Assembly: GCF_013009555.1 (NCBI RefSeq)
Contig: NZ_CP046176.1
Span: forward strand, 2,697,501-2,761,500
DNA: 64,000 nucleotides
Reading direction: 5' to 3'
Source: Phocaeicola dorei
GTDB lineage: Bacteria; Bacteroidota; Bacteroidia; Bacteroidales; Bacteroidaceae
Notes under the pieces: generated by a model
What the model saw: the letters and a program-made list of their open reading frames with translations, nothing else
Told to the model about the DNA's origin: nothing
The model's database searches: none
Part shown: positions 1 through 64,000 of the stretch, in pieces
Layout: each line of letters starts with the position of its first letter
Position numbering within the stretch: the stretch's first letter is position 1
Made by a program: the position numbers and the translations under genes

Positions 1-11
1 CCTTTATTTTT

Positions 12-1259
12 ATGGCAATAATAAAACCCTTCAAAGGCATCCGCCCTCCGAAAGAATTGGTAGAACAAGTAGCTTCACGCCCATACGACGTACTGAATTC
101 TGAAGAAGCACGTGAGGAAGCGAAAGGTAATGAAAAGTCACTTTATCATATTATTAAACCGGAAATTGATTTCCCTGCCGGAACAGACGAACACGATCCT
201 AAAGTATATGAGAAGGCTGCCGAAAATTTCCAGATGTTTCAGGACAAGGGCTGGTTGGTGCAAGACGGAAAAGAAAATTATTATGTATATGCACAAACCA
301 TGAATGGCAAAACCCAATATGGGTTGGTGGTAGGAGCGTATGTTCCCGATTATATGAACGGGGTCATCAAAAAACATGAACTGACCCGTCGTGATAAGGA
401 GGAAGACCGCATGAAACATGTCCGCGTAAATAATGCCAATATAGAACCGGTATTCTTTGCTTACCCGGATAATGCGGAATTAGATGCTATCGTTAAGAAA
501 TATACTTCACAACAGCCGGAATATGATTTTATCGCTCTGGGTGACGGTTTCGGACATTCATTCTGGGTGATCGACAAAGAAGAAGATATAACAGCTATCA
601 CAAAAGCTTTCAAAGCTATGCCGGCTCTTTATATTGCCGATGGCCATCATCGCTCGGCTGCTGCCGCCTTGGTAGGTGCCGAAAAAGCGCAGCAAAATGC
701 AAACCATCAGGGAAATGAGGAATACAATTACTTTATGGCTGTATGTTTCCCGGCCAACCAGCTGACTATTATTGATTACAATCGTGTTGTAAAAGACTTG
801 AACGGGCTGTCTCCGGAACAATTCCTGACCGCTGTCAGCAAGAATTTTGTAGTAGAAGAGAAAGGTATTGAGGTTTATAAACCGCAGGCTCTTCACAATT
901 TCTCTCTCTATCTGGACGGTAAATGGTACAGCTTGACAGCAAAACCGGGCACATACGATGACAATGATCCTATCGGAGTATTAGACGTGACTATTTCTTC
1001 CAACTTGATATTGGATGAAATATTGGGAATCAAGGATCTTCGTTCCGACAAACGGATTGACTTTGTAGGTGGTATCCGTGGCTTGGAGGAATTAAAGAAG
1101 CGTGTGGACAGCGGTGAAATGAAAGTGGCTTTGGCCCTTTATCCTGTTTCTATGAAACAATTAATGGATATTGCCGATACCGGTAATATTATGCCGCCCA
1201 AAACAACTTGGTTTGAACCGAAACTTCGTTCGGGATTGGTTATTCATAAACTGAGCTGA
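12..1259 (+). CDS. DUF1015 family protein
   Basis: A 415-residue cytoplasmic protein of the DUF1015 family (known family, function not firmly established). The clearest signature is DGHHRSAAA at residues 210-218, preceded by a charged block KHELTRRDKEEDR at 121-133. The DGHHR motif recalls the ParB/sulfiredoxin-like fold seen in some free-serine kinases, and in related genomes this family is often beside serine biosynthesis genes; that link is knowledge plus inference, because the upstream neighbour lies outside the window. No signal peptide or membrane segment is visible. The start ATG is 11 bases into the window, so its promoter cannot be seen. A hairpin at 1270-1314 ends the unit. Confidence 0.85.
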   Translation: MAIIKPFKGIRPPKELVEQVASRPYDVLNSEEAREEAKGNEKSLYHIIKPEIDFPAGTDEHDPKVYEKAAENFQMFQDKGWLVQDGKENYYVYAQTMNGKTQYGLVVGAYVPDYMNGVIKKHELTRRDKEEDRMKHVRVNNANIEPVFFAYPDNAELDAIVKKYTSQQPEYDFIALGDGFGHSFWVIDKEEDITAITKAFKAMPALYIADGHHRSAAAALVGAEKAQQNANHQGNEEYNYFMAVCFPANQLTIIDYNRVVKDLNGLSPEQFLTAVSKNFVVEEKGIEVYKPQALHNFSLYLDGKWYSLTAKPGTYDDNDPIGVLDVTISSNLILDEILGIKDLRSDKRIDFVGGIRGLEELKKRVDSGEMKVALALYPVSMKQLMDIADTGNIMPPKTTWFEPKLRSGLVIHKLS

Positions 1260-1269
1260 TCAATATAGA

Positions 1270-1314
1270 ACACGGACAGAAGAACAAACCTGCATTTTCC
1301 CTCTCTGTCCGTGT
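1270..1314 (+). terminator. Hairpin after DUF1015 gene
   Basis: An 11-base perfect inverted repeat (ACACGGACAGA, 1270-1280, with its complement at 1304-1314) separated by 23 bases starts 11 bases after the stop codon. No long T run follows, so termination strength is uncertain. Confidence 0.55.
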
Positions 1315-1431
1315 CCGTTCATTTCATATAATTTTTTCAGCAGCTACAGGTGATATAAATTCTTTTATATTTGTTGATTAGGTATAATCTAAATAAATAG
1401 ATGTTAGATTGAAAGAATAAAGCACTTTTCC

Positions 1432-1462
1432 TTTGTTTATTGCTAACAAATATCTAATTTCG
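1432..1462 (+). promoter_or_regulatory. Promoter of the split DMT transporter
   Basis: TTTG at 1432-1435 and TAATTTCG at 1455-1462 with a 19-base spacer fit the Bacteroides -33/-7 pattern with one mismatch. It would start transcription about 22 bases before the ATG at 1492. After the rearrangement described below this promoter now also faces the ybaK-like and beta-lactamase genes. Confidence 0.6.
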
Positions 1463-2223
1463 CGCCGATTTTAAAGCGTGTAATAAAAACGATGATTAAC
1501 AACAAGACTAAAGGATTTCTCCTTGGGGCAATCGCAGCAGCCAGCTACGGCATGAACCCACTGTTCACCCTTCCTCTTTATAGTGCAGGAATGAGCGTAG
1601 ACTCGGTATTATTTTATCGCTATGCACTGGCTATAGTTGTACTAGGTATCATGATGAAGATGCAGAAACAATCTTTTGCCATTAAGAAAGCGGATGTGCT
1701 GCCACTTTGCATCATGGGGTTGCTGTTCTCATTCTCTTCCCTGTTTCTCTTTATGAGTTATAACTACATGGATGCCGGTATCGCATCCACCATATTGTTT
1801 GTCTACCCGGTACTGGTAGCTATTATTATGGCTGTAGTATTTAAGGAAAAAGTATCGCCGGTCACTATGTTTTCCATAGCGCTGGCCTTTGTGGGAATTT
1901 CCTTGCTTTGTAAAAGTCCGGGAGGACAGACACTCAGCTTGGTCGGGATTACTTTTGTCTTTTTATCATCCTTAGCTTATGCTATCTATATAGTTGGTGT
2001 AAACCGTTCTTCCCTGAAGGATATGCCTATAGCCAAGCTTACTTTCTATGTCCTGCTTTTCGGTCTGTCTGTTTATGTGGTGCGATTGAAGTTCTGTACG
2101 GGATTGCAGCTTATCCCTACACCCTTGTTATGGGTAAACGCAATTTCACTGGCTGTTTTTCCTACTGTTATTTCGTTGGTGACTATGACAAAGGCCATAC
2201 ACTACATTGGCTCCACACCCACT

Positions 2224-2243
2224 GCTGTTCTCTGTTTTTTGTT
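2224..2243 (+). repeat. Left copy of breakpoint repeat (half of a former terminator)
   Basis: GCTGTTCTCTGTTTTTTGTT occupies the point where the DMT reading frame leaves its family. A copy with one extra T lies at 19856-19876, beside the other half of that gene. The copies are in direct orientation now. Undoing the inversion brings them head to head as the two arms of a hairpin ending in a T run, which is what a terminator looks like. Confidence 0.8.
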
Positions 2244-2250
2244 ATATTTG
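2243..2250 (+). promoter_or_regulatory. -7 box of the ybaK-like gene
   Basis: TATATTTG matches TAnnTTTG exactly and is 22 bases before the ATG at 2273. Its normal upstream partner region lies across the inversion breakpoint, so any -33 element has been replaced by transporter sequence. No TTTG is found at the right distance. Confidence 0.5.
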
Positions 2251-2272
2251 TAGATATATCCAAGAATATAGC

Positions 2273-2797
2273 ATGGATAGAGATATAAAGAACATAGTTA
2301 TGGATAAAGGTTATGTACAGAATACCATTTTTGAATTATTGAGCCGTTTAGGCATCGGTTATGAAAAGCTGGAACATTCTCCTATAATAACGATGAAAGA
2401 AGGAAGTGAAATAGCATATAAACTAGGCAGTACTTCATGCAAAAATCTGTTCTTATGCAACAAAAGGCAAGAATATTTTATGTTAATGCTTCCTGCCGAT
2501 AAGAAGCTATCGGCAAAAAATGTTGCAAGGCAAATCGGCAGCCCACATCTTTCTTTTGCTTCTGCAGAAGACATGGAAAGGTTACTTCATACTTATCCGG
2601 GTGCTGTCAGTGTATTAAGCCTTATTTATGATAAAGAAAAAAGAGTACAGCTTTTAATAGATAAGGGTTTGATGAATGTGACTTATATAGGTTGTCACCC
2701 TTGCACCAATACTTGTAGTTTGAAAATTAAAATGGAGGATATCCTCACTGTATGGTTGCCTGCGACCGGACATGATGATATGAAAGTTATAGAATGA
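2273..2797 (+). CDS. YbaK/ProX-type aminoacyl-tRNA deacylase
   Basis: A 174-residue protein of the YbaK/prolyl-tRNA editing family, which hydrolyses mischarged tRNA (for example alanyl- or cysteinyl-tRNA-Pro) in the cytoplasm. Family marks are the KNLFL block near residue 57, whose lysine is the usual substrate-binding residue, and a GCHPCTNTCSL segment near the C-terminus that matches the HPxxNT pattern of ProX/PrdX members. The ATG at 2273 is preferred because the -7 box lies just upstream and an earlier in-frame start would fall inside the transporter remnant; ATG 2300 is an alternative. It overlaps the next gene by four bases (ATGA), so the two are probably cotranslated. Substrate specificity is not visible. 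Confidence 0.85.
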   Translation: MDRDIKNIVMDKGYVQNTIFELLSRLGIGYEKLEHSPIITMKEGSEIAYKLGSTSCKNLFLCNKRQEYFMLMLPADKKLSAKNVARQIGSPHLSFASAEDMERLLHTYPGAVSVLSLIYDKEKRVQLLIDKGLMNVTYIGCHPCTNTCSLKIKMEDILTVWLPATGHDDMKVIE

Positions 2798-3774
2798 TAA
2801 AATACTATTTAAGAAGAGCTATGAATATAATAAAGATTTGTAAACCCATGTCTTCTTTTAGTTCTTTAATAAAAAAAGAACTCTTATATATCTGTATATT
2901 CTGTGGAGCACTGTGTGGATGCATTCAGAGGAAGGCCCAAAACCCTTTAGAACCGTTAAAAACAGAGATTCGACATATTATTAAAGATAAGAAAGCAACT
3001 ATAGGAGTGGCTCTGATACTAGACGGAGAAGATACGCTGGCCGTAAATAATGCCGAAAAATATCCCATGATGAGCGTTTATAAGTTTCATCAGGCATTGG
3101 CTGTATGTGATTACCTGCAAAAACGGCATATTCCACTTTCCACTTCCCTATATCTTGATAAAAGGTATTTCAAACCGGATACATACAGCCCTTTGCGTGA
3201 TAAATATCCCCAAGGTAATTTGGAACTTCCGATTAGTGAACTTTTAGCTTATACAATGCAGTTAAGTGACAATGTAGCCTGTGATATTTTATTCGATTAT
3301 ATAGGTGGTGTAAACGTGGTGGATGAATACATTCATTCATTGGGAATAAACGATGTTTCTATAACTACTACCGAAGATGAGATGCATCAAGACATGGATG
3401 ATTGTTACAAAAACTGGACAACACCAATGGAAGCAGCCAATCTATTGGAACTTTTTATGACTCAAGATTCCATGAAAAATGAATATACAAATTTTCTAAA
3501 ACATATTATGATAGAGTGTGAGACAGGTAAAGACAGACTACCTGCTCCCCTTCCCGAAAGTGAAGTCAAGATAGGACATAAGACAGGAACTTCCGATAAG
3601 AATGAACGGGGGGAATACATTGGCATCAATGACATTGGTTTTGTAATTCTACCTGATGGGAACCGATACGTAGTAGCCGTATTTGTCAAAGACTCAAAAG
3701 AAAATATGGAAACGAATACTAAGATCATCTCTGATATTTCGGCTGCTATTTACCGATATGCCAGGAATCGTTAA
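2794..3774 (+). CDS. Class A beta-lactamase, PER/CepA-like branch, predicted lipoprotein
   Basis: A 326-residue serine beta-lactamase. All motifs are present: SVYK at 94-97 (nucleophile S94, K97), SDN at 158-160, TEDEMH at 193-198 (E194 as general base, H198 where most class A enzymes have Asn, as in PER enzymes) and KTG at 264-266. This is the subgroup that includes the Bacteroidales cephalosporinases. The N-terminus has a hydrophobic stretch ending ALCGC at 39-43, which resembles a lipobox with C43 as the lipidated residue, so it may be membrane anchored. Three starts are possible (2794, 2821, 2848). The first overlaps the ybaK-like stop by four bases, and the last gives the most ordinary signal peptide. 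The substrate range cannot be read from sequence. The inversion has put it downstream of the transporter promoter. Confidence 0.9.
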   Translation: MIKYYLRRAMNIIKICKPMSSFSSLIKKELLYICIFCGALCGCIQRKAQNPLEPLKTEIRHIIKDKKATIGVALILDGEDTLAVNNAEKYPMMSVYKFHQALAVCDYLQKRHIPLSTSLYLDKRYFKPDTYSPLRDKYPQGNLELPISELLAYTMQLSDNVACDILFDYIGGVNVVDEYIHSLGINDVSITTTEDEMHQDMDDCYKNWTTPMEAANLLELFMTQDSMKNEYTNFLKHIMIECETGKDRLPAPLPESEVKIGHKTGTSDKNERGEYIGINDIGFVILPDGNRYVVAVFVKDSKENMETNTKIISDISAAIYRYARNR

Positions 3775-3834
3775 AATAGTGCTATTTTGTACTGTCTATG
3801 AAAATAAAGACAAGAATGTCATAAATATAATATT

Positions 3835-4290
3835 ATGGATTATCACATCGTTAAAATATCTAGAAATAAAAAGCAATATCTGGATTTATTATTGCTTGGG
3901 GATGAACAGGAAATAATGATAGACCGATATTTGGAGCGCGGTGACTTGTTTGTATTGGAAGATAACGGGATAAAAGCTGTTTGTGTTGTAACAAAAGAAG
4001 GTCCGAAAATTTGTGAATTGAAGAATATAGCGGTTACCCCTAGTGCCCAACGACAAGGATATGGTAGAAAACTAATAAATTACCTGATAAACCATTACTC
4101 AAAAGAATATACTCAGATGATGGTGGGAACGGGAGACGTTCCCGGCACTCTTGCATTTTATAAAAGTTGCGGTTTTGAATATTCTCATTGTATAAAAGAT
4201 TTTTTCACGGAGAATTACGATCATCCTATCATTGACAATGGGGTTTTACTAAAAGATATGATTTATTTGAAACGTAAAATAGGGTTTTAA
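3835..4290 (+). CDS. GNAT family N-acetyltransferase
   Basis: A 151-residue single-domain acetyltransferase. The acetyl-CoA pyrophosphate-binding signature QRQGYGRKL lies near residues 70-78, after the beta-strand CELKNIAVTP, and the FYKSCGFEYS block near 112-121 is the usual C-terminal GNAT motif. It lies 60 bases after the beta-lactamase on the same strand and could be read with it, although the gap has no clear terminator or promoter. The substrate is unknown; antibiotic, amino acid or protein N-terminus are all possible. Confidence 0.85.
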   Translation: MDYHIVKISRNKKQYLDLLLLGDEQEIMIDRYLERGDLFVLEDNGIKAVCVVTKEGPKICELKNIAVTPSAQRQGYGRKLINYLINHYSKEYTQMMVGTGDVPGTLAFYKSCGFEYSHCIKDFFTENYDHPIIDNGVLLKDMIYLKRKIGF

Positions 4291-4388
4291 AAGAGTGGAA
4301 ACGATCAAATCCTTACTAAATTTAAACATTATTTTCTATCACTTTCAATGAATCGGACAGAAGAATAATTCTTTTTATGAATAATCTA

Positions 4389-4419
4389 TTTACAATTCAA
4401 TAAAATAAATGTATCTTTG
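4389..4419 (+). promoter_or_regulatory. Promoter of methyltransferase gene
   Basis: TTTA at 4389-4392, a 19-base spacer and TATCTTTG at 4412-4419 match the Bacteroides promoter pattern (-33 with one mismatch, -7 exact). Start of transcription near 4426 gives a 5' untranslated leader of about 175 bases. Confidence 0.7.
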
Positions 4420-4459
4420 CAATATGTTAAAAACTCATATATCGGATTTGGTGTCGTAA

Positions 4460-4581
4460 ACAATCTGTTTTTATAGAATAGATTGTCCAGTCGTTTTTAC
4501 TCTCAGAATGTCTTTTGAGAGCAATTTTATATTATTTATAATTGATCTTTTAATCCGCATACAAATAATGGGATTGTATGC
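4460..4581 (+). promoter_or_regulatory. Structured 5' leader with three hairpins
   Basis: Three consecutive inverted repeats lie between the promoter and the methyltransferase ATG. Hairpin 1 has an 11-pair stem (4460-4470 with 4476-4486, including wobble pairs). Hairpin 2 has nine pairs (4500-4508 with 4513-4521). Hairpin 3 has eight perfect pairs, GCATACAA with TTGTATGC (4557-4564 with 4574-4581), ending 18 bases before the start codon. I do not recognise this as a named riboswitch class. A cis-regulatory leader is the simplest reading. Confidence 0.55.
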
Positions 4582-4599
4582 CCTCAATGTTTTACAATA

Positions 4600-5394
4600 A
4601 TGAATAACGATAATAATCATAATACAATCCAAGAGTTCGACGTAAATTTAATCTGTGATTTCTTTTTAAATACAAACCGGCAAGGTCCCGGAAGTCCCGA
4701 AGCAACCTTAAAAGCACTAAGCTTTATAAATAATCTCACTGTTCAATCCCTTATCGCCGATCTCGGTTGTGGGACAGGAGGTCAGACAATGGTATTGGCA
4801 CAACATACACCGGGAAGTATTACAGGACTCGACTTCTTTCCGGAATTTATTGAATGCTTCAACAGGAATGCCGAAAAGTTAAATTTACAGGATAGAGTAA
4901 AAGGTGTAGTCGGCTCAATGGATGCCCTTTCTTTTGAAAAAGAATCCCTAGACTTGATTTGGTCGGAAGGAGCTATTTATAATATCGGTTTTGAACGAGG
5001 ATTGAACGAGTGGCGCAATTATTTGAAACCGGGAGGATACCTTGCCGTTTCTGAAAGTGTCTGGTTTACCGATCACCGTCCGGCAGAGATTCATGATTTC
5101 TGGATGAATGCTTACACGGAAATAGATACAATTCCTAATAAAGTAGTACAAATACAAAAAGCGGGATATATTCCCGTTGCTACGTTCATTCTTCCGGAGA
5201 ATTGCTGGACAGAACATTATTATGTTCCGCAGGCCAAAGCCAAAGAAATGTTTATCAAGAAGTATGCAGGGAATAAAACAGCTGAAAAACTGATGGCATC
5301 CATCTGCCATGAAGCTGAATTATATAGTAAGTATAAAGAATACTATGGATATGCATTTTTTATAGCAAAGAAAATAAATCCCTTTCAAGGTTAG
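4600..5394 (+). CDS. Class I SAM-dependent methyltransferase
   Basis: A 264-residue cytoplasmic Rossmann-fold methyltransferase. The SAM-binding motif [10 protein letters not shown] lies near residues 54-63, followed by the acidic loop GLDFFPEF and the motif IV region [13 protein letters not shown]. It is the same type as small-molecule methyltransferases known from Bacteroides, for which the natural substrate is generally not established; I cannot name one here. It is monocistronic: its own promoter and structured leader lie upstream and a terminator at 5436-5478 downstream. The long folded leader suggests regulation after transcription initiation. Confidence 0.88.
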
Positions 5395-5435
5395 TGGAAA
5401 GAAGAGTAAAGTGACCTTCTAAAACATATTCAAGT

Positions 5436-5478
5436 AGTGCAGACATTCTGTTCAAGGAGTATCTGCACTCGCTTTTTT
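5436..5478 (+). terminator. Rho-independent terminator
   Basis: AGTGCAGA (5436-5443) pairs with TCTGCACT (5462-5469), followed by six T at 5473-5478. It closes the methyltransferase unit. Confidence 0.8.
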
Positions 5479-5483
5479 ATATA

Positions 5484-5699
5484 TCAAGCATTTCCATTAA
5501 AGCGCTTTTCAGTACATAGGCACTTATACCCAGTCGTCTTTTTCACCGCCTCATTCAGATAAACAGATGAGACATTGAGCAGCAAAGCATATTCTTGTGG
5601 GCGTTTTAATGAATGGAATTTTACAGCCCATAAGGCTTTAAATTGTTTTATGATAATAGTTTTAATTACCCTCTTTTTAAAACGTTTTCTAATTGACAA
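5484..5699 (-). pseudogene. AraC-family regulator remnant
   Basis: A 71-codon stretch whose second half (LLNVSSVYLNEAVKKTTGY) matches the first helix-turn-helix of AraC/XylS DNA-binding domains, where NVS-x-YLNE-x-VK-x-TTG is typical. The second helix-turn-helix is missing and the frame soon ends, and there is no sensor domain upstream. It is a decayed fragment and not a functional regulator. It lies between the methyltransferase terminator and the hxlR-type gene, on the same strand as the latter. Confidence 0.65.
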
Positions 5700-5755
5700 A
5701 GTAATTCATTTTCAATCAGAAAACCGAATTGATAAAGAATCATATCTTGTTGAAC

Positions 5756-6109
5756 TTAGTCTTCCATTCCTAATATTTTCTTCATTTGCGGTCGGAATCC
5801 ATCTCCCCATTTTTCTAATTGTTCAATAATGGGAAGCAGTGTTCTACCTTGCTCTGTAATGGAATATTCTGTATGGGGAGGAAGTTCCGAAAAAATCTTT
5901 TTCTGTATCATGCCATGAATCTCCAGTTCTTTCAGTTGTTGGTTGATTACCCTTGGGCTGGCATCATCAAAGTAACGATGAAGTTCACTCGGGCGCTTCG
6001 GGCCTTTGTCCAATTCTTGAATAATGCAGCTTTTCCATTTTCCACCAATCACTTCCATCGCTATTTTCACACCGCAGTTTATATCAAAAGGTATTTTCTT
6101 TCTGTACAT
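5756..6109 (-). CDS. HxlR-family winged-helix regulator
   Basis: A 117-residue winged-helix DNA-binding protein. The HxlR signature IGGKWKSCIIQEL lies near residues 22-34, SPRVINQQLKELE forms the recognition-helix region, and EYSITEQGRTL forms the wing. An upstream in-frame ATG (6139) would lie within three bases of the predicted -7 box, so ATG 6109 is chosen. The gene is divergent from the arginase-like gene. A perfect 12-base inverted repeat lies between them and is the likely operator. A C near the N-terminus (FDINCGVK) is the conserved cysteine that some HxlR members use for redox or aldehyde sensing. Confidence 0.88.
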   Translation of the reverse strand: MYRKKIPFDINCGVKIAMEVIGGKWKSCIIQELDKGPKRPSELHRYFDDASPRVINQQLKELEIHGMIQKKIFSELPPHTEYSITEQGRTLLPIIEQLEKWGDGFRPQMKKILGMED

Positions 6110-6126
6110 AAATCTTCTTTTTTCTG

Positions 6127-6157
6127 CAAAATTAATCATATTGAAATAACATAGAAA
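6127..6157 (-). promoter_or_regulatory. hxlR promoter
   Basis: On the minus strand TTTC (6157-6154), 19 bases, then TAATTTTG (6134-6127). The exact -7 box fixes the start codon at 6109 and not at 6139. Confidence 0.65.
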
Positions 6158-6183
6158 GAATAGCTTCTACTCTTTTCATGTTA

Positions 6184-6222
6184 TAGGGATAAATTATTCA
6201 TATACTGATTAATTTATCCCTA
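6184..6222. promoter_or_regulatory. Candidate operator between hxlR and arginase-like gene
   Basis: TAGGGATAAATT (6184-6195) and its perfect complement AATTTATCCCTA (6211-6222) are separated by 15 bases. The right arm touches the -33 box of the arginase-like promoter, and the left arm lies upstream of the hxlR promoter. This fits a dimeric winged-helix regulator controlling the divergent gene; inference from position and symmetry. Confidence 0.6.
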
Positions 6223-6254
6223 CTTGCGCAAACCATCGGGTAATTATAAATTTG
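6223..6254 (+). promoter_or_regulatory. Promoter of arginase-like gene
   Basis: CTTG at 6223-6226, 20 bases, TAAATTTG at 6247-6254 (exact -7). Transcription would begin near 6261, which excludes the upstream in-frame ATG at 6224 and supports ATG 6302. Confidence 0.7.
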
Positions 6255-6301
6255 CAGACAGATTCAGATATAGGAATAATGGGATATATAATAATGATAT
6301 A

Positions 6302-7270
6302 ATGAAAAAGTGGTTATCTCTGATAATATTACTGGCTGTTAATGTGATTTCTATTAATGCACAACAGAAAAATTCAATTAATAATCAAAGTATGGAAAAG
6401 AAAACAAAAACAATTCGTTTGATTTATCCGCAATGGCAAGGAGGTGATATTGCTCGGTGGATTACTGAAATAAAAGATCCCGAAGCAGCATCAAAGGGAT
6501 ACTTCTTAGGGGCAGAATTGCTTAACTTCTTGGCTCCCGACAGCAGTCAAGAAACACTGACAGTTCCCATTTCAACAGAAATTACAGAACGTAGAAAAAA
6601 GGACGGTGTACTAGACCGCGACATTATTGTGAAACAGACTAAAGCTGCTCTTGACTTGTTGCGTATCAGTGATCCTGATAAAATAGTAACTCTTGGAGGA
6701 GAATGTTCTGTCAGTGTCGTTCCGTTTACCTACCTTGCAGAGAAATATAAAGATGATGTGGCAATGATTTGGATTGATGCCCATCCTGATATAACACTTC
6801 CCGGAGATATGTACAGCGGATTCCATGCCATGGCTGTTACTGCCTGCATGGGGAAAGGCGACAAGGAAATCCTTTCCAAGCTACCGGCCCAAATAGCCCC
6901 CTCAAAGATTCTGCTCGTAGGATTGCGTGATTGGGAACGTGATGAAATAAAAGTCCGCCAGAAACAATATGGTATAAAACATCTTACTCCGGAAGATGTA
7001 GCACAAAATAGTAATGCTATATATGAATGGTTAAAATCATGTGGAGCATCCCGCGTGTTAATTCATTTTGATATGGATGTGCTCGACCCTGCCGAAATTA
7101 TAGCAGCCGTAGGGGTAGTTCCCGATGGAATGAAATTGGCAGAAGTGGTCCGCGTTATTAATGATATTGCCAAAGAAAAAGAAATAGTAGGTCTAACCGT
7201 TGCCGAACCGATGCCACGGATTGCTATCAGAATTAAAGAAATGTTAAATCAATTACCTTTGTTGAAATGA
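6302..7270 (+). CDS. Arginase/ureohydrolase family protein, predicted exported
   Basis: A 322-residue member of the ureohydrolase fold (arginase, agmatinase, formimidoylglutamase), which uses two Mn2+ ions to hydrolyse a guanidino or related group. Ligand motifs are DAHPD (159-163) and DMDVLDP (257-263). The first motif is GGECS at 132-136, with Cys135 where arginase has a metal-binding His, so activity or substrate may differ. Residues 1-20 form a signal peptide ending SINA, suggesting a periplasmic protein. A downstream ATG at 6392 would give a cytoplasmic version without it. The promoter position supports 6302. It is divergent from hxlR and probably under its control. The substrate is unknown. 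Confidence 0.82.
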   Translation: MKKWLSLIILLAVNVISINAQQKNSINNQSMEKKTKTIRLIYPQWQGGDIARWITEIKDPEAASKGYFLGAELLNFLAPDSSQETLTVPISTEITERRKKDGVLDRDIIVKQTKAALDLLRISDPDKIVTLGGECSVSVVPFTYLAEKYKDDVAMIWIDAHPDITLPGDMYSGFHAMAVTACMGKGDKEILSKLPAQIAPSKILLVGLRDWERDEIKVRQKQYGIKHLTPEDVAQNSNAIYEWLKSCGASRVLIHFDMDVLDPAEIIAAVGVVPDGMKLAEVVRVINDIAKEKEIVGLTVAEPMPRIAIRIKEMLNQLPLLK

Positions 7271-7383
7271 TAAGGAACAGATAAAAAGACATTTAGAATA
7301 ACCTGTCAAAATCAATTCTCCGGAGAAGTCCAATATTTTATGGGCAAAGTGGTTCTAGATTACTTTATCCTTTAAGCCAAAAA

Positions 7384-7420
7384 ACATTTTCAGAGAGGGC
7401 AAAATCCTCCCTGAAAATGT
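7384..7420. terminator. Bidirectional hairpin
   Basis: A ten-base stem (ACATTTTCAG, 7384-7393, with 7411-7420) continues inward for four more pairs after one mismatch. It sits between the convergent arginase-like and NUDIX genes and probably serves both. The rest of 7271-7383 shows nothing I can identify. Confidence 0.7.
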
Positions 7421-7435
7421 ATTTGGGTGATTGAA

Positions 7436-7990
7436 CTATGAATGAGAATATAAAGCAAAATACTTCCAAAGCGGTGCTGCCATCAATGATTGTTTTACTT
7501 CATCATTCAATAACAACGCTTTTATTTCTTCTTCACTCAGCAAATGCACTGTCAAATCTTCAGTTTCTTCCAAATGCTGGGTGGAGATTCGTTCTACCTC
7601 CGTAGCCAGATAACAATGAGTGATATTTGTCATGGTGCTGGCATTTGCAGAGACGGTCATAAGTTTTGTCCAATTTCCATTACCATACCCTGTTTCTTCG
7701 TACAATTCGCGTTGGGCAGAAAGCAAAGGTTCTTCTCCGGTTTCACAAACTCCGGCACAAATTTCATAACGTGTTTCTTTTATTCCGTGACGGTATTGGC
7801 GTACTAATACGAATTTACCCTCTTTGGTGATAGCAATTACATTTACCCAATCAGGATATTCCAAAATATAATATTCAGGAATTTCAACTCCTGTAGGTAA
7901 TTTAACCCGATCACGGCGTGCGGTCAGCCAAGGGCGGCGGATAAGATATTCACTTTCAATAATCTCCCATTTTCTATCGTCTGTGTTCAT
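7436..7990 (-). CDS. NUDIX hydrolase (ADP-ribose pyrophosphatase-like)
   Basis: A 184-residue cytoplasmic hydrolase of nucleoside diphosphates linked to another group. The NUDIX box runs from residue 80 (GVCETGEE ... RELYEETGYG) with all canonical positions G, E, REL and EExG, which hold the catalytic Mg2+. The N-terminal sheet with a YPDWVNVIAIT strand, and the length, resemble ADP-sugar or ADP-ribose pyrophosphatases, so that substrate class is likely but not proven. The gene stands alone, with a -7 box upstream at 8063-8070 and a shared hairpin downstream. Confidence 0.85.
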   Translation of the reverse strand: MNTDDRKWEIIESEYLIRRPWLTARRDRVKLPTGVEIPEYYILEYPDWVNVIAITKEGKFVLVRQYRHGIKETRYEICAGVCETGEEPLLSAQRELYEETGYGNGNWTKLMTVSANASTMTNITHCYLATEVERISTQHLEETEDLTVHLLSEEEIKALLLNDEVKQSLMAAPLWKYFALYSHS

Positions 7991-8062
7991 ATAATAAGTT
8001 TTTTGTTTTATACTCTACATTATAAAATTTATTCTTGTTAGTGGCTTAATTGATTATATCGG

Positions 8063-8070
8063 CAAAGGTA
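8063..8070 (-). promoter_or_regulatory. -7 box of NUDIX gene
   Basis: TACCTTTG on the minus strand matches TAnnTTTG and is about 70 bases before the ATG at 7990. No good TTTG is seen at the -33 distance. Confidence 0.5.
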
Positions 8071-8158
8071 CATTAATCCATTTGCATTAACTATAACACT
8101 CCCATTCTTTTTGAAGAAATTCAGGAATGAATTATGTAAATGATGAAAAGACTTTAGC

Positions 8159-8166
8159 TAACTTTG
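8159..8166 (+). promoter_or_regulatory. -7 box of Gp37/Gp68-type gene
   Basis: TAACTTTG matches the consensus exactly and lies 37 bases before the ATG at 8204. The -33 element is not evident. Confidence 0.55.
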
Positions 8167-8203
8167 CAGACAATAATAAAATGATAAATTTTATTCAAAC
8201 AGA

Positions 8204-8971
8204 ATGGAAAATAGAATAAGTCCGGAGTCTTCTCTATGGAATCCTTGGCATGGCTGCCATAAGCTAAGTACAGGTTGCCGGCATTGTTATGTATATCGCG
8301 GAGATAGTAAACATGGGAAAGACAGTTCCATAATAACCAAAACCGGACAATTCAATCTGCCCGTGAGGCGGAAAAAGGATAAGACTTACAAGATCCCTTC
8401 CAGAAATCTCGTCTATACTTGTTTTACCTCTGATTTTCTGATAGAAGAAGCCGATGAATGGCGTATAGAAGCATGGAAAATGATGCGGGAACGATACGAT
8501 CTTCATTTCTTGTTTATAACTAAACGTATAGACCGGCTCAGCCAATGTCTGCCTCCGGATTGGGGGGACGGGTATGATAATGTTACCATTTGTTGCACCA
8601 TGGAAAATCAAGAAAGAGTGGATTACCGTCTTCCTCTTTATAAAGCAGCTCCTGTAAAGCATAAAATCATTATCTGTGAACCATTGTTGTCCGCTATAAA
8701 CTTCAAGGGAGAACTTGGTACATGGGTAGAACAGATTGTGGTAGGTGGAGAATCAGGTAAAGAAGCGCGCATATGTAATTATGACTGGGTATTGGACATT
8801 CGTCGGCAATGTATAGAAAATAATATTAGCTTTTGGTTTAAACAAACTGGATACAGATTACTAAAAGGAGAACGTGAATATAAAATAGCCCGCCAATTTC
8901 AACATACACAAGCTAGAAAAGCAGGAATAAACTATTCTAGGGGATCTAACAGCAATAATTATAGTGATTAA
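8204..8971 (+). CDS. Gp37/Gp68 (DUF5131) family protein
   Basis: A 255-residue protein of the phage Gp37/Gp68 family. The N-terminus has the family pattern WNPWHGC...GCRHCY (cysteines at 18, 25 and 28 in the numbering used here), a three-cysteine cluster resembling radical-SAM iron-sulfur motifs, and later conserved segments FLFITKR and VGGESG. Members occur in phages and mobile islands, often next to a three-Cys-motif partner protein (TcmP). No such partner is present here, and the neighbours look chromosomal. The biochemical function is not established. Confidence 0.8.
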   Translation: MENRISPESSLWNPWHGCHKLSTGCRHCYVYRGDSKHGKDSSIITKTGQFNLPVRRKKDKTYKIPSRNLVYTCFTSDFLIEEADEWRIEAWKMMRERYDLHFLFITKRIDRLSQCLPPDWGDGYDNVTICCTMENQERVDYRLPLYKAAPVKHKIIICEPLLSAINFKGELGTWVEQIVVGGESGKEARICNYDWVLDIRRQCIENNISFWFKQTGYRLLKGEREYKIARQFQHTQARKAGINYSRGSNSNNYSD

Positions 8972-9152
8972 GAAAGTGTTTCATTTTGAAAGAGTTCCTT
9001 TTCATTTTGGTAAGCTTTAGTTTTTAATGACACGCTTATGGCATTGTAACTAAGCCGTTTGTTTTATTGGTATATTCTTTGTCTGTTATAAAAGGACTGA
9101 TATTAAATATGCGGAAAATTGTTATATTTACACTAATATGATAAAGTAACAA

Positions 9153-10280
9153 ATGGAAGACAGAGAAGAAAGTGTACAGCATTTTTTAGATTTGATTAAA
9201 CGTTCACGGCGTGGAAAGTTTAAAATCTATATCGGAATGATAGCCGGTGTAGGGAAGAGTTATCGTATGCTGCAAGAAGCTCACGAAATGTTGGAGAACG
9301 GGGTAGATGTACAGATAGGTTATATTGAAACGCACGGACGTGCAGGAACCGTTGCTATGTTGGAAGGATTGCCTGTTATCTCTCGGAAAAAGATATTTTA
9401 CAAAGGTAAGGAAGTGGAAGAAATGGATCTTGATGCCATTCTTCAGTTACATCCCGAACTAGTTATAGTAGATGAATTGGCACATACCAATATCGAGGGC
9501 AGCCGGAATGAGAAACGTTGGCAAGATGTAATGGAATTGTTGGATGCCGGTATAAACGTAATTTCTGCAGTTAACATCCAGCATATAGAAAGTTTGAATG
9601 AGGACGTAAAAGGTATAGCAGGTATAGAAGTTAAAGAACGGATTCCGGATAAGGTGCTGCAGGATGCGGATGAAGTGGTAAATATAGACCTTACCGCCGA
9701 AGAACTGATAAACCGGTTGAAAGCCGGGAAAATCTATCGTCCTGAAAAGATTCAGTTGGCACTGAATAATTTTTTTAAGACAGAGAATATTCTTCAGTTA
9801 CGTGAACTGGCACTAAAAGAAGTGGCCTTTCGAGTCGAGAAGAAAGTTGAAAATGAAATTGTAACAGGTGAAAAGGGCATCCGGCACGAGAAGTTTTTGG
9901 CATGTATCAGTAGTAATGAACGGACTCCCCGACATATTATCCGTAAAGCGGCACGGCTTGCTTCCCGGTACAATACGGTCTTTTTTGCCCTCTATGTACA
10001 GACACCTGCCGAGAGTACGGAACGTATTCCATTGGCAACACAGCGGCATTTACTTAACCATTTTAAACTGGTTACCGAGTTAGGCGGTGAAGTTATCCAA
10101 GTTTCATCTTCCGATATTATGGGAGAAATAATTAAAACTTGTCGTCAACGTGGAATTACAACCGTCTGTATGGGGCATCCTACTTTCAAAATGCCAGGTG
10201 CATTATTCAGTCTTTCCAAATATCGAAAATTTCTAAACTCTTTAGCTGAAATAGACATAGATTTGATTATACTTGCATAA
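9153..10280 (+). CDS. kdpD: KdpD-type sensor protein, N-terminal half as a separate gene
   Basis: A 375-residue protein equal to the cytoplasmic front part of KdpD. The KdpD domain carries a Walker A site GMIAGVGKS (28-36) and the DELAHTN block near 106-112; a universal-stress-protein-like domain follows from about residue 245. It lacks the four membrane spans and kinase of E. coli KdpD. These functions are partly supplied by the next gene, a histidine kinase starting 12 bases downstream. Together they probably sense low K+ or ionic stress and signal to a regulator of the kdp operon, which lies 17 kb away at 28.4-33.2 kb. No response regulator is adjacent. Confidence 0.85.
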   Translation: MEDREESVQHFLDLIKRSRRGKFKIYIGMIAGVGKSYRMLQEAHEMLENGVDVQIGYIETHGRAGTVAMLEGLPVISRKKIFYKGKEVEEMDLDAILQLHPELVIVDELAHTNIEGSRNEKRWQDVMELLDAGINVISAVNIQHIESLNEDVKGIAGIEVKERIPDKVLQDADEVVNIDLTAEELINRLKAGKIYRPEKIQLALNNFFKTENILQLRELALKEVAFRVEKKVENEIVTGEKGIRHEKFLACISSNERTPRHIIRKAARLASRYNTVFFALYVQTPAESTERIPLATQRHLLNHFKLVTELGGEVIQVSSSDIMGEIIKTCRQRGITTVCMGHPTFKMPGALFSLSKYRKFLNSLAEIDIDLIILA

Positions 10281-10292
10281 AAAATAAAAGTT

Positions 10293-11762
10293 ATGAATAT
10301 AAAGTCGAAACTAACCCTTGCCATAGGGGTATTGGTGGCAATGATTGTACTATTGGTTGTACTTTCTGTTGTGAATTTGCAAATATTGACCGCCACGGAA
10401 CCTGACAGTCCGGCAGCAGGTCCCGGATTACAGCGGGCTTTATTGTGGATATATGTTGTTGGTGCCGCATGTATATGTATTGGTATTGGTATGTGGCTGC
10501 GTCTTCCTGCATCGATTGATAATCCTATTAAAGAATTGACCAACGCTATACAGGAAATTGCGAACCATAATTATAAAAAACGTTTGGAATTAAGCAATAG
10601 TGAAGAATTTTCTGAAGTATCTAAAAATTTCAACCGCATGGCCAAACGTCTGGAAGATTATCATGCAAGTGCTTTATCCGATATGATGGCATCTAAAAAG
10701 TATATGGAGACTATCATCAACAGTATCAACGAGCCTATCATTGGTTTAAATAATGATATGGAAATCCTTTTCATCAATGATGAAGCATTGAATGTGATCA
10801 ACCTGAAGCGTGAAGAAGTTATTAAACACTCTGCACAGGATATTTCCCTGCGCAATGATTTGTTGCGTCGCCTGATTCGTGAATTGGTGGAAATTCCTGG
10901 GGAACCAGTCAGAGACAAGGAAAAAGAAAAGAAAGAACCTCTGAAGATTTATGCGGACAATAAAGAGAGTTTTTTCCAAGTAAAATACATGAGTATTTCC
11001 CAACCGGGGAAAGATGGGGTTACTATGGAAAAAAAAGGATATGTCATTATGTTGAAGAATATAACCGAATTTAAGGAACTGGATTCGGCCAAGACTACGT
11101 TTATCTCTACAATCTCACATGAATTGAAGACTCCTATCTCGGCTATTATGATGAGTCTGCAATTATTAGAAGACCAGCGTATCGGAGCTTTAAATGAAGA
11201 ACAGGAAGATTTGGCAAACAGTATCAAAGAAAATAGCGAACGGCTGCTTAATATCACCGGCGAGTTGCTGAATATGACCCAGGTAGAATCAGGAAAACTA
11301 CAGTTGAAGCCTAAGATAACCAAACCTATAGAGTTGATAGAATATGCAATAAAGGCCAATCGTGTACAAGCTGAAAAATTTAATATTCAAATAGAAGTGG
11401 AATACCCTGAAGACAAAATAGGTAAACTGTTTGTCGACAGTGAGAAGATAGCTTGGGTTCTAACCAACCTTCTTTCCAATGCCATCCGGTATTCACCGGA
11501 AAACGGTCGTGTGGTAATAGGGGCACGTCAAACAGATGATGGATTCATTGAGATGTTTGTACGGGATTTCGGGAAAGGGATTGATCCACGTTATCATAAA
11601 AGCATCTTTGACCATTATTTCCGGGTTCCCGGAACTAAAGTACAAGGAAGCGGTTTAGGCCTGTCTATTTCCCGAGATTTTGTCGAGGCCCATAATGGTA
11701 CTCTTACAGTAGACAGTAAGCTGGGAGAAGGAAGTATGTTTGTTATGCGATTAAAAGCATGA
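10293..11762 (+). CDS. Sensor histidine kinase (HAMP-PAS-HisKA-HATPase), KdpD partner
   Basis: A 489-residue inner-membrane kinase. It has two membrane spans (about 8-30 and 48-70) around a very short periplasmic loop, then HAMP (about 70-125), PAS (about 135-260), the phosphoacceptor H276 in SHELKTP, and an ATPase domain with N, G1 (DFGKGI) and G2 (GSGLGLSI) boxes. It follows the KdpD N-terminal gene by 12 bases, a split arrangement known in Bacteroides. The almost absent periplasmic domain suggests sensing within the membrane or cytoplasm. The natural partner may be the NtrC-type regulator at 34205-35542; that is inference. Confidence 0.88.
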   Translation: MNIKSKLTLAIGVLVAMIVLLVVLSVVNLQILTATEPDSPAAGPGLQRALLWIYVVGAACICIGIGMWLRLPASIDNPIKELTNAIQEIANHNYKKRLELSNSEEFSEVSKNFNRMAKRLEDYHASALSDMMASKKYMETIINSINEPIIGLNNDMEILFINDEALNVINLKREEVIKHSAQDISLRNDLLRRLIRELVEIPGEPVRDKEKEKKEPLKIYADNKESFFQVKYMSISQPGKDGVTMEKKGYVIMLKNITEFKELDSAKTTFISTISHELKTPISAIMMSLQLLEDQRIGALNEEQEDLANSIKENSERLLNITGELLNMTQVESGKLQLKPKITKPIELIEYAIKANRVQAEKFNIQIEVEYPEDKIGKLFVDSEKIAWVLTNLLSNAIRYSPENGRVVIGARQTDDGFIEMFVRDFGKGIDPRYHKSIFDHYFRVPGTKVQGSGLGLSISRDFVEAHNGTLTVDSKLGEGSMFVMRLKA

Positions 11763-11771
11763 TCACAGCAC

Positions 11772-11803
11772 AGGGGAGAGAATCTTTCAATAAGAGCTCT
11801 CCC
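11772..11803 (+). terminator. Possible hairpin after the kinase gene
   Basis: GGGGAGAG and CTCTCCCC face each other across 16 bases shortly after the stop codon at 11762. There is no T run. It lies just outside the left end of the insertion sequence. Confidence 0.4.
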
Positions 11804-11919
11804 CCGCTGCTTTGGGGGCGTAAAATAAACTGTGTCATGCGCTGTTTTTCTTTCAAGCTCATCGGTCGGGGATCGGCCAGCGCCAAGGGGGTGCACCAGC
11901 ACTCCCGACGAGCGTAAAA

Positions 11920-13134
11920 TTACAACAACTTAAATCTATCTCCAAACTTTATCGCCAGTTGTTGGGCAATGGTGCCCCAATTAGCCAGTGGCATAGTCCA
12001 TTTCTTGCGTATGTTGCGATAAGCGAGGTAGACAAGCTTCTCAAGGGCGGTGTCATTAGGGAACACACCCTTGTTTTTTGTAACTTTCCGTATTTGCCGG
12101 TGGTAGCCTTCAACGGTATTCGTCGTATAAATCATACGACGTATATCGGATGTGAACTGGAAGTATTCAGTGAGCTTTTCCCAGTTGTCCTGCCACGACT
12201 TGATGACGATAGGATATTTCTCTCCCCATTTCTGATCTAAATCAAGAAGCTCCGTTTCAGCGGCATCCTTGCTGACTGCACCGTAAACCCGTTTCAGATC
12301 TTTAAGAAACTCCTTCTGGTGTTTACTGCCGACGTATTTGATGGAGTTACGTATCTGATGGACGATACAAAGTTGCACTATGGTATCAGGGAATACGCTT
12401 TGGATGGCATCCGGGAAGCCCCTCAGACCATCGACACAAGCTATGAGAATGTCGTGTACACCACGGTTCTGTAAATCGGTCAGCACATTCAACCAGAAGT
12501 TTGCCCCCTCATTCTTAGAGATGTACATCCCAAGCAAATCCTTACGACCGTCCTTATCTATAGCCAATACGTTGTAGATTGCATGGGTAATGGCACAGCC
12601 TCTCTCATCCATGACTTTATAATGAATGGCATCCATCCAGACTATCGGATAAATATAATCCAGGCTACGCGAACGCCACGCTTTTATTTCCGGAAGTACC
12701 CGGTCAGTGATGGAACTGATTGTTTCGGCAGACACACGGTTACCAAGATTCTCTTCCATCCAATCGCTTATTTCACGTGTACTATTACCAAGGGCATAAA
12801 GGCCGATTATGCGGTCAGCAACACCTTCCGCGAGAATGGTCTCCCGCTTCTTTATAAACTGAGGATCGAAGGTGGAATTACGATCACGGGGGGTAGAAAC
12901 GGTCACCTCACCCATAGAAGTTTGCACCTGCTTCTGCATCTTGCCATTACGACGGTTGCCACTCATGCGTTCATCCTCGGAAAGATGGGCATCCATCTCA
13001 CCTTCTAAAGCTGCATTTAAAATGCTCTCCAATAACGGGGCAAAAGCTCCGTCCTTACCCAACAAGGGCTTGCCAGCCTTGAGCTGCTCGATTGCCTTGT
13101 TCTTGATCCTTTCAAAATCAAATTCTTCACTCAT
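11920..13134 (-). CDS. IS256-family transposase
   Basis: A 404-residue DDE transposase of the IS256/mutator-like family and apparently complete. The catalytic segments can be recognised: WMDAIHYKV near 166-174 (first D), CVDGLRGFPDAI near 230-241 (second D) and the C-terminal TTNTVEGYHRQIRKVTK near 340-356, with the E of NTVEG. The N-terminal region carries the family block MDAHLSEDERMSGNRRNGK. The frame is intact, so the element could still be mobile. It lies between the kinase gene and mgtC without interrupting either. Confidence 0.95.
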   Translation of the reverse strand: MSEEFDFERIKNKAIEQLKAGKPLLGKDGAFAPLLESILNAALEGEMDAHLSEDERMSGNRRNGKMQKQVQTSMGEVTVSTPRDRNSTFDPQFIKKRETILAEGVADRIIGLYALGNSTREISDWMEENLGNRVSAETISSITDRVLPEIKAWRSRSLDYIYPIVWMDAIHYKVMDERGCAITHAIYNVLAIDKDGRKDLLGMYISKNEGANFWLNVLTDLQNRGVHDILIACVDGLRGFPDAIQSVFPDTIVQLCIVHQIRNSIKYVGSKHQKEFLKDLKRVYGAVSKDAAETELLDLDQKWGEKYPIVIKSWQDNWEKLTEYFQFTSDIRRMIYTTNTVEGYHRQIRKVTKNKGVFPNDTALEKLVYLAYRNIRKKWTMPLANWGTIAQQLAIKFGDRFKLL

Positions 13135-13139
13135 AAAAA

Positions 13140-13190
13140 AACTGTGTTAGCAAAGTTAATACTTTATTTGTTTGCTTTGCTGACACAGTT
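13140..13190 (-). repeat. Palindrome at the right end of the IS
   Basis: ACTGTGTTAGCAAAG (13140-13154) and CTTTGCTGACACAGT (13176-13190) are inverted repeats with one mismatch and a 21-base loop. The outer arm contains the terminal inverted repeat. The position just upstream of the transposase ATG suggests a hairpin that blocks read-through expression or a transposase-binding site. Confidence 0.65.
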
Positions 13191-13231
13191 TAAATTACAG
13201 CCTCGCTGCTTTTGAACCAAGCCGGAAAAGT

Positions 13232-13900
13232 TTACTCCAACCTGTGAACGGTAATATCGCTAAAATCTTGTAATAATGTCAGTAACATACCTTCATCATT
13301 GTATTTCTTAGATTTTATAACCATTGTAACATAATAGGTTGTTACTTCTCCCAACCTCTTTTCGTCCAATTGATAGGAAACAATATTGTATTCCTTGGAA
13401 TTGAATTTCTTGGCCATACGGTTCAGTGTTTCTTTATTGTCTGTAGAGAACTCTACCATGGAACTTTTCATACCTATACTTTTAAAAAGATAGCTAAGTG
13501 CCTCAAGACCAATCAGCGTAAGGATTGTTGCTGAGATTCCCAGCCAGTACATACCGGCTCCAATGGCCAGACCGATGCCCGAAGTAGCCCAAATTCCGGC
13601 AGCGGTAGTAAGTCCGCGCACGATTTGTTTTTGAAAAATAATAGTACCCGCTCCAATAAAACCGATACCACTGACAACCTGTGCGGCCACACGACTCGGG
13701 TCCAAGTCTATCCCCTCCATCTTCACTACTTCCATAAAACCATATTGTGATACAATCATAATGAGAGCACTTCCCAGTGATACTAGAAAATGGGTACGGT
13801 AACCGGCTTCTTTAGCACGATATTCCCTATCCAGACCAATAACAGTACCCAAAGCGCCTGCCACAAACAATCTCAAAATAAAATCCCACGTCATGCTCAT
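13232..13900 (-). CDS. MgtC/SapB family membrane protein
   Basis: A 222-residue inner-membrane protein. The N-terminal domain has about five hydrophobic segments with the MgtC signature GTVIGLDREYRAKEAGYRTH (residues 18-37). The C-terminal 80 residues form a soluble ACT-like domain ending SDITVHRLE. Family members are linked to Mg2+ limitation, control of F1Fo-ATPase and survival under stress; here the role is inferred only. A purine-rich AGGAGG lies just before the ATG, which is strong for this organism. It starts 15 bases after the rmuC stop, so the two form an operon. Confidence 0.88.
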   Translation of the reverse strand: MSMTWDFILRLFVAGALGTVIGLDREYRAKEAGYRTHFLVSLGSALIMIVSQYGFMEVVKMEGIDLDPSRVAAQVVSGIGFIGAGTIIFQKQIVRGLTTAAGIWATSGIGLAIGAGMYWLGISATILTLIGLEALSYLFKSIGMKSSMVEFSTDNKETLNRMAKKFNSKEYNIVSYQLDEKRLGEVTTYYVTMVIKSKKYNDEGMLLTLLQDFSDITVHRLE

Positions 13901-13915
13901 ATTGAAATCCTCCTT

Positions 13916-15151
13916 TTATTCATCGTCTTCATCATCAGTCAGTTCGGGCAAACTCAACATTCGTTGGCTGTCTTCTGCCGGAAGGGCTTCTACCTGGCGT
14001 AATTTACGTTCTATGGCACGAGTACGTTTCCCCATAACTTCCTCTAACTGGTCTCCTGCATTCTGTAGATTTTTCTGTACCTTTTCCAGCAATCCTCCAA
14101 ACTTTCCGAATTCGGTCTTTACTGCCCCTAACACATTCCATACTTCGCTTGTTCGTTTTTGAATGGCCAGCGTACGGAATCCCATTTGCAAACTATTCAG
14201 GATAGCTCCCAGGGTGGTAGGACCTGTAACCACTATCTTCCAGTCTTTCTGCAACATTTCCACCAACGCGGTCCGGCGGATCACTTCTGCATAGATGTTT
14301 TCGAATGGCAGAAACATAATGGCAAAATCTGTTGTAAAAGGTGGGTCTACATATTTATCGTGAATATCCTTTGCCATTTTTTTAATTGTGATTTCCAGTT
14401 GACGGGATGAAGTTTCAATCAATGCGGCATCTCCGGCTTCGTATGCATCCTGATATTGTTCATATACATCTTTGGGAAATTTGGCATCCACAGGTAAATA
14501 TACAGTATCATTATTATTTTCCTTTCCCGGAAGTTTAATGGCGAACTCCACAAATTCCGTTGCATTTTTCTTGGTTTTGACATTCGCCTCATATTGTTCC
14601 GGACTCAGCATCTGATCCAATAAGGCACCTAATTGTACTTCTCCGAATGTACCCCGTGTCTTCACATTACTTAAAACTTTTTTCAATCCTCCTACATCCT
14701 GTGCCAGACCCTTCATCTCTCCCAATCCTTTTTGTACATTCTCCAGCTGCGAACGTACTATCTCAAAGGATTGTCCTATACGTTCATTCAATGTTTTCTG
14801 TAATTTTTCTTCTACCATTTGCCGCATGTCATCCAATCGTTTTTCCGTACTTTTCACCAAAGCTTCCTGTTGCTTGCCCATTGCTTCAAATTTTTCCCGT
14901 TGCATTTCATTACCGGTCAGCAGGTTTTTATGCAAAGTATCCTGCATATTACGGATAGAATAATTCAAGGTTTGATTCAGTTCGTTACGAAGTTCGCGAA
15001 TATTTTTTCCCAGTTCGTCCCGGTTTTCTTTCATTTCTTCGCGTAGCAATCCTTCCAGACGTTCGGTTTGCAGACGATTGTTTTTAGTAAGTGCGATTAC
15101 AATATTAATTATCAGCAGGATAATAATTACGGTTAATAAAATTTCTGTCAT
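13916..15151 (-). CDS. rmuC: RmuC family protein
   Basis: A 411-residue protein of the RmuC family, which limits recombination at inverted repeats in E. coli and is thought to contain a nuclease-like core. Residues 4-22 form a membrane anchor, about 35-150 a long coiled coil rich in K, E, R and Q, and about 150-370 the conserved RmuC domain with PVDAKFPKDVYEQY and DFAIMFLPFENIYAEV. It ends in an acidic tail DDEDDE. A -7 box lies 20 bases before the start, giving a very short leader. It is first in an operon with mgtC. Confidence 0.92.
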   Translation of the reverse strand: MTEILLTVIIILLIINIVIALTKNNRLQTERLEGLLREEMKENRDELGKNIRELRNELNQTLNYSIRNMQDTLHKNLLTGNEMQREKFEAMGKQQEALVKSTEKRLDDMRQMVEEKLQKTLNERIGQSFEIVRSQLENVQKGLGEMKGLAQDVGGLKKVLSNVKTRGTFGEVQLGALLDQMLSPEQYEANVKTKKNATEFVEFAIKLPGKENNNDTVYLPVDAKFPKDVYEQYQDAYEAGDAALIETSSRQLEITIKKMAKDIHDKYVDPPFTTDFAIMFLPFENIYAEVIRRTALVEMLQKDWKIVVTGPTTLGAILNSLQMGFRTLAIQKRTSEVWNVLGAVKTEFGKFGGLLEKVQKNLQNAGDQLEEVMGKRTRAIERKLRQVEALPAEDSQRMLSLPELTDDEDDE

Positions 15152-15170
15152 GATTCTTGTTTATTTTGAG

Positions 15171-15210
15171 CAAATGTAGCAAAAAGCCATGAATTTAATC
15201 GTTATATTTG
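15171..15210. promoter_or_regulatory. Divergent promoters for rmuC and the Cof-type gene
   Basis: Minus strand TACATTTG (15178-15171) faces rmuC, and plus strand TATATTTG (15203-15210) faces the phosphatase gene. Both match TAnnTTTG exactly and their upstream regions overlap. Confidence 0.65.
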
Positions 15211-15246
15211 CAGCGAATTTGGCAAAAGCACTCCATTAAATAGTAT

Positions 15247-16053
15247 ATGAAGTATAAATTATTAGTTTTAGACCTAGACGGAACGTTGACCAATAAAAAG
15301 AAAGAGGTAACGGAACACACACGTCGTACACTTATCGAAGCGCAAAAGCGCGGAGTAAAAATTGTTTTGGCATCGGGACGTCCCACATACGGTGTGGCTC
15401 CACTGGCTGAGATCTTAGAGCTGCAGAAATACGAAGGTTATATACTTTCGTATAACGGAGGTGAGATCATAGACTGGAAAACCGGTGAGATGATGTACGA
15501 GAATGTGCTCGATCCGGATATATTACCTTACCTGTATAAATGTGCCACCGACAACCATTTTGCTATCGTCACTTACGATGGAAAATATGTATTGACTGAA
15601 TATCCGGAAGATGAATATGTATTGAAAGAAGCTATTCTGAATGTGATGACTCCCAAGAAAGTGGATCATTTTCTGGAGGCAATAAAATTTCCTATTGCCA
15701 AATGTCTGATTGTAGGTGAACCTACGCGGCTTGCAGTGCTTGAAAAAGAAATGTACGAACATTTGAAAGATCGTATGGGGGTATTCCGTTCCGAACCTTA
15801 TTTTTTGGAATTGGTTCCTAAAGGTATTGATAAAGCACAATCACTGGCCGTATTGTTAAAAGAAATCGGTATGACAAAAGAAGAAATGATTGCCGTTGGT
15901 GATGGTTTTAACGATCTTTCTATGATACAATATGCCGGATTGGGGGTAGCAATGGCCAATGCTCAAGAAATAGTCCGTCAAAACGCCGACTACATCACCC
16001 TTTCTAATGAAGAAGATGGTGTAGCCGCGGTAGTAGAGAAATTTATTCTTTAG
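15247..16053 (+). CDS. Cof-type HAD-IIB phosphatase
   Basis: A 268-residue cytoplasmic haloacid-dehalogenase-type phosphatase. Motif I is DLDGTLTNKK at 8-17 with the aspartate nucleophile and acid/base pair, motif II includes ASGRPT, and motif III/IV is VGDGFNDLSMIQYAG near 215-229. The large cap between residues 85 and 190 is the IIB type. Substrates of this family are sugar phosphates, nucleotides or flavin-related phosphates; which one cannot be told. It ends 11 bases inside the convergent DUF2148 gene. Confidence 0.9.
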   Translation: MKYKLLVLDLDGTLTNKKKEVTEHTRRTLIEAQKRGVKIVLASGRPTYGVAPLAEILELQKYEGYILSYNGGEIIDWKTGEMMYENVLDPDILPYLYKCATDNHFAIVTYDGKYVLTEYPEDEYVLKEAILNVMTPKKVDHFLEAIKFPIAKCLIVGEPTRLAVLEKEMYEHLKDRMGVFRSEPYFLELVPKGIDKAQSLAVLLKEIGMTKEEMIAVGDGFNDLSMIQYAGLGVAMANAQEIVRQNADYITLSNEEDGVAAVVEKFIL

Positions 16054-16573
16054 GTTTCCGGTCAAAGAAAGGATTTTTAGAGGATGCGCTGACAGGGATG
16101 GCATAAACCTGGGTGCATCCTTCCAGCCAGTTCAGACGCTGTGCTGCTAATCCGGCCGAGAACATGACCCGTGTGTCCACCCTGTTGTCTGCTGCTGTAG
16201 CACAAGCTGATCCGATAGCAATGCCCACATCAACACTATTGATAGCACATGGCACTCCTTCTTTGCGAGACACACAAGTGGCATATCCACAATGACCACA
16301 ATTCAATCCTTGCGCCTGTTCGTGTGTACCTATTAACAGGACACATTCTGCATTCAGAATATTTTCCGCATCGCGCAGGAAGAATTTCATTCCATGCTCC
16401 GCAACCATTTTCACCATCATTTCCGATAAAATATTGATATTACCATCCGTCACCATGGCTATTTCAATAATATCAACACCTTTTCCTTTGGGAGCAGTAC
16501 GCGCTGCTGTCATCATTTGTCGGGCCACATGCAGAACATGTTCATGGCGGCTTTCTCTTTCATTCAATATCAT
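16043..16573 (-). CDS. DUF2148 cysteine-rich protein
   Basis: A 176-residue protein of the DUF2148 family, sometimes called ferredoxin-domain protein. Residues about 92-107 hold the cysteines NCGHCGYATC and a further C in GVPCAINSVD, likely to bind an iron-sulfur cluster. The GIAIGSACATAADN stretch is typical of the family. No signal peptide is seen. Its job is unknown. Its 3' end overlaps the convergent phosphatase gene by 11 bases. Confidence 0.85.
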   Translation of the reverse strand: MILNERESRHEHVLHVARQMMTAARTAPKGKGVDIIEIAMVTDGNINILSEMMVKMVAEHGMKFFLRDAENILNAECVLLIGTHEQAQGLNCGHCGYATCVSRKEGVPCAINSVDVGIAIGSACATAADNRVDTRVMFSAGLAAQRLNWLEGCTQVYAIPVSASSKNPFFDRKPKE

Positions 16574-16866
16574 ATAAATCTTAGTTATAAGTTAGCTATT
16601 AATACAAAATTAGTGAATATGAATGATATAAGGCTCTTGCTTTAAGCCTAAAAAGTATAAAAAGAGTCACCGGTTAAAAAAATATCAAAATAAAAAGAGA
16701 AATATAGTGGATAATCCAATTATTTATCGTTCCTTTGACAACGGAATATAAAAAGATAGTTTTTTCGATTGACTCAATTCATCTCACACTTGAACCGTTT
16801 CTATTCTTCTAACTAAATTTTTAAATTCAAAGTTTACTTAATTATTTATTTATCAATTTTTATTTT
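16574..16866 (+). other. Intergenic region upstream of the RRM gene
   Basis: 293 AT-rich bases without an open frame. No exact TAnnTTTG box is found close to the RRM gene. A long leader is plausible, since RRM protein genes in this group are often controlled at RNA level, but I see no clear fold. Confidence 0.4.
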
Positions 16867-17112
16867 ATGAATTTGTATATTGGAAACCTTAACTATAATG
16901 TTAGGGAAGGTGATTTGAGAGGTGTAATGGAAGAGTATGGAACAGTAGCTTCAGTAAAACTTATTACTGATCGTGAAACACGTCGTTCTAAAGGTTTTGC
17001 TTTTGTAGAAATGCCTAATGATGGCGAAGCTAAAGAAGCTATCAAGCAATTGAACGGTGCAGAATATGTAAACCGTACTATGGTTGTAAAAGAAGCACTT
17101 CCTAAAGCATAA
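16867..17112 (+). CDS. Small RRM-type RNA-binding protein
   Basis: An 81-residue protein made of a single RNA recognition motif. RNP2 is LYIGNLNY (residues 3-10) and RNP1 is KGFAFVEM (about 43-50), both with the aromatic residues that stack on RNA bases. Bacteroides species carry several such proteins that act as global RNA chaperones in place of Hfq; assignment to a specific Rbp member is not attempted. It is monocistronic with a strong terminator downstream. Confidence 0.93.
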   Translation: MNLYIGNLNYNVREGDLRGVMEEYGTVASVKLITDRETRRSKGFAFVEMPNDGEAKEAIKQLNGAEYVNRTMVVKEALPKA

Positions 17113-17137
17113 GGAATTAGACATTCCATGTCACATG

Positions 17138-17172
17138 ATGGCGATAGAGATTCACTCTATCGCCATTTTTTT
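17138..17172 (+). terminator. Rho-independent terminator of RRM gene
   Basis: A 12-base perfect stem (17138-17149 with 17155-17166), a five-base loop and a T run. Confidence 0.9.
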
Positions 17173-17301
17173 CTTGAACAGCTTTCTAGTTTGAAAATAC
17201 ATGAAAGGGTTATTGATAAGGAAACGGACATCTGTTTTGTCAGAATGTCCGTTTCTTGTTTAGTATTTGTTCTTTAGAAAGCTATTGCTCCGAAGGCGAA
17301 T

Positions 17302-19623
17302 TTACTCCACTCCTATTTCGTCAACAAACAGAAAAGCTTTTTCGCCAGGCATGGAATGCCATGCGGGAAGTTTCGGAGTAACTTCTGCTATGATTTTAAT
17401 ATAGCGGGCTTTTACTTTATCAAAGGAAACAGAGTCTTTGCGGCTTTGCATTTTAGTTCCTTTTTCCACAACGGGAAAATTTTCGGAGGCTACCCTGCGG
17501 AAATTTTTCCCGTCCTCAGAAACTTCCACCTTCAGACCTGTTGCACCAAAGATAGCATCGCCTGTGTTCAACATTGTGTTTACAAAAACTGAAGATACTT
17601 CCTTAGGCTCAAGTAAATCAAGGGTCACATTCATATCTGTCCCGTAGAAACCAATCCAACGTCCTGAGCGATAATTCATATCCCCATATAATCCGTCTAT
17701 CAAGGTACTTCCTCCTTTAAAAGTATATGATTTATGAGGAATGGTATTCAAGGTAACCGGTCTCATTGTGGCTGCATTAAAATGTATTTCCTCCTTACTT
17801 ATCTGACTAGTACCCTGCGGACGAACTGCAATGGCTTGTATGATAACATCTTTATCCACTTGTATAGTGTCGGTATACAATGGGGATTGCACATCGGGAA
17901 CGCTGCCATCCAATGTATAATGTATTTCCGCATCATCAAAAGTCTGAAAAGCAATCTTGGCTTTTCCTTCATCGGGAGCCGGAACGATATCAATGTTCAC
18001 ATCATAAATATCCTGACGAAAATCATAACCTCTATCCCGGTAAATAGCCAGCAGAGCTGGTAAACGTTTCAAAAAACTGTCGAAATTTTTATGTAACGGT
18101 TCCGTCCATTGAATCTCGGACAAGGCAGCCATACGAGGAAGAATTTGCCATTCCATCTTCAAACTGTCACGCGTCCATTCTGTCCAGATACATCCTTGAG
18201 TACCGATGATATATTTTCGTTCATCCTCTGCCAATTCATTAGAAACAGGTTCAAATGTATAGACACGTTCAAGGCTTTTAGTCCCTTTTATCCGATTGTA
18301 AGTAGGATTGCTGAAATAAAGAAACTGAATAGGAGTCATAATTGCATCATGGTGCAGACGGGCGGCTTCGATACCACCTTTGACACCAGTCCATGACATT
18401 ACTGTGGCACCTGGAGCCAATCCTCCCTCCAACATCTCATCCCAGCCCAGCATTTTACGCCCTCTGTCATTAATAACTTTGCCTACCTCGGACATGAAAT
18501 AGGTCTGTAATTGATTCTCCTTGCTGTGTTTTGGTGTATCTTTCAAACCCAGTTCCCGAATTTTAGCTTGACATGCAGGGCATTTTTCCCAACGTACTTT
18601 CGGACATTCATCCCCACCAATATGGATATAAGGAGATGGAAAGATGTCCATAATTTCATTCAATACATCTTTAGCAAACTGTAAAGCCCGGTCGTTTCCT
18701 CCACAAAGCACATCAGGGAATACCCCCCATTTACAAGGAATCTCGTATGGACCTCCCGTACAACCTAATTCCGGATAGGAAACCAAAGCTCCCATCATAT
18801 GTCCCGGAAGGTCAACTTCGGGAATTACAGTAATAAAACGGTCAGCGGCATACTTGACAATCTCTTTTGCTTCTTCCTGTGTATAAAAACCGCTATGAGG
18901 AGTTTCATCATAGATCTGGGTTTCACGGTCAATCAACGTACGTGGACGTATCGAACCTATTTCCGTAAGTTTGGGATATTTCTTGATTTCAATTCTCCAA
19001 CCTTGGTCTTCAGTCAGATGCCAATGAAAATAATTGATATTGTGCAATGCCAGCATATCAATGATTTGTTTCAGATAAGAAACCGGGAAATAATGGCGGC
19101 CCACGTCTACCATAAAACCGCGATAACCGAAACGAGGATAGTCATTAACAGTTCCCACCGGGATGGCAGCGGATACCTGTTTGTTTTTGGTCAATGGCAA
19201 AGCCTTATAGAGCGTTTGTATTCCATAAAAGACCCCAGACTCACTTCCTCCATTCAAATGAATGTTTTCAGAAGTTACCTCCAGTTGATACCCCTCTTTG
19301 TTGGTAATGGAACTGTCAACCGCCAAGATTATGGAATTCTTCTTTACGGCTTCAGTTGTTGTCCGGACGGTAATTCCCGTAGCCTCTTTAATATAAGAAG
19401 CTAAAAATTCTGCCGTCCGTTGCAACTTTTCATTGCCTTCCGGATAGACAATACCGGTTTGCGGATTAATAACAAAAGGGTGGGCTTGAATGTCTTGACT
19501 TACTTCTTGGGGCTGCGGAATGACATTCAGGTTTCCGATTTCTGTTTTTGTAGGAGAACATGCGGACAGACCAAATACCATCCACATTCCCACTCCTGCC
19601 CATTGCATCAGTTGTTTTTTCAT
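17302..19623 (-). CDS. GH20 beta-N-acetylhexosaminidase, lipoprotein
   Basis: A 773-residue exo-enzyme that removes terminal beta-linked GlcNAc or GalNAc from host or bacterial glycans. It begins with a lipoprotein signal (GLSACS), then a GH20b domain, and the catalytic barrel with HIGGDECPKVRW, where the D-E pair is the catalytic set. After about residue 530 come a chitobiase C-terminal type sandwich (YTLDGSVPD) and a discoidin-like module to the end. A longer frame with an upstream ATG at 19659 exists, but that ATG lies inside the -7 box, so 19623 is used. Before the inversion it followed the intact DMT transporter. No SusC/SusD pair is nearby. Confidence 0.93.
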   Translation of the reverse strand: MKKQLMQWAGVGMWMVFGLSACSPTKTEIGNLNVIPQPQEVSQDIQAHPFVINPQTGIVYPEGNEKLQRTAEFLASYIKEATGITVRTTTEAVKKNSIILAVDSSITNKEGYQLEVTSENIHLNGGSESGVFYGIQTLYKALPLTKNKQVSAAIPVGTVNDYPRFGYRGFMVDVGRHYFPVSYLKQIIDMLALHNINYFHWHLTEDQGWRIEIKKYPKLTEIGSIRPRTLIDRETQIYDETPHSGFYTQEEAKEIVKYAADRFITVIPEVDLPGHMMGALVSYPELGCTGGPYEIPCKWGVFPDVLCGGNDRALQFAKDVLNEIMDIFPSPYIHIGGDECPKVRWEKCPACQAKIRELGLKDTPKHSKENQLQTYFMSEVGKVINDRGRKMLGWDEMLEGGLAPGATVMSWTGVKGGIEAARLHHDAIMTPIQFLYFSNPTYNRIKGTKSLERVYTFEPVSNELAEDERKYIIGTQGCIWTEWTRDSLKMEWQILPRMAALSEIQWTEPLHKNFDSFLKRLPALLAIYRDRGYDFRQDIYDVNIDIVPAPDEGKAKIAFQTFDDAEIHYTLDGSVPDVQSPLYTDTIQVDKDVIIQAIAVRPQGTSQISKEEIHFNAATMRPVTLNTIPHKSYTFKGGSTLIDGLYGDMNYRSGRWIGFYGTDMNVTLDLLEPKEVSSVFVNTMLNTGDAIFGATGLKVEVSEDGKNFRRVASENFPVVEKGTKMQSRKDSVSFDKVKARYIKIIAEVTPKLPAWHSMPGEKAFLFVDEIGVE

Positions 19624-19648
19624 AGTGGAAAATTTATAATTACAAGGG

Positions 19649-19656
19649 CAAAGATA
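19649..19656 (-). promoter_or_regulatory. -7 box of the GH20 gene
   Basis: Minus-strand TATCTTTG, exact consensus, 26 bases before ATG 19623 and just after the stop codon of the DMT remnant. Confidence 0.65.
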
Positions 19657-19668
19657 CAAAATCCGATC

Positions 19669-19848
19669 TTATTTGCCAGTATGCCTTAACCGAATCTTGC
19701 TTTTTTTCAGCAATGTTTTTCCTCCTATAATTAGAGTTACGGCAGTAATCACCATCAAAATGCCCAGAATAATGCGCGGTGTCAGCTGCTCTCCAAAAAT
19801 CAGTACTCCGAAGAATAAAGCTGTAACAGGCTCCAAAGCACCTAGAAT
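19669..19848 (-). pseudogene. DMT/EamA transporter, 3' part of the split gene
   Basis: A 59-codon open stretch plus stop, without a start codon. It reads ILGALEPVTALFFGVLIFGE (first 20 residues), then two more hydrophobic spans and a basic tail KTLLKKSKIRLRHTGK. This is the C-terminal part of a DMT transporter: GALEP opens the ninth span and FGE-LTP precedes the tenth. It complements exactly what is missing from the gene at 1492-2253, and it is on the opposite strand, as an inversion requires. The fragment has no start of its own and probably is not translated. Confidence 0.92.
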
Positions 19849-19855
19849 AGGAAAT

Positions 19856-19876
19856 GCTGTTTCTCTGTTTTTTGTT
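19856..19876 (+). repeat. Right copy of breakpoint repeat
   Basis: Twenty of 21 bases equal the copy at 2224-2243 (one extra T here). On the minus strand it follows the GH15 stop codon by about 20 bases and reads as the left arm of a terminator whose right arm is now at 2224-2243. Confidence 0.8.
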
Positions 19877-19894
19877 TTTCGGCAAGGCTTTTCC

Positions 19895-21682
19895 TTATTT
19901 AAAGATTAGCCTTTTATCTTCTTCTGCAAATAACACAGCAGTATTTACCAGTGCCAGATGAGAATAAGCTTGTGGGAAATTACCCAATTGTTCTTTTGTT
20001 TCGAAATCAATATCTTCACTGAACAGACCCAAATGGTTTGAATATTGCAAAATTTCATCGAACAGACAGCGTGCTTCGTCTTTTTCCCCGATGACATAAA
20101 GTGCACGGATCAGCCAGAAAGTACAGATGGTAAAGGCCGAAGAAGGACAGCCAAAATCATCATGAGTATTATAACGGTACATCAACCCTTTGTGTAACAG
20201 GGATTTCTTGACGGCTTTCACTGTTTTATGATAACGAATATCATCAGCATCTATAAATCCATAAGGTTCCATTAACAGTAAAGAAGAATCCAAATCCAGA
20301 TTGCCGTATGCTTGTGAAAAACTTTGTATTTCTTCCTTCCAGCCGTTTCTCATAACATCAGCTTTAATTGCATCAGCTTCTTCTTCCCAACGTCGGCTAT
20401 TCTCATATTTATTCAGAATACGAGCTATGCGGGCTCCTCTGTCCAAAGCAACCCAACACATCACTTTGGACGAAACGAAATGCTGTCCTTCACCCCGTAT
20501 CTCCCAAATTCCTTTATCAGGCTTTCTCCAATCTTCCACCACAGTCATCATAATGCTTTTCACCATTTCCCACATATCTTCTATTTCATCCAATGTACCT
20601 GGCATCAACCGGTAATATTGGTAAATCAAATCCATCAAATAGCCGAACGAATCATTCTGCCTTTGATGATAAGCATCATTGCCGATACGCACCGGTTTGG
20701 AGTTTTTATATCCTGAAAGATGGTCGAGTATAACTTCAGTCAATTTCCTTTCCCCACGAATGCCATACATTATTTGATAAGTGTCATGCTCGGCAACAAA
20801 AGTAGATTGTATGAATTTCATGAATTTGCGGGCTGCATCGGCATGACCTATTTTGAAAAGGGTCTCTATGGACATGGAGGCATCTCGCAACCAACAAAAA
20901 CGGTAATCCCAATTGCGTACTTCTCCCACAGCTTCGGGCAGGCTGGTAGTAAGAGAGGCTAATACCGCGCCATTATAAAAGGACATCATCTTCAGGGTGA
21001 GTAAGCTACGCTCTATTATATCGTTGTAAATAGTGAACTTTCTTGTACGATCCGTCCAGTTCAACCAATAAACCAACGTGCGGCAATACTCCAGTTTCTC
21101 ACGCTCTATATCAACAGGAATCACCTTTTCATTGTATGAAAGAAGAAAAAATTCATCTTTCTCTAATATAAATTCCTGATGGTTTACAATACCTTGCAAC
21201 GGCAAAGAGGAATACAGATATTGTCTGTCCTTGTTGTTAGAAGAAGAATAGGTTTCAATATACCGGGAAGTTACATTAAAAAACGCTTTTCCACGAGCAT
21301 AATCGGGAGCCGGATGGTAATTGACTTTAATGCGAGGACGACCTTTAATCCAGCGGATATAACGATAGACCTCAGCTGGACGATAATATTCCTTATTATC
21401 ATATAACTCATAACAAGGCATAAAGTCGACTACCGCAAATTCGTCTTGTTCTGACACAAAAGTAGTGGAAAGAATATTGGTATGGGGAACATACGATTGG
21501 ATGGTGTGATAGTCTTCTGAAACTTCAAAACCAAAAGTCCCGCCTTTTTCACGATCTAGAAGAGCTGCAAAAATAGAAGGTGAATCAAAATTTGGAAAAC
21601 ATAGCCATTCAATACTTCCTTTTTCGGAAATCAGTGCGGCTGTGCAGCAATTACCGATTACACCGTAATTCAAATTATCCAT
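19895..21682 (-). CDS. GH15 family glucoamylase/trehalase-like hydrolase
   Basis: A 595-residue cytoplasmic enzyme of glycoside hydrolase family 15. Characteristic segments are the N-terminal GVIGNCCTAALISEKGSIEW, the RNWDYRFCWLRDAS block near 258-271, GIWEIRGE near 403-410 with the likely catalytic acid, and a C-terminal GLFSEDID...LGNFPQAYSH with the second carboxylate. It has no signal peptide. It starts 19 bases after the trehalose-phosphate synthase/phosphatase gene, so a role in trehalose or glucan turnover is likely; trehalase activity is known for some members. Its terminator was split by the inversion, leaving only the proximal arm. Confidence 0.9.
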   Translation of the reverse strand: MDNLNYGVIGNCCTAALISEKGSIEWLCFPNFDSPSIFAALLDREKGGTFGFEVSEDYHTIQSYVPHTNILSTTFVSEQDEFAVVDFMPCYELYDNKEYYRPAEVYRYIRWIKGRPRIKVNYHPAPDYARGKAFFNVTSRYIETYSSSNNKDRQYLYSSLPLQGIVNHQEFILEKDEFFLLSYNEKVIPVDIEREKLEYCRTLVYWLNWTDRTRKFTIYNDIIERSLLTLKMMSFYNGAVLASLTTSLPEAVGEVRNWDYRFCWLRDASMSIETLFKIGHADAARKFMKFIQSTFVAEHDTYQIMYGIRGERKLTEVILDHLSGYKNSKPVRIGNDAYHQRQNDSFGYLMDLIYQYYRLMPGTLDEIEDMWEMVKSIMMTVVEDWRKPDKGIWEIRGEGQHFVSSKVMCWVALDRGARIARILNKYENSRRWEEEADAIKADVMRNGWKEEIQSFSQAYGNLDLDSSLLLMEPYGFIDADDIRYHKTVKAVKKSLLHKGLMYRYNTHDDFGCPSSAFTICTFWLIRALYVIGEKDEARCLFDEILQYSNHLGLFSEDIDFETKEQLGNFPQAYSHLALVNTAVLFAEEDKRLIFK

Positions 21683-21701
21683 GGTTATTTTTTTTGTAAT
21701 G

Positions 21702-23954
21702 TTAGTGGTTTATTATCCGTTTAAAAAAATCTATAGCCGATGATAACTGCCCTTTCAAACCACTTTTCAAGGCTGCTTTCACCATGCCTTCATCTGTCAG
21801 CCGTTGTAAAAACGGCAAGGTGTCTGTCTGTACGGGCAGATTGTAACGTGCACTCTCGGATGCTGTACCAATCTTTACAGTCACAGCAGTAACAGGTACG
21901 GCTTTAAACATATCATCATCCGTAGTATCATCTCCTATTGCCAAGATAAAATCATATCGGGTGGCAAGCAAAAGCCTGTTTACTTCTGAACCTTTGGTAA
22001 ATTCGGGAGATTTTATTTCTATTACCTTATTACCCTGCATGATTTGCAAATTCTGTTTCAAGCAAATAGATATCAAGGAATTGACCAACTGTTGCGCACG
22101 TAATCTGCCCAACCATGCATCGGCTTCACGATAATGCCAGGCAAGTGCCGTTTCTTTGACTTCAAGATGGGAGCGAGGAGTCTTGCTGACAAATAATTTT
22201 AATATAGAAAGCAATCCGGGGCTCCATTCCTGCCCGTGTACATTCTTGTGCCATACACCATTCTCTTTATAAAAGGCCCCATGTTCGGCTGCAAAGGAAA
22301 GAGGCAGTGCACCCAACCACTTCTCTAAAGTAAAATGGTCACGTCCGCTGTTTATTACCACATGATTCAAGGGGTCGGCGGTCAGTTTCTGCAATGTATC
22401 CAGCAATTGTGGAGTAGGAGAGGCATCTTCCGGCCTTTTCTGAAAAGGGACCAGTGTCCCGTCATAATCCAACAAAATCAAACGCTTTTTAGCATGTAAG
22501 TATTGATGCTGAATTTCCTGCATATTCTGTGATCCTATTTTCTTAAAAAGCATGGTTTTGTTTTTGTGTGCCACTTCCTGCCATTCATTTACAAAATCGG
22601 CAGCCCATTTATTGACAGTCTGTACGGATACAATAGACTGCATACGGTGCATCCGTTCTTGCTGTTCTTCAAACGGCATTTCCAATGCCCGGCAAATGGC
22701 ATTTTCTATCTGCTCCGTATCATTGGGATTAACCAGCAAGGCGTCGGTCAGTTCCACAGCGGCACCGGCCATTTCACTTAAAACCAATACACCGGGATTG
22801 TCTTGCTTGACAGCAACATACTCTTTGGCAACCAAGTTCATTCCGTCACGCAAAGGAGTTACTAATGCAATATCAGCTATAAAATACATAGCAGCCAATT
22901 CTTCGAATGAAAAACCATGATAAAAATAGCAGACCGGAGTCCAGTTCATTGTAGAATATCGTCCGTTGATAGAACCTATTTCCTCGTCAATCCGGGTTTT
23001 CAATTCGGCATAACTGCCTACATGATCACGTGAAGGAACTATGACCATAGCCAGTGTTACCTTGCCATGATATTCGGGATGGTGTTCCAAAAAAGAGGCA
23101 AATCCATAAAGGCGGTGCAAAATACCTTTACTATAATCCAAACGGTCTACCGATAGGATAAGTTTATGTTTGCCAAACAAGAGACGGGTTCGTTCTATAG
23201 CCTTCCAAACATTTTTTTGTTGTGACACATTGTGGTAAAGGTCATAATTTATCCCCATCGGAAGTGCATCAACGCGCACAATGCGACTGCCTATCCGGGT
23301 TTCATCCAAACTGAAATCTATATGGAGTACCCGTTCGGCCGCACTGATGAAATGACGCATATAGTCATGTGTATGAAATGCGATAAAATCGGCTCCTAAC
23401 AATCCTTTCAGTATTTCGGCACGTTCAGGTAGAATTCGGAATAACTCATAAGATGGAAACGGAATATGATGGAAATAACCGATATGCAACTGGGGAAGCT
23501 CTTGGCGAAGCATTTCCGGAAGTAACATCAACTGATAATCTTGTACCCAGACCCAATCATCCGGTTCCACAAGGCGGATAATTTCCCGACAAAACAAAGC
23601 GTTAACCTCTTGGTAAGATTGCCAGAAACTTTTTCTATATAATGTATAGGCAAAGAAATAGTGACATAAAGGCCACAGGGTACTGTTACTGTATCCCTCA
23701 TAATAGTTCTTATATTGCTCATCGGATAAAAATATGGGATGGAGATTCATTTCCTCCAACCGGTGACAGATATCCTGTTTTTCTTCCTCTTTGTCTGTAC
23801 AGATTCCGGGCCACCCCACCCAATGTTTCTCGTAATTGCCCTGTAGGGAATTTAGTCCCGTTGTCAGACCTCCTTCACTACGTGAGAAAACAAAGGTATC
23901 TTTTTCTGCGACAGCCTTCACGGGCAGTCTGTTTGATATGATATACAATTTCAT
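21702..23954 (-). CDS. Bifunctional trehalose-6-phosphate synthase/phosphatase
   Basis: A 750-residue fusion. Residues 1 to about 470 form a GT20 synthase (OtsA), with HIPFPSYELFRILPER and VDRLDYSKGI, and make trehalose-6-phosphate from UDP-glucose and glucose-6-phosphate. Residues about 495-750 form an OtsB-type HAD phosphatase with LLDYDGTLVPF, AAEHGAFYKE and GDDTTDDDMF. The combined product makes trehalose, an osmolyte and stress protectant. It is first in an operon with the GH15 gene. The 5' region 23955-24314 holds a short palindrome near the likely promoter. Confidence 0.95.
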   Translation of the reverse strand: MKLYIISNRLPVKAVAEKDTFVFSRSEGGLTTGLNSLQGNYEKHWVGWPGICTDKEEEKQDICHRLEEMNLHPIFLSDEQYKNYYEGYSNSTLWPLCHYFFAYTLYRKSFWQSYQEVNALFCREIIRLVEPDDWVWVQDYQLMLLPEMLRQELPQLHIGYFHHIPFPSYELFRILPERAEILKGLLGADFIAFHTHDYMRHFISAAERVLHIDFSLDETRIGSRIVRVDALPMGINYDLYHNVSQQKNVWKAIERTRLLFGKHKLILSVDRLDYSKGILHRLYGFASFLEHHPEYHGKVTLAMVIVPSRDHVGSYAELKTRIDEEIGSINGRYSTMNWTPVCYFYHGFSFEELAAMYFIADIALVTPLRDGMNLVAKEYVAVKQDNPGVLVLSEMAGAAVELTDALLVNPNDTEQIENAICRALEMPFEEQQERMHRMQSIVSVQTVNKWAADFVNEWQEVAHKNKTMLFKKIGSQNMQEIQHQYLHAKKRLILLDYDGTLVPFQKRPEDASPTPQLLDTLQKLTADPLNHVVINSGRDHFTLEKWLGALPLSFAAEHGAFYKENGVWHKNVHGQEWSPGLLSILKLFVSKTPRSHLEVKETALAWHYREADAWLGRLRAQQLVNSLISICLKQNLQIMQGNKVIEIKSPEFTKGSEVNRLLLATRYDFILAIGDDTTDDDMFKAVPVTAVTVKIGTASESARYNLPVQTDTLPFLQRLTDEGMVKAALKSGLKGQLSSAIDFFKRIINH

Positions 23955-24314
23955 TTTTATATAATTCTTTTTTTCAATTAGATGACAAAAGTCATACCAC
24001 TAATTTAAACATCTTATTATCAACATGATATATGTTTATTGATTAGTTTATACTTTTTCAATATGAAAGCCTTTTTTCTAAAATGGGAAATGAAATAGCT
24101 GAAAGATAAAAGTGCAATTTTTGTAATGGCATCGATTTTGATTTATATGGAGTATAACGCTATCAACTTATAGAAAAGGTAGCGAGCAAACAATAAGAAA
24201 TAACTGATTAACAAACTAATAAAGATGAAACTAGTAAAAACATAGCTTTCCAATATGGAAATTTGCCTGTTAAAATGAAAAAGAAACTCCAAAAGAATAA
24301 AATGCAATAAAAAA
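23955..24314. other. Divergent intergenic region
   Basis: 360 AT-rich bases between the trehalose gene (minus) and the aspartokinase-like gene (plus). The only clear symmetry is ATGAC-AAAA-GTCAT around 23982-23995, 28 bases upstream of the trehalose ATG. No exact TAnnTTTG box was found for either gene. Confidence 0.4.
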
Positions 24315-25661
24315 ATGAAAGTATATAATTTAGAAAATATTAAATCTGCCACCGAACTGAAACATTGGACTGAAGTAATTAACATGAACGAACGTTCTAT
24401 TATAGTGCTCGACACTTTTACCAGCATTGCCCAAAAGCTGCAAGCTGTTTCTATTTCTTTATTCCATGTCGATATCGAAGAGGTTATGAGTCAATTGCAG
24501 GATTTTGAGAATGATTGTAGAAATTGGCTGGACAATCTTCTTTCCTCCGAAATACAGAAAGCAGAAGCTGCCAAAGAAATAAAAGTACACATCGATCAAA
24601 TTTCCCGTTTATGTAATGAAAATCTGAACATCATTGACGATCATGAGATCATGGCTCACGGAGCAATGATATCCTCTCTTATTCTGTCACATTATTTAGA
24701 AGAATGTACAAAAAAGAACTTCATCTTGAACTCATGTCATTTCATGCGACTAGGGCTTGATCGAAAACCGGATATAAAGTATGTGAAAAAGAATGTAGAA
24801 GAACTGATGAAAGACTGTCCCGATGTTCACATTCTTATTACCCAAAGCCGTTTGTGTAAAAATGTATATGATGAAGTGGATTTCTTCCCACAAATAGGAA
24901 ATGAGTATTATGCCACTGTTATCGGGGCTGTATTCCATGCGGATGAAATTATAACATCCTTACATTCTGATGAAATTTGTTTCCGAGGTATGGAACATAC
25001 TCGAACTCTTACATACGGTGAAGCCGAGAATTTTATTGATAGCGGCATTGCATTGCTTCATCCGGAATGTATTCCGCTGGCGCGCACCGCCGGTATGGCT
25101 ATTGTATTGATAAAAACGCCGAAAGATACATTACGAATATCATCAGAAAAAACAGGAACAAAAGTAAAAGCTGCTGTTTCACGCAGAGGTGTGGTCTTTG
25201 TCAAACTTCGTTCGTTGGGGATTCTTACTTCTTATCTATTTATTGGAAAAGTATTTGATGTGTTCGAGAAATATAAGGTTCCTGTCTATTTAGCGACTTC
25301 CTCTAATGTAAGTGTTTCATTGGCTGTGAAATGTAGCAACGACACATTACGCCTGATATATCGTGAATTACATAAGTATGCGGAAATAGGAATGGAAACA
25401 GAAATGTCTGTGGTCAGCGTTATTGGAGATCTAAATTGGGAAAAGCATACAGGGTTGGAAGCCAGAATTATAGAAACACTGAAAGAAATGCCGGTATGCA
25501 TGATTTCATACGGTAGCAGCACTCACAATCTTTCAGTGCTGGTACGGGAACAAGATAGAGAAAAGGCATTAGTGACACTGTGCAAAGCCTTTCTAGATAT
25601 TCCATCAGAGAAATTTGATGTAATAAAGCAAACTCAATTACAAGACTCTTTTGTTATGTGA
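24315..25661 (+). CDS. Aspartokinase-like protein with degenerate active site
   Basis: A 448-residue protein with the layout of lysine-type aspartate kinase: a kinase-like domain (1 to about 290) and two ACT domains (about 300-445). The C-terminal part of the kinase domain is recognisable (LTYGEAENFIDSGIALLHPE, AGMAIVLIKT). The active-site motifs are lost: the opening KFGGTS is replaced by YNLENIKS, the GRGGSD loop by QIGNEYYA, and the WTDVxGxxxxDPR loop by HSDEICFRGMEHT. Catalysis therefore looks unlikely. An ACT-based amino-acid sensor or partner of a true aspartokinase is a possible role. The frame is long and intact, so it is not a simple pseudogene. Confidence 0.8.
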   Translation: MKVYNLENIKSATELKHWTEVINMNERSIIVLDTFTSIAQKLQAVSISLFHVDIEEVMSQLQDFENDCRNWLDNLLSSEIQKAEAAKEIKVHIDQISRLCNENLNIIDDHEIMAHGAMISSLILSHYLEECTKKNFILNSCHFMRLGLDRKPDIKYVKKNVEELMKDCPDVHILITQSRLCKNVYDEVDFFPQIGNEYYATVIGAVFHADEIITSLHSDEICFRGMEHTRTLTYGEAENFIDSGIALLHPECIPLARTAGMAIVLIKTPKDTLRISSEKTGTKVKAAVSRRGVVFVKLRSLGILTSYLFIGKVFDVFEKYKVPVYLATSSNVSVSLAVKCSNDTLRLIYRELHKYAEIGMETEMSVVSVIGDLNWEKHTGLEARIIETLKEMPVCMISYGSSTHNLSVLVREQDREKALVTLCKAFLDIPSEKFDVIKQTQLQDSFVM

Positions 25662-25678
25662 CCTTCCTGAGTAAACAG

Positions 25679-25722
25679 AAGCAACAATTCGTCCGACAAG
25701 GTATTTGTTGCTTTTGTTTTTG
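25679..25722 (+). terminator. Terminator of aspartokinase-like gene
   Basis: AAGCAACAA (25679-25687) pairs with TTGTTGCTT (25705-25713), followed by a T-rich stretch. From here to about 25985 there is AT-rich sequence in which I see no gene. Confidence 0.7.
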
Positions 25723-25988
25723 ATTAAATAAAACATTATTTTATCCTTATAGCGATTTGTACTTTATTGCCAATTCTATCACCTAAATTGTTATCCATAC
25801 AAAAATCTGACTTATGAATTTAATAGAATTCTTTCCCTTATAAACAAAAATAGACATATAGTTGATTATCAGTCCTGAATAACCTTTTAAAATAGTTGCT
25901 GTTATCCATTCTTAACTTTAGCACAGAACAGGAAATAATAAAATGGATTTAAAGCAAACAAAGAACATCTCTGTTAAAATACTTTTTG

Positions 25989-26029
25989 TATATTTGCAAC
26001 AATATGTTTTATCGTTAAAATAGTTGCAA
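25989..26029 (+). promoter_or_regulatory. -7 box and hairpin before the CatA-like gene
   Basis: TATATTTG (25989-25996, exact -7). Its end overlaps TTGCAAC (25994-26000), which is repeated inverted as GTTGCAA at 26023-26029. TTTTA and TAAAA inside the loop can extend the stem. The hairpin would cover the first part of the transcript, leaving about 40 bases to the ATG. Confidence 0.55.
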
Positions 26030-26070
26030 CAGAAATAATACACATAAAAGAAAAACAGAGTAAATAGAAA

Positions 26071-26706
26071 ATGAAGCGAGTTATTAACCTGGACAATTGG
26101 AATAGAAAAGAGCATTTTAAATTCTTCTCGGCTCTCGATGACCCTTTTTGGGGAATTACTACGACTGTTGATTTCACAAGCGTATATCAACAAAGTAAAA
26201 ATATGGAGGTTTCTTTTTTTCTTTATTCTGTGTACTTCCTATTGAAATGTATCAATGCAACTACTGCATTCAAATTACGTATAGAAAACGGAGAAGTAGT
26301 AGAATATGATAAAATCAATATTTCGCCCACTATCGGAAGAGAGGACGGAACTTTTGGCTTTGGATTTTTTGAGTATGACACAGATCTTTCCTTATTTATT
26401 GAAAATGCAGAAAAGGAAATACATAGAGTAAAAAACAGTGCCGGACTTTCTTTTTCCAAGGACACTGCAAGAGCAGATGTCATCCGTTATTCGGCTCTAC
26501 CTTGGTTTGCCTTTTCCGAGATGAAACATGCCGGTTCAATTCAAACAGGAGATTCTATACCCAAAATTTCTACAGGTAAGCTGATACAAGAAAAAAAGAA
26601 ACTTTTGCTCCCTATATCCATCAGTGTCCACCATGGCTTGGTGGATGGACGAAATGTTGCCGAATTTATACAGAACTTAAAAGACGGACAAAACAATACA
26701 TTATGA
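26071..26706 (+). CDS. CatA-like O-acetyltransferase
   Basis: A 211-residue member of the type A chloramphenicol acetyltransferase family, cytoplasmic trimers that move acetyl from acetyl-CoA to a hydroxyl. The catalytic motif HHGLVDG lies near residues 191-197 (family HHxxxDG, first or second His as base). The N-terminal block NRKEHFKFFSALDDPFWGIT and the central FGFGFFEYD segment also fit. Whether chloramphenicol is the substrate is not visible: chromosomal family members in Bacteroidales are not all resistance enzymes. It has its own promoter with a hairpin leader and may be read together with the HAD gene 36 bases downstream. Confidence 0.85.
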   Translation: MKRVINLDNWNRKEHFKFFSALDDPFWGITTTVDFTSVYQQSKNMEVSFFLYSVYFLLKCINATTAFKLRIENGEVVEYDKINISPTIGREDGTFGFGFFEYDTDLSLFIENAEKEIHRVKNSAGLSFSKDTARADVIRYSALPWFAFSEMKHAGSIQTGDSIPKISTGKLIQEKKKLLLPISISVHHGLVDGRNVAEFIQNLKDGQNNTL

Positions 26707-26742
26707 TATGATTGCTCCCTCTTCCTATTCTAATAATAAAAC

Positions 26743-27432
26743 ATGAAAAATAAAATAGAATTTATCGCTTTTGATGCCGATGACACTCTTTGGGAAAATG
26801 AACTTTATTTTCAAGAGTTGGAACACAAATTTTGTCATCTTCTGAGGAAATATTTACCAGCTCCTTCCATATCAGAAGAACTGTTCAAAACAGAAATAAA
26901 AAATCTGCATATCTATGGTTATGGACTGAAAGGAATGCTGCTTTGCATGATTGAAACCATTTGCAAAGTTACTAATGGAGAAGGAGATCTCAATCTCGTA
27001 AAAGAAATCCTCCGATCAGGCCAGGAACTTCTGCAAAGGCCAATCATATTATTGGACGGTGTGCAAGAAGTCATATCAGCCTTGTGCGAAAATTATAAAT
27101 TAGTATTGGCCACCAAAGGTGATCTGTTCGATCAAAAAAGAAAGATTTCTGCGTCCGGACTACAAGAATGTTTTTGCCACATAGAAATAATGAGCGACAA
27201 GAAGAATGCGGATTATAAAAGATTGCTTGATAATTTAGGGTGTAAGGCAGAAAATTTACTGATGATAGGAAACTCAATAAAGTCAGATATTATTCCCATA
27301 TTGGAACTCGGAGGTTATGCAGCCTATGTACCTCATCATATCACTTGGGCACACGAACAATGTGAAGGAGAAGTAACGCACTCCCACTTTATTAAGTTGA
27401 ATAACATTAAAGAGATACAAAACTATCTTTAG
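26743..27432 (+). CDS. HAD family hydrolase
   Basis: A 229-residue phosphatase of the haloacid dehalogenase superfamily with a small alpha-helical cap. Motif I is AFDADDTLWENE (residues 7-18), motif II is VLATKGD near 118-124, motif III is the K in SDKKNADYKRL, and motif IV is MIGNSIKSDI near 176-185. The opening DADDTLW resembles a group of cytosolic HAD enzymes of unknown substrate. It follows the CatA-like gene by 36 bases and ends before a bidirectional terminator. Confidence 0.87.
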   Translation: MKNKIEFIAFDADDTLWENELYFQELEHKFCHLLRKYLPAPSISEELFKTEIKNLHIYGYGLKGMLLCMIETICKVTNGEGDLNLVKEILRSGQELLQRPIILLDGVQEVISALCENYKLVLATKGDLFDQKRKISASGLQECFCHIEIMSDKKNADYKRLLDNLGCKAENLLMIGNSIKSDIIPILELGGYAAYVPHHITWAHEQCEGEVTHSHFIKLNNIKEIQNYL

Positions 27433-27528
27433 TTTTTGCCATATTCCATTCTCCACGTGGCAACTCTTTGAACAAAAATACCACATCTGGCAAGAATCAA
27501 AAAAAAGATAAGTCACTCTAATACAACA

Positions 27529-27559
27529 AAAAGGAGAAATGCAAAGCATTTCTCCTTTT
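27529..27559. terminator. Bidirectional terminator
   Basis: A perfect 14-base stem (27529-27542 with 27546-27559) with a three-base loop, A-rich before and T-rich after. It separates the HAD gene from the convergent porin gene. Confidence 0.9.
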
Positions 27560-27578
27560 CATCAAAAAAATCACACAT

Positions 27579-28280
27579 TTAAAACCCAATACTTAATCCG
27601 GCTATCAGATAAGTTTTGTCAAATGAGGGCGAAACAATAGCCTGTACAAACAAAGGCAAAGAAAAATTATCTGTAATATTAATGTTCTTGGAAGCTTTTA
27701 AAGCAATATCTGTAAAAGCAGCACCATCAGCATCATACATTCCTTTCCAAGGAGTGAAACCAACGGAAGGAGTGAGCGTAATTTCTGCCGGGCAAGCAAT
27801 ATTATAAGAAGCATTGATATAAGTGGAATAAGCACGATCACCGTCTTTGTTATCGTCTCCTCCCGCAAACATAGTAGACCAACTCAAGGTCAGAGGAAAG
27901 TTCTCGCCGAAATTATAAGCTAATGTTCCTTCAAAATGATGATCATGTTTATAATCCCCGTAGGGCATGGTGATGCCATTCCACCAATAGTCGGTTACTG
28001 TAATACCTAAACCGCCAATAGTATAGCTTAAATTGATGTCAAACTCTTGTGCACCGTCTGTCTTGGTCAGGCTCTGACTCCCCCAAGCAGATAAAGAAAG
28101 GTTGCCGTAAGATAATCCTAATGTAGGCTGTACAGAAAATCCTGAATTCTGGTAAGCGCCACGCCAAATGTAATCACTTACAAAATCTGCCTTAGCCGTT
28201 ACGTTAAATTCTTGTGCTTTTATCACTCCAGGCAACAGTAAAGCCAACACCAAGACCACTTTTTTCAAATTCCTTTTCAT
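27579..28280 (-). CDS. TorF-like outer-membrane beta-barrel protein
   Basis: A 233-residue exported protein. A signal peptide (residues 1-22, ending IKAQ) is followed by alternating hydrophobic beta strands and a terminal aromatic residue (LSIGF), typical of outer-membrane barrels. The opening FVSDYIWRGAYQNSGFSVQP matches the TorF putative porin family. It lies on the same strand downstream of kdpC, with a 34-codon gene between, so it may belong to the kdp transcription unit and help ions or solutes cross the outer membrane. That role is inference from position. Confidence 0.8.
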   Translation of the reverse strand: MKRNLKKVVLVLALLLPGVIKAQEFNVTAKADFVSDYIWRGAYQNSGFSVQPTLGLSYGNLSLSAWGSQSLTKTDGAQEFDINLSYTIGGLGITVTDYWWNGITMPYGDYKHDHHFEGTLAYNFGENFPLTLSWSTMFAGGDDNKDGDRAYSTYINASYNIACPAEITLTPSVGFTPWKGMYDADGAAFTDIALKASKNINITDNFSLPLFVQAIVSPSFDKTYLIAGLSIGF

Positions 28281-28407
28281 CTTAAAAAATTAAACTAATT
28301 AATATTCGTGTTTTACATATTTCTACTATTTCCTTCTTATTGTCTGAAAGGAAATATCCATTTTGAGTTTTTCTGAATCAAGATGCATCATTCAATGGTG
28401 ATGCACG

Positions 28408-28512
28408 TCAAAGATCAAGAATCCATGTTATCAAAGCAAAGAACAATACAATGATAGCCACAGCTTCTAGAGCCGACAGGCTCTCGGTATCCAGGAAACT
28501 TCTCTTTTTCAT
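28408..28512 (-). CDS. 34-residue membrane protein downstream of kdpC
   Basis: A small gene with ATG at 28512 and stop at 28408. The product starts MKKRSFLDTESLSALEAVAI and continues into one hydrophobic helix to the end (LFFALITW then ILDL). It begins 39 bases after the kdpC stop on the same strand, and the basic N-terminus suggests one membrane span with the N-end inside. I do not recognise it as KdpF, which is present elsewhere in this operon. Coding is supported by position, start codon and composition only; it has not been compared across genomes. Confidence 0.6.
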   Translation of the reverse strand: MKKRSFLDTESLSALEAVAIIVLFFALITWILDL

Positions 28513-28550
28513 GACGCACATCTTCCTAATTTAATGACTATATATTTTTA

Positions 28551-29120
28551 TTATTTTGCCTTTTCTAAAGCAGCATTCAGTTTTAACACATTCACCTTCT
28601 CTGTACCGAACATGCCCATAAACGGTTTTTCCACAGCTTTATCTACAATAGCTTTTACAGTTTCCTCACTCATTCCGCGAGCTTTAGCCACACGTTGTAC
28701 CTGCACGTATGCGCAGGCCGGAGTGATGTCAGGATCCAATCCGGAACCGCTGGCTGTTACCATTTCGGCAGGTACTTCCTTACGGCTCAAGTAAGGATGA
28801 TGCTTTAAAAATGTATCAATCCGAGCTTCTACTTCAGCCAGATACTCCTCATTGGTAGGACCTTTATTGCTACCGGCCGAACTAGCCGCATCATAACCTT
28901 CACCAGCACATGAAGGACGTCCCCAGAAATAGATATCTTCTGTAAATAATTGTCCCACATTGGCTGCACCTACCACTTTTCCGTTAAGTTCCACAACCTC
29001 GGCATTGCCGGAATTAGGTCCGGCAAATTGAGCGAAAATCCATAAGACTAGTATATAGCATACTGAGAAAAACACACAAAAGACTAAAGTAAGTCTGAAT
29101 GACTTTATAAAATTTTTCAT
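28551..29120 (-). CDS. kdpC: K+-transporting ATPase subunit C
   Basis: A 189-residue KdpC subunit with one N-terminal membrane span (about 12-32) and a periplasmic domain containing FWGRPSCAGEGYDA, ASGSGLDPDITPACA and QVQRVAKARG, all typical of the family. KdpC is thought to help ATP or K+ binding in the KdpFABC complex. It starts 13 bases after kdpB ends. Length and motifs look normal. Confidence 0.96.
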   Translation of the reverse strand: MKNFIKSFRLTLVFCVFFSVCYILVLWIFAQFAGPNSGNAEVVELNGKVVGAANVGQLFTEDIYFWGRPSCAGEGYDAASSAGSNKGPTNEEYLAEVEARIDTFLKHHPYLSRKEVPAEMVTASGSGLDPDITPACAYVQVQRVAKARGMSEETVKAIVDKAVEKPFMGMFGTEKVNVLKLNAALEKAK

Positions 29121-29133
29121 TGTTATTTACTTG

Positions 29134-31167
29134 TTAAAAGAATAATCCTACTACTAAATCTATTAATTTAATACCCACAAAAGGAGCAATAACACCACCT
29201 ATGCCATATATCAAAAGATTACGACGAAGCAAGGCGGAAGCTCCTATCGGTTTGTATTGAACTCCTTTCAATGCCAGCGGAATCAGAATAGGAATAATGA
29301 TGGCATTGAATATAACTGCAGATAAGATAGCACTCTCAGGGCTATGCAACCCCATAATATTCAATGCAGCCAGTTCTGGAATGGAAAGCATGAACAATGC
29401 AGGAACAATGGCAAAATATTTGGCCACATCATTGGCTATGGAGAAAGTGGTCAGTGTACCACGTGTCATCAGCAATTGTTTACCTATCTCAACAATTTCT
29501 ATCAGCTTGGTAGGATCATTATCCAAATCCACCATATTCCCTGCTTCCTTGGCAGCCTGTGTACCGCTATTCATGGCAACCCCCACATTAGCTTGGGCAA
29601 GGGCAGGAGCATCATTTGTTCCGTCACCCATCATGGCAACCAGTTTGCCGGCAGCCTGCTCTTTCTTGATATACTCCATCTTATCCTCCGGTTTAGCTTC
29701 GGCTATGAAGTCGTCTACTCCGGCTTTCTCTGCAATATATTTGGCGGTCAAAGGGTTATCTCCCGTCACCATGACTGTTTTTACCCCCATCTTGCGTAAA
29801 CGTTCAAAACGTTCCTGAATACCCGGTTTTATGATATCCTGCAATTCTATAACTCCGGCAATTTTCTTATTGACACTCACCACCAATGGAGTACCTCCAT
29901 TACTTGTAATGGTTTGAATGATATCTTCCGTTTCTTTTGGGAAAGGGTTTCCGGCAGACAAAGCTATCTTGCGGATAGCATCAAATGCACCTTTACGGAT
30001 TTCTGTTCCATCCTTCAAGTTAATACCCGAGCATTTGGTTTCGGCGGTAAATTTTATCATATGAGCACCATCGGTATTCAAATTACGCATCCGTAAACCC
30101 GATTCACGTCCCAGTTCAATAATAGATTTACCTTCCGGAGTATCATCAGATACAGATGAGAGTAGGCAGGCTTCGATGAAAGCATGTTCATCCACTCCCT
30201 GAGCCGGATAAAAACGAGTAGCTTTACGGTTTCCTATAGTTATTGTTCCTGTTTTATCAAGAAGCAAAGTATCTATATCTCCGGCTGTTTCCACTGCTTT
30301 ACCCGATTTGGTTATGACGTTGGCACGCAGAGCACGATCCATCCCGGCGATACCGATAGCCGAAAGCAATCCTCCGATAGTGGTGGGAATGAGGCAGACA
30401 AACAAGGACAGAAAAGAAGCAATGGTAATGACAGTTCCCGTATAATCGGCAAACGGTTTAAGGGTGATACACACAATGACAAAGACCAATGTAAATGCTG
30501 CCAACAGGATAGTCAATGCAATTTCATTCGGTGTTTTCTGGCGGGATGCGCCTTCCACCAATGCAATCATCTTATCCAAGAAACTTTCACCCGGCTGGGT
30601 GCTTACCATTACTTTTATCTGATCGGACAATACTTTTGTACCTCCTGTTACTGAACTCTTGTCACCGCCTGCTTCACGGATTACAGGAGCGGATTCGCCT
30701 GTGATGGCACTTTCGTCAATAGACGCCAGTCCTTCGATGATCTCGCCATCGGCAGGAATAACATCTCCTGCCTCACATACAAAAATATCACCTTTCTTTA
30801 ACTGGGAACTACTGACAGTTTTCAAAGTCCCGTTCACAATCAATTTGGCAGGAGTCTCCTCACGAGTCTTCCTCAGGCTATCGGCTTGTGCTTTTCCGCG
30901 CGCTTCGGCAATAGCTTCAGCAAAATTAGCAAATAACAAGGTGATGAACAGAATTACGAAAACCCATAAATTATAAATAAATGAGCCTTGTGAATCATTA
31001 ACGATAGAGTAGAGCATCACCAAGAACATAATAGCTGTACAAACCTCTACCGTGAACATAATCGGATTCTTAATCATCACTCGCGGATTCAACTTCACGA
31101 ATGATTGTTTTATGCTGTCAATAACTTGCTCCTTCTGAAATAAAGAAGCTGATTTATTATCTTTCAT
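29134..31167 (-). CDS. kdpB: K+-transporting P-type ATPase subunit B
   Basis: A 677-residue P-type ATPase that powers high-affinity K+ uptake. The phosphorylation motif DKTGT is in [13 protein letters not shown], the actuator loop is [10 protein letters not shown] and the hinge is [14 protein letters not shown]. Seven or so membrane spans are visible. It follows kdpA by 33 bases. Nothing is missing compared with the family. Confidence 0.97.
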
Positions 31168-31200
31168 ATCTTCTATTAATATCGTTGTCTGTTATCAGAA

Positions 31201-32907
31201 TTATAAACTCAAGTGCTCGGCAATAGTGCTTAATGCATGTACCGGGAAGAATGATAGTGCGGCAACAATAAAAATAACCGCAAATGTCATCACACCGAAT
31301 GTCACTGTATCGGTTTGCAATGTGCCGGCGCTTTCGGGAATAAATTTTTTCTTAGCCAGAATACCTGCTATGGCCACTTGACCTACAATCGGGACAAAAC
31401 GTCCTAATATCAGCACAATACCACAAGAGTAGTTCCAAAACCATGTGTTATCACCCAGTCCTTCAAAACCGGAACCATTATTGGCGGCACACGAGGTGTA
31501 TTCATAAAGCATTTCACTCAGACCATGATATCCGGGATTGTTCAACCAGCCACCTTCACTTTCCACAAATGCAGGCGCATGAACAAACAGATAAGCAGCC
31601 AATGCTGTACCAACTAAAATGATAAACGGATGAAGTAGTGCTACAATGGAAGCAATCTTCATTTCACGTGCTTCTACTTTATGACCAAGAAACTCCGGTG
31701 TACGGCCTACCATCAACCCACTGATGAACACGGCGATAATAATAAATGTAAAGTAGTTCATCCATCCCACACCTACACCGCCAAACCATGTGTTGATCTG
31801 CATGTTCAGCATTTCCATCATACCCGAAAGCGGCATTGTTGAATCGTGCATACCATTGACAGAACCATTGGAAGTAACCGTAGTAGTAATACTCCACAAA
31901 GCAGTGGCGGCCGAGCCCAAACGTATTTCTTTACCTTCCATCGCGCCATTATCCTGCGCTATCCCCATCTCATCAATACGTGGATTACCACCCATCTCCT
32001 GACTGACATTGATACAAACTCCTACCAGATAAGCAAACAGCATGACACCATATATACTATAACCCAATTTTTTACGTTTCAGATAGAAACCGAATGCAAA
32101 TGCCATCGCCATAGGTATGATAAGGATAGACCAACATTCCACCATATTAGCAAAATAGGTAGGGTTCTCCAAGGGATGAGAAGAGTTTACACCAAAATAA
32201 CCACCCCCATTAGTACCCAATTGTTTGATAGGGACAATAGCCGCCGTAGGGCCTTGTGATACATATTGTGTAGTTCCTTCCATGGTGGTCACCTTCATTT
32301 TTCCGTCAAAGCCCATCGGAGTGCCTTGCACAATCAGGATAAAACCTACGATCAATGAAAGAGGCAACAGGACACGGGTACAACTTAATACCAAATAGTT
32401 CCAGAAATTGCCAATAGTCTGAGTAGTCTTTGCAGCCAGCGCTTTCATTATACCTGCCATGGCAGCCATACCGGTAGCGGCAGTAATAAACTGAAAGAGC
32501 ATGATGACGAATAGCTGAGTAAAATAAGTCAGCCCACTTTCACCGCTATAATGTTGCAAGTTACAGTTCACCATGAAACTGATACAAGTATTGAATGCCT
32601 GATGCGCAGTCTGACCGGCATTTCCATCCGGGTTAAGCGGCAGCACACCTTGTGTAACCAACAGTACCATCCCCCAAAGGAACCAAAATAGATTTACCAC
32701 CAGCAAGGCTCTCAAAAACTGTTTCCAGTTCATCTCCTCATTGGGATTGATACCACTCAGTTTGAACATAACCCGTTCAACGGGCTTCATAAAATCCGAC
32801 CAAGTCTTTTCACCTTTATAAACTTTAGCGATATATTTGCCCAAAGGATAGCTAAGCACTATCAATAAGACAATTTGCGCTATAACACCTAAAACTTCAG
32901 TATTCAT
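31201..32907 (-). CDS. kdpA: K+-transporting ATPase subunit A
   Basis: A 568-residue inner-membrane K+-selective subunit related to K+ channels. It has about ten spans and filter-like segments such as NGGGYFGVNSSHPLENPT, TAATGMAAMAG and CAANNGSGFEGL. It works with KdpB, KdpC and KdpF. It is preceded by kdpF 26 bases upstream. Confidence 0.97.
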   Translation of the reverse strand: MNTEVLGVIAQIVLLIVLSYPLGKYIAKVYKGEKTWSDFMKPVERVMFKLSGINPNEEMNWKQFLRALLVVNLFWFLWGMVLLVTQGVLPLNPDGNAGQTAHQAFNTCISFMVNCNLQHYSGESGLTYFTQLFVIMLFQFITAATGMAAMAGIMKALAAKTTQTIGNFWNYLVLSCTRVLLPLSLIVGFILIVQGTPMGFDGKMKVTTMEGTTQYVSQGPTAAIVPIKQLGTNGGGYFGVNSSHPLENPTYFANMVECWSILIIPMAMAFAFGFYLKRKKLGYSIYGVMLFAYLVGVCINVSQEMGGNPRIDEMGIAQDNGAMEGKEIRLGSAATALWSITTTVTSNGSVNGMHDSTMPLSGMMEMLNMQINTWFGGVGVGWMNYFTFIIIAVFISGLMVGRTPEFLGHKVEAREMKIASIVALLHPFIILVGTALAAYLFVHAPAFVESEGGWLNNPGYHGLSEMLYEYTSCAANNGSGFEGLGDNTWFWNYSCGIVLILGRFVPIVGQVAIAGILAKKKFIPESAGTLQTDTVTFGVMTFAVIFIVAALSFFPVHALSTIAEHLSL

Positions 32908-32933
32908 AACTCTTTATTTCTTAACTTACTTTT

Positions 32934-33014
32934 TTAAAACTTCTCCGGCTTGATAAGAACATACATCATATAGCCGAACATAATCAAACTAACTACAAAT
33001 AATGCTGTGTACAT
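32934..33014 (-). CDS. kdpF: KdpF small subunit
   Basis: A 26-residue hydrophobic peptide with ATG at 33014 and stop at 32934. It begins MYTALFVVSLIMFGYMMYVL and ends IKPEKF. The single span followed by a Y-x-L-x-x-P-E-x-F ending is the KdpF pattern, the lipid-like stabiliser of KdpFABC. It lies 26 bases before kdpA and after the 32-codon gene at 33037-33135. Confidence 0.9.
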   Translation of the reverse strand: MYTALFVVSLIMFGYMMYVLIKPEKF

Positions 33015-33036
33015 AACTTGTTTCTCCTTTCTTTTT

Positions 33037-33135
33037 TTAGATCTTCTCGAACCAGTCTATACATTTAAAGAAAAGCCAAAAGCAAGCTATGCCGCTCAAG
33101 GTACAAACCGCAAATCCGATTGAAAATAAATCCAT
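33037..33135 (-). CDS. 32-residue membrane protein, first gene of the kdp operon
   Basis: A small gene with ATG at 33135, preceded by AAGGAA, and stop at 33037. The product has one hydrophobic stretch (MDLFSIGFAVCTLSGIACFW, residues 1-20) and ends LFFKCIDWFEKI. It is the first frame downstream of the -24/-12 promoter and lies 22 bases before kdpF. A longer frame starting at 33303 would run through the promoter and is not accepted. It is not a second KdpF by sequence. A regulatory or accessory micropeptide of Kdp is possible. Confidence 0.65.
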   Translation of the reverse strand: MDLFSIGFAVCTLSGIACFWLFFKCIDWFEKI

Positions 33136-33180
33136 AATTCCTTTTTTTAAATTAATACTATTGTTAACTGCCACGCTATA

Positions 33181-33196
33181 TGCCAATAGTGTGCCA
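33181..33196 (-). promoter_or_regulatory. Sigma-54 (-24/-12) promoter of the kdp operon
   Basis: Minus strand TGGCACACTATTGGCA matches TGGCACNNNNNTTGCA with one mismatch, and the GG and GC elements have the correct spacing. It would start transcription near 33169, 34 bases before the first small gene. An NtrC-type activator gene lies 1 kb upstream. The -24 element is also part of TGCCA-GTAA-TGGCA, a small palindrome. Confidence 0.8.
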
Positions 33197-33361
33197 TTAC
33201 TGGCAAACAGGAGATAAGTAATTGATTTATATACAGATATAACAACAAGAAAAAAGAGGGAGCAAAAGAAGATCTTTTCAAAATGAAAAGGGAAGGATAT
33301 CAAAACAGGAGAATAATTGATTTATTTGCTGCCAAACTGCATAATTCCCCAATTTATTATA

Positions 33362-33369
33362 TAGCTTTG
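33362..33369 (+). promoter_or_regulatory. -7 box of the macrodomain gene
   Basis: TAGCTTTG, exact consensus, 36 bases before ATG 33406. This supports that start and not the upstream in-frame ATG at 33283. Confidence 0.6.
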
Positions 33370-33405
33370 TATAGAGGTTTTAATACAGAAAAACAGAAAG
33401 GAAAA

Positions 33406-33909
33406 ATGAAAAAGATAAATGTTACCGTAGCCGATATCACTACTTTAAAAGTCGACGCCATTGTAAATGCAGCCAACAGTTCGTTGCTGGGTGGTGGCGG
33501 TGTAGATGGAGCTATCCATCGGGCTGCAGGTCCGGCGTTGTTAGCGGAATGCAAAACATTGGGCGGTTGTCCGACAGGGGAAAGCAAGATAACCGATGCA
33601 TACAACCTGCCATGCAGGAAAGTAATTCATACTGTAGGGCCCGTATGGCATGGGGGAACGCATGGAGAAGCCGAAAAACTTGCATCATGTTATCGTACCA
33701 GTTTTATACTAGCGAGAGAAAACGGCATCCAAAGCATTGCATTCCCCTGTATCAGTACCGGCGTATATCATTATCCCAAGGAAGAAGCGGCACGTATCGC
33801 ATTGAATGCCATCGGGGAAGAAATGGCACATGGCTATGAAGGAGAAGTGATTGTATGCTGTTTCTCGGAAGAAGATGCTGAAGTATATCGAGAGCTCCTG
33901 TCTTGCTGA
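33406..33909 (+). CDS. Macrodomain protein (O-acetyl-ADP-ribose deacetylase-like)
   Basis: A 167-residue single macrodomain of the YmdB/MacroD type. These proteins bind ADP-ribose and remove acetyl or ADP-ribosyl groups. Signatures are the D-I-T-x-L opening, IVNAANSSLLGGGGVDGAIH (residues about 18-37), GESKITDAYNLPCRKVIHTVGP and the second phosphate loop CISTGVYHYPKE near 112-123. The start at 33406 follows its own promoter. It is divergent from the kdp promoter and convergent with the sigma-54 activator gene. No partner ADP-ribosyltransferase is nearby. Confidence 0.92.
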   Translation: MKKINVTVADITTLKVDAIVNAANSSLLGGGGVDGAIHRAAGPALLAECKTLGGCPTGESKITDAYNLPCRKVIHTVGPVWHGGTHGEAEKLASCYRTSFILARENGIQSIAFPCISTGVYHYPKEEAARIALNAIGEEMAHGYEGEVIVCCFSEEDAEVYRELLSC

Positions 33910-34047
33910 GGAAAGCCACGGGGGATTTCTAAAATCCGTACTATACCGATTCCATTTCCATCTTTGCTGAAACTGTGACGGACAGAAGAGTGTAGTAAGT
34001 GTTCCAGCTTGTGAAACGCTACCGTATGGTCTTTCATACCTGATACT

Positions 34048-34185
34048 AAGCTCTTTCTTCCTTATGGTTAAGCCCATTCTTACGGTTACATACTATAGTC
34101 GCCGGCATCGCTCCGTACAGTCCACCGGAAGAAACTGTAGCAGCAAACCATAAGAGTGGGCTTAGCCATAAGGAGGAAACGGCTT
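34048..34185. repeat. Long imperfect inverted-repeat element (MITE-like)
   Basis: Arms 34048-34087 and 34146-34185, each 40 bases, are inverted copies with six differences. The innermost 28 bases of each arm differ at only two or three positions. The 58-base centre holds another weak stem (CTATAGT facing ACTGTAG). The element fills the gap between two convergent genes. It could be a miniature transposable element or a strong bidirectional terminator. Confidence 0.65.
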
Positions 34186-34204
34186 AATCAATGGTACTCA
34201 ATAA

Positions 34205-35542
34205 CTAAATACCGTATTCCTCTATTTTTCTATATAAAGTAGTCAAACCTATTTTCAATAAACGTGAAGCCTCAGTCTTGTTTCCTTTAGTATGTTGCAG
34301 AACTTTAGCAATATGACGTTTTTCCATAGCGGCCAGTTCAAACTCCGAATAATTCTTGCCGGAATAATCTTCCTGTCGGGTATTCTGTATTTCAATAGGA
34401 AGATCTTGTAAGGTAAGCTGTTTGTCGCAGACAATCATGCTGCGTTCTATCACGTTTCGCAATTCACGGATATTTCCTCTCCAGTCGGCAGCTTTCAAAG
34501 CATTCAAGAACTCCGGAGCCATCCCTTCCACTTGTTTCCCCAGTTTTTTTGAAAAGAGTTGGATAAAGCTTCCCGCCAAAAGTTCGATGTCTTCTTTGCG
34601 CTCACGAAGAGGAGGGAGGTGTATCTGAAAAACAGAAAGACGATAATAAAGATCTTCACGGAAATTACCTTGTTCTATTTCTTTTTTCAGGTCCCGATTG
34701 GTGGCGGAGATAACGCGGACATTCACTTTCGTCGGTTTCGTGTCGCCTATCTTGATGTACTCTCCCGCTTCGAGCACACGAAGCAATTTGGCCTGCAGCT
34801 CGAAAGCCATTTCACCTATTTCATCCAAAAAGATGGTTCCGTTATCGGCCACTTCGAACAGCCCCTTCTTATCTTTCATCGCTCCGGTAAACGAACCGGC
34901 TTTATGACCGAATATCTCGCTTTCAAGCAGATCTTTGCTAAAAGCAGAACAGTTTACAGCCACAAAAGCATTCTCTTTGCGAAGACTGTTGCGATGGATG
35001 GCTTGTGCAAAGACTTCTTTCCCCGTGCCTGTTTCTCCGGTCAGCAAGACTGTAACATCCGTTGCCGAAACCTTTCGGGCCAATGCTACGGCTTGTTGCA
35101 TACCCTCCGACTTCCCTTTTATAGCGTCAAAAGAGAAACTTTGGGTTTCTTCTGTTTTCACTTTTTCCCCTACATTCTTTTTAGCCTGAGCCATAGCCCG
35201 GCTGATTAACGGAATAATTTTATTATTATCATCCCCTTTGGTGATATAATCAAAGGCTCCATTCTTGATTGCCTGCACACCATCCGGAATATTACCGTGG
35301 GCGGTCAAAAGTATCACCTCCAATTCTGGATAGAGTTTTTTGATGGTTGTAACCATATCCACTCCATTGCCGTCCGGCAAAAACACATCACACAACACCA
35401 CTTGGGGATTATGTAACTTAAGTTGTTTCAATGTAGACTGGCAATCGGCTGCCTGGAATACTTCGTAACCTTCCAATTCCATCATACGCGAAAGAAGTTT
35501 GCGTATTTGCGGTTCATCATCAATAATTAAAATACTATCCAT
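34205..35542 (-). CDS. Sigma-54-dependent response regulator (NtrC family)
   Basis: A 445-residue activator. The receiver domain (1-120) has the phosphorylatable D in CDVFLPDG (D51) with acidic pair DDE. The AAA+ domain (about 145-380) shows Walker A GETGTGKE, the sigma-54 contact loop GSFTGA (in GHKAGSFTGA) and Walker B GTIFLDEIGE. A Fis-type helix-turn-helix ends the protein (NKTEASRLLKIGLTTLYRKI). It lies upstream of the kdp operon, which has a -24/-12 promoter, so it is the probable kdp activator. The most likely kinase is the split KdpD pair at 9153-11762. This replaces the KdpE regulator of other bacteria. Confidence 0.93.
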   Translation of the reverse strand: MDSILIIDDEPQIRKLLSRMMELEGYEVFQAADCQSTLKQLKLHNPQVVLCDVFLPDGNGVDMVTTIKKLYPELEVILLTAHGNIPDGVQAIKNGAFDYITKGDDNNKIIPLISRAMAQAKKNVGEKVKTEETQSFSFDAIKGKSEGMQQAVALARKVSATDVTVLLTGETGTGKEVFAQAIHRNSLRKENAFVAVNCSAFSKDLLESEIFGHKAGSFTGAMKDKKGLFEVADNGTIFLDEIGEMAFELQAKLLRVLEAGEYIKIGDTKPTKVNVRVISATNRDLKKEIEQGNFREDLYYRLSVFQIHLPPLRERKEDIELLAGSFIQLFSKKLGKQVEGMAPEFLNALKAADWRGNIRELRNVIERSMIVCDKQLTLQDLPIEIQNTRQEDYSGKNYSEFELAAMEKRHIAKVLQHTKGNKTEASRLLKIGLTTLYRKIEEYGI

Positions 35543-35564
35543 ATATTTATTCTGTTTTGCGGGA

Positions 35565-35595
35565 CAAAGATAGAATAAAATGAACGCTCGACAAA
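35565..35595 (-). promoter_or_regulatory. Promoter of the sigma-54 activator gene
   Basis: TTTG (35595-35592), a 19-base spacer, then TATCTTTG (35572-35565) on the minus strand. Both boxes match the Bacteroides consensus perfectly. The ATG follows 22 bases after the -7 box. Confidence 0.8.
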
Positions 35596-35668
35596 AGGAT
35601 AATACTTAATTTCTGTTTTATAGAAAACGCTTTCTGATTATCTTTTTTAATCTCGGATTTTCTGAACC

Positions 35669-35683
35669 ACTCCCGTAGGGAGT
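35669..35683. promoter_or_regulatory. Small palindrome upstream of proV
   Basis: ACTCCC-GTA-GGGAGT, a perfect 15-base palindrome in the 299-base region between the activator and betaine transporter genes. It may be an operator or a small hairpin. No exact -7 box is seen for proV. Confidence 0.35.
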
Positions 35684-35841
35684 AAACAATAACAAGCTGT
35701 AAGAAACATATTTACTGATCAATTAAACTCATCTTATAATGAACCTTTTTATATTTTGTTTCGTTAAATATACCGGATGACATCTCAATTTACTTCCGTC
35801 AATTCCTCCCTATTCTTAATTAATTTAAACTATTATAGACT

Positions 35842-37068
35842 ATGAACAAAATAGAAATAAAAGACTTATATCTTGTTTTCGGTCCGGAAAAGCAGAAAGC
35901 GTTCCGGATGTTGAAAGAAAGAAAAAGAAAAAATGAAATTTTAAAGGCGACTAATTGTACTGTAGCAGTTAAAAACGCCAATCTGACAATCAAAGAAGGA
36001 GAGTTCTTCGTAATCATGGGGCTATCGGGTAGTGGCAAATCAACTTTATTGCGCTGCATAAACCGATTAATCAAACCCACAAAAGGACAAGTACTGATTA
36101 ATGGAACAGATATTACTGCCGCATCTGATAAGGAATTGTTGGAAATGCGTCGCCGGGAGATAGCTATGGTGTTCCAAAATTTTGGTTTGTTACCTCATCG
36201 CAGTGTTTTAAGCAATATTGCATTCGGTCTTGAACTCCAAGGAGTTCCCAAACAAGAACGTGAGAAAAAAGCCATGAAGAGTATGGAAATAGTCGGGCTG
36301 AAAGGACATCAGAATCAGATGGTCGGACAACTTTCCGGCGGAATGCAGCAACGTGTCGGGTTGGCACGCGCTTTGGCAAATGATCCGGAAATATTACTGA
36401 TGGATGAAGCCTTTTCCGCTTTGGACCCATTGATCCGCGTACAAATGCAAGATGAAATGCTGGCGCTGCAATCCAAAATGAAAAAGACCATCGTCTTTAT
36501 CACGCATGATTTGAGCGAAGCAATTAAACTGGGTGACCGCATTGCCATTATGAGAGACGGAGAAGTGGTGCAAGTCGGAACTTCAGAAGAAATTTTAACA
36601 GAACCAGCCAATGACTATGTGGCAAGATTTGTAGAAAATGTGGACCGGAGCAAAATCATAACGGCAGGAAGTATTATGATAACCCGTCCCGCCGTAGCCC
36701 GTCTGCGTAAAGAAGGTCCCGAGGTTCTGATCAGAAAGATGAAAGAAAGAGATATTACCGTGCTTCCTGTGATAGATGAAAATGACAAGCTGATAGGAGA
36801 GATTACATTGGAAAGTGCCGCCATTCTTCGGCATAAAGGTATAAAATCAATCAAGGAAGCCGTACAAAGTGAAGTACATTCCGTTACGGAGGACACAAAG
36901 ATTGAGGATCTGCTTCCCTTAATTACGAAAACCAATTCTCCCATTTATGTGGTAAATGAAGAACGCGAACTGAAAGGCTTGGTTCCTCTATCGTCCATCG
37001 TAGTAGAGATGACCGGAAAAGATAAAGAAGAAATTAATGAACTTATTCAAAACGCTATCGAATTATGA
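35842..37068 (+). CDS. proV: Glycine betaine/proline ABC transporter ATPase
   Basis: A 408-residue ATP-binding subunit of an osmoprotectant importer. Walker A GLSGSGKST (about 60-68), the ABC signature LSGGMQQR, Walker B ILLMDEAFSALDP and the H-loop ITHD are present. The N-terminal extension KIEIKDLYLVFGP and the C-terminal CBS domain pair (about 275-400) are typical of ProV/OpuAA; the CBS pair is the ionic-strength sensor in OpuA. It overlaps the permease gene by four bases. Confidence 0.95.
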   Translation: MNKIEIKDLYLVFGPEKQKAFRMLKERKRKNEILKATNCTVAVKNANLTIKEGEFFVIMGLSGSGKSTLLRCINRLIKPTKGQVLINGTDITAASDKELLEMRRREIAMVFQNFGLLPHRSVLSNIAFGLELQGVPKQEREKKAMKSMEIVGLKGHQNQMVGQLSGGMQQRVGLARALANDPEILLMDEAFSALDPLIRVQMQDEMLALQSKMKKTIVFITHDLSEAIKLGDRIAIMRDGEVVQVGTSEEILTEPANDYVARFVENVDRSKIITAGSIMITRPAVARLRKEGPEVLIRKMKERDITVLPVIDENDKLIGEITLESAAILRHKGIKSIKEAVQSEVHSVTEDTKIEDLLPLITKTNSPIYVVNEERELKGLVPLSSIVVEMTGKDKEEINELIQNAIEL

Positions 37069-37889
37069 TAAACATAGGAAAATATATAGAAACAGCCATC
37101 AACTGGCTCACAGAAAACTTTGCCCCTCTTTTCGACGCCATCAATGTTGGAATAGGCGGGTTCATAGATGGGTTCCAAAACATATTGATGTGGATACCTT
37201 TTTATGTAACAATAGCATTGCTGGCCATCCTGGCTTGGTATAAATCGGGAAAAGGAGTCAGCATTTTTACCATTTTAGGATTATTACTGATTTGGGGAAT
37301 GGGATTTTGGAACGAAACCATGCAGACTTTAGCATTGGTGCTTTCGTCTACCATCATCGCTCTTATCATGGGACTTCCATTGGGAATATGGAGCGCAAAC
37401 AGCAAACGATGTGATAAAATTCTGCATCCTATCCTCGACCTGATGCAAACGATGCCTGCTTTCGTCTATCTGATTCCTGCCGTACTCTTTTTCGGGCTGG
37501 GAACCGTTCCGGGAGCTTTTGCCACCATTATTTTTGCCATGCCTCCCGTAGTGCGTCTGACCAGCCTGGGTATCAAGCAAGTACCGAAGAATGTTATAGA
37601 AGCTTCGCGCTCTTTTGGTGCGACACCTATGCAATTATTATTCAAGGTACAATTACCGCTGGCATTGCCCACCATCATGACCGGTATAAACCAGACAATC
37701 CTAATGTCGCTCTCCATGGTGGTCATTGCCGCTATGATTGCAGCCGGAGGGTTAGGGGAAATCGTATTGAAAGGTATCACGCAGATGAAAATAGGTTTAG
37801 GTTTCGAAGGCGGTATCGCAGTAGTCATCCTAGCCATCATTCTGGATAGAATAACACAAGGACTTGGAAAACAAAAGAAAGGGAAATAA
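37065..37889 (+). CDS. proW: Glycine betaine/proline ABC transporter permease
   Basis: A 274-residue inner-membrane permease with about six to seven spans. The EAA loop contacting the ATPase is EASRSFGATPMQLLFKVQLP, and MQTMPAFVYLIPAVLFFGLG is typical of ProW. It starts by the ATGA overlap with proV and ends two bases before the binding-protein gene, so the three form an operon. Confidence 0.95.
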   Translation: MINIGKYIETAINWLTENFAPLFDAINVGIGGFIDGFQNILMWIPFYVTIALLAILAWYKSGKGVSIFTILGLLLIWGMGFWNETMQTLALVLSSTIIALIMGLPLGIWSANSKRCDKILHPILDLMQTMPAFVYLIPAVLFFGLGTVPGAFATIIFAMPPVVRLTSLGIKQVPKNVIEASRSFGATPMQLLFKVQLPLALPTIMTGINQTILMSLSMVVIAAMIAAGGLGEIVLKGITQMKIGLGFEGGIAVVILAIILDRITQGLGKQKKGK

Positions 37890-37891
37890 GC

Positions 37892-38734
37892 ATGAAGAAA
37901 ATACTATATTTTTTGTCTTTCCTCCTGTTGCTTACCTCTTGCAGCGGGAAAAAAGATGATAAGACAATAAGCATTGGATACATAAACTGGGACGATGGCA
38001 TCGCTCTGACCTATTTAACGGAAGTGATTCTTGAACAACAAGGTTATCATGTCATTTTAAAGAATGCTGATCCAGCTCCTATCTATGCAACAATGGCCCG
38101 TGGCAAAGTAGATTTGCTGATGGATGCTTGGTTACCAGCCACACAGGCCGATTATATGAAACAATACGGAAAGAATCTGGAAATCTTAGGCAAGATCTAT
38201 CCAGATGCCCGTATCGGTCTGGTAGTCCCCGATTATGTGGACATTCATTCTATTGACCAATTAAATGCCAACAAAGAAAAATTCGGAGGCGAGATTATCG
38301 GCATTGATGCCGGCGCAGGGATTATGCATGCTGCAGATATGGCCATAGAAAAATACAATCTGGATTACAAATTGCTGGAGTCTAGCGGACCGGCTATGAC
38401 CGCAGTACTAAAAAGAGCCATTGACGAACATCAATGGATTGTGGTGACGGGATGGACTCCCCATTGGATGTTCACCCGCTTTAAATTAAAATTTTTAGAA
38501 GACCCGAAAGGCATTTTTGGTAAAGCGGAAACAATTACAGCCATTGCCTGCAAAGGATTTGGTGAGCAACACCCGTTTGTGGTAAAACTGATAGAAAACA
38601 TACATCTGAGCACCGAAGAAATCAGCAGCTTGCTGGATGATGTATCACAAAATGAATATAATGAAAAAGAAGGAGCGGAAAAATGGGTAAAAGAACATCA
38701 GGAGCTGGTAGATTCCTGGATTCCCCAGAAATAG
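37892..38734 (+). CDS. proX: Glycine betaine-binding lipoprotein
   Basis: A 280-residue substrate-binding protein. Residues 1-16 are a lipoprotein signal with lipobox LTSC, anchoring it in a membrane. The mature part has the OpuAC-type fold with aromatic residues that can cage the quaternary ammonium group (INWDDGIALTYL, MDAWLPATQADY, VTGWTPHWMF). It delivers betaine or a similar osmoprotectant to ProVW. It is the last gene of the operon and is followed by a strong hairpin. Confidence 0.93.
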   Translation: MKKILYFLSFLLLLTSCSGKKDDKTISIGYINWDDGIALTYLTEVILEQQGYHVILKNADPAPIYATMARGKVDLLMDAWLPATQADYMKQYGKNLEILGKIYPDARIGLVVPDYVDIHSIDQLNANKEKFGGEIIGIDAGAGIMHAADMAIEKYNLDYKLLESSGPAMTAVLKRAIDEHQWIVVTGWTPHWMFTRFKLKFLEDPKGIFGKAETITAIACKGFGEQHPFVVKLIENIHLSTEEISSLLDDVSQNEYNEKEGAEKWVKEHQELVDSWIPQK

Positions 38735-38740
38735 AAATAT

Positions 38741-38777
38741 CTCACTTACCTTGAGGGCCGCGCCCAAGGTAAGTGAG
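38741..38777. terminator. Hairpin after proVWX
   Basis: A 12-base perfect stem (38741-38752 with 38766-38777), with a further GGGC/GCCC pairing inside. No T run follows on the plus strand. Confidence 0.65.
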
Positions 38778-38845
38778 AAAACAAACGAACTTTGTATCAG
38801 CTCAACTATGCCATATATTTTGATAAGTTTCTCGAAAACAAAACC

Positions 38846-38853
38846 TATCTTTG
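38846..38853 (+). promoter_or_regulatory. -7 box of second DMT gene
   Basis: TATCTTTG, exact consensus, 26 bases before ATG 38879. TTTG at 38819-38822 is 23 bases upstream, slightly far. Confidence 0.6.
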
Positions 38854-38878
38854 CAACATAATAAAACACATATAAATT

Positions 38879-39787
38879 ATGAATGTAATCAAATCAAAGT
38901 TCGTCTATCACTTAATGGCAATAATCACTGTAGCTATCTGGGGGACTACTTTTGTTTCTACTAAGATTCTAATCCAACATGGATTAAGTCCTTCCGACAT
39001 CTTCTTTTATCGTTTCACTCTGGCCTATCTTTGCATGTGGTGTATTTCTTATAAAAAACTATTTGCCAATAGAATAAAAGATGAATTGTTACTTTTATTG
39101 GCCGGATTATGTGGAGGAACTATTTATTTCATTACTGAAAATACGGCTCTCGGTATCACATTAGCCTCCAACGTGTCTCTGATAGTATGCACATCACCTG
39201 TTCTGACCACACTACTTTCTTATTTGTTCAGAAGAAAAGAACCTTTCACCCGCCATCTTGTTTACGGATCGATCATGGCTTTGATAGGAGTGGGGCTAGT
39301 TGTTTTCAACGGCAGTTTCATTCTGAAAATTAATCCTTTGGGAGATATTCTTTCACTGACCGCTGCATTGATGTGGGCATTTTATTGCCTTATTCTCAAA
39401 CAATTGGATAATCATTATTCTATCGTATTCATTACCCGTAAAGTATTCTTCTACGGAGTGCTGACCATTCTGCCCATGTTTTTATTCCGTCCGTTAAATT
39501 GGGACAATGTCTTGATGATGCAACCCATCGTGTTTGGAAATCTTCTCTTTTTGGGATTTGTCGCCTCCATGCTCTGCTTCATAGCCTGGAATGCATGTGT
39601 CAAGGAATTGGGAGCCGTAAAAAGTACAAACTATATTTATATCATCCCTTTGGTAACTCTTCTTACTTCAGCGGTCATTATTAATGAAAAGATAACTTGG
39701 ATAGCCCTTACCGGCTGTTTTCTTATCTTGTGTGGTGTATATTTGGCAGAACGGAAAACAAATCCTACATTTGAGGCGAAATCTTAA
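38879..39787 (+). CDS. DMT/EamA family transporter (intact)
   Basis: A 302-residue inner-membrane protein with ten predicted spans in two EamA repeats. The first repeat opens IITVAIWGTTFVSTKILI, and the second ends with the tenth span GCFLILCGVYLAERK. It is an exporter or importer of small metabolites, substrate unknown. It is a useful full-length comparison for the split DMT gene at the start of the window. Unlike that gene it has its complete C-terminus. An acetyltransferase gene follows 12 bases later. Confidence 0.9.
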   Translation: MNVIKSKFVYHLMAIITVAIWGTTFVSTKILIQHGLSPSDIFFYRFTLAYLCMWCISYKKLFANRIKDELLLLLAGLCGGTIYFITENTALGITLASNVSLIVCTSPVLTTLLSYLFRRKEPFTRHLVYGSIMALIGVGLVVFNGSFILKINPLGDILSLTAALMWAFYCLILKQLDNHYSIVFITRKVFFYGVLTILPMFLFRPLNWDNVLMMQPIVFGNLLFLGFVASMLCFIAWNACVKELGAVKSTNYIYIIPLVTLLTSAVIINEKITWIALTGCFLILCGVYLAERKTNPTFEAKS

Positions 39788-39799
39788 AGCCCTTTAATT

Positions 39800-40351
39800 A
39801 TGAACGAGATAGACAAAATGCGTAACAGTCAGCTGGCCGATATGGAGAAACCGGAAATACAGGCCAGTTTCATACACGCCAAAAAACTAGTGGCCCAATT
39901 ACGGATGATGAGTACATACGATGATGGTTTTAGGGAAGTGCTGGAAGAATTAGTGCCGGGTATCCCTTCCACTTCTGTCATCTGTCCACCATTTTACTGT
40001 GATCATGGACACGGCATCCGCTTAGGAGAGCATGTCTTTGTGAATGCCAACTGTACATTTTTAGACGGTGGATATATCACCATAGGAGCACATACATTGA
40101 TAGGACCCAATGTACAGATCTATACTCCACATCATCCGGTAGATTACATAACCCGACGCGAACCCAAAGAGTATGCATATCCCGTAACTATCGGAGAAGA
40201 TTGCTGGATAGGAGGAGGAGCTATTCTTTGTCCCGGAGTAAAAATAGGTCATCGCTGTATTATCGGAGCTGGAAGTGTCGTAACTAAAGACATTCCCGAC
40301 AATTCCGTTGCTGTAGGTAATCCAGCCAAAGTGATTAGAAAAGTTGATTAA
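39800..40351 (+). CDS. Sugar O-acetyltransferase (Maa/LacA type)
   Basis: A 183-residue left-handed beta-helix acetyltransferase. The N-terminal helical part (DIDKMRN-like) is followed by hexapeptide repeats with NANCTFLDGGYITIGAHTLIGPNVQIYTPHHPVD, written here in short as the block at residues 80-114 containing the catalytic His in TPHHP, and by IGGGAILCPGVKIG. It transfers acetyl from acetyl-CoA to a maltose, galactoside or similar sugar. It is probably read with the upstream transporter gene. Confidence 0.9.
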   Translation: MNEIDKMRNSQLADMEKPEIQASFIHAKKLVAQLRMMSTYDDGFREVLEELVPGIPSTSVICPPFYCDHGHGIRLGEHVFVNANCTFLDGGYITIGAHTLIGPNVQIYTPHHPVDYITRREPKEYAYPVTIGEDCWIGGGAILCPGVKIGHRCIIGAGSVVTKDIPDNSVAVGNPAKVIRKVD

Positions 40352-40359
40352 AAAAAGAG

Positions 40360-40402
40360 AACAGATAATTATGAAAGTTTTGGCCCCACATAATTATCTG
40401 TT
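40360..40402. terminator. Bidirectional hairpin
   Basis: AACAGATAATTATG (40360-40373) pairs perfectly with 40389-40402. It lies between the convergent acetyltransferase and winged-helix genes. Confidence 0.7.
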
Positions 40403-40410
40403 TCTCGTAT

Positions 40411-40629
40411 TCAGCCAATATAAACATTGACGCTCAGAAACAGGCAATCGTCTCCGTTAGAACATTCAAAGTCTATTTTATTCTCTCTGGCCAGCCAACC
40501 TATAGCTGCATTCAAATCTCTGTCAGACAACTCTGAAGCTCTTTTTAAATCACAATAACTCCACCGTTTATTGTCATTCAGCAGTTTCCAAACTTTTCCT
40601 GCGTTTACTCCAATTTGATGTTTATCCAT
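40411..40629 (-). CDS. Winged-helix protein (DUF2582 type)
   Basis: A 72-residue protein that looks like a single winged helix: GKVWKLLNDNKRWSYCDLKR then DRDLNAAIGWLARENKIDFE. This is the small winged-helix family widespread in Bacteroidales with no assigned function. ATG 40629 is preferred to the in-frame TTG at 40641. It may bind DNA, but no operator is evident. The gene has its own promoter region shared with the map gene in divergent direction. Confidence 0.78.
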   Translation of the reverse strand: MDKHQIGVNAGKVWKLLNDNKRWSYCDLKRASELSDRDLNAAIGWLARENKIDFECSNGDDCLFLSVNVYIG

Positions 40630-40836
40630 TTTGATGTTCAATTAAAGAAGTTAATAATAGAATGCTTAGTTTTTTGCGGTAAATATAACCTTTTATTAAA
40701 ATAAAATAGACTCTCCTACATAAAATTCATGTAAAAGACATGATTATTTAACATTTGTTTCTGTCAAATTTCATGTAAATTCTCTTTTTATGAAGATATT
40801 TATTGCCGGATGAGCCATTTTTACAAATATTTCCTC

Positions 40837-40844
40837 TAACTTTG
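40837..40844 (+). promoter_or_regulatory. -7 box of map
   Basis: TAACTTTG, exact consensus, 22 bases before ATG 40866. The 236-base intergenic region otherwise shows nothing clear. Confidence 0.65.
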
Positions 40845-40865
40845 TAAGTCAATTAATCCTTTGAT

Positions 40866-41720
40866 ATGAAAAGAAATAAAATAAACTGGAGAGTGCCCAA
40901 AGGTATGGAACTCACAGAGTTAGATAAAAAGGTTCTCTATTATCAAGATAGAGGTCATTTGGTGCCTTCACGTGAACTGATTAAGACACCAGAACAGATT
41001 GAAGGAATACGCCGTAGCGGTATTATCAATACCGGAGTGCTAGACCTTGTAGAACGCGAGATCCATGCAGGCATGAGCACATTGGAAATAGACAAACTAG
41101 TTTATGAATACACTAAAGATCATGGCGGCATTCCTGCAACCTTAGGCTATGAAGGTTTTCCAAAAAGTTGCTGCACCTCTATCAATGAGGTTGTTTGTCA
41201 CGGTATTCCTAATGAATTCGACATTCTGGAAGAAGGAGATATTATCAATGTGGATTGTACTACCATTCTTGATGGTTATTATGCCGACGCATCGCGTATG
41301 TTTACCATTGGAAAAACCACACCTCAGAAAGAGAAACTGGTACGAGTAGCTAAAGAATGTTTGGAGATAGGCATGGAAGCTGCAAAACCATTTGGTTTTG
41401 TGGGAGACATAGGACATACCATTGAAAAACATGCTAAAAAAAATGGATTCTCAGTAGTGCGTGATCTCTGCGGACACGGAGTAGGCATAGAGTTTCATGA
41501 AGAACCGGATGTAGAACATTTTGGAAAAAAAGGAACTGGTATGCTATTGGTCCCGGGAATGGTTTTTACCATTGAACCAATGATCAATATGGGAACATGG
41601 GAAGTCTTCATTGATGAGGAAGATGGCTGGACTGTAGTCACCGAAGACGAACAGCCGTCTGCACAGTGGGAACATACTTTCGTTATGACAGATAACGGAC
41701 TTGAAATTCTGACACATTAA
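40866..41720 (+). CDS. map: Methionine aminopeptidase type I
   Basis: A 284-residue enzyme that removes the starting methionine from new proteins. The five metal ligands are recognisable: D in IINVDCTTILDGYYADASR (two Asp), H in CGHGVGIEFHEEP, and E in FTIEPMIN and QWEHTFVM. It carries an extra N-terminal 40 residues with WRVPKGMELTELD before the catalytic core, seen in Bacteroidales members. It starts a run of translation-related genes (tsaD, pncC, rpmB, rpmG, ftsY, rimO). Confidence 0.95.
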   Translation: MKRNKINWRVPKGMELTELDKKVLYYQDRGHLVPSRELIKTPEQIEGIRRSGIINTGVLDLVEREIHAGMSTLEIDKLVYEYTKDHGGIPATLGYEGFPKSCCTSINEVVCHGIPNEFDILEEGDIINVDCTTILDGYYADASRMFTIGKTTPQKEKLVRVAKECLEIGMEAAKPFGFVGDIGHTIEKHAKKNGFSVVRDLCGHGVGIEFHEEPDVEHFGKKGTGMLLVPGMVFTIEPMINMGTWEVFIDEEDGWTVVTEDEQPSAQWEHTFVMTDNGLEILTH

Positions 41721-41744
41721 TATATATAATTAAGGTATAGAAAT

Positions 41745-42764
41745 ATGGATACAATTATATTAGGTATAGAATCTTCCTGTGACGACACATCAGCCGCAGT
41801 TATCAAGAATGGCGTATTGTTGTCCAACGTAGTGTCCAGCCAGGCTGTTCACGAAGCTTACGGAGGGGTGGTTCCCGAATTGGCGTCACGTGCCCATCAA
41901 CAAAACATTGTACCGGTGGTGCACGAAGCCTTAAAAAGGGCAGGAGTTACCAAGGAGCAACTAAGCGCCGTTGCATTCACCCGAGGACCCGGCTTGATGG
42001 GATCATTACTGGTCGGAGTATCTTTTGCGAAAGGTTTCGCACGTTCATTAAATATACCAATGATTGATGTTAACCACCTGCAAGCCCATGTGTTAGCCCA
42101 TTTCATTAAAGAATCGGAAGAAGACAACAACCAACCTAAATTCCCTTTCTTGTGCCTGCTGGTGTCAGGAGGAAACTCACAGATAATATTGGTAAAGGCC
42201 TATAATAATATGGAAGTTTTGGGACAAACTATTGACGATGCAGCAGGAGAAGCTATCGACAAATGTTCTAAAGTAATGGGCTTAGGTTATCCCGGAGGTC
42301 CTATCATTGATAAACTGGCACGTCAAGGCAATCCCAAAGCGTTCACTTTCAGTAAACCACATATTCCGGACTATAACTATAGCTTCAGTGGACTAAAGAC
42401 TTCTTTCCTATACTCTTTGCGTGACTGGTTGAAAGAAGATCCCGATTTCATCGAGCATCATAAAAACGACTTGGCTGCTTCATTAGAAGCGACTATTGTA
42501 GATATTTTAATGGATAAGCTGAGAAAAGCAGCCAAAAATCTCAAAATAAATGAAGTGGCAGTAGCCGGAGGGGTATCAGCCAATAACGGGCTTCGTAACT
42601 CATTCCGCGAACATGCCGGGAAATATGGTTGGAATATCTATATCCCGAAGTTCAGCTTTACTACGGATAATGCTGCAATGATCGCAATTACCGGTTATTA
42701 CAAGTACCTGGACAATGATTTTTGCACTATAGACAAGCCCGCTTATTCACGGGTAACTATTTAA
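41745..42764 (+). CDS. tsaD: tRNA N6-threonylcarbamoyladenosine synthase subunit TsaD
   Basis: A 339-residue metalloprotein of the ASKHA fold that moves threonylcarbamoyl to A37 of ANN-decoding tRNAs. The family marks are [12 protein letters not shown], the metal-binding HQQNI and HLQAH histidines, and [29 protein letters not shown] and [13 protein letters not shown]. It starts 24 bases after map. The partners TsaB, TsaC and TsaE are not in this window. Confidence 0.97.
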
Positions 42765-42786
42765 ATATTTAAAAACCGTTTTCAAC

Positions 42787-43287
42787 ATGTCAGTAGAAGG
42801 TAAATTTTTAAGTAAAGAGATTAACGATTTGTTTTGGAGAGAAGGCCTGACACTCGTTACTGCCGAGAGTTGCACGGCAGGAAGTGTGGCGGCCGCTATT
42901 ACAGCCGTTGCCGGAAGTTCACACTTCTTTAAAGGTGGAATTATCGCCTATTCCAACGAAATAAAGGAAAATCTGTTGGGGGTAAACCACGGAACTTTAG
43001 AAACTCATGGGGCTGTAAGTGAAGAAACCGTTATCGAAATGGTAAAAGGGGCGATGAAATCGATGAATTCTGATTGTGCTGTAGCAACTTCAGGTATCGC
43101 AGGGCCCACAGGAGGTACCCCCGACAAGCCGGTAGGTACCATTTGGATTGCTGCCGGATGTAAAGACAAAGTGATTACACTGAAATTGGAAGGCGACGAA
43201 GGAAGAAACAAAAACATTGCAAATGCAACCCAAAATGCACTGCAACTGCTCCGAAAGTTGTTCCAAAACGAAGAAAATGAGCAGTAA
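42787..43287 (+). CDS. pncC: CinA C-terminal domain, nicotinamide-nucleotide amidase
   Basis: A 166-residue stand-alone CinA C-terminal domain, matching PncC, which deamidates nicotinamide mononucleotide to nicotinic acid mononucleotide in NAD salvage. The active-site blocks are [17 protein letters not shown] (S and K region), [17 protein letters not shown] and [18 protein letters not shown]. There is no N-terminal molybdopterin-type domain. It lies 22 bases after tsaD. Confidence 0.9.
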
Positions 43288-43391
43288 TTGCAGAATTATT
43301 TGCAAAAACTCTTGTTTTATACAAATAAAAGTGCTTATTTTGCACTCCGTTTGAAATAAGTATTGAAAAAAACTATAAAAATAAGATAGCA

Positions 43392-43652
43392 ATGTCGAAG
43401 ATTTGTCAAATTACCGGAAAGAAAGCCATGATTGGCAACAATGTTTCACACTCTAAGAGAAGAACCAAAAGAACTTTTGATGTGAACTTGTTTACTAAGA
43501 AATTCTACTATGTAGAACAAGATTGCTGGATTAGCCTGAATATCTGCGCTAACGGCTTACGTGTGATTAATAAAAAAGGCTTGGATGCAGCGCTGAATGA
43601 AGCGGTAACCAAAGGCTATTGTGATTGGAAAAGCATCAAAATTATTGGTTAA
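43392..43652 (+). CDS. rpmB: 50S ribosomal protein L28
   Basis: An 86-residue ribosomal protein: it opens [20 protein letters not shown] and contains [20 protein letters not shown]. Length is normal. It leads a three-gene unit with rpmG and a DUF4295 gene. A -7-like TTATTTTG at 43335-43342 with CTTG 20 bases upstream is the likely promoter. Confidence 0.97.
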
Positions 43653-43672
43653 TTAAAAAGGAGAGATAGACT

Positions 43673-43861
43673 ATGGCAAAGAAGGCTAAAGGTAATAGAG
43701 TACAGGTAATCCTTGAATGCACAGAAATGAAGGATAGTGGTATGCCGGGAACTTCTCGTTACATTACAACAAAAAATAGAAAAAATACCACTGAAAGATT
43801 GGAACTTAAGAAGTACAATCCTATTTTGAAAAGAGTAACAGTTCACAAAGAAATTAAATAA
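43673..43861 (+). CDS. rpmG: 50S ribosomal protein L33
   Basis: A 62-residue ribosomal protein with [12 protein letters not shown] and [20 protein letters not shown]. It has no cysteine pair of the zinc-binding type, so it is the C-minus form. It lies 20 bases after rpmB. Confidence 0.97.
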
Positions 43862-43870
43862 TTATAACCC

Positions 43871-44026
43871 ATGGCAAAGAAAACAGTCGCAACCCTTCAG
43901 ACAGGTAAAGAAGGACGTTCTTATACTAAGGTTATCAAGATGGTTAAATCTCCGAAAACAGGAGCTTACATCTTCGATGAGCAAATGGTACCTAACGAAA
44001 AAGTTCAAGACTTTTTCAAGAAATAA
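43871..44026 (+). CDS. DUF4295 family protein
   Basis: A 51-residue basic protein with ATG at 43871 and stop at 44024-44026. It opens MAKKTVATLQTGKEGRSYTK and ends VPNEKVQDFFKK. It is the small conserved Bacteroidetes protein found after L33. The association with two ribosomal proteins and its charge suggest a ribosome-linked role, which is inference. It lies nine bases after rpmG and is followed by a terminator. Confidence 0.88.
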   Translation: MAKKTVATLQTGKEGRSYTKVIKMVKSPKTGAYIFDEQMVPNEKVQDFFKK

Positions 44027-44046
44027 TTCAGTCGGAAGACTAATGG

Positions 44047-44083
44047 AAAGTTCCTTTCATATATTATGGAAGGAACTTTTTTT
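44047..44083 (+). terminator. Rho-independent terminator
   Basis: A 14-base stem with one wobble pair (44047-44060 with 44066-44079) followed by a T run. It ends the rpmB-rpmG-DUF4295 unit. Confidence 0.9.
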
Positions 44084-44137
44084 ATACCACAATGTTATCA
44101 TCATAATACATTATGACCAATCATTGTGACACTTTTT

Positions 44138-44169
44138 TTTGTCCGTGTAAGAGATTAGTTATATCTTTG
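44138..44169 (+). promoter_or_regulatory. Promoter of ftsY
   Basis: TTTG at 44138-44141, 20 bases, TATCTTTG at 44162-44169. Both boxes match the consensus exactly. Confidence 0.8.
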
Positions 44170-44198
44170 TAGCATAAACAGATAAATCAGACTCCAAT

Positions 44199-45158
44199 AT
44201 GGGATTTTTTAATTTTTTCTCGAAAGAAAAGAAGGAAACTTTAGACAAAGGATTGTCCAAAACCAAAGAAAGTGTATTTAGTAAGATTGCCCGTGCCGTA
44301 GCTGGTAAATCAAAAGTAGACGATGAAGTATTGGATAATCTGGAAGAAGTGCTTATTACTTCGGATGTAGGCGTTGAAACAACTCTAAATATTATTAAAC
44401 GCATTGAAGAAAGAGTTGCCAAAGATAAATATGTAAACACTCAGGAACTGAACAAGATTCTCCGTGAAGAGATAGCGGCATTATTGACTGAAAATAACAC
44501 GGTGGATTCGGATGATTTCACTGTTCCGGAAGGTAAGAAGCCCTATGTCATCATGGTGGTAGGTGTAAACGGTGTGGGTAAAACTACAACCATTGGCAAA
44601 TTGGCATATCAATTTAAGAAGGCGGGCAAATCCGTCTATTTGGGTGCCGCTGATACATTCCGTGCTGCCGCCGTAGAACAATTGGATATTTGGGGAGAAA
44701 GAGTAGGAGTGCCTGTTATTAAACAGAAAATGGGATCAGATCCCGCATCCGTAGCTTTTGATACCTTAAGCTCTGCCGTAGCTAATAATGCAGATGTAGT
44801 AATTATTGATACCGCAGGTCGTCTTCACAATAAAGTAGGTTTGATGAACGAGCTTACTAAAATCAAGAATGTGATGAAGAAAGTTGTTGCGGACGCACCT
44901 CACGAAGTATTGCTGGTTTTAGACGGTTCTACCGGTCAAAACGCATTTGAACAAGCAAAACAGTTTACTTTGGCTACAGAAGTTACTGCTATGGCAATTA
45001 CCAAATTGGACGGAACAGCCAAGGGGGGCGTTGTAATTGGCATCTCAGAGCAGTTCAAAATTCCCGTAAAATATATTGGATTGGGCGAAGGTATTGAAGA
45101 CATGCAGGTATTCCGCAAAAAAGAATTTGTAGACTCACTATTTGGAGAGACTGAATAA
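44199..45158 (+). CDS. ftsY: Signal recognition particle receptor FtsY
   Basis: A 319-residue GTPase that docks SRP-ribosome complexes at the membrane. The four-helix N domain is followed by the G domain with GVNGVGKTTTIGKLA, DTFRAAAVEQL, DTAGRL and TKLDGTAKGG. The N-terminus (MGFFNFFSKEKKE) is a short amphipathic lipid-binding helix, without the long acidic A domain of E. coli. It lies three bases before rimO. Confidence 0.97.
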   Translation: MGFFNFFSKEKKETLDKGLSKTKESVFSKIARAVAGKSKVDDEVLDNLEEVLITSDVGVETTLNIIKRIEERVAKDKYVNTQELNKILREEIAALLTENNTVDSDDFTVPEGKKPYVIMVVGVNGVGKTTTIGKLAYQFKKAGKSVYLGAADTFRAAAVEQLDIWGERVGVPVIKQKMGSDPASVAFDTLSSAVANNADVVIIDTAGRLHNKVGLMNELTKIKNVMKKVVADAPHEVLLVLDGSTGQNAFEQAKQFTLATEVTAMAITKLDGTAKGGVVIGISEQFKIPVKYIGLGEGIEDMQVFRKKEFVDSLFGETE

Positions 45159-45161
45159 TAA

Positions 45162-46460
45162 ATGAAACGTAACACAATAGATATCATCACCTTAGGGTGT
45201 TCCAAAAACTTAGTAGACTCAGAAAAGCTGATGCGTCAGCTGGAAGCAAACGGTTATAAAGTAACTCATGATTCCGATAAACCGCAAGGAGAAATCGCAG
45301 TTATTAATACATGTGGTTTTATCGGCGATGCCAAAGAGGAATCGATCAATATGATATTGGAATTTTGTCAGGCCAAAGAAGAAGGGAAACTCAAAAAACT
45401 ATATGTAATGGGTTGCCTTTCAGAAAGATATCTAAAAGAATTGGCATTGGAAATTCCTCAAGTAGACAAATTCTATGGTAAGTTTAATTGGAATGAGTTA
45501 CTGGCAGATTTAGGCAAAGCATACAAGGCGGAATTTGCCATTGAACGGACATTAACCACTCCTCATCACTATGCTTATCTGAAAATATCAGAAGGCTGTG
45601 ACCGTAAATGTTCTTATTGTGCCATTCCTATTATTACAGGACGCCACATTTCACGTCCGATGGAGGAGATTATTGATGAAGTGAAACTACTTGTATCCGA
45701 AGGAGTAAAGGAGTTCCAAATTATAGCCCAAGAATTGACTTACTACGGCGTAGATCTATATAAAAGTCAGAAATTGCCCGAACTCATCGAAAGAATTGCT
45801 AATGTTCCCGGTGTAGAATGGATACGTTTACACTATGCATATCCGGCGCATTTCCCGGAAGAATTATTCCGTGTTATGCGCGAACACGATAATGTATGCA
45901 AATATATGGATATCGCCCTGCAACACATTAGTGACAATATGCTGAATAAAATGCGCCGACACGTAAGTAAAGCGGAAACCTACGAATTAATCGAAAAATT
46001 TCGTCGGGAAGTACCCGGTATTCACTTACGTACAACATTAATGGTAGGACATCCCGGCGAGGCTGAAGAAGATTTTGAAGAATTAAAAGAATTCGTCAAA
46101 AAAGTACGATTTGACCGGATGGGGGCCTTTGCATACTCAGAAGAAGAAGGAACATTCGCCGCTAAAGAATACGAAGATTCCATTTCTCATGAAGTGAAAC
46201 AACAGCGCTTGGATGAATTAATGGCACTTCAGCAGGAAATAGCCGGCGAACTGAGCCAAACGAAAATAGGTAAAGAATTCAAAGTCATTATAGACCGGAA
46301 GGAAGGAGATTACTACATAGGCAGAACCCAGTTTGACTCTCCTGAGGTAGATCCTGAGGTCTTGATAAAAGCTGATGACGAGTACTTAAAAATAGGTGAA
46401 TTCTATAAAGTGAAAATTACAGCCGCCGATGATTTTGACCTATACGCCAGCATTTTATAG
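45162..46460 (+). CDS. rimO: Ribosomal protein S12 methylthiotransferase
   Basis: A 432-residue radical-SAM enzyme that methylthiolates Asp88 of ribosomal protein S12. Domains: UPF0004 with cysteines in LGCSKN, NTCGFIGDAK and GCLSERY; radical-SAM core with the CxxxCxxC cluster in EGCDRKCSYCAIP; TRAM domain from about 365. The sequence is full length. It is cotranscribed with ftsY. Confidence 0.97.
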   Translation: MKRNTIDIITLGCSKNLVDSEKLMRQLEANGYKVTHDSDKPQGEIAVINTCGFIGDAKEESINMILEFCQAKEEGKLKKLYVMGCLSERYLKELALEIPQVDKFYGKFNWNELLADLGKAYKAEFAIERTLTTPHHYAYLKISEGCDRKCSYCAIPIITGRHISRPMEEIIDEVKLLVSEGVKEFQIIAQELTYYGVDLYKSQKLPELIERIANVPGVEWIRLHYAYPAHFPEELFRVMREHDNVCKYMDIALQHISDNMLNKMRRHVSKAETYELIEKFRREVPGIHLRTTLMVGHPGEAEEDFEELKEFVKKVRFDRMGAFAYSEEEGTFAAKEYEDSISHEVKQQRLDELMALQQEIAGELSQTKIGKEFKVIIDRKEGDYYIGRTQFDSPEVDPEVLIKADDEYLKIGEFYKVKITAADDFDLYASIL

Positions 46461-46533
46461 GCTTTTTCCCATATAAAGTTTGGATAATGTTTGTTTTTTT
46501 ACTAATATAGCAACCAAATTAACACTTTAAGCT

Positions 46534-46806
46534 TTGAATAACAAAGAATTTATATCTGAATTATCACGTAAACTAGGATATACAAATAAAGATACATCAC
46601 AATTGGTATCCTCAGTCATTGGTGTTATGACCCAAGAATTGCAAGATGGCAACAACATTGTAATTCAGGGATTTGGTACGTTTGAGGTTAAGAAAAAATT
46701 GGAAAGAATTTCTATTAACCCGGCTACTCAACAACGTATGCTGATTCCCCCCAAGTTAGTGCTGACTTACAAACCCAGTGTAACCTTAAAAGAAAAGTTT
46801 AAATAA
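46534..46806 (+). CDS. HU-family DNA-binding protein, TTG start
   Basis: A 90-residue HU/IHF-like protein that bends and compacts DNA. It opens with the helical pair NKEFISELSRKLGYTNKDTS and has the beta-arm region QGFGTFEVKKKLERISINPA. The start is TTG at 46534. A stop codon lies six bases upstream in the same frame and there is no ATG near the N-terminus. The last part of the arm (NPATQQRMLIPPK) is close to the family GRNPxTGxxxxIP pattern. A longer HU-containing gene follows 25 bases later, so they may be cotranscribed. Confidence 0.88.
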   Translation: MNNKEFISELSRKLGYTNKDTSQLVSSVIGVMTQELQDGNNIVIQGFGTFEVKKKLERISINPATQQRMLIPPKLVLTYKPSVTLKEKFK

Positions 46807-46831
46807 AATAGCCCTTATTTATAATATTATC

Positions 46832-48151
46832 ATGAGCGAGAAAGTAACCATACAAGATATCATCGAACTTTTGGCTGAGAAACACAGCATGACTAAAAAA
46901 GATGCTGAAATCTTTGTCAAAGGAATGTTTGAACTGATAGAGGAAGCTCTAGCTACTGAAAAGTATGTAAAGGTTAAAGGACTAGGTACGTTTAAACTCA
47001 CAGAGGTGGAGAGTCGTGAAAGTGTAAACGTAAATACGGGGGAAAGAATTGAAATACAGGGTCATACAAAAATATCTTTTACTCCGGATTCCAGCATGAA
47101 AGATTTAATAAATAAGCCATTTGCTCATTTTGAAACGGTTATATTAAATGAGAATACCAAATTGGAAGATACCGAAACAGAAATAGAAGGAGAGGAGGAA
47201 GATACCGTTGACGAAAACGCGCCTAAGCCTAAACAAACAGTTGCGGCTAAAGAGGTTGAACTCATAGAAACGGAAAATACAGAAGATTCTCCAAATGAGA
47301 ATCCCATTGCCTCGGAAGATATTGTCACTGAAGCAGAAAAGGATATTGTTGTTGAAACGGCTGTTCCCCAAACGGTTTCTCCTTTAGCAGAAACAATAGA
47401 AGGAAACAAGGTAACAGACAAACCTCAAGAAGAAGTTATGACTATTGCCGATGCAGCCATACTGGCTGCTCATAAAGCTTGTGAAGAAAAAACATCTTTG
47501 GAAATAATAGTGCCACAAGAGGCAACCCCGTCAGAAAAAACGGTAACTGTTACTTCTAATTTTGAAAAAGAACAGAAGATAGAGGAAACAACAGAAGCAC
47601 AAGAAATCTCAGGAGAGAAAAAGAACAGAGTTTCCCGGGGAATTATTCTTGTTATCATTTTGATTGTCTGCATCACAGGTGGCATATATTGGTATTTGCA
47701 ATCAGATAAAACTTCGGATTTACAATCGCCGGCTACAATAAAAAACACCCAAGAACAATTGGAAGAGGATATTCCTGCAATTCCGGTTAATGACTCATTA
47801 ATGCAAGGTAAAGATACCGCAAACATATGGACGGATGTTACTAGAAAAGAAACCATCAGTCAATCACAACAGGCTGTATCTCCTAGTACGAAAAAGAGTT
47901 CTGGCGTTGCTGTAACTGCAAATGTTGAAAAAGAAACTTTAGCCGACACTGTAGAATATGACATAACAGGGACTAAAACTAATTACACATTACGAGAAGG
48001 AGAGAGCCTGGTAAAATTAGCTGTGAAATTCTATGGTACAAAAAAGCTATGGCCCTATATCGTGAAACATAATAAAAACATCATTAAAGATGCCGACAGA
48101 GTACCCATAGGGACTACTCTGCGTATTCCTGAATTAACTCCTAAAAAATAA
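46832..48151 (+). CDS. HU domain-transmembrane-LysM protein
   Basis: A 439-residue protein of unusual layout. Residues 1-95 form an HU-type DNA-binding domain (KVKGLGTFKLTEVESRESVN). Residues about 100-265 are an acidic, low-complexity linker rich in E, T and V. Residues 270-289 (GIILVIILIVCITGGIYWYL) form one membrane span with basic residues before it, so the N-end is inside. Residues 385-435 form a LysM domain (YTLREGESLVKLAVKFYGTK) on the other side. The design suggests a link from DNA in the cytoplasm to peptidoglycan in the periplasm. The direct HU neighbour upstream supports a nucleoid role. Function is inference. Confidence 0.85.
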   Translation: MSEKVTIQDIIELLAEKHSMTKKDAEIFVKGMFELIEEALATEKYVKVKGLGTFKLTEVESRESVNVNTGERIEIQGHTKISFTPDSSMKDLINKPFAHFETVILNENTKLEDTETEIEGEEEDTVDENAPKPKQTVAAKEVELIETENTEDSPNENPIASEDIVTEAEKDIVVETAVPQTVSPLAETIEGNKVTDKPQEEVMTIADAAILAAHKACEEKTSLEIIVPQEATPSEKTVTVTSNFEKEQKIEETTEAQEISGEKKNRVSRGIILVIILIVCITGGIYWYLQSDKTSDLQSPATIKNTQEQLEEDIPAIPVNDSLMQGKDTANIWTDVTRKETISQSQQAVSPSTKKSSGVAVTANVEKETLADTVEYDITGTKTNYTLREGESLVKLAVKFYGTKKLWPYIVKHNKNIIKDADRVPIGTTLRIPELTPKK

Positions 48152-48152
48152 G

Positions 48153-48208
48153 ACTTCTTGTATTTTGCCTGCTTTCGACTTAAATAAAGCAGGCAAAATA
48201 CAAGAAGT
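48153..48208. terminator. Long perfect hairpin
   Basis: A 23-base perfect stem (48153-48175 with 48186-48208) and a ten-base loop begin two bases after the stop codon. It is longer than most terminators here, and no T run follows on the plus strand. It probably ends the HU-LysM unit. Confidence 0.7.
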
Positions 48209-48433
48209 AAAAAAAGTGCGCTCAACTGATATTCTCACTCTACAAACCTTATCTTTGTATTTTAAAATTCTTTAGCCCAATAACCTTTAAAAAGTAGAGA
48301 TGCACTTTACTTTTTTAATAAAAATTAGTTGCCGCTGTTAATTAATTACCGTAATTTTGGCTGCGTTAAATGAACAAGGCTATTTACAAGCCCGTTATTA
48401 GATCAATAAAGAAACAACTAAATAAACAAAATT
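48209..48433 (+). promoter_or_regulatory. Promoter region of the moxR-bat operon
   Basis: Two exact -7 boxes are present: TATCTTTG at 48250-48257 and TAATTTTG at 48352-48359. The second has GTTG at 48328-48331 with a 20-base spacer and is the better promoter. The leader from it is about 70 bases. Confidence 0.6.
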
Positions 48434-49429
48434 ATGGCTGAAGCAATTGACATTCGCGAACTAAACGAACGAATTGAAAGACAAAGTGCGTTCGTAACCA
48501 ACTTAATGACTGGTATGGACCAGGTTATTGTAGGTCAGAAACATTTGGTAGAATCATTACTTATCGGTTTACTGTCCGATGGTCATATCCTGTTGGAAGG
48601 TGTTCCGGGTCTGGCAAAGACTCTGGCGATCAAAACGCTTGCATCTTTGATTGATGCCAAGTACAGCCGAATCCAGTTTACTCCAGACTTGCTGCCCGCC
48701 GACGTTATCGGTACCATGATTTATAGTCAGAAAGACGAACAATTCATAGCAAAGAAAGGTCCGATTTTTGCAAATTTCGTATTAGCCGATGAAATTAACC
48801 GTGCCCCGGCTAAAGTACAGAGTGCTTTGCTGGAAGCCATGCAGGAACGTCAAGTCACACTGAGCAAGGAAACCTTTATGCTACCCGAACCTTTCCTTGT
48901 AATGGCTACTCAGAACCCGATTGAACAGGAAGGTACCTATCCGCTTCCCGAAGCCCAGGTAGACCGTTTTATGCTGAAAGTTATTATCGACTATCCGAAA
49001 CTGGAAGAAGAAAAGAAAATCATCCGCCAAAATATTACTGGAGAGAAAATCGAAGTTCGTCCCATTCTGAAAGCAACAGATATTATGGAAGCCCGCAAAG
49101 TGGTGCGCCAAGTCTATCTGGACGAAAAGATAGAGCAATACATCGCTGATATCGTATTCGCAACCCGTTTCCCTGAAAAATATGACTTGAAAGAACTGAA
49201 AGACATGATTGGTTTCGGTGGTTCACCGCGTGCATCTATCAATTTGGCATTGGCAGCACGCAGTTATGCGTTCATCAAACGTCGTGGTTACGTAATTCCC
49301 GAAGATGTTCGTGCAGTTGCTCACGATGTGCTTCGCCACCGTATCGGCTTGACTTACGAAGCAGAGGCTATGAATATGTCTTCTGATGAAATTGTAAGCA
49401 AAATCCTGAATAAAGTGGAAGTACCCTAA
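48434..49429 (+). CDS. MoxR-family AAA+ ATPase of the Bat operon
   Basis: A 331-residue ATPase of the MoxR family, predicted to remodel or assist protein complexes together with VWA proteins. Walker A LLEGVPGLAKTL (about 56-67), Walker B LADEINRAPAKVQSALLEAM, the sensor ATQNPIEQEGTYPLPEAQVDRF. It is the first gene of the operon with a DUF58 protein and BatA-BatE, a set known in Bacteroides fragilis to promote aerotolerance. Confidence 0.95.
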   Translation: MAEAIDIRELNERIERQSAFVTNLMTGMDQVIVGQKHLVESLLIGLLSDGHILLEGVPGLAKTLAIKTLASLIDAKYSRIQFTPDLLPADVIGTMIYSQKDEQFIAKKGPIFANFVLADEINRAPAKVQSALLEAMQERQVTLSKETFMLPEPFLVMATQNPIEQEGTYPLPEAQVDRFMLKVIIDYPKLEEEKKIIRQNITGEKIEVRPILKATDIMEARKVVRQVYLDEKIEQYIADIVFATRFPEKYDLKELKDMIGFGGSPRASINLALAARSYAFIKRRGYVIPEDVRAVAHDVLRHRIGLTYEAEAMNMSSDEIVSKILNKVEVP

Positions 49430-49503
49430 GGATTGTGTTCTGAGGCAGTTCTTAATTGCTTGACAATTAGGAAGAAACCCTGGAAACAAAAGGTTGAGTA
49501 CAG

Positions 49504-49592
49504 AGTTCCACATGGGTGGGACTGTCATTCCACCCATGTGGAACTCCCGTTTCATCTATGTGGGACCACCATCCCACATGGGTGGAACACCA
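49504..49592. repeat. Cluster of palindromic CCACATGGGTGG units
   Basis: Hairpin A has a 16-base perfect stem (49504-49519 with 49530-49545). Hairpin B is ATGTGGGA (49558-49565) with TCCCACAT (49572-49579). The core TTCCAC-CCATGTGG occurs three times in alternating orientation, with a degenerate fourth copy. The cluster lies between moxR and the DUF58 gene in an otherwise tightly packed operon. It looks like a REP-type extragenic repeat. Confidence 0.75.
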
Positions 49593-49678
49593 AATGCATC
49601 CGTTTGAAAAACCATTCTCGATAGGAGAAAAAACAGAAACCGATGCGCCGGATAAATAAACAACATAGTACGAACAGT

Positions 49679-50548
49679 ATGGAAACAAGTGATTTATTAA
49701 AACGGGTTCGCCAGATTGAAATCAAGACACGCGGACTTTCGAACAATATCTTTGCCGGACAGTATCACTCTGCATTCAAGGGCAAAGGTATGTCATTCTC
49801 GGAAGTACGTGAATATCAGTATGGTGACGACGTACGTGACATTGATTGGAACGTAACCGCCCGCTACAACAAACCTTTTGTCAAGGTGTTTGAAGAAGAG
49901 CGCGAATTGACGGTTATGCTCTTGATTGATGTTTCGAACAGCTTGGATTTCGGTACGGTGAAGCAGTTGAAGAAGGATATGGTGACCGAGATTGCCGCTA
50001 CATTGGCATTCTCGGCCATTCAAAATAACGATAAAATCGGAGTTATTTTCTTTTCAGACCGGATTGAGAAATTCATTCCGCCTAAAAAAGGCCGTAAACA
50101 TATTCTTTATATCATCCGTGAACTGCTTGATTTCAAGCCCGAGAGCAAGCGTACAGATATAAAAACGGCTGTGGAATATCTGACCAACGTAATCAAAAAA
50201 CGTTGCACCACCTTTATGATAAGCGACTTTATAGATGAAAACGACTTCCGCAATGCTTTGACCATTGCCAACCGGAAACATGATATCGTAGCTATTCAGG
50301 TATACGACCGCCGCATGGCAGAGTTACCTGATGTGGGACTGATGAAAGTACGCGATGCCGAAACCGGCCACGAGCAATGGATTGACACCTCGTCACGAGC
50401 TTTGCGTCGCGCACATAATGACTGGTGGATACAGCGTCAGGGAGTATTGAATGAAACATTTACTAAAAGTAATGTGGACTCTGTATCTATCCGCACGGAT
50501 CAGGATTATGTGAAATCGTTGCTTAACTTATTTGCTAAACGAAATTAA
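49679..50548 (+). CDS. DUF58 domain protein of the Bat operon
   Basis: A 289-residue cytoplasmic protein of the DUF58 family with a von Willebrand-like fold: the characteristic FAGQYHSAFKGKGMSFSEVREYQYGDDVRDIDWNVTARYNKPF region (given by positions about 24-67), then LLIDVSNSLDF with the DxSxS-like metal site. It probably works with the MoxR ATPase. ATG 49643, 12 codons earlier, is possible, but the sequence before 49679 is unlike the family. It lies six bases before the next gene. Confidence 0.9.
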   Translation: METSDLLKRVRQIEIKTRGLSNNIFAGQYHSAFKGKGMSFSEVREYQYGDDVRDIDWNVTARYNKPFVKVFEEERELTVMLLIDVSNSLDFGTVKQLKKDMVTEIAATLAFSAIQNNDKIGVIFFSDRIEKFIPPKKGRKHILYIIRELLDFKPESKRTDIKTAVEYLTNVIKKRCTTFMISDFIDENDFRNALTIANRKHDIVAIQVYDRRMAELPDVGLMKVRDAETGHEQWIDTSSRALRRAHNDWWIQRQGVLNETFTKSNVDSVSIRTDQDYVKSLLNLFAKRN

Positions 50549-50553
50549 AGAAT

Positions 50554-51651
50554 ATGAATATACTGAATACTAGCAAAAAGTTCTTGAAAGCTGGAGTTTG
50601 TGCAATTATGCTGATAACAGCCGGACAGGCACAGGCACAGCAGGTTACGGTAGACGCCAGCATTGACTCGCTGCAACTTCTCATTGGCGAACAGGCTAAA
50701 GTGAAGCTGGAAATCAGCATGGATGCCAAGCAAAAACTGCAACTTCCGTTCCTACGCGATACATTGGTAAAAGGAGTGGAGATATTGGATATAGCCAAGC
50801 CTGATACCCAGATGCTGAACGATGGAAAGCGTATGCTGATAAAACAGGAATATACAATAACTTCTTTTGACTCGGCACTTTACTATCTTCCCCCATTCGA
50901 GGTGATGGTAAACGGAGAGTCTTACCGGTCCAAAGCATTGGCCGTAAAAGTATATTCCATTCCGGTAGATACGCTGCATCCCGAACAATTCTTCGGACCG
51001 AAGACCGTTCGCGAAGTACCTATCACCTGGGATGACGTATCGGCCATCGTATGGCTTACCTTGCTGATGCTTGCTTTGGGCGGACTAGCTTACTACCTGT
51101 TTGTACGCTACAAAGATAACAAGCCTATCATCAAGAAGATCAAGATTGAACCGAAGTTGCCGCCACACCAGCAGGCGTTGAAGGAAATAGAGCGTATCAA
51201 GGGAGACAAAACCTTGCGTACAGCCGATCCGAAGACCTATTATACCGAGCTGACGGATGTACTCCGTACTTATATGGAAGAACGATTCGGCTTTAACGCT
51301 ATGGAGATGACTTCATCCGAAATTATTGATAAGCTACAGGAAATCAACGACAAAGAGTCTATCAAGGATTTGATGTATTTGTTCCAGACTGCCGACTTGG
51401 TGAAATTCGCCAAACATTCTCCGTTGATGAATGAAAACGATATGAATCTGGTAAACGCAGTAGACTTTATCAATAATACAAAAGTGGAACCAGACCCGAA
51501 TGCAAAGCCCGAACCTACGGAAATCACCGTGGAGGAAAAGCGAAGCAAACAGGGCAGAATGATTCTGCTGGGCAGCATCAGCATCATTGTTATTGCGATT
51601 GTGGTAATTCTATATAAGGTGCTGAGTGGTGTATATAACCTCTGGTTTTAA
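50554..51651 (+). CDS. Bat operon membrane protein, BatD-like features
   Basis: A 365-residue exported protein. It has a signal peptide (residues 1-28, ending AQAQ), a periplasmic beta domain, one membrane span near 165-187, a cytoplasmic stretch with the motif TDVLRTYMEERFGFNAMEMTS, and a second span near 338-360. The gene is a constant member of this operon in Bacteroides but has no agreed function. It may present the VWA proteins to the MoxR/DUF58 pair; inference only. Confidence 0.85.
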   Translation: MNILNTSKKFLKAGVCAIMLITAGQAQAQQVTVDASIDSLQLLIGEQAKVKLEISMDAKQKLQLPFLRDTLVKGVEILDIAKPDTQMLNDGKRMLIKQEYTITSFDSALYYLPPFEVMVNGESYRSKALAVKVYSIPVDTLHPEQFFGPKTVREVPITWDDVSAIVWLTLLMLALGGLAYYLFVRYKDNKPIIKKIKIEPKLPPHQQALKEIERIKGDKTLRTADPKTYYTELTDVLRTYMEERFGFNAMEMTSSEIIDKLQEINDKESIKDLMYLFQTADLVKFAKHSPLMNENDMNLVNAVDFINNTKVEPDPNAKPEPTEITVEEKRSKQGRMILLGSISIIVIAIVVILYKVLSGVYNLWF

Positions 51652-51670
51652 CAAATAAATACTAGGAACA

Positions 51671-52669
51671 ATGATTTTTGCAAATATTGAATATCTATTT
51701 CTGCTGATTCTGCTCATACCTTATATAATATGGTACGTCATGAAGCGGAAGAAAACCGAGCCTACGCTTCAGGTTTCTACCACACGCATGTACATGAAGG
51801 CACCCAAAAGCTGGAAGATTTACTTGCTGCATGCTCCGTTCGTACTCCGTACGGTGGCTATCATCATGGTAATCCTGATCTTGGCACGCCCTCAGACCAC
51901 AGACAATTGGCAGAATACCGAAATAGAAGGAATCGACATCATGCTAGCAGTAGACGTTTCTACCAGTATGTTGGCCGAAGACTTGAAACCCAACCGCTTG
52001 GAAGCCGCCAAACAAGTAGCTTCCGAGTTTATCAACGGCCGCCCCAATGATAATATCGGTCTGACCATCTTTGCCGGTGAGAGTTTTACCCAATGTCCGC
52101 TAACGGTAGACCATGGGGTACTGCTGAATCTGTTCAACAGCATTAAAGGCGATATCGCCCAGCGCGGACTGATTGAAGATGGTACTGCCATCGGTATGGG
52201 CATTGCCAATGCGGTGACCCGTCTGAAGGACAGCAAGGCTAAATCGAAAGTGATTATTCTGCTGACGGATGGTAGTAATAACCGTGGAGATATTTCTCCA
52301 CTGACGGCAGCCGAGATAGCTAAACAGTTCGGAATCAGGATCTACACTATTGGTGTCGGTACAAACGGAACTGCTCCTTATCCGATGCAGACCTACGCAG
52401 GGACGCAATATGTGAATGTCCCCGTCGAGATAGACGAAAAGACTTTGACCGAGATTGCAGGTACAACGAACGGAAATTATTTCCGTGCCACCAGCAATTC
52501 CAAGCTGAAGGAAGTCTATCAGGAGATTGACAAACTGGAGAAAACGAAGTTGAACGTGAAAGAATTCAGCAAACGCGAAGAAGAATATCAGGTATTCGCC
52601 TGGATTGCTTTCTTCTGCATTTTGCTTGAACTTTTGTTGCGTAACTCAGTATTAAAGAAAATACCTTAA
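51671..52669 (+). CDS. batA: Aerotolerance VWA protein BatA
   Basis: A 332-residue inner-membrane protein with two N-terminal spans (about 7-22 and 55-75), a VWA domain with metal site DVSTSMLAEDLKPNRLEAAK (residues about 94-113) and ILLTDGSNNRGD, and a C-terminal span near 305-325. Together with BatB it likely forms a membrane complex. It belongs to the Bat operon of Bacteroidetes. It follows the previous gene by 19 bases. Confidence 0.94.
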   Translation: MIFANIEYLFLLILLIPYIIWYVMKRKKTEPTLQVSTTRMYMKAPKSWKIYLLHAPFVLRTVAIIMVILILARPQTTDNWQNTEIEGIDIMLAVDVSTSMLAEDLKPNRLEAAKQVASEFINGRPNDNIGLTIFAGESFTQCPLTVDHGVLLNLFNSIKGDIAQRGLIEDGTAIGMGIANAVTRLKDSKAKSKVIILLTDGSNNRGDISPLTAAEIAKQFGIRIYTIGVGTNGTAPYPMQTYAGTQYVNVPVEIDEKTLTEIAGTTNGNYFRATSNSKLKEVYQEIDKLEKTKLNVKEFSKREEEYQVFAWIAFFCILLELLLRNSVLKKIP

Positions 52670-52681
52670 AAAAAGAAAGTC

Positions 52682-53704
52682 ATGTTTCGATTTGCAGACC
52701 CGAACTTTTTATATTTACTCATCCTATTGCCGTTTTTGGTGGCGCTGTATTTGTATTCCAATTATCACCGCCGCCAAAATATTCGCAAATATGGTGATCC
52801 GGCATTGCTGAAAGGGCTTATGCCGACTATTTCCAAGTATCGTCCTGACATCAAGTTTTGGCTGACTTTTGCTGCGTTGACATTGGTTATACTGATGTTG
52901 GCCCGTCCACAGTTCGGCTCAAAGATGGAAACGGTGAAACGAAGTGGAGTGGAAGCTGTTATTGCATTAGACATTTCAAACTCTATGCTGGCAGAAGATG
53001 TGACTCCCAGTCGTTTGGACAAATCAAAGAAATTGATATCCAGACTGGTAGATACGTTCAATAATGATAAAGTAGGATTGATTGTTTTTGCAGGTGATGC
53101 TTTCACGCAATTGCCTATTACAAGCGATTATGTTTCTGCCAAGATGTTTTTGGAAACCATTAACCCGTCATTAATAACCACACAAGGTACGGATATCGGT
53201 ACGGCCATCCGCCTGGCAATGAAGAGTTTTACTCCACAAGAAGGAGTGGGACGTGCGATTATTGTCATTACCGATGGTGAGAATCATGAAGGTGGGGCAG
53301 TAGAAGCAGCCCAGGAAGCAGCCGAAAAAGGTATGCAGGTATTTGTACTAGGGGTAGGTTCACCGGATGGTTCTCCAATTCCAGCTGAGAATGGTAGCAA
53401 CAATTTTCGTCGCGATAAAGATGGAAATGTCATCGTCACCCGCTTGAATGAGCAAATGTGCCAGGAAATAGCCAAGGCAGGCAATGGAATGTATATCCGC
53501 GTAGATAATACCAACTCTGCCGAAAAGGTGTTGAACAATGAAATTGCTAAATTGTCAAAAGCTGATGTAGAAAGTCAGGTTTATACTGAATTCGATGAAC
53601 AGTTCCAGGCTTTGGCATGGCTGGTGCTTATCCTGCTGGTGGTAGAAATGCTTATTTTGGAACGGAAGAATCCGCTTTTCAAAAATGTCAGACTATTTAA
53701 ATAA
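52682..53704 (+). CDS. batB: Aerotolerance VWA protein BatB
   Basis: A 340-residue paralogue of BatA with the same layout: N-terminal spans, VWA domain with DISNSMLAEDVTPSRLDKSK and VITDGENHEGG, and C-terminal span. It starts 12 bases after batA. The MIDAS residues are intact, so Mg2+-dependent ligand binding is likely. Confidence 0.94.
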   Translation: MFRFADPNFLYLLILLPFLVALYLYSNYHRRQNIRKYGDPALLKGLMPTISKYRPDIKFWLTFAALTLVILMLARPQFGSKMETVKRSGVEAVIALDISNSMLAEDVTPSRLDKSKKLISRLVDTFNNDKVGLIVFAGDAFTQLPITSDYVSAKMFLETINPSLITTQGTDIGTAIRLAMKSFTPQEGVGRAIIVITDGENHEGGAVEAAQEAAEKGMQVFVLGVGSPDGSPIPAENGSNNFRRDKDGNVIVTRLNEQMCQEIAKAGNGMYIRVDNTNSAEKVLNNEIAKLSKADVESQVYTEFDEQFQALAWLVLILLVVEMLILERKNPLFKNVRLFK

Positions 53705-53707
53705 GGA

Positions 53708-54421
53708 ATGCTTATGTTACAAAAAACCTATATCACTCTGTTATTCTTACTTGTGGCAAGCTGTGCCTTCGCCCAAAAAACAGAAAGAGATTATCTGCGC
53801 AGTGGAAACAAGCTGTATAACGACAGTTTGTTTATCAAAGCGGAGGTAGATTATCGTAAGGCATTGGAAATTAACCCGAAATCAACAGATGCTATGTTCA
53901 ATTTGGGAAACTCGCTCTTGATGCAGCAAAAAGCAAAGGAAGCGATGGAACAGTTTGAATCTGCTTCAAAAGTAGAAAAGGATAGAGATAAACTAGCACA
54001 GATTTATCATAACATGGGAGTTATCCTTCAGTCGTCCAAGCAGTATCCACAGTGTATAGAGGCTTATAAGGAATCTTTACGGAATAACCCGAAAGATGAT
54101 GAAACTCGTTACAACTTGGCTTTGGCACAAAAGCTGTTGAAAGACCAACAGCAAAATCAAGACCAGAATCAGGATAAGAATCAAGATCAAAAACAAAATC
54201 AGAAAGACGACAAAAAGGATCAGAACAAAGACCAGCAAGAACAGGATAAGAAAGACCAACAAAATCAAAATCAGCAACAACAGCAGCAAAATAAGGATGA
54301 AATGTCCAAAGAAAATGCCCAACAATTATTGAATGCTGTGATGCAAGATGAAAAGAATGTGCAAGATAAAGTTAAAAAACAACTGCAAATTCAAGGAAAG
54401 AAGTTGGATAAAGACTGGTAA
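53708..54421 (+). CDS. batC: Aerotolerance TPR protein BatC
   Basis: A 237-residue exported TPR protein. It has a signal peptide (ends SCAFAQ), two to three tetratricopeptide repeats (about 30-135), then a highly repetitive hydrophilic stretch rich in Q, N, D and K (about 138-200) and a C-terminal helix. ATG 53714 is a second possible start. It acts in the periplasm as part of the Bat complex by analogy. The low-complexity region is unusual in length and composition. Confidence 0.92.
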   Translation: MLMLQKTYITLLFLLVASCAFAQKTERDYLRSGNKLYNDSLFIKAEVDYRKALEINPKSTDAMFNLGNSLLMQQKAKEAMEQFESASKVEKDRDKLAQIYHNMGVILQSSKQYPQCIEAYKESLRNNPKDDETRYNLALAQKLLKDQQQNQDQNQDKNQDQKQNQKDDKKDQNKDQQEQDKKDQQNQNQQQQQQNKDEMSKENAQQLLNAVMQDEKNVQDKVKKQLQIQGKKLDKDW

Positions 54422-54460
54422 TTTCTTAATTTTGGCAAATAAAAAAATAATTAGATAGCA

Positions 54461-56296
54461 ATGAGGAAAGTAATTCTCTTATTCATATTAATAACATCGG
54501 TGCTCGGAGCATGGGCAGACGGAAATGTGACGTTTACCGCTTCTGCGCCTGATGTAGTAGTAAGCGGGGATCAGTTCCGGCTGACTTATACGGTCAACAC
54601 TCAGAAAGTCAGGGATTTTCGTGCACCTAATATCAAGGGGTTCGATGTCTTAATGGGACCAAGCCGTTCACAGCAGAGTAGTACACAGATTATAAATGGT
54701 AATGTTACTTCTACCAGCTCCATTACTTTTACTTATATTTTGATGGCTGATAAAGAAGGAACTTACACCATTCCTGGTGCTACTATTGTGGCAGACGGAC
54801 AAAACAAAACTTCAAATTCCGTACAAATCAAAGTATTACCGCCTGATCAAACAAATGGTGTTGGAGGTGGAAACAATAGCGGTGGAAGAACTTCTTCACG
54901 CAGTCAGGTTGCCGGAAGCAAAATAACCAATCAAGATTTGTTTATTACCGCAACAGCAAGTAAGACTACTGTTTATGAACAGGAAGCCATCTTGTTGACA
55001 TACAAGGTCTATACTTTGGTAAACTTGCGCCAACTGCGTGGTGACATGCCTAAACTAACCAACATTTATGTACAAGAAGTGGAACTTCCCCAACAAAAGA
55101 CATTCTCTTTGGAACATTATAACGGAAGAAACTATAACACTACTGTGTGGAGTCAGTATGTACTTTTCCCCCAGCAATCGGGAAAAATAGAAATTCCGGC
55201 TATTACCTTTGAAGGGGTTATAGCTCAACAAGTTGCCTCAGACGATCCTTTTGATGCTTTCTTTAATGGTGGAAGTAACTATGTGGAAGTAAAGAAAAAC
55301 ATTGTTACTCCTAAGCTGACCATCAACGTAAAAGCATTGCCCGATGGCAAACCAATTAATTTCTCCGGAGGAGTAGGAGAGTTTACTATCAGTTCGTCTA
55401 TAAGTACAAAAGAACTGAAAACAAATGATGCTGTAACCATTAAGTTAGTCATTTCTGGTACAGGTAATTTGAAATTGGTCAATACTCCGGAAGTAGCTTT
55501 CCCAAAGGATTTTGAAGTATACGACCCCAAGATTGACAATAAATTTACATTAACTCGCGAAGGTTTGTCAGGCAATAAGGTGATAGAATATCTAGCAATT
55601 CCAAGACATGCCGGCAATTTCACTATTCCGCCTGTCGAATTTTCCTATTTTGACTTAAAAAGCAATAGCTATAAAACAATAAAAACAGAAGCTTACAACC
55701 TAAAAGTGGAAAAAGGTGCAGGAAATGCAGATCAAGTTATTGCAGACTTTACCAACAAGGAAGATTTGAAAGTATTGGGACAAGACATCCGTTACATCAA
55801 AATGGGGGAAACTAGTTTAACTCGTAAGGGAGATTTCTTCTTTGGCTCAACAACATATTATCTATGGTATATCATTCCATTGGTTCTCTTCGTTGTTTTC
55901 GTAATTGTCTATCGTAAAAAAGCTATTGAAAATGCAAATGTAGCAAAAGTACGTACTAAAAAAGCGAATAAAGTGGCTGCCAAACGCATGAAAAATGCAG
56001 GCAGATTATTAGCTGAAAACAAACAAGAAGCATTCTATGATGAGGTGTTGAAAGCACTTTGGGGATACATCAGTGATAAGTTGAATATCCCGGTTTCTCA
56101 ATTGTCTAAAGATAATATCGAGGACGAATTGACCAAATATGGTGTTGCCCCCGAACTGATTAAAGATTTCATCGGAACATTGAATGAATGCGAGTTCGCC
56201 CGCTATGCTCCGGGTAATCAGAATGAAGCTATGGATAAAGTATATTCTTCGGCTGTTGAGGTCATCAGCAAAATGGAGAATAGTATAAAACACTAA
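54461..56296 (+). CDS. batD: Aerotolerance protein BatD
   Basis: A 611-residue BatD protein. It has a signal peptide (1-20), a large periplasmic region of beta-sandwich repeats (20-460), one span near 468-485, and a cytoplasmic tail with a helical domain that shares ALWGYISDKLNIPVSQLSKD with the 50554-51651 protein. It begins 39 bases after batC. It is full length compared with known BatD. Confidence 0.93.
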   Translation: MRKVILLFILITSVLGAWADGNVTFTASAPDVVVSGDQFRLTYTVNTQKVRDFRAPNIKGFDVLMGPSRSQQSSTQIINGNVTSTSSITFTYILMADKEGTYTIPGATIVADGQNKTSNSVQIKVLPPDQTNGVGGGNNSGGRTSSRSQVAGSKITNQDLFITATASKTTVYEQEAILLTYKVYTLVNLRQLRGDMPKLTNIYVQEVELPQQKTFSLEHYNGRNYNTTVWSQYVLFPQQSGKIEIPAITFEGVIAQQVASDDPFDAFFNGGSNYVEVKKNIVTPKLTINVKALPDGKPINFSGGVGEFTISSSISTKELKTNDAVTIKLVISGTGNLKLVNTPEVAFPKDFEVYDPKIDNKFTLTREGLSGNKVIEYLAIPRHAGNFTIPPVEFSYFDLKSNSYKTIKTEAYNLKVEKGAGNADQVIADFTNKEDLKVLGQDIRYIKMGETSLTRKGDFFFGSTTYYLWYIIPLVLFVVFVIVYRKKAIENANVAKVRTKKANKVAAKRMKNAGRLLAENKQEAFYDEVLKALWGYISDKLNIPVSQLSKDNIEDELTKYGVAPELIKDFIGTLNECEFARYAPGNQNEAMDKVYSSAVEVISKMENSIKH

Positions 56297-56315
56297 ATCA
56301 AAGGAGATTATAACA

Positions 56316-57134
56316 ATGACAAAAATATATTTCATTTTGATATTCCTGATAAGTTTTGTCACAGTCTACGCACAGAATGAATCAGACTCTGCACAGGTTA
56401 CCGCCCAAACAGAAATGCCACAAAGTGCTGCTGTGCAAACTTTCCCAACAAAGACAGAAGCCGATAGTGCATATATAAGAAACGACTTTGCAGCTTCTGT
56501 AGAGATGTATGAGAATATATTAAAAAACGAGGGGGAATCTTCCGATATTTATTATAATTTAGGTAACAGCTATTATAAAATGAATAACATTGCCAAAGCT
56601 GTCCTTAATTACGAACGTGCCTTGTTGCTAAACCCAGGAAATAGTGATATTCGTTTCAACCTAGAACTGGCTCGAAGCAAAACTGTAGACAAGGTAATCC
56701 CTTCTAGTAAAATGTTTTTTGTTACCTGGACTCAATCACTTATTAATACAATGAGTGAAAAGGCATGGGCACATACAGGCATTATCATGTTTATTCTGAT
56801 GATATTGGCACTGTCTTTATTTATTTTCGGAAAACGAGTAGTCTTGAAGAAAGTAGGATTTATTTCAGCAATCTTTTTCTTTCTAGTGACCATTTTAGCA
56901 AATATATTTGCCTCAGAACAAAAATCTGAATTAATTAATCATGATAACGCTATTATAATGGCTCCTAGCGTTACAGTCAAAAGTACTCCTAACCAAAGTG
57001 GAACAGACTTATTTATTCTTCATGAAGGTAGGAAAGTAATAATTAAAGATAATACGATGAAGGAGTGGAAAGAAATTAAACTGGAAGACGGTAATGTGGG
57101 ATGGGTACCTACCAATGTTATTGAAATCATTTAA
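56316..57134 (+). CDS. batE: Aerotolerance TPR-SH3 protein BatE
   Basis: A 272-residue protein with a signal peptide, two TPR units (about 50-125; DIYYNLGNSYYKMNNIAKAV), two hydrophobic spans around 145-205, and a C-terminal SH3-like domain ending EGRKVIIKDNTMKEW...GWVPTNVIEII. The SH3 domain may contact the cell wall or another Bat protein. It is the last bat gene, 19 bases after batD and 10 bases before the PAP2 gene. Confidence 0.92.
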   Translation: MTKIYFILIFLISFVTVYAQNESDSAQVTAQTEMPQSAAVQTFPTKTEADSAYIRNDFAASVEMYENILKNEGESSDIYYNLGNSYYKMNNIAKAVLNYERALLLNPGNSDIRFNLELARSKTVDKVIPSSKMFFVTWTQSLINTMSEKAWAHTGIIMFILMILALSLFIFGKRVVLKKVGFISAIFFFLVTILANIFASEQKSELINHDNAIIMAPSVTVKSTPNQSGTDLFILHEGRKVIIKDNTMKEWKEIKLEDGNVGWVPTNVIEII

Positions 57135-57144
57135 AACATAATCA

Positions 57145-57852
57145 ATGGATATACAACAGTACATAGCAGCAGATAAAGAATTACTACTGAATTTGAACGG
57201 AAGCCAATCCTTATTTTGGGACGGATTCATGTGGGTAGCTACCAGTACAATTGTATGGGTACCTGTAGCTGCTATGCTGTTATATATCATAATTAAAAAT
57301 AACAAAATTCAAGAAGCATTATTGACTATCGTTATGATTGCCTTAGTCATAACTTTAGCAGATCAAATAGCTTCTGGTTTATGCAAACCGTTTTTCGCAC
57401 GTTTCCGTCCAACACAAGACCCCAATATTATGTATATGGTTGATATTGTAAACGGATATAGAGGAGGACGATTTGGCTTCATATCCAGTCATGCTGCCAA
57501 CACATTTGCTATTTCTGTCTTTTTATCTTTACTAATTAAAAGGAAATCTCTTACTTTTATGCTTCTTTTTTGGGCCGTACTCAATTCCTATTCTAGAATC
57601 TACTTAGGAGTGCATTATCCGGGAGATATTCTTTTTGGTGCTATAGAAGGTTGTTTCATAGGATATTTGATTTATCTCCTTTATAAATTTATTCAAAAAA
57701 AAATCTTTTATAAACCACGTTGCATTTCTAATCAATACACTGCCAGCGGTTATTTGATTAGTGATATTAATTTATTCTACATAATTCTCATTTCTACTTA
57801 TTTCTTCATTATTATAGCAGGTATGATTGTGACTCATACACTCAATCTATAA
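57145..57852 (+). CDS. PAP2-family phosphatase
   Basis: A 235-residue membrane phosphatase with five to six spans. The catalytic motifs are KPFFARFRPTQD (C1), SSHAANTFA (C2) and SRIYLGVHYPGD (C3), giving a His nucleophile in C3. Likely substrates are undecaprenyl diphosphate or phosphatidylglycerol phosphate; not distinguishable here. It may be cotranscribed with the bat genes (10-base gap), a link that is not functional evidence. Confidence 0.9.
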   Translation: MDIQQYIAADKELLLNLNGSQSLFWDGFMWVATSTIVWVPVAAMLLYIIIKNNKIQEALLTIVMIALVITLADQIASGLCKPFFARFRPTQDPNIMYMVDIVNGYRGGRFGFISSHAANTFAISVFLSLLIKRKSLTFMLLFWAVLNSYSRIYLGVHYPGDILFGAIEGCFIGYLIYLLYKFIQKKIFYKPRCISNQYTASGYLISDINLFYIILISTYFFIIIAGMIVTHTLNL

Positions 57853-57981
57853 TCAGCAAATTAACCATTATAAATTTACATATAGTCAAAAATAGCACAA
57901 AAAGATTTGTTTTATGCATTTTTTTGATTAAGTTTATACCATGATTTAAGTACTCACTTTTATAACTAAATTTAATACATC

Positions 57982-58251
57982 ATGAGAACAATAACATTTA
58001 ATGAACTGCGCAGAATCAAAGATTCATTACCTAGTGGGAGTATGCACAGAATCGCAGATGAACTCAATATGACCGTAGAAACTGTACGTAACTTTTTTGG
58101 TGGACACAATTTCAAGAATGGTAAAAGTGTTGGAATTCATTTGGAACCGGGACCAGATGGGGGACTAGTAATGCTAGATGATACAACAGTTCTTGAAAAA
58201 GCCCTTCAAATATTGAGAGAAACTGAAGAAAAAATAACGCAAGAAGTGTAA
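57982..58251 (+). CDS. Small DNA-binding-like protein
   Basis: An 89-residue protein with a helix-turn-helix-like opening: SMHRIADELNMTVETVRNFFGG (positions 20-41) is the typical run of a transcription-factor HTH. It is a small conserved protein of Bacteroidales. No clear operator is seen. A terminator lies seven bases after the stop, and the gene is preceded by 129 bases without a strong promoter. Confidence 0.78.
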   Translation: MRTITFNELRRIKDSLPSGSMHRIADELNMTVETVRNFFGGHNFKNGKSVGIHLEPGPDGGLVMLDDTTVLEKALQILRETEEKITQEV

Positions 58252-58254
58252 TAT

Positions 58255-58296
58255 AAAATCCCGGTTGAATTGCAACATTCAATTGGGATTTTTTGT
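58255..58296 (+). terminator. Rho-independent terminator
   Basis: A 16-base stem with two G-U pairs (58255-58270 with 58277-58292), a six-base loop and T run. Confidence 0.9.
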
Positions 58297-58327
58297 TTAA
58301 CCTGAAAATCACTTAAAATATAGAATT

Positions 58328-59455
58328 ATGGAAGATAAATTGGTAACCTTAGCAATCCTCACTTACGCTAAAGCTCAGATTTTAAAGAATGTGCTTGAGA
58401 ATGAGGGAATTGAAGCGTACATTCACAATGTGAATCTTATTCAACCTGTTATATCTTCTGGGGTAAGACTAAGAATTAAAGAAAGCGATCTGCCCCATGC
58501 TTTGCAAATTATAGAAAGTTCTGCATGGCTTTCAGAAGATATAATCAAAGGGAAGGAGAGTAGCTCGGAAAAAAACAAAGAAAAAAGAAAAGTACTTATC
58601 CCGGTAGATTTTTCAAACTATTCCCTTAAAGCCTGCCAATTTGGTTTCTCTTTTGCTAATGCTATTAATTCAGAAGTTGTGCTTTTACATGCTTATTTCA
58701 GTCCTATTTATGTGCCTACAATTCCTTATGGAACTGATAATTTCAATTTTCAGATCGAAAGAGAAGAATCTGTAAAAAGTATGATAGAAACAGTGCACAA
58801 CGAGTTGAACAAACTTTCCGATACAATTAAAAAGAAAGTTGAGTCAGGAGAGTTTCCCAATATAAAATATACTTGTATTTTGCGTGATGGCATTCCCGAA
58901 GAAGAAATCTTACGATATGCTAAAGAATATAATCCTCAGATAATTATAATGGGAACAAGAGGAAGAAGTCAAAAAGATATAGACTTGATTGGCAGCGTTA
59001 CGGCCGAAGTCATAGAAAGAAGCCAATCCTTTGTATATGCTATTCCAGAACATACACCATTAAAAACATTCAATGACATAAAAAAAGTAGCTTTTGTGAC
59101 CAATTTTGACCAAAGGGATCTAATAGCTTTTGACTCCTTGATAAATGTTTTTAAATCGTTTCATTTTGCCGTTTCCTTCGTTCATTTAAGTACAGATAAT
59201 GATGCATGGCATGAAATAAAACTAGCAGGTATTAAAGATTATTTTCAAAAACAATACTCAAAATTGGAACTACATTATAATGTAGTGAAAGAAGATAACA
59301 TACTGAGCAATTTGGACAAATATGTAAAAGAAGAAAATATAGACGTAATTTGTATCACAAACTATAAACGAAACATATTTGCTAGATTGTTTAATCCTAG
59401 CATAGCAAGAAAAATGATATTTCATGCTAATACACCTATATTAGTAATAAAATAA
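58328..59455 (+). CDS. Universal stress protein with DUF2007 domain
   Basis: A 375-residue protein. Residues 1-70 form a DUF2007 domain (putative signal-transducing fold). Residues about 88-235 form a UspA domain with RKVLIPVDFSNYSLKACQFG and the nucleotide-binding MGTRGRSQKD...GSVTAEVIERS. A second, more diverged Usp-like half follows to the end. It is a stress protein, probably ATP-binding. No operon partner. Confidence 0.9.
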   Translation: MEDKLVTLAILTYAKAQILKNVLENEGIEAYIHNVNLIQPVISSGVRLRIKESDLPHALQIIESSAWLSEDIIKGKESSSEKNKEKRKVLIPVDFSNYSLKACQFGFSFANAINSEVVLLHAYFSPIYVPTIPYGTDNFNFQIEREESVKSMIETVHNELNKLSDTIKKKVESGEFPNIKYTCILRDGIPEEEILRYAKEYNPQIIIMGTRGRSQKDIDLIGSVTAEVIERSQSFVYAIPEHTPLKTFNDIKKVAFVTNFDQRDLIAFDSLINVFKSFHFAVSFVHLSTDNDAWHEIKLAGIKDYFQKQYSKLELHYNVVKEDNILSNLDKYVKEENIDVICITNYKRNIFARLFNPSIARKMIFHANTPILVIK

Positions 59456-59738
59456 AGAATCAAGAAGGGTAGCACAAGCAAATCGCAATATTTTGTTACT
59501 CTTTAACATATTAATATCTACCCAATAAAAAAGAGATCAATATAAATTAAACATAATATTGATTATATATCAAAAATGGTTCTCGTAAACGGATGTATGT
59601 AATGGGTAAACTTTTAAAGATACATAAAACTTTAGGTAATAACAAAACCCGGGCTTGGGAAAGTCTTTTGGCATAAAAAGAGAGGTTGTGCCAGAATTTT
59701 AACACAACCTCTTTATTATTTTAAAATCAGTGTTTTTA
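59456..59738. other. Intergenic region with terminator
   Basis: The only notable structure besides AT-rich sequence is AGAGGTTGTG (59681-59690) pairing with CACAACCTCT (59703-59712), with a T run on the minus strand, which ends the TPR gene transcript. A weaker ATCAATAT/ATATTGAT repeat lies near 59533-59560. Confidence 0.6.
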
Positions 59739-60956
59739 TTAATATCCTAATTCTTTTTCCAAAGAATCATATTCAGCTCTATTTAACTTCCAATAAATAT
59801 TCAGCAAATAATTCCCCCACAAAGCCTTATTGTCAGGCTTTAATTCTTTTGCCTTCTCATAGTATGGTTTAGCTTTCTCATACAACTCTTTAATCTTACT
59901 TTCGTTTTCATTGTATTTGGGATCATCAATAGCTAGCTTCGCATTTTCCTCAACAATAATCTGAGCTGGGAAAAAATAACAGTCACCAATCTTTGAATAT
60001 GCTTCAGCAACTAAATCTCCGTTATTTGAAATAATTTTATTAAATGTAGCAATTGCATCATCATACTGCTTTTTCTCATATAATAAGATACCTTTTACAT
60101 AAAGATAGTACGGAGTTTCACTCGTAGCAAGCAATTTATTAATTTGAACCAGACCCTCATCAACCATACCTTTTTGAATGTAATAATCCATAATATTACC
60201 AACAAAGTATTCTTGCTTAGGGAACAATTCAGTACCTTCTTTGATTACTTCAAGCCATTTTGCAGAATCACCACCTTCTTTCTGACCATATGTTTCAGCC
60301 AAGCACATTAATGCTCTATAACCTTCTTCTTTATGATTCTTACCTATATTACCATATTTGATGACAGCCTGATTATCTTTCAGCATATTAGCAGCTAAAG
60401 TTGCATAGCAAGCATATAATGCATTCAAAGTATCAGTCTTCAACTCATCATCATCAGCAAACATAGGTTCGTTTACTACATCAACAAATAACCCAAAATA
60501 CTTTAAAGCATCAGCATAATCTCCTTTATTGTAAGCATCACCACCACCATTAACCAGGTTTAAACGCAAAGTCTTCAAAGCATCTGCATTCTTCTTTCTG
60601 AATTTGGGTTTCTTTAACTCGCCACTTTGAACTTTAGCCTGCTCTATTTCATCGCATTTCAAGTAGAAGTCATACATCTTAGCTAAGCTGTTATAAAGCT
60701 TAGTTGTATCTGCTTGGCCTCCAGGTAAATAAAGTTTCATGTTTTCTTCATCATAAATTGCTTTCTGAAAATCTCCTGCTAATTTCCATGTTTCCGGATC
60801 ATTAGCAGTTTCAGGATTAGTTAAAGCCGGTTCGATAGCTTTTGCAGCTTCTTCAGGTTTGCTTTTCAAGGATTTAGCCTCCTTAACAACACTTACTTGT
60901 GCAGACACAAAGCAAGCTGTTAACAATAAAGCCACTGTAAATAATACTTTTCTCAT
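59739..60956 (-). CDS. Exported TPR protein
   Basis: A 405-residue protein with a signal peptide (ends CFVSAQ) and tetratricopeptide-like helical repeats throughout, including NAYNKGDYADALKYFGLFV-like segments near 135-155 and ILLYEKKQYDDAIATFNKII near 285-304. It is periplasmic or outer-membrane associated. Such proteins scaffold complexes; the target is unknown. It lies 30 bases downstream of gyrA on the same strand and may be read with it. Confidence 0.88.
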   Translation of the reverse strand: MRKVLFTVALLLTACFVSAQVSVVKEAKSLKSKPEEAAKAIEPALTNPETANDPETWKLAGDFQKAIYDEENMKLYLPGGQADTTKLYNSLAKMYDFYLKCDEIEQAKVQSGELKKPKFRKKNADALKTLRLNLVNGGGDAYNKGDYADALKYFGLFVDVVNEPMFADDDELKTDTLNALYACYATLAANMLKDNQAVIKYGNIGKNHKEEGYRALMCLAETYGQKEGGDSAKWLEVIKEGTELFPKQEYFVGNIMDYYIQKGMVDEGLVQINKLLATSETPYYLYVKGILLYEKKQYDDAIATFNKIISNNGDLVAEAYSKIGDCYFFPAQIIVEENAKLAIDDPKYNENESKIKELYEKAKPYYEKAKELKPDNKALWGNYLLNIYWKLNRAEYDSLEKELGY

Positions 60957-60986
60957 GATTTTGTGGATTTAATAATACAATTTATT

Positions 60987-63545
60987 TTATTCTTCACTAT
61001 TTGCTTCGGCAATTAAATCTGGATTAGTGATACTACCACCCTCTCCTTCAGTTATATTTTCAAAATCTGCATTTGAATTTTCATCTGTAATCTCCTCTTC
61101 TTCAGATGTCACCTTACATACAGAACCTATTTGGTCATTACGTTTCTCCAAATTTATCAATCGTACACCTTGCGTTGCACGTCCCATAATGCGGACCTCA
61201 GCGACTTTCAAACGAATTGTTATACCAGATTTATTAATAATCATCAAGTCATTCCCATCTGTAACAGACTTGATAGCCACCAATTTACCTGTTTTATCTG
61301 TAATATTCAACGTTTTTACACCCTTACCGCCACGATTGGTTTTACGATAATCTTCGATATCAGAACGTTTACCGTATCCTTGTTCAGAAACTACCATGAT
61401 TGATTCAGCTTCAGGATCTTTTATACAAATCATACCGATAACTTCATCGCCACCATCTTCATCCAAAGTCATACCACGCACTCCTGTAGCCGTACGTCCC
61501 ATAACACGAACCGCACTTTCGTGGAAGCGAATTGCACGACCATTACGGTTAGCAATAATGATTTCATTATCACCGTTAGTCATACGAACTTCGATCACTT
61601 TATCATCCTCACGAATAGTTATCGCATTAACACCATTCTGGCGAGGCCGTGAGTATTGTTCCAACAAAGTCTTTTTAATGACACCATTCTTTGTACAGAA
61701 CAGCACATAATGACTATTAATAAACTCGGTATCATTAAGGTTTTTCACACGTAAATATGCTGTAACCACATCATCGGAATCAATATTCAGCAAATTCTGA
61801 ATAGCGCGTCCTTTGGCATTTTTAGTTCCTTCGGGAATTTCGTAAACTTTCAACCAATAGCACTTACCTTTCTGAGTGAAGAACATCATAGTATTGTGCA
61901 TTGTAGCCGGATAAATATGCTCTACAAAGTCTTCATCACGGGTTTCACTTCCTTTTGATCCTACCCCACCTCTATTTTGGGCACGGAATTCTGATAAAGG
62001 AGTACGCTTGATATATCCCATATGGGATATCGTGATAACCATCTGATCATCAGCATAAAAATCTTCTGGATTAAATTCTTCTGAAGAATAAACTATTTCA
62101 GACCGACGGGCATCCCCGTATTTCTCTTTTACTTCTATCAACTCATCTTTGATTACTTTTTTACAAAGTTCATCATTTGAAAGAATTTCTTCATAATAAG
62201 CAATCTGTTTCATCACTTCTTCATATTCTGCGTGAAGCTGATCTTGCATCAGACCTGTTAATTGGCGCAAACGCATTTCTACAATAGCACGTGCCTGAAT
62301 TTCACTCAGATTAAAACGTTCTATTAACCCTGCTATAGCATCATTAGGGGTTTTTGCAGCACGAATAATACGGATAACTTCATCAATATTATCAGAAGCT
62401 ATAATCAACCCTTCAAGAATATGAGCACGCTCCTGTGCCTTCCGTAAATCATACTGAGTACGACGAATTACCACATCATGACGATGTTCTACAAAATATC
62501 TGATTAAATCTTTCAGATTCAACATTTTGGGGCGACCATGGACCAAAGCGATATTATTTACGCCAAATGAAGTTTGCAAAGCTGTCATTTTGAACAATTT
62601 GTTCAGCACCACACTAGCATTTGCATCACGTTTAACATCAATAACGATGCGCATACCTTCACGGTCGGATTCATCATTTACATACGAAATACCATCAATC
62701 TTCTTGTCATTAACTAAAGATGCGATATTTTCAATCAATTCCTTCTTATTTACATTATAAGGAATTTCATTAACTATGATCTTATCATGTGTAGTATGAG
62801 TTTCTATCTCAGCCTTAGCACGCATCACCACTCTACCACGTCCGGTTTCGTAAGCATCACGTACCCCGCTTATACCATATATATATCCACCTGTAGGGAA
62901 ATCCGGTGCTTTTACATATTGCATAAGTCCTTCAATATCAATATCATTATTATCAATGTAAGCAATACATGCATCGATTACTTCAGAAAGATTATGAGTA
63001 GGCATATTGGTTGCCATACCTACTGCAATACCGGATGCTCCATTTACCAACAAGTTAGGAATCCGTGTCGGCATGACAGTAGGTTCCTGCAACGTGTCAT
63101 CAAAATTATTCTGAAAATCAACAGTTTCCTTATAAAGATCCTGCATCATCTCTTCACCTATTTTCTTTAATCTTGCTTCCGTATAACGCATGGCAGCAGG
63201 GCTGTCACCATCAACAGAGCCGAAGTTACCTTGACCATCTACCAACGGATATCTCATAGCCCAGTCCTGAGCCATCCTGACCAAAGCTCCATACACGGAA
63301 GAGTCACCATGCGGGTGATATTTACCCAAAACTTCACCTACAATTCTTGCTGATTTCTTATAAGCTTTATCGGAGGTATTACCCAGCTCAATCATACCAT
63401 ATAAGATACGTCTATGAACCGGTTTAAAGCCGTCGCGAACATCCGGGAGGGCGCGCGCAACAATTACTGACATTGAGTAATCAATGTACGACGACTTCAT
63501 TTCCTCTTCGATGTTAATCTTTATAATTCTGTCTTGTTCTAGCAT
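60987..63545 (-). CDS. gyrA: DNA gyrase subunit A
   Basis: An 852-residue topoisomerase subunit. The catalytic Tyr is Y121 in AAMRYTEAR. The quinolone-resistance region reads [16 protein letters not shown], with Ser82 at the position equal to E. coli Ser83, so no classical resistance change is seen there. The GyrA box [14 protein letters not shown] (about residue 525) and the C-terminal beta-pinwheel repeats are present, and it ends in an acidic tail. It acts with GyrB to introduce negative supercoils. Confidence 0.97.
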
Positions 63546-63909
63546 TTAAACAAATATTAATTATACATCTTTTTGGTTTACCAAAAACCACGCTAAAGTA
63601 CTACTTTTATACGACATACGAAACAAAACCCATAAAAAAGTTAAGTCCATTAAATGTTTTTACTTATATAAGTAAAAAGTATCCCTATACCTTATTCTAT
63701 AGTATATAGTGATTATCACTCCCACTTCTCATTTACTTTGTGAATAGTTTGCTATAACCCTTATTTTTGTTTAATCCATTTAGTCTGTCAAAGCTTGGCA
63801 TACATTTTGTTATGCTAATATAAATAAGAAAACAATGGTATGCATTGTTATTATGTGTATCTTTGCACACTGGGAAATAAACACTATACTTTAGGAGGAC
63901 GATAAATTT
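63546..63909. other. Divergent gyrA-clpC intergenic region
   Basis: 364 bases with two palindromes: TTTTTGGT-TT-ACCAAAAA at 63570-63587, upstream of gyrA, and AACAATG-GTATG-CATTGTT at 63831-63849, upstream of the clpC -7 box. The middle part shows nothing I can support. Confidence 0.55.
63858..63865 (+). promoter_or_regulatory. -7 box of clpC
   Basis: TATCTTTG, exact consensus. The palindrome at 63831-63849 covers the place of the -33 element, as an operator would. An AGGAGG lies 12 bases before the ATG. Confidence 0.65.
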
Positions 63910-64000
63910 ATGAACAATCAATTTACACAAAGAGTGTCCGATATCATCATGTATAGCAAGGAAGAAGCCAACAGGCTGCGGAATAGCTATATTGGTCCCG
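63910..64000 (+). CDS. clpC: ClpC-type Clp protease ATPase, 5' end only
   Basis: The first 30 codons of a gene that continues past the window. The opening MNNQFTQRVSDIIMYSKEEA then NRLRNSYIGP matches the N-domain of ClpC/ClpB-type Hsp100 proteins (SxEEAxxLxxxxIGxEH). ClpC unfolds substrates for ClpP. The strong Shine-Dalgarno AGGAGG and the upstream palindrome suggest a regulated stress promoter. Distinction from ClpB is likely but rests on few residues. Confidence 0.75.
   Translation, partial: MNNQFTQRVSDIIMYSKEEANRLRNSYIGP

Follow-up and report, generated by a model that had tools for sequence, protein, structure and literature searches.

Near the left end of the window (the whole stretch of 64,000 nucleotides from Phocaeicola dorei that was analyzed), two parts of one EamA/DMT transporter gene stand on opposite strands at the two ends of a 17,622-bp block (Table 1). 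The 5' piece runs after codon 245 into the foreign tail VLCFLLYL, which ends at a stop codon at 2251-2253. This piece scores 75.5 bits against the Pfam EamA model, above the cut-off of 28.2, and the detached 3' piece alone scores 26.4 bits, slightly under it. Just inside the left end of the block lies a pair of overlapping genes, a ybaK-like gene with a tRNA_edit domain and a class A beta-lactamase gene (bla). The latter passes the NCBIfam subclass A2 model (354.9 bits, cut-off 320), but does not reach the cut-off of the CepA model (358.9 bits, cut-off 660). The right end of the block holds a GH20 hexosaminidase gene and the 3' transporter piece, and a GH15-domain gene follows as the right-hand neighbor. 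One copy of the 16-mer TTCTCTGTTTTTTGTT is found by each junction, the two being in direct orientation.

Table 1. Features at the two ends of the inverted block and within it (positions in the window)
Feature	Position	Strand	Remarks
EamA/DMT transporter gene, truncated	1492..2253	+	codons 1-245 up to 2226, then 8 foreign codons and stop
Left inversion junction, 2226/2227	2225..2227	.	2-bp ambiguity, CT at 2225-2226
Inverted block, 17,622 bp	2227..19848	-	orientation relative to P. vulgatus and P. sartorii
16-mer TTCTCTGTTTTTTGTT, left copy	2228..2243	+	identical to 19861-19876; putative 3' arm of a pre-inversion hairpin
TATATTTG, candidate Bacteroidales -7 promoter box of ybaK-bla	2243..2250	+	possible chance match
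ybaK-like gene (tRNA_edit domain)	2273..2797	+	absent from P. vulgatus and P. sartorii searches
Class A beta-lactamase gene (bla)	2794..3774	+	4-bp overlap with ybaK
IS256-family element	11816..13200 (ends approximate)	-	transposase 11920-13134; target repeat of about 8 bp; empty site in P. vulgatus
GH20 hexosaminidase gene	17302..19623	-	start placed at ATG; directly downstream of the DMT gene in relatives
DMT gene, detached 3' part	19669..19848	-	last 59 codons (from ILGALEP) and stop
Right inversion junction, 19848/19849	19848..19850	.	2-bp ambiguity, AG at 19849-19850
16-mer TTCTCTGTTTTTTGTT, right copy	19861..19876	+	putative 5' arm of a pre-inversion hairpin (in GH15 sense)
GH15-domain gene	19895..21682	-	right-hand neighbor; collinear with P. 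vulgatus

The first-pass annotation had placed codons 1-245 of the transporter at 1492-2226, followed by foreign sequence, and the 59 missing codons at 19669-19848 on the opposite strand; both sets of coordinates proved exact. It had also read the joined pieces as one in-frame gene, and such a gene exists in P. vulgatus, where both parts are contiguous in a single DMT gene of 915 bp. As the 5' piece (735 bp) and the 3' piece (180 bp) add up to precisely this length, no base was lost or gained on the gene side. When the two pieces were searched separately by tblastn, they abutted (n / n+1) in all ten loci tested of the 21 found; five of these ten belong to genomes that were also part of the DNA alignment, and the remaining eleven loci are mostly distant. 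Compared with P. vulgatus, the 5' piece shows 16 synonymous and 4 other codon differences and the 3' piece 2 synonymous and 1 other, with no stop in either. In view of these few coding changes, the split appears recent. The transporter without its last 59 residues is presumably inactive.

A second complete copy, or paralogues as separate sources of the fragments, had been named in the first-pass annotation as grounds for doubt. A DNA search finds each piece as a single copy in the 5,625,488-bp single-contig genome, which rules out a paralogue origin of the two pieces. Among the closest alleles the intact form is present, as judged by residues past the junction. P0005 (304 aa) and P0018 (292 aa) carry this genome's own residues and run unbroken through the junction, to the end and to near the end, respectively. 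P0004 (266 aa), likewise with this genome's own residues, passes the junction by 17 residues, and P0003 (254 aa) passes it by three before continuing into an unrelated tail. The tail VLCFLLYL occurs in none of seven proteins examined among the best 120 of 7528 matches in the protein collection. This collection shows clusters without their members and possibly omits records near the window; it therefore gives no frequency of the truncated form.

In order to place the block in relation to other genomes, 60 genomes (own included) were searched, 20 of which contain DNA similar to the 5' DMT piece. Stretches from six relatives were aligned on the DNA level, and five of them are informative, as G017 has no alignment at the junction. 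In P. vulgatus ATCC 8482 (G011) the order is as follows: window positions 1-2231 forward, 19850 back to 2956 on the opposite strand, and 19889 onwards forward, with the flanks 1-2231 and 19889-30000 thus collinear. P. sartorii (G020) shows the same order. It is missing approximately 16077-16644 and 17320-17784 of the block and 20423-26267 of the right flank, which may be assembly gaps. Its DMT match does not begin before residue 22, and one base is missing from the locus near the start (L048, ~10001-10063), so that the P. sartorii copy may itself be frameshifted or misread there. In P. faecalis, P. massiliensis and an uncultured relative (G016, G002 and G005) the 5' piece continues directly into DNA corresponding to the window from about 19850.

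All alignable stretches of the block longer than 100 bp lie on the opposite strand. P. vulgatus has four of them, with 13,428 alignment columns against a block length of 17,622 bp, and P. sartorii has five, with 14,487 columns. Two tiny matches of 30 and 38 bp have the other orientation. At the scale of the whole block, chance is not an issue. The block is reversed, both flanks are collinear and the pieces of the cut gene are complementary, as in an inversion with two breaks. The ancestral order at the gene end is seen in relatives by DNA alignment and by tblastn. At the other end, GH15 and bla are adjacent in P. vulgatus and P. sartorii, but with a different spacer. Because relatives combine the joined gene with the opposite block order, the window carries the derived, inverted state. 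The inversion is thereby confirmed as real, with the derived order here and both breakpoints placed to the base. This agrees with the first-pass annotation, which had proposed that 2227-19848 was turned round and had pointed to relatives for an uninterrupted gene and the opposite order; its reading is upheld by five genomes in the DNA alignment and by ten tblastn loci. Its figure of 18 genes in the block was not upheld, as we counted 15 ORFs with Pfam support (7 + 8), the transposase of the IS256-family element being included. Not mentioned in it were the 2-bp ambiguity of the junctions, the direct 16-bp repeat, the ybaK/beta-lactamase operon behind the truncated gene, and the DNA at 2227-2955 and 19849-19888 that differs from P. 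vulgatus and P. sartorii.

Among the papers listed by literature searches aimed at the inversion or its species, none describes it, as judged from the listings. GC skew of the block was considered as a sign of recency and is uninformative (+0.008 in the window vs -0.015 in P. vulgatus). Viral contigs were searched as a source of sister-strain DNA; two patterns had no match, and a third gave an 18-bp match to two contigs without wider similarity.

The arrangement is known here from the assembly, and an assembly or chimaera artefact could in principle have created it. We consider this extremely improbable, given a genome assembled as a single contig and two reciprocal junctions that lie at unique sequence and share the same 2-bp ambiguity. 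The breakpoints 2226/2227 and 19848/19849 of the first-pass annotation, with their gap-free frames, were borne out to the base, with an ambiguity of 2 bp that is identical at both junctions and reads CT or AG, depending on the strand. Adjoining it, the two break sites are alike over CTnTTCT.

Mobile and site-specific elements were weighed as the cause of the flip. The IS256-family element in the block is absent at the same place from both P. vulgatus and P. sartorii, and the genome contains five full copies that are nearly identical, which would fit an inversion driven by this element. The left breakpoint, however, is about 9.6 kb away from it and the right one 6.6 kb; the element is surrounded by a short target repeat whose empty site is seen in P. 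vulgatus, and neither junction shows an IS end. We therefore give an IS-driven inversion next to no weight.

In favor of a reversible, programmed inversion by a site-specific recombinase (an inverton), a 2-bp core would be compatible with a serine recombinase. Promoters that invert in front of resistance genes are also described for Bacteroidales, including P. dorei (PMC8748976). Against such a switch, the longest 25 of 262 inverted repeat pairs in 1-24000 (22-29 nt, 70-86% complementary) include none that joins the breakpoints, and the 16-mers, being direct, would support deletion and not inversion. None of the 40 integrase-domain and 6 resolvase-domain matches of the genome falls within the 64-kb window. 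The extended right-hand site has no further genome copy at up to 2 mismatches (a reversed control also gave one match), and what stands on the ancestral side is the interior of a coding gene. As no inverted repeats, IS ends or recombinase genes were found at the breakpoints, a phase-variable switch is very unlikely.

As a result of the inversion the truncated DMT gene now reads towards ybaK, whose ATG at 2273 follows the DMT stop after 19 bp. The candidate box TATATTTG in this leader fits the -7 consensus TANNTTTGY as quoted in PMC8748976. A chance match is possible, since 88 TANNTTTG sites are found on both window strands and about 3% of leaders of this length would have one by chance. No TTTG -33 box is found at the right distance from it in the ybaK leader. 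The leader (2227-2290) folds strongly by itself (-17.9 kcal/mol, z -4.3; one of 200 shuffles equals it). The left 16-mer pairs in this fold with the region where ybaK starts, and the fold could possibly act as a new translation control after the flip.

A close ybaK is found only in the own genome among the 60 genus genomes searched, with two others matching at 32% identity. The gene is common elsewhere, as cluster P0124 holds 530 member sequences. Two homologues, P0122 and P0123, are 100% identical over the query, but the same leader is preceded in them by another sequence. Strains thus vary in the DNA that precedes ybaK. The peptide upstream of ybaK in P0122 and P0123 matches a repeat of about 240 bp, of which the own genome has two intergenic copies that are 90% alike (L071, G000:C1:4389304-4389571, and L072, G000:C1:2298023-2298261). 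The repeat ends in a TATATTTG box directly upstream of genes, is matched in part by three of six other genomes (P. sartorii, P. vulgatus and IMSAGC_004), and is possibly a promoter-carrying repeat family. Many of the ybaK homologues listed (P0125-P0131, P0134-P0138) are broken or fused at differing points. P0130 and P0137 have a foreign tail or head in common, as do P0129, P0134 and P0135. P0126 is fused to an integrase domain and P0125 to sequence that resembles the end of a DUF1015 protein. It looks as if mobile elements often insert in ybaK.

On the GH15 side, the corresponding points of bla and GH15 are separated by 193 bp of different DNA in P. vulgatus and P. sartorii. In place of this spacer the window has the ybaK-like gene and a diverged 5' end of bla, and blastn matches neither 2227-2955 nor 19849-19888 to the stretches from these two relatives. 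P. massiliensis also has a GH15-bla pair, in which GH15 is 97% identical to the window and the spacer is P. vulgatus-like. That pair lies about 212 kb from the P. massiliensis DMT gene, which is 78% identical. From this comparison of sequences, the GH15-bla pair (2956-3774, 19889-21682) has probably moved between species.

The two 16-mers may have been the arms of a single hairpin before the flip. An identity of 16 bp between the flanks of the junctions is not reached by any of 20,000 random pairs of 40-bp pieces (longest, 12), and at up to 2 mismatches the 16-mer was found three times in the window, twice exactly, against an expectation of 0.19. When the order before the inversion is restored, the 49-nt core has a predicted energy of -22.3 kcal/mol vs a shuffle mean of -4.9 (sd 2.2), and none of 500 shuffles is as good. 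The predicted hairpin has 19 pairs, one bulged base and a 6-nt loop, and the break would lie no more than 2 bp from the loop. Being A-rich on the left, with a run of T on the right, it resembles a terminator downstream of the GH15 gene. The hairpin order is seen in none of the genomes examined, and the spacers of P. vulgatus, P. sartorii and P. massiliensis lack the hairpin. As P0122 and P0123 have other DNA upstream of the same ybaK leader, the hairpin need not be the sole ancestral state. The direct 16-bp repeats now flank the whole block, and a crossover between the copies would delete it.

We consider it probable that one inversion of 17,622 bp, conservative and non-homologous, arose in this lineage and joined a break in the DMT gene to a break at the hairpin tip. 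The first double-strand break would have fallen between codons 245 and 246 of the intact gene. The second would have fallen at the tip of the terminator-like hairpin that separated the GH15 gene from the ybaK/beta-lactamase operon, and the ends would then have been rejoined crosswise on the 2-bp match (CT) within the CTnTTCT similarity. An alternative is a complex event that inverted the block and replaced the GH15-bla spacer at the same time, by template switching for instance; one 16-mer would then have been copied from the other during repair, and the two would not be the split arms of one hairpin. In favor of it, the stretches without a blastn match border both junctions, and the varied DNA upstream of ybaK supports it, although equally the reading of an often-rewired spot. 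One reciprocal exchange instead fits the clean state of the two junctions, their shared 2-bp ambiguity and the lack of any loss on the gene side, and, ybaK being common elsewhere, its gain need not be linked to the inversion. We hold the complex event to be unlikely.

Under the single reciprocal inversion, the flip would have swapped the neighbors of operons. The truncated DMT gene would now lead to ybaK-bla, and the GH15 transcript, its hairpin lost, would read towards the 3' DMT fragment and the hexosaminidase gene. The latter has its own TATCTTTG box at 19656 and so need not depend on either neighbor. One may go further and read the flip as an adaptive operon swap, in which a break at an insulating hairpin would put ybaK-bla close behind the stop of the truncated gene and alter the sequence upstream of the candidate -7 box. 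The site would then be a point from which a chromosomal class A beta-lactamase is controlled and which is rewired repeatedly, as the two other upstream sequences with the same ybaK would suggest, and the transporter a collateral loss. We regard this adaptive reading as rather improbable.

The inversion is a real but ordinary kind of genome rearrangement. Its value lies in being clean, polarized, base-exact and gene-breaking in the absence of long repeats, and in coming from a gut genus that is common. Two questions can be put to it as a natural test: whether DNA in Bacteroidales breaks at hairpin tips, and whether resistance-type operons are rewired by inversions beyond the known invertible promoters. 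If neither is true, it would represent a neutral or mildly harmful mutation on the strain level.

In a chemostat study of Salmonella, verified inversions had junction matches of at least 12 bp, under a filter that favored long matches (PMC3411829). The match here differs in being 2 bp, or 6 of 7 bp if the mismatched position is included. Like those spontaneous inversions, the present one is small and involves short inverted matches without an IS or a dedicated recombinase. The palindromes studied in E. coli, which are 85-246 bp long, give inverted duplications when SbcCD and RecA are missing, and only artificial palindromes longer than natural ones were seen to be cleaved in the course of replication (PMC3315005). 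A hairpin-forming sequence as the break site would be common to both, but here the predicted stem has 19 pairs and the product is a simple inversion. As the E. coli palindromes are far longer and yield other products, breakage at the short hairpin is posited by analogy only. The invertible resistance-gene promoters of Bacteroidales adjoin an invertase gene (PMC8748976), unlike the present window, which has no recombinase-domain match and in which no inverted repeats were found at the ends of the block. Like those promoters, the inversion described here alters the sequence upstream of a resistance-type gene with a TANNTTTG box, and Phocaeicola are the hosts in both cases.
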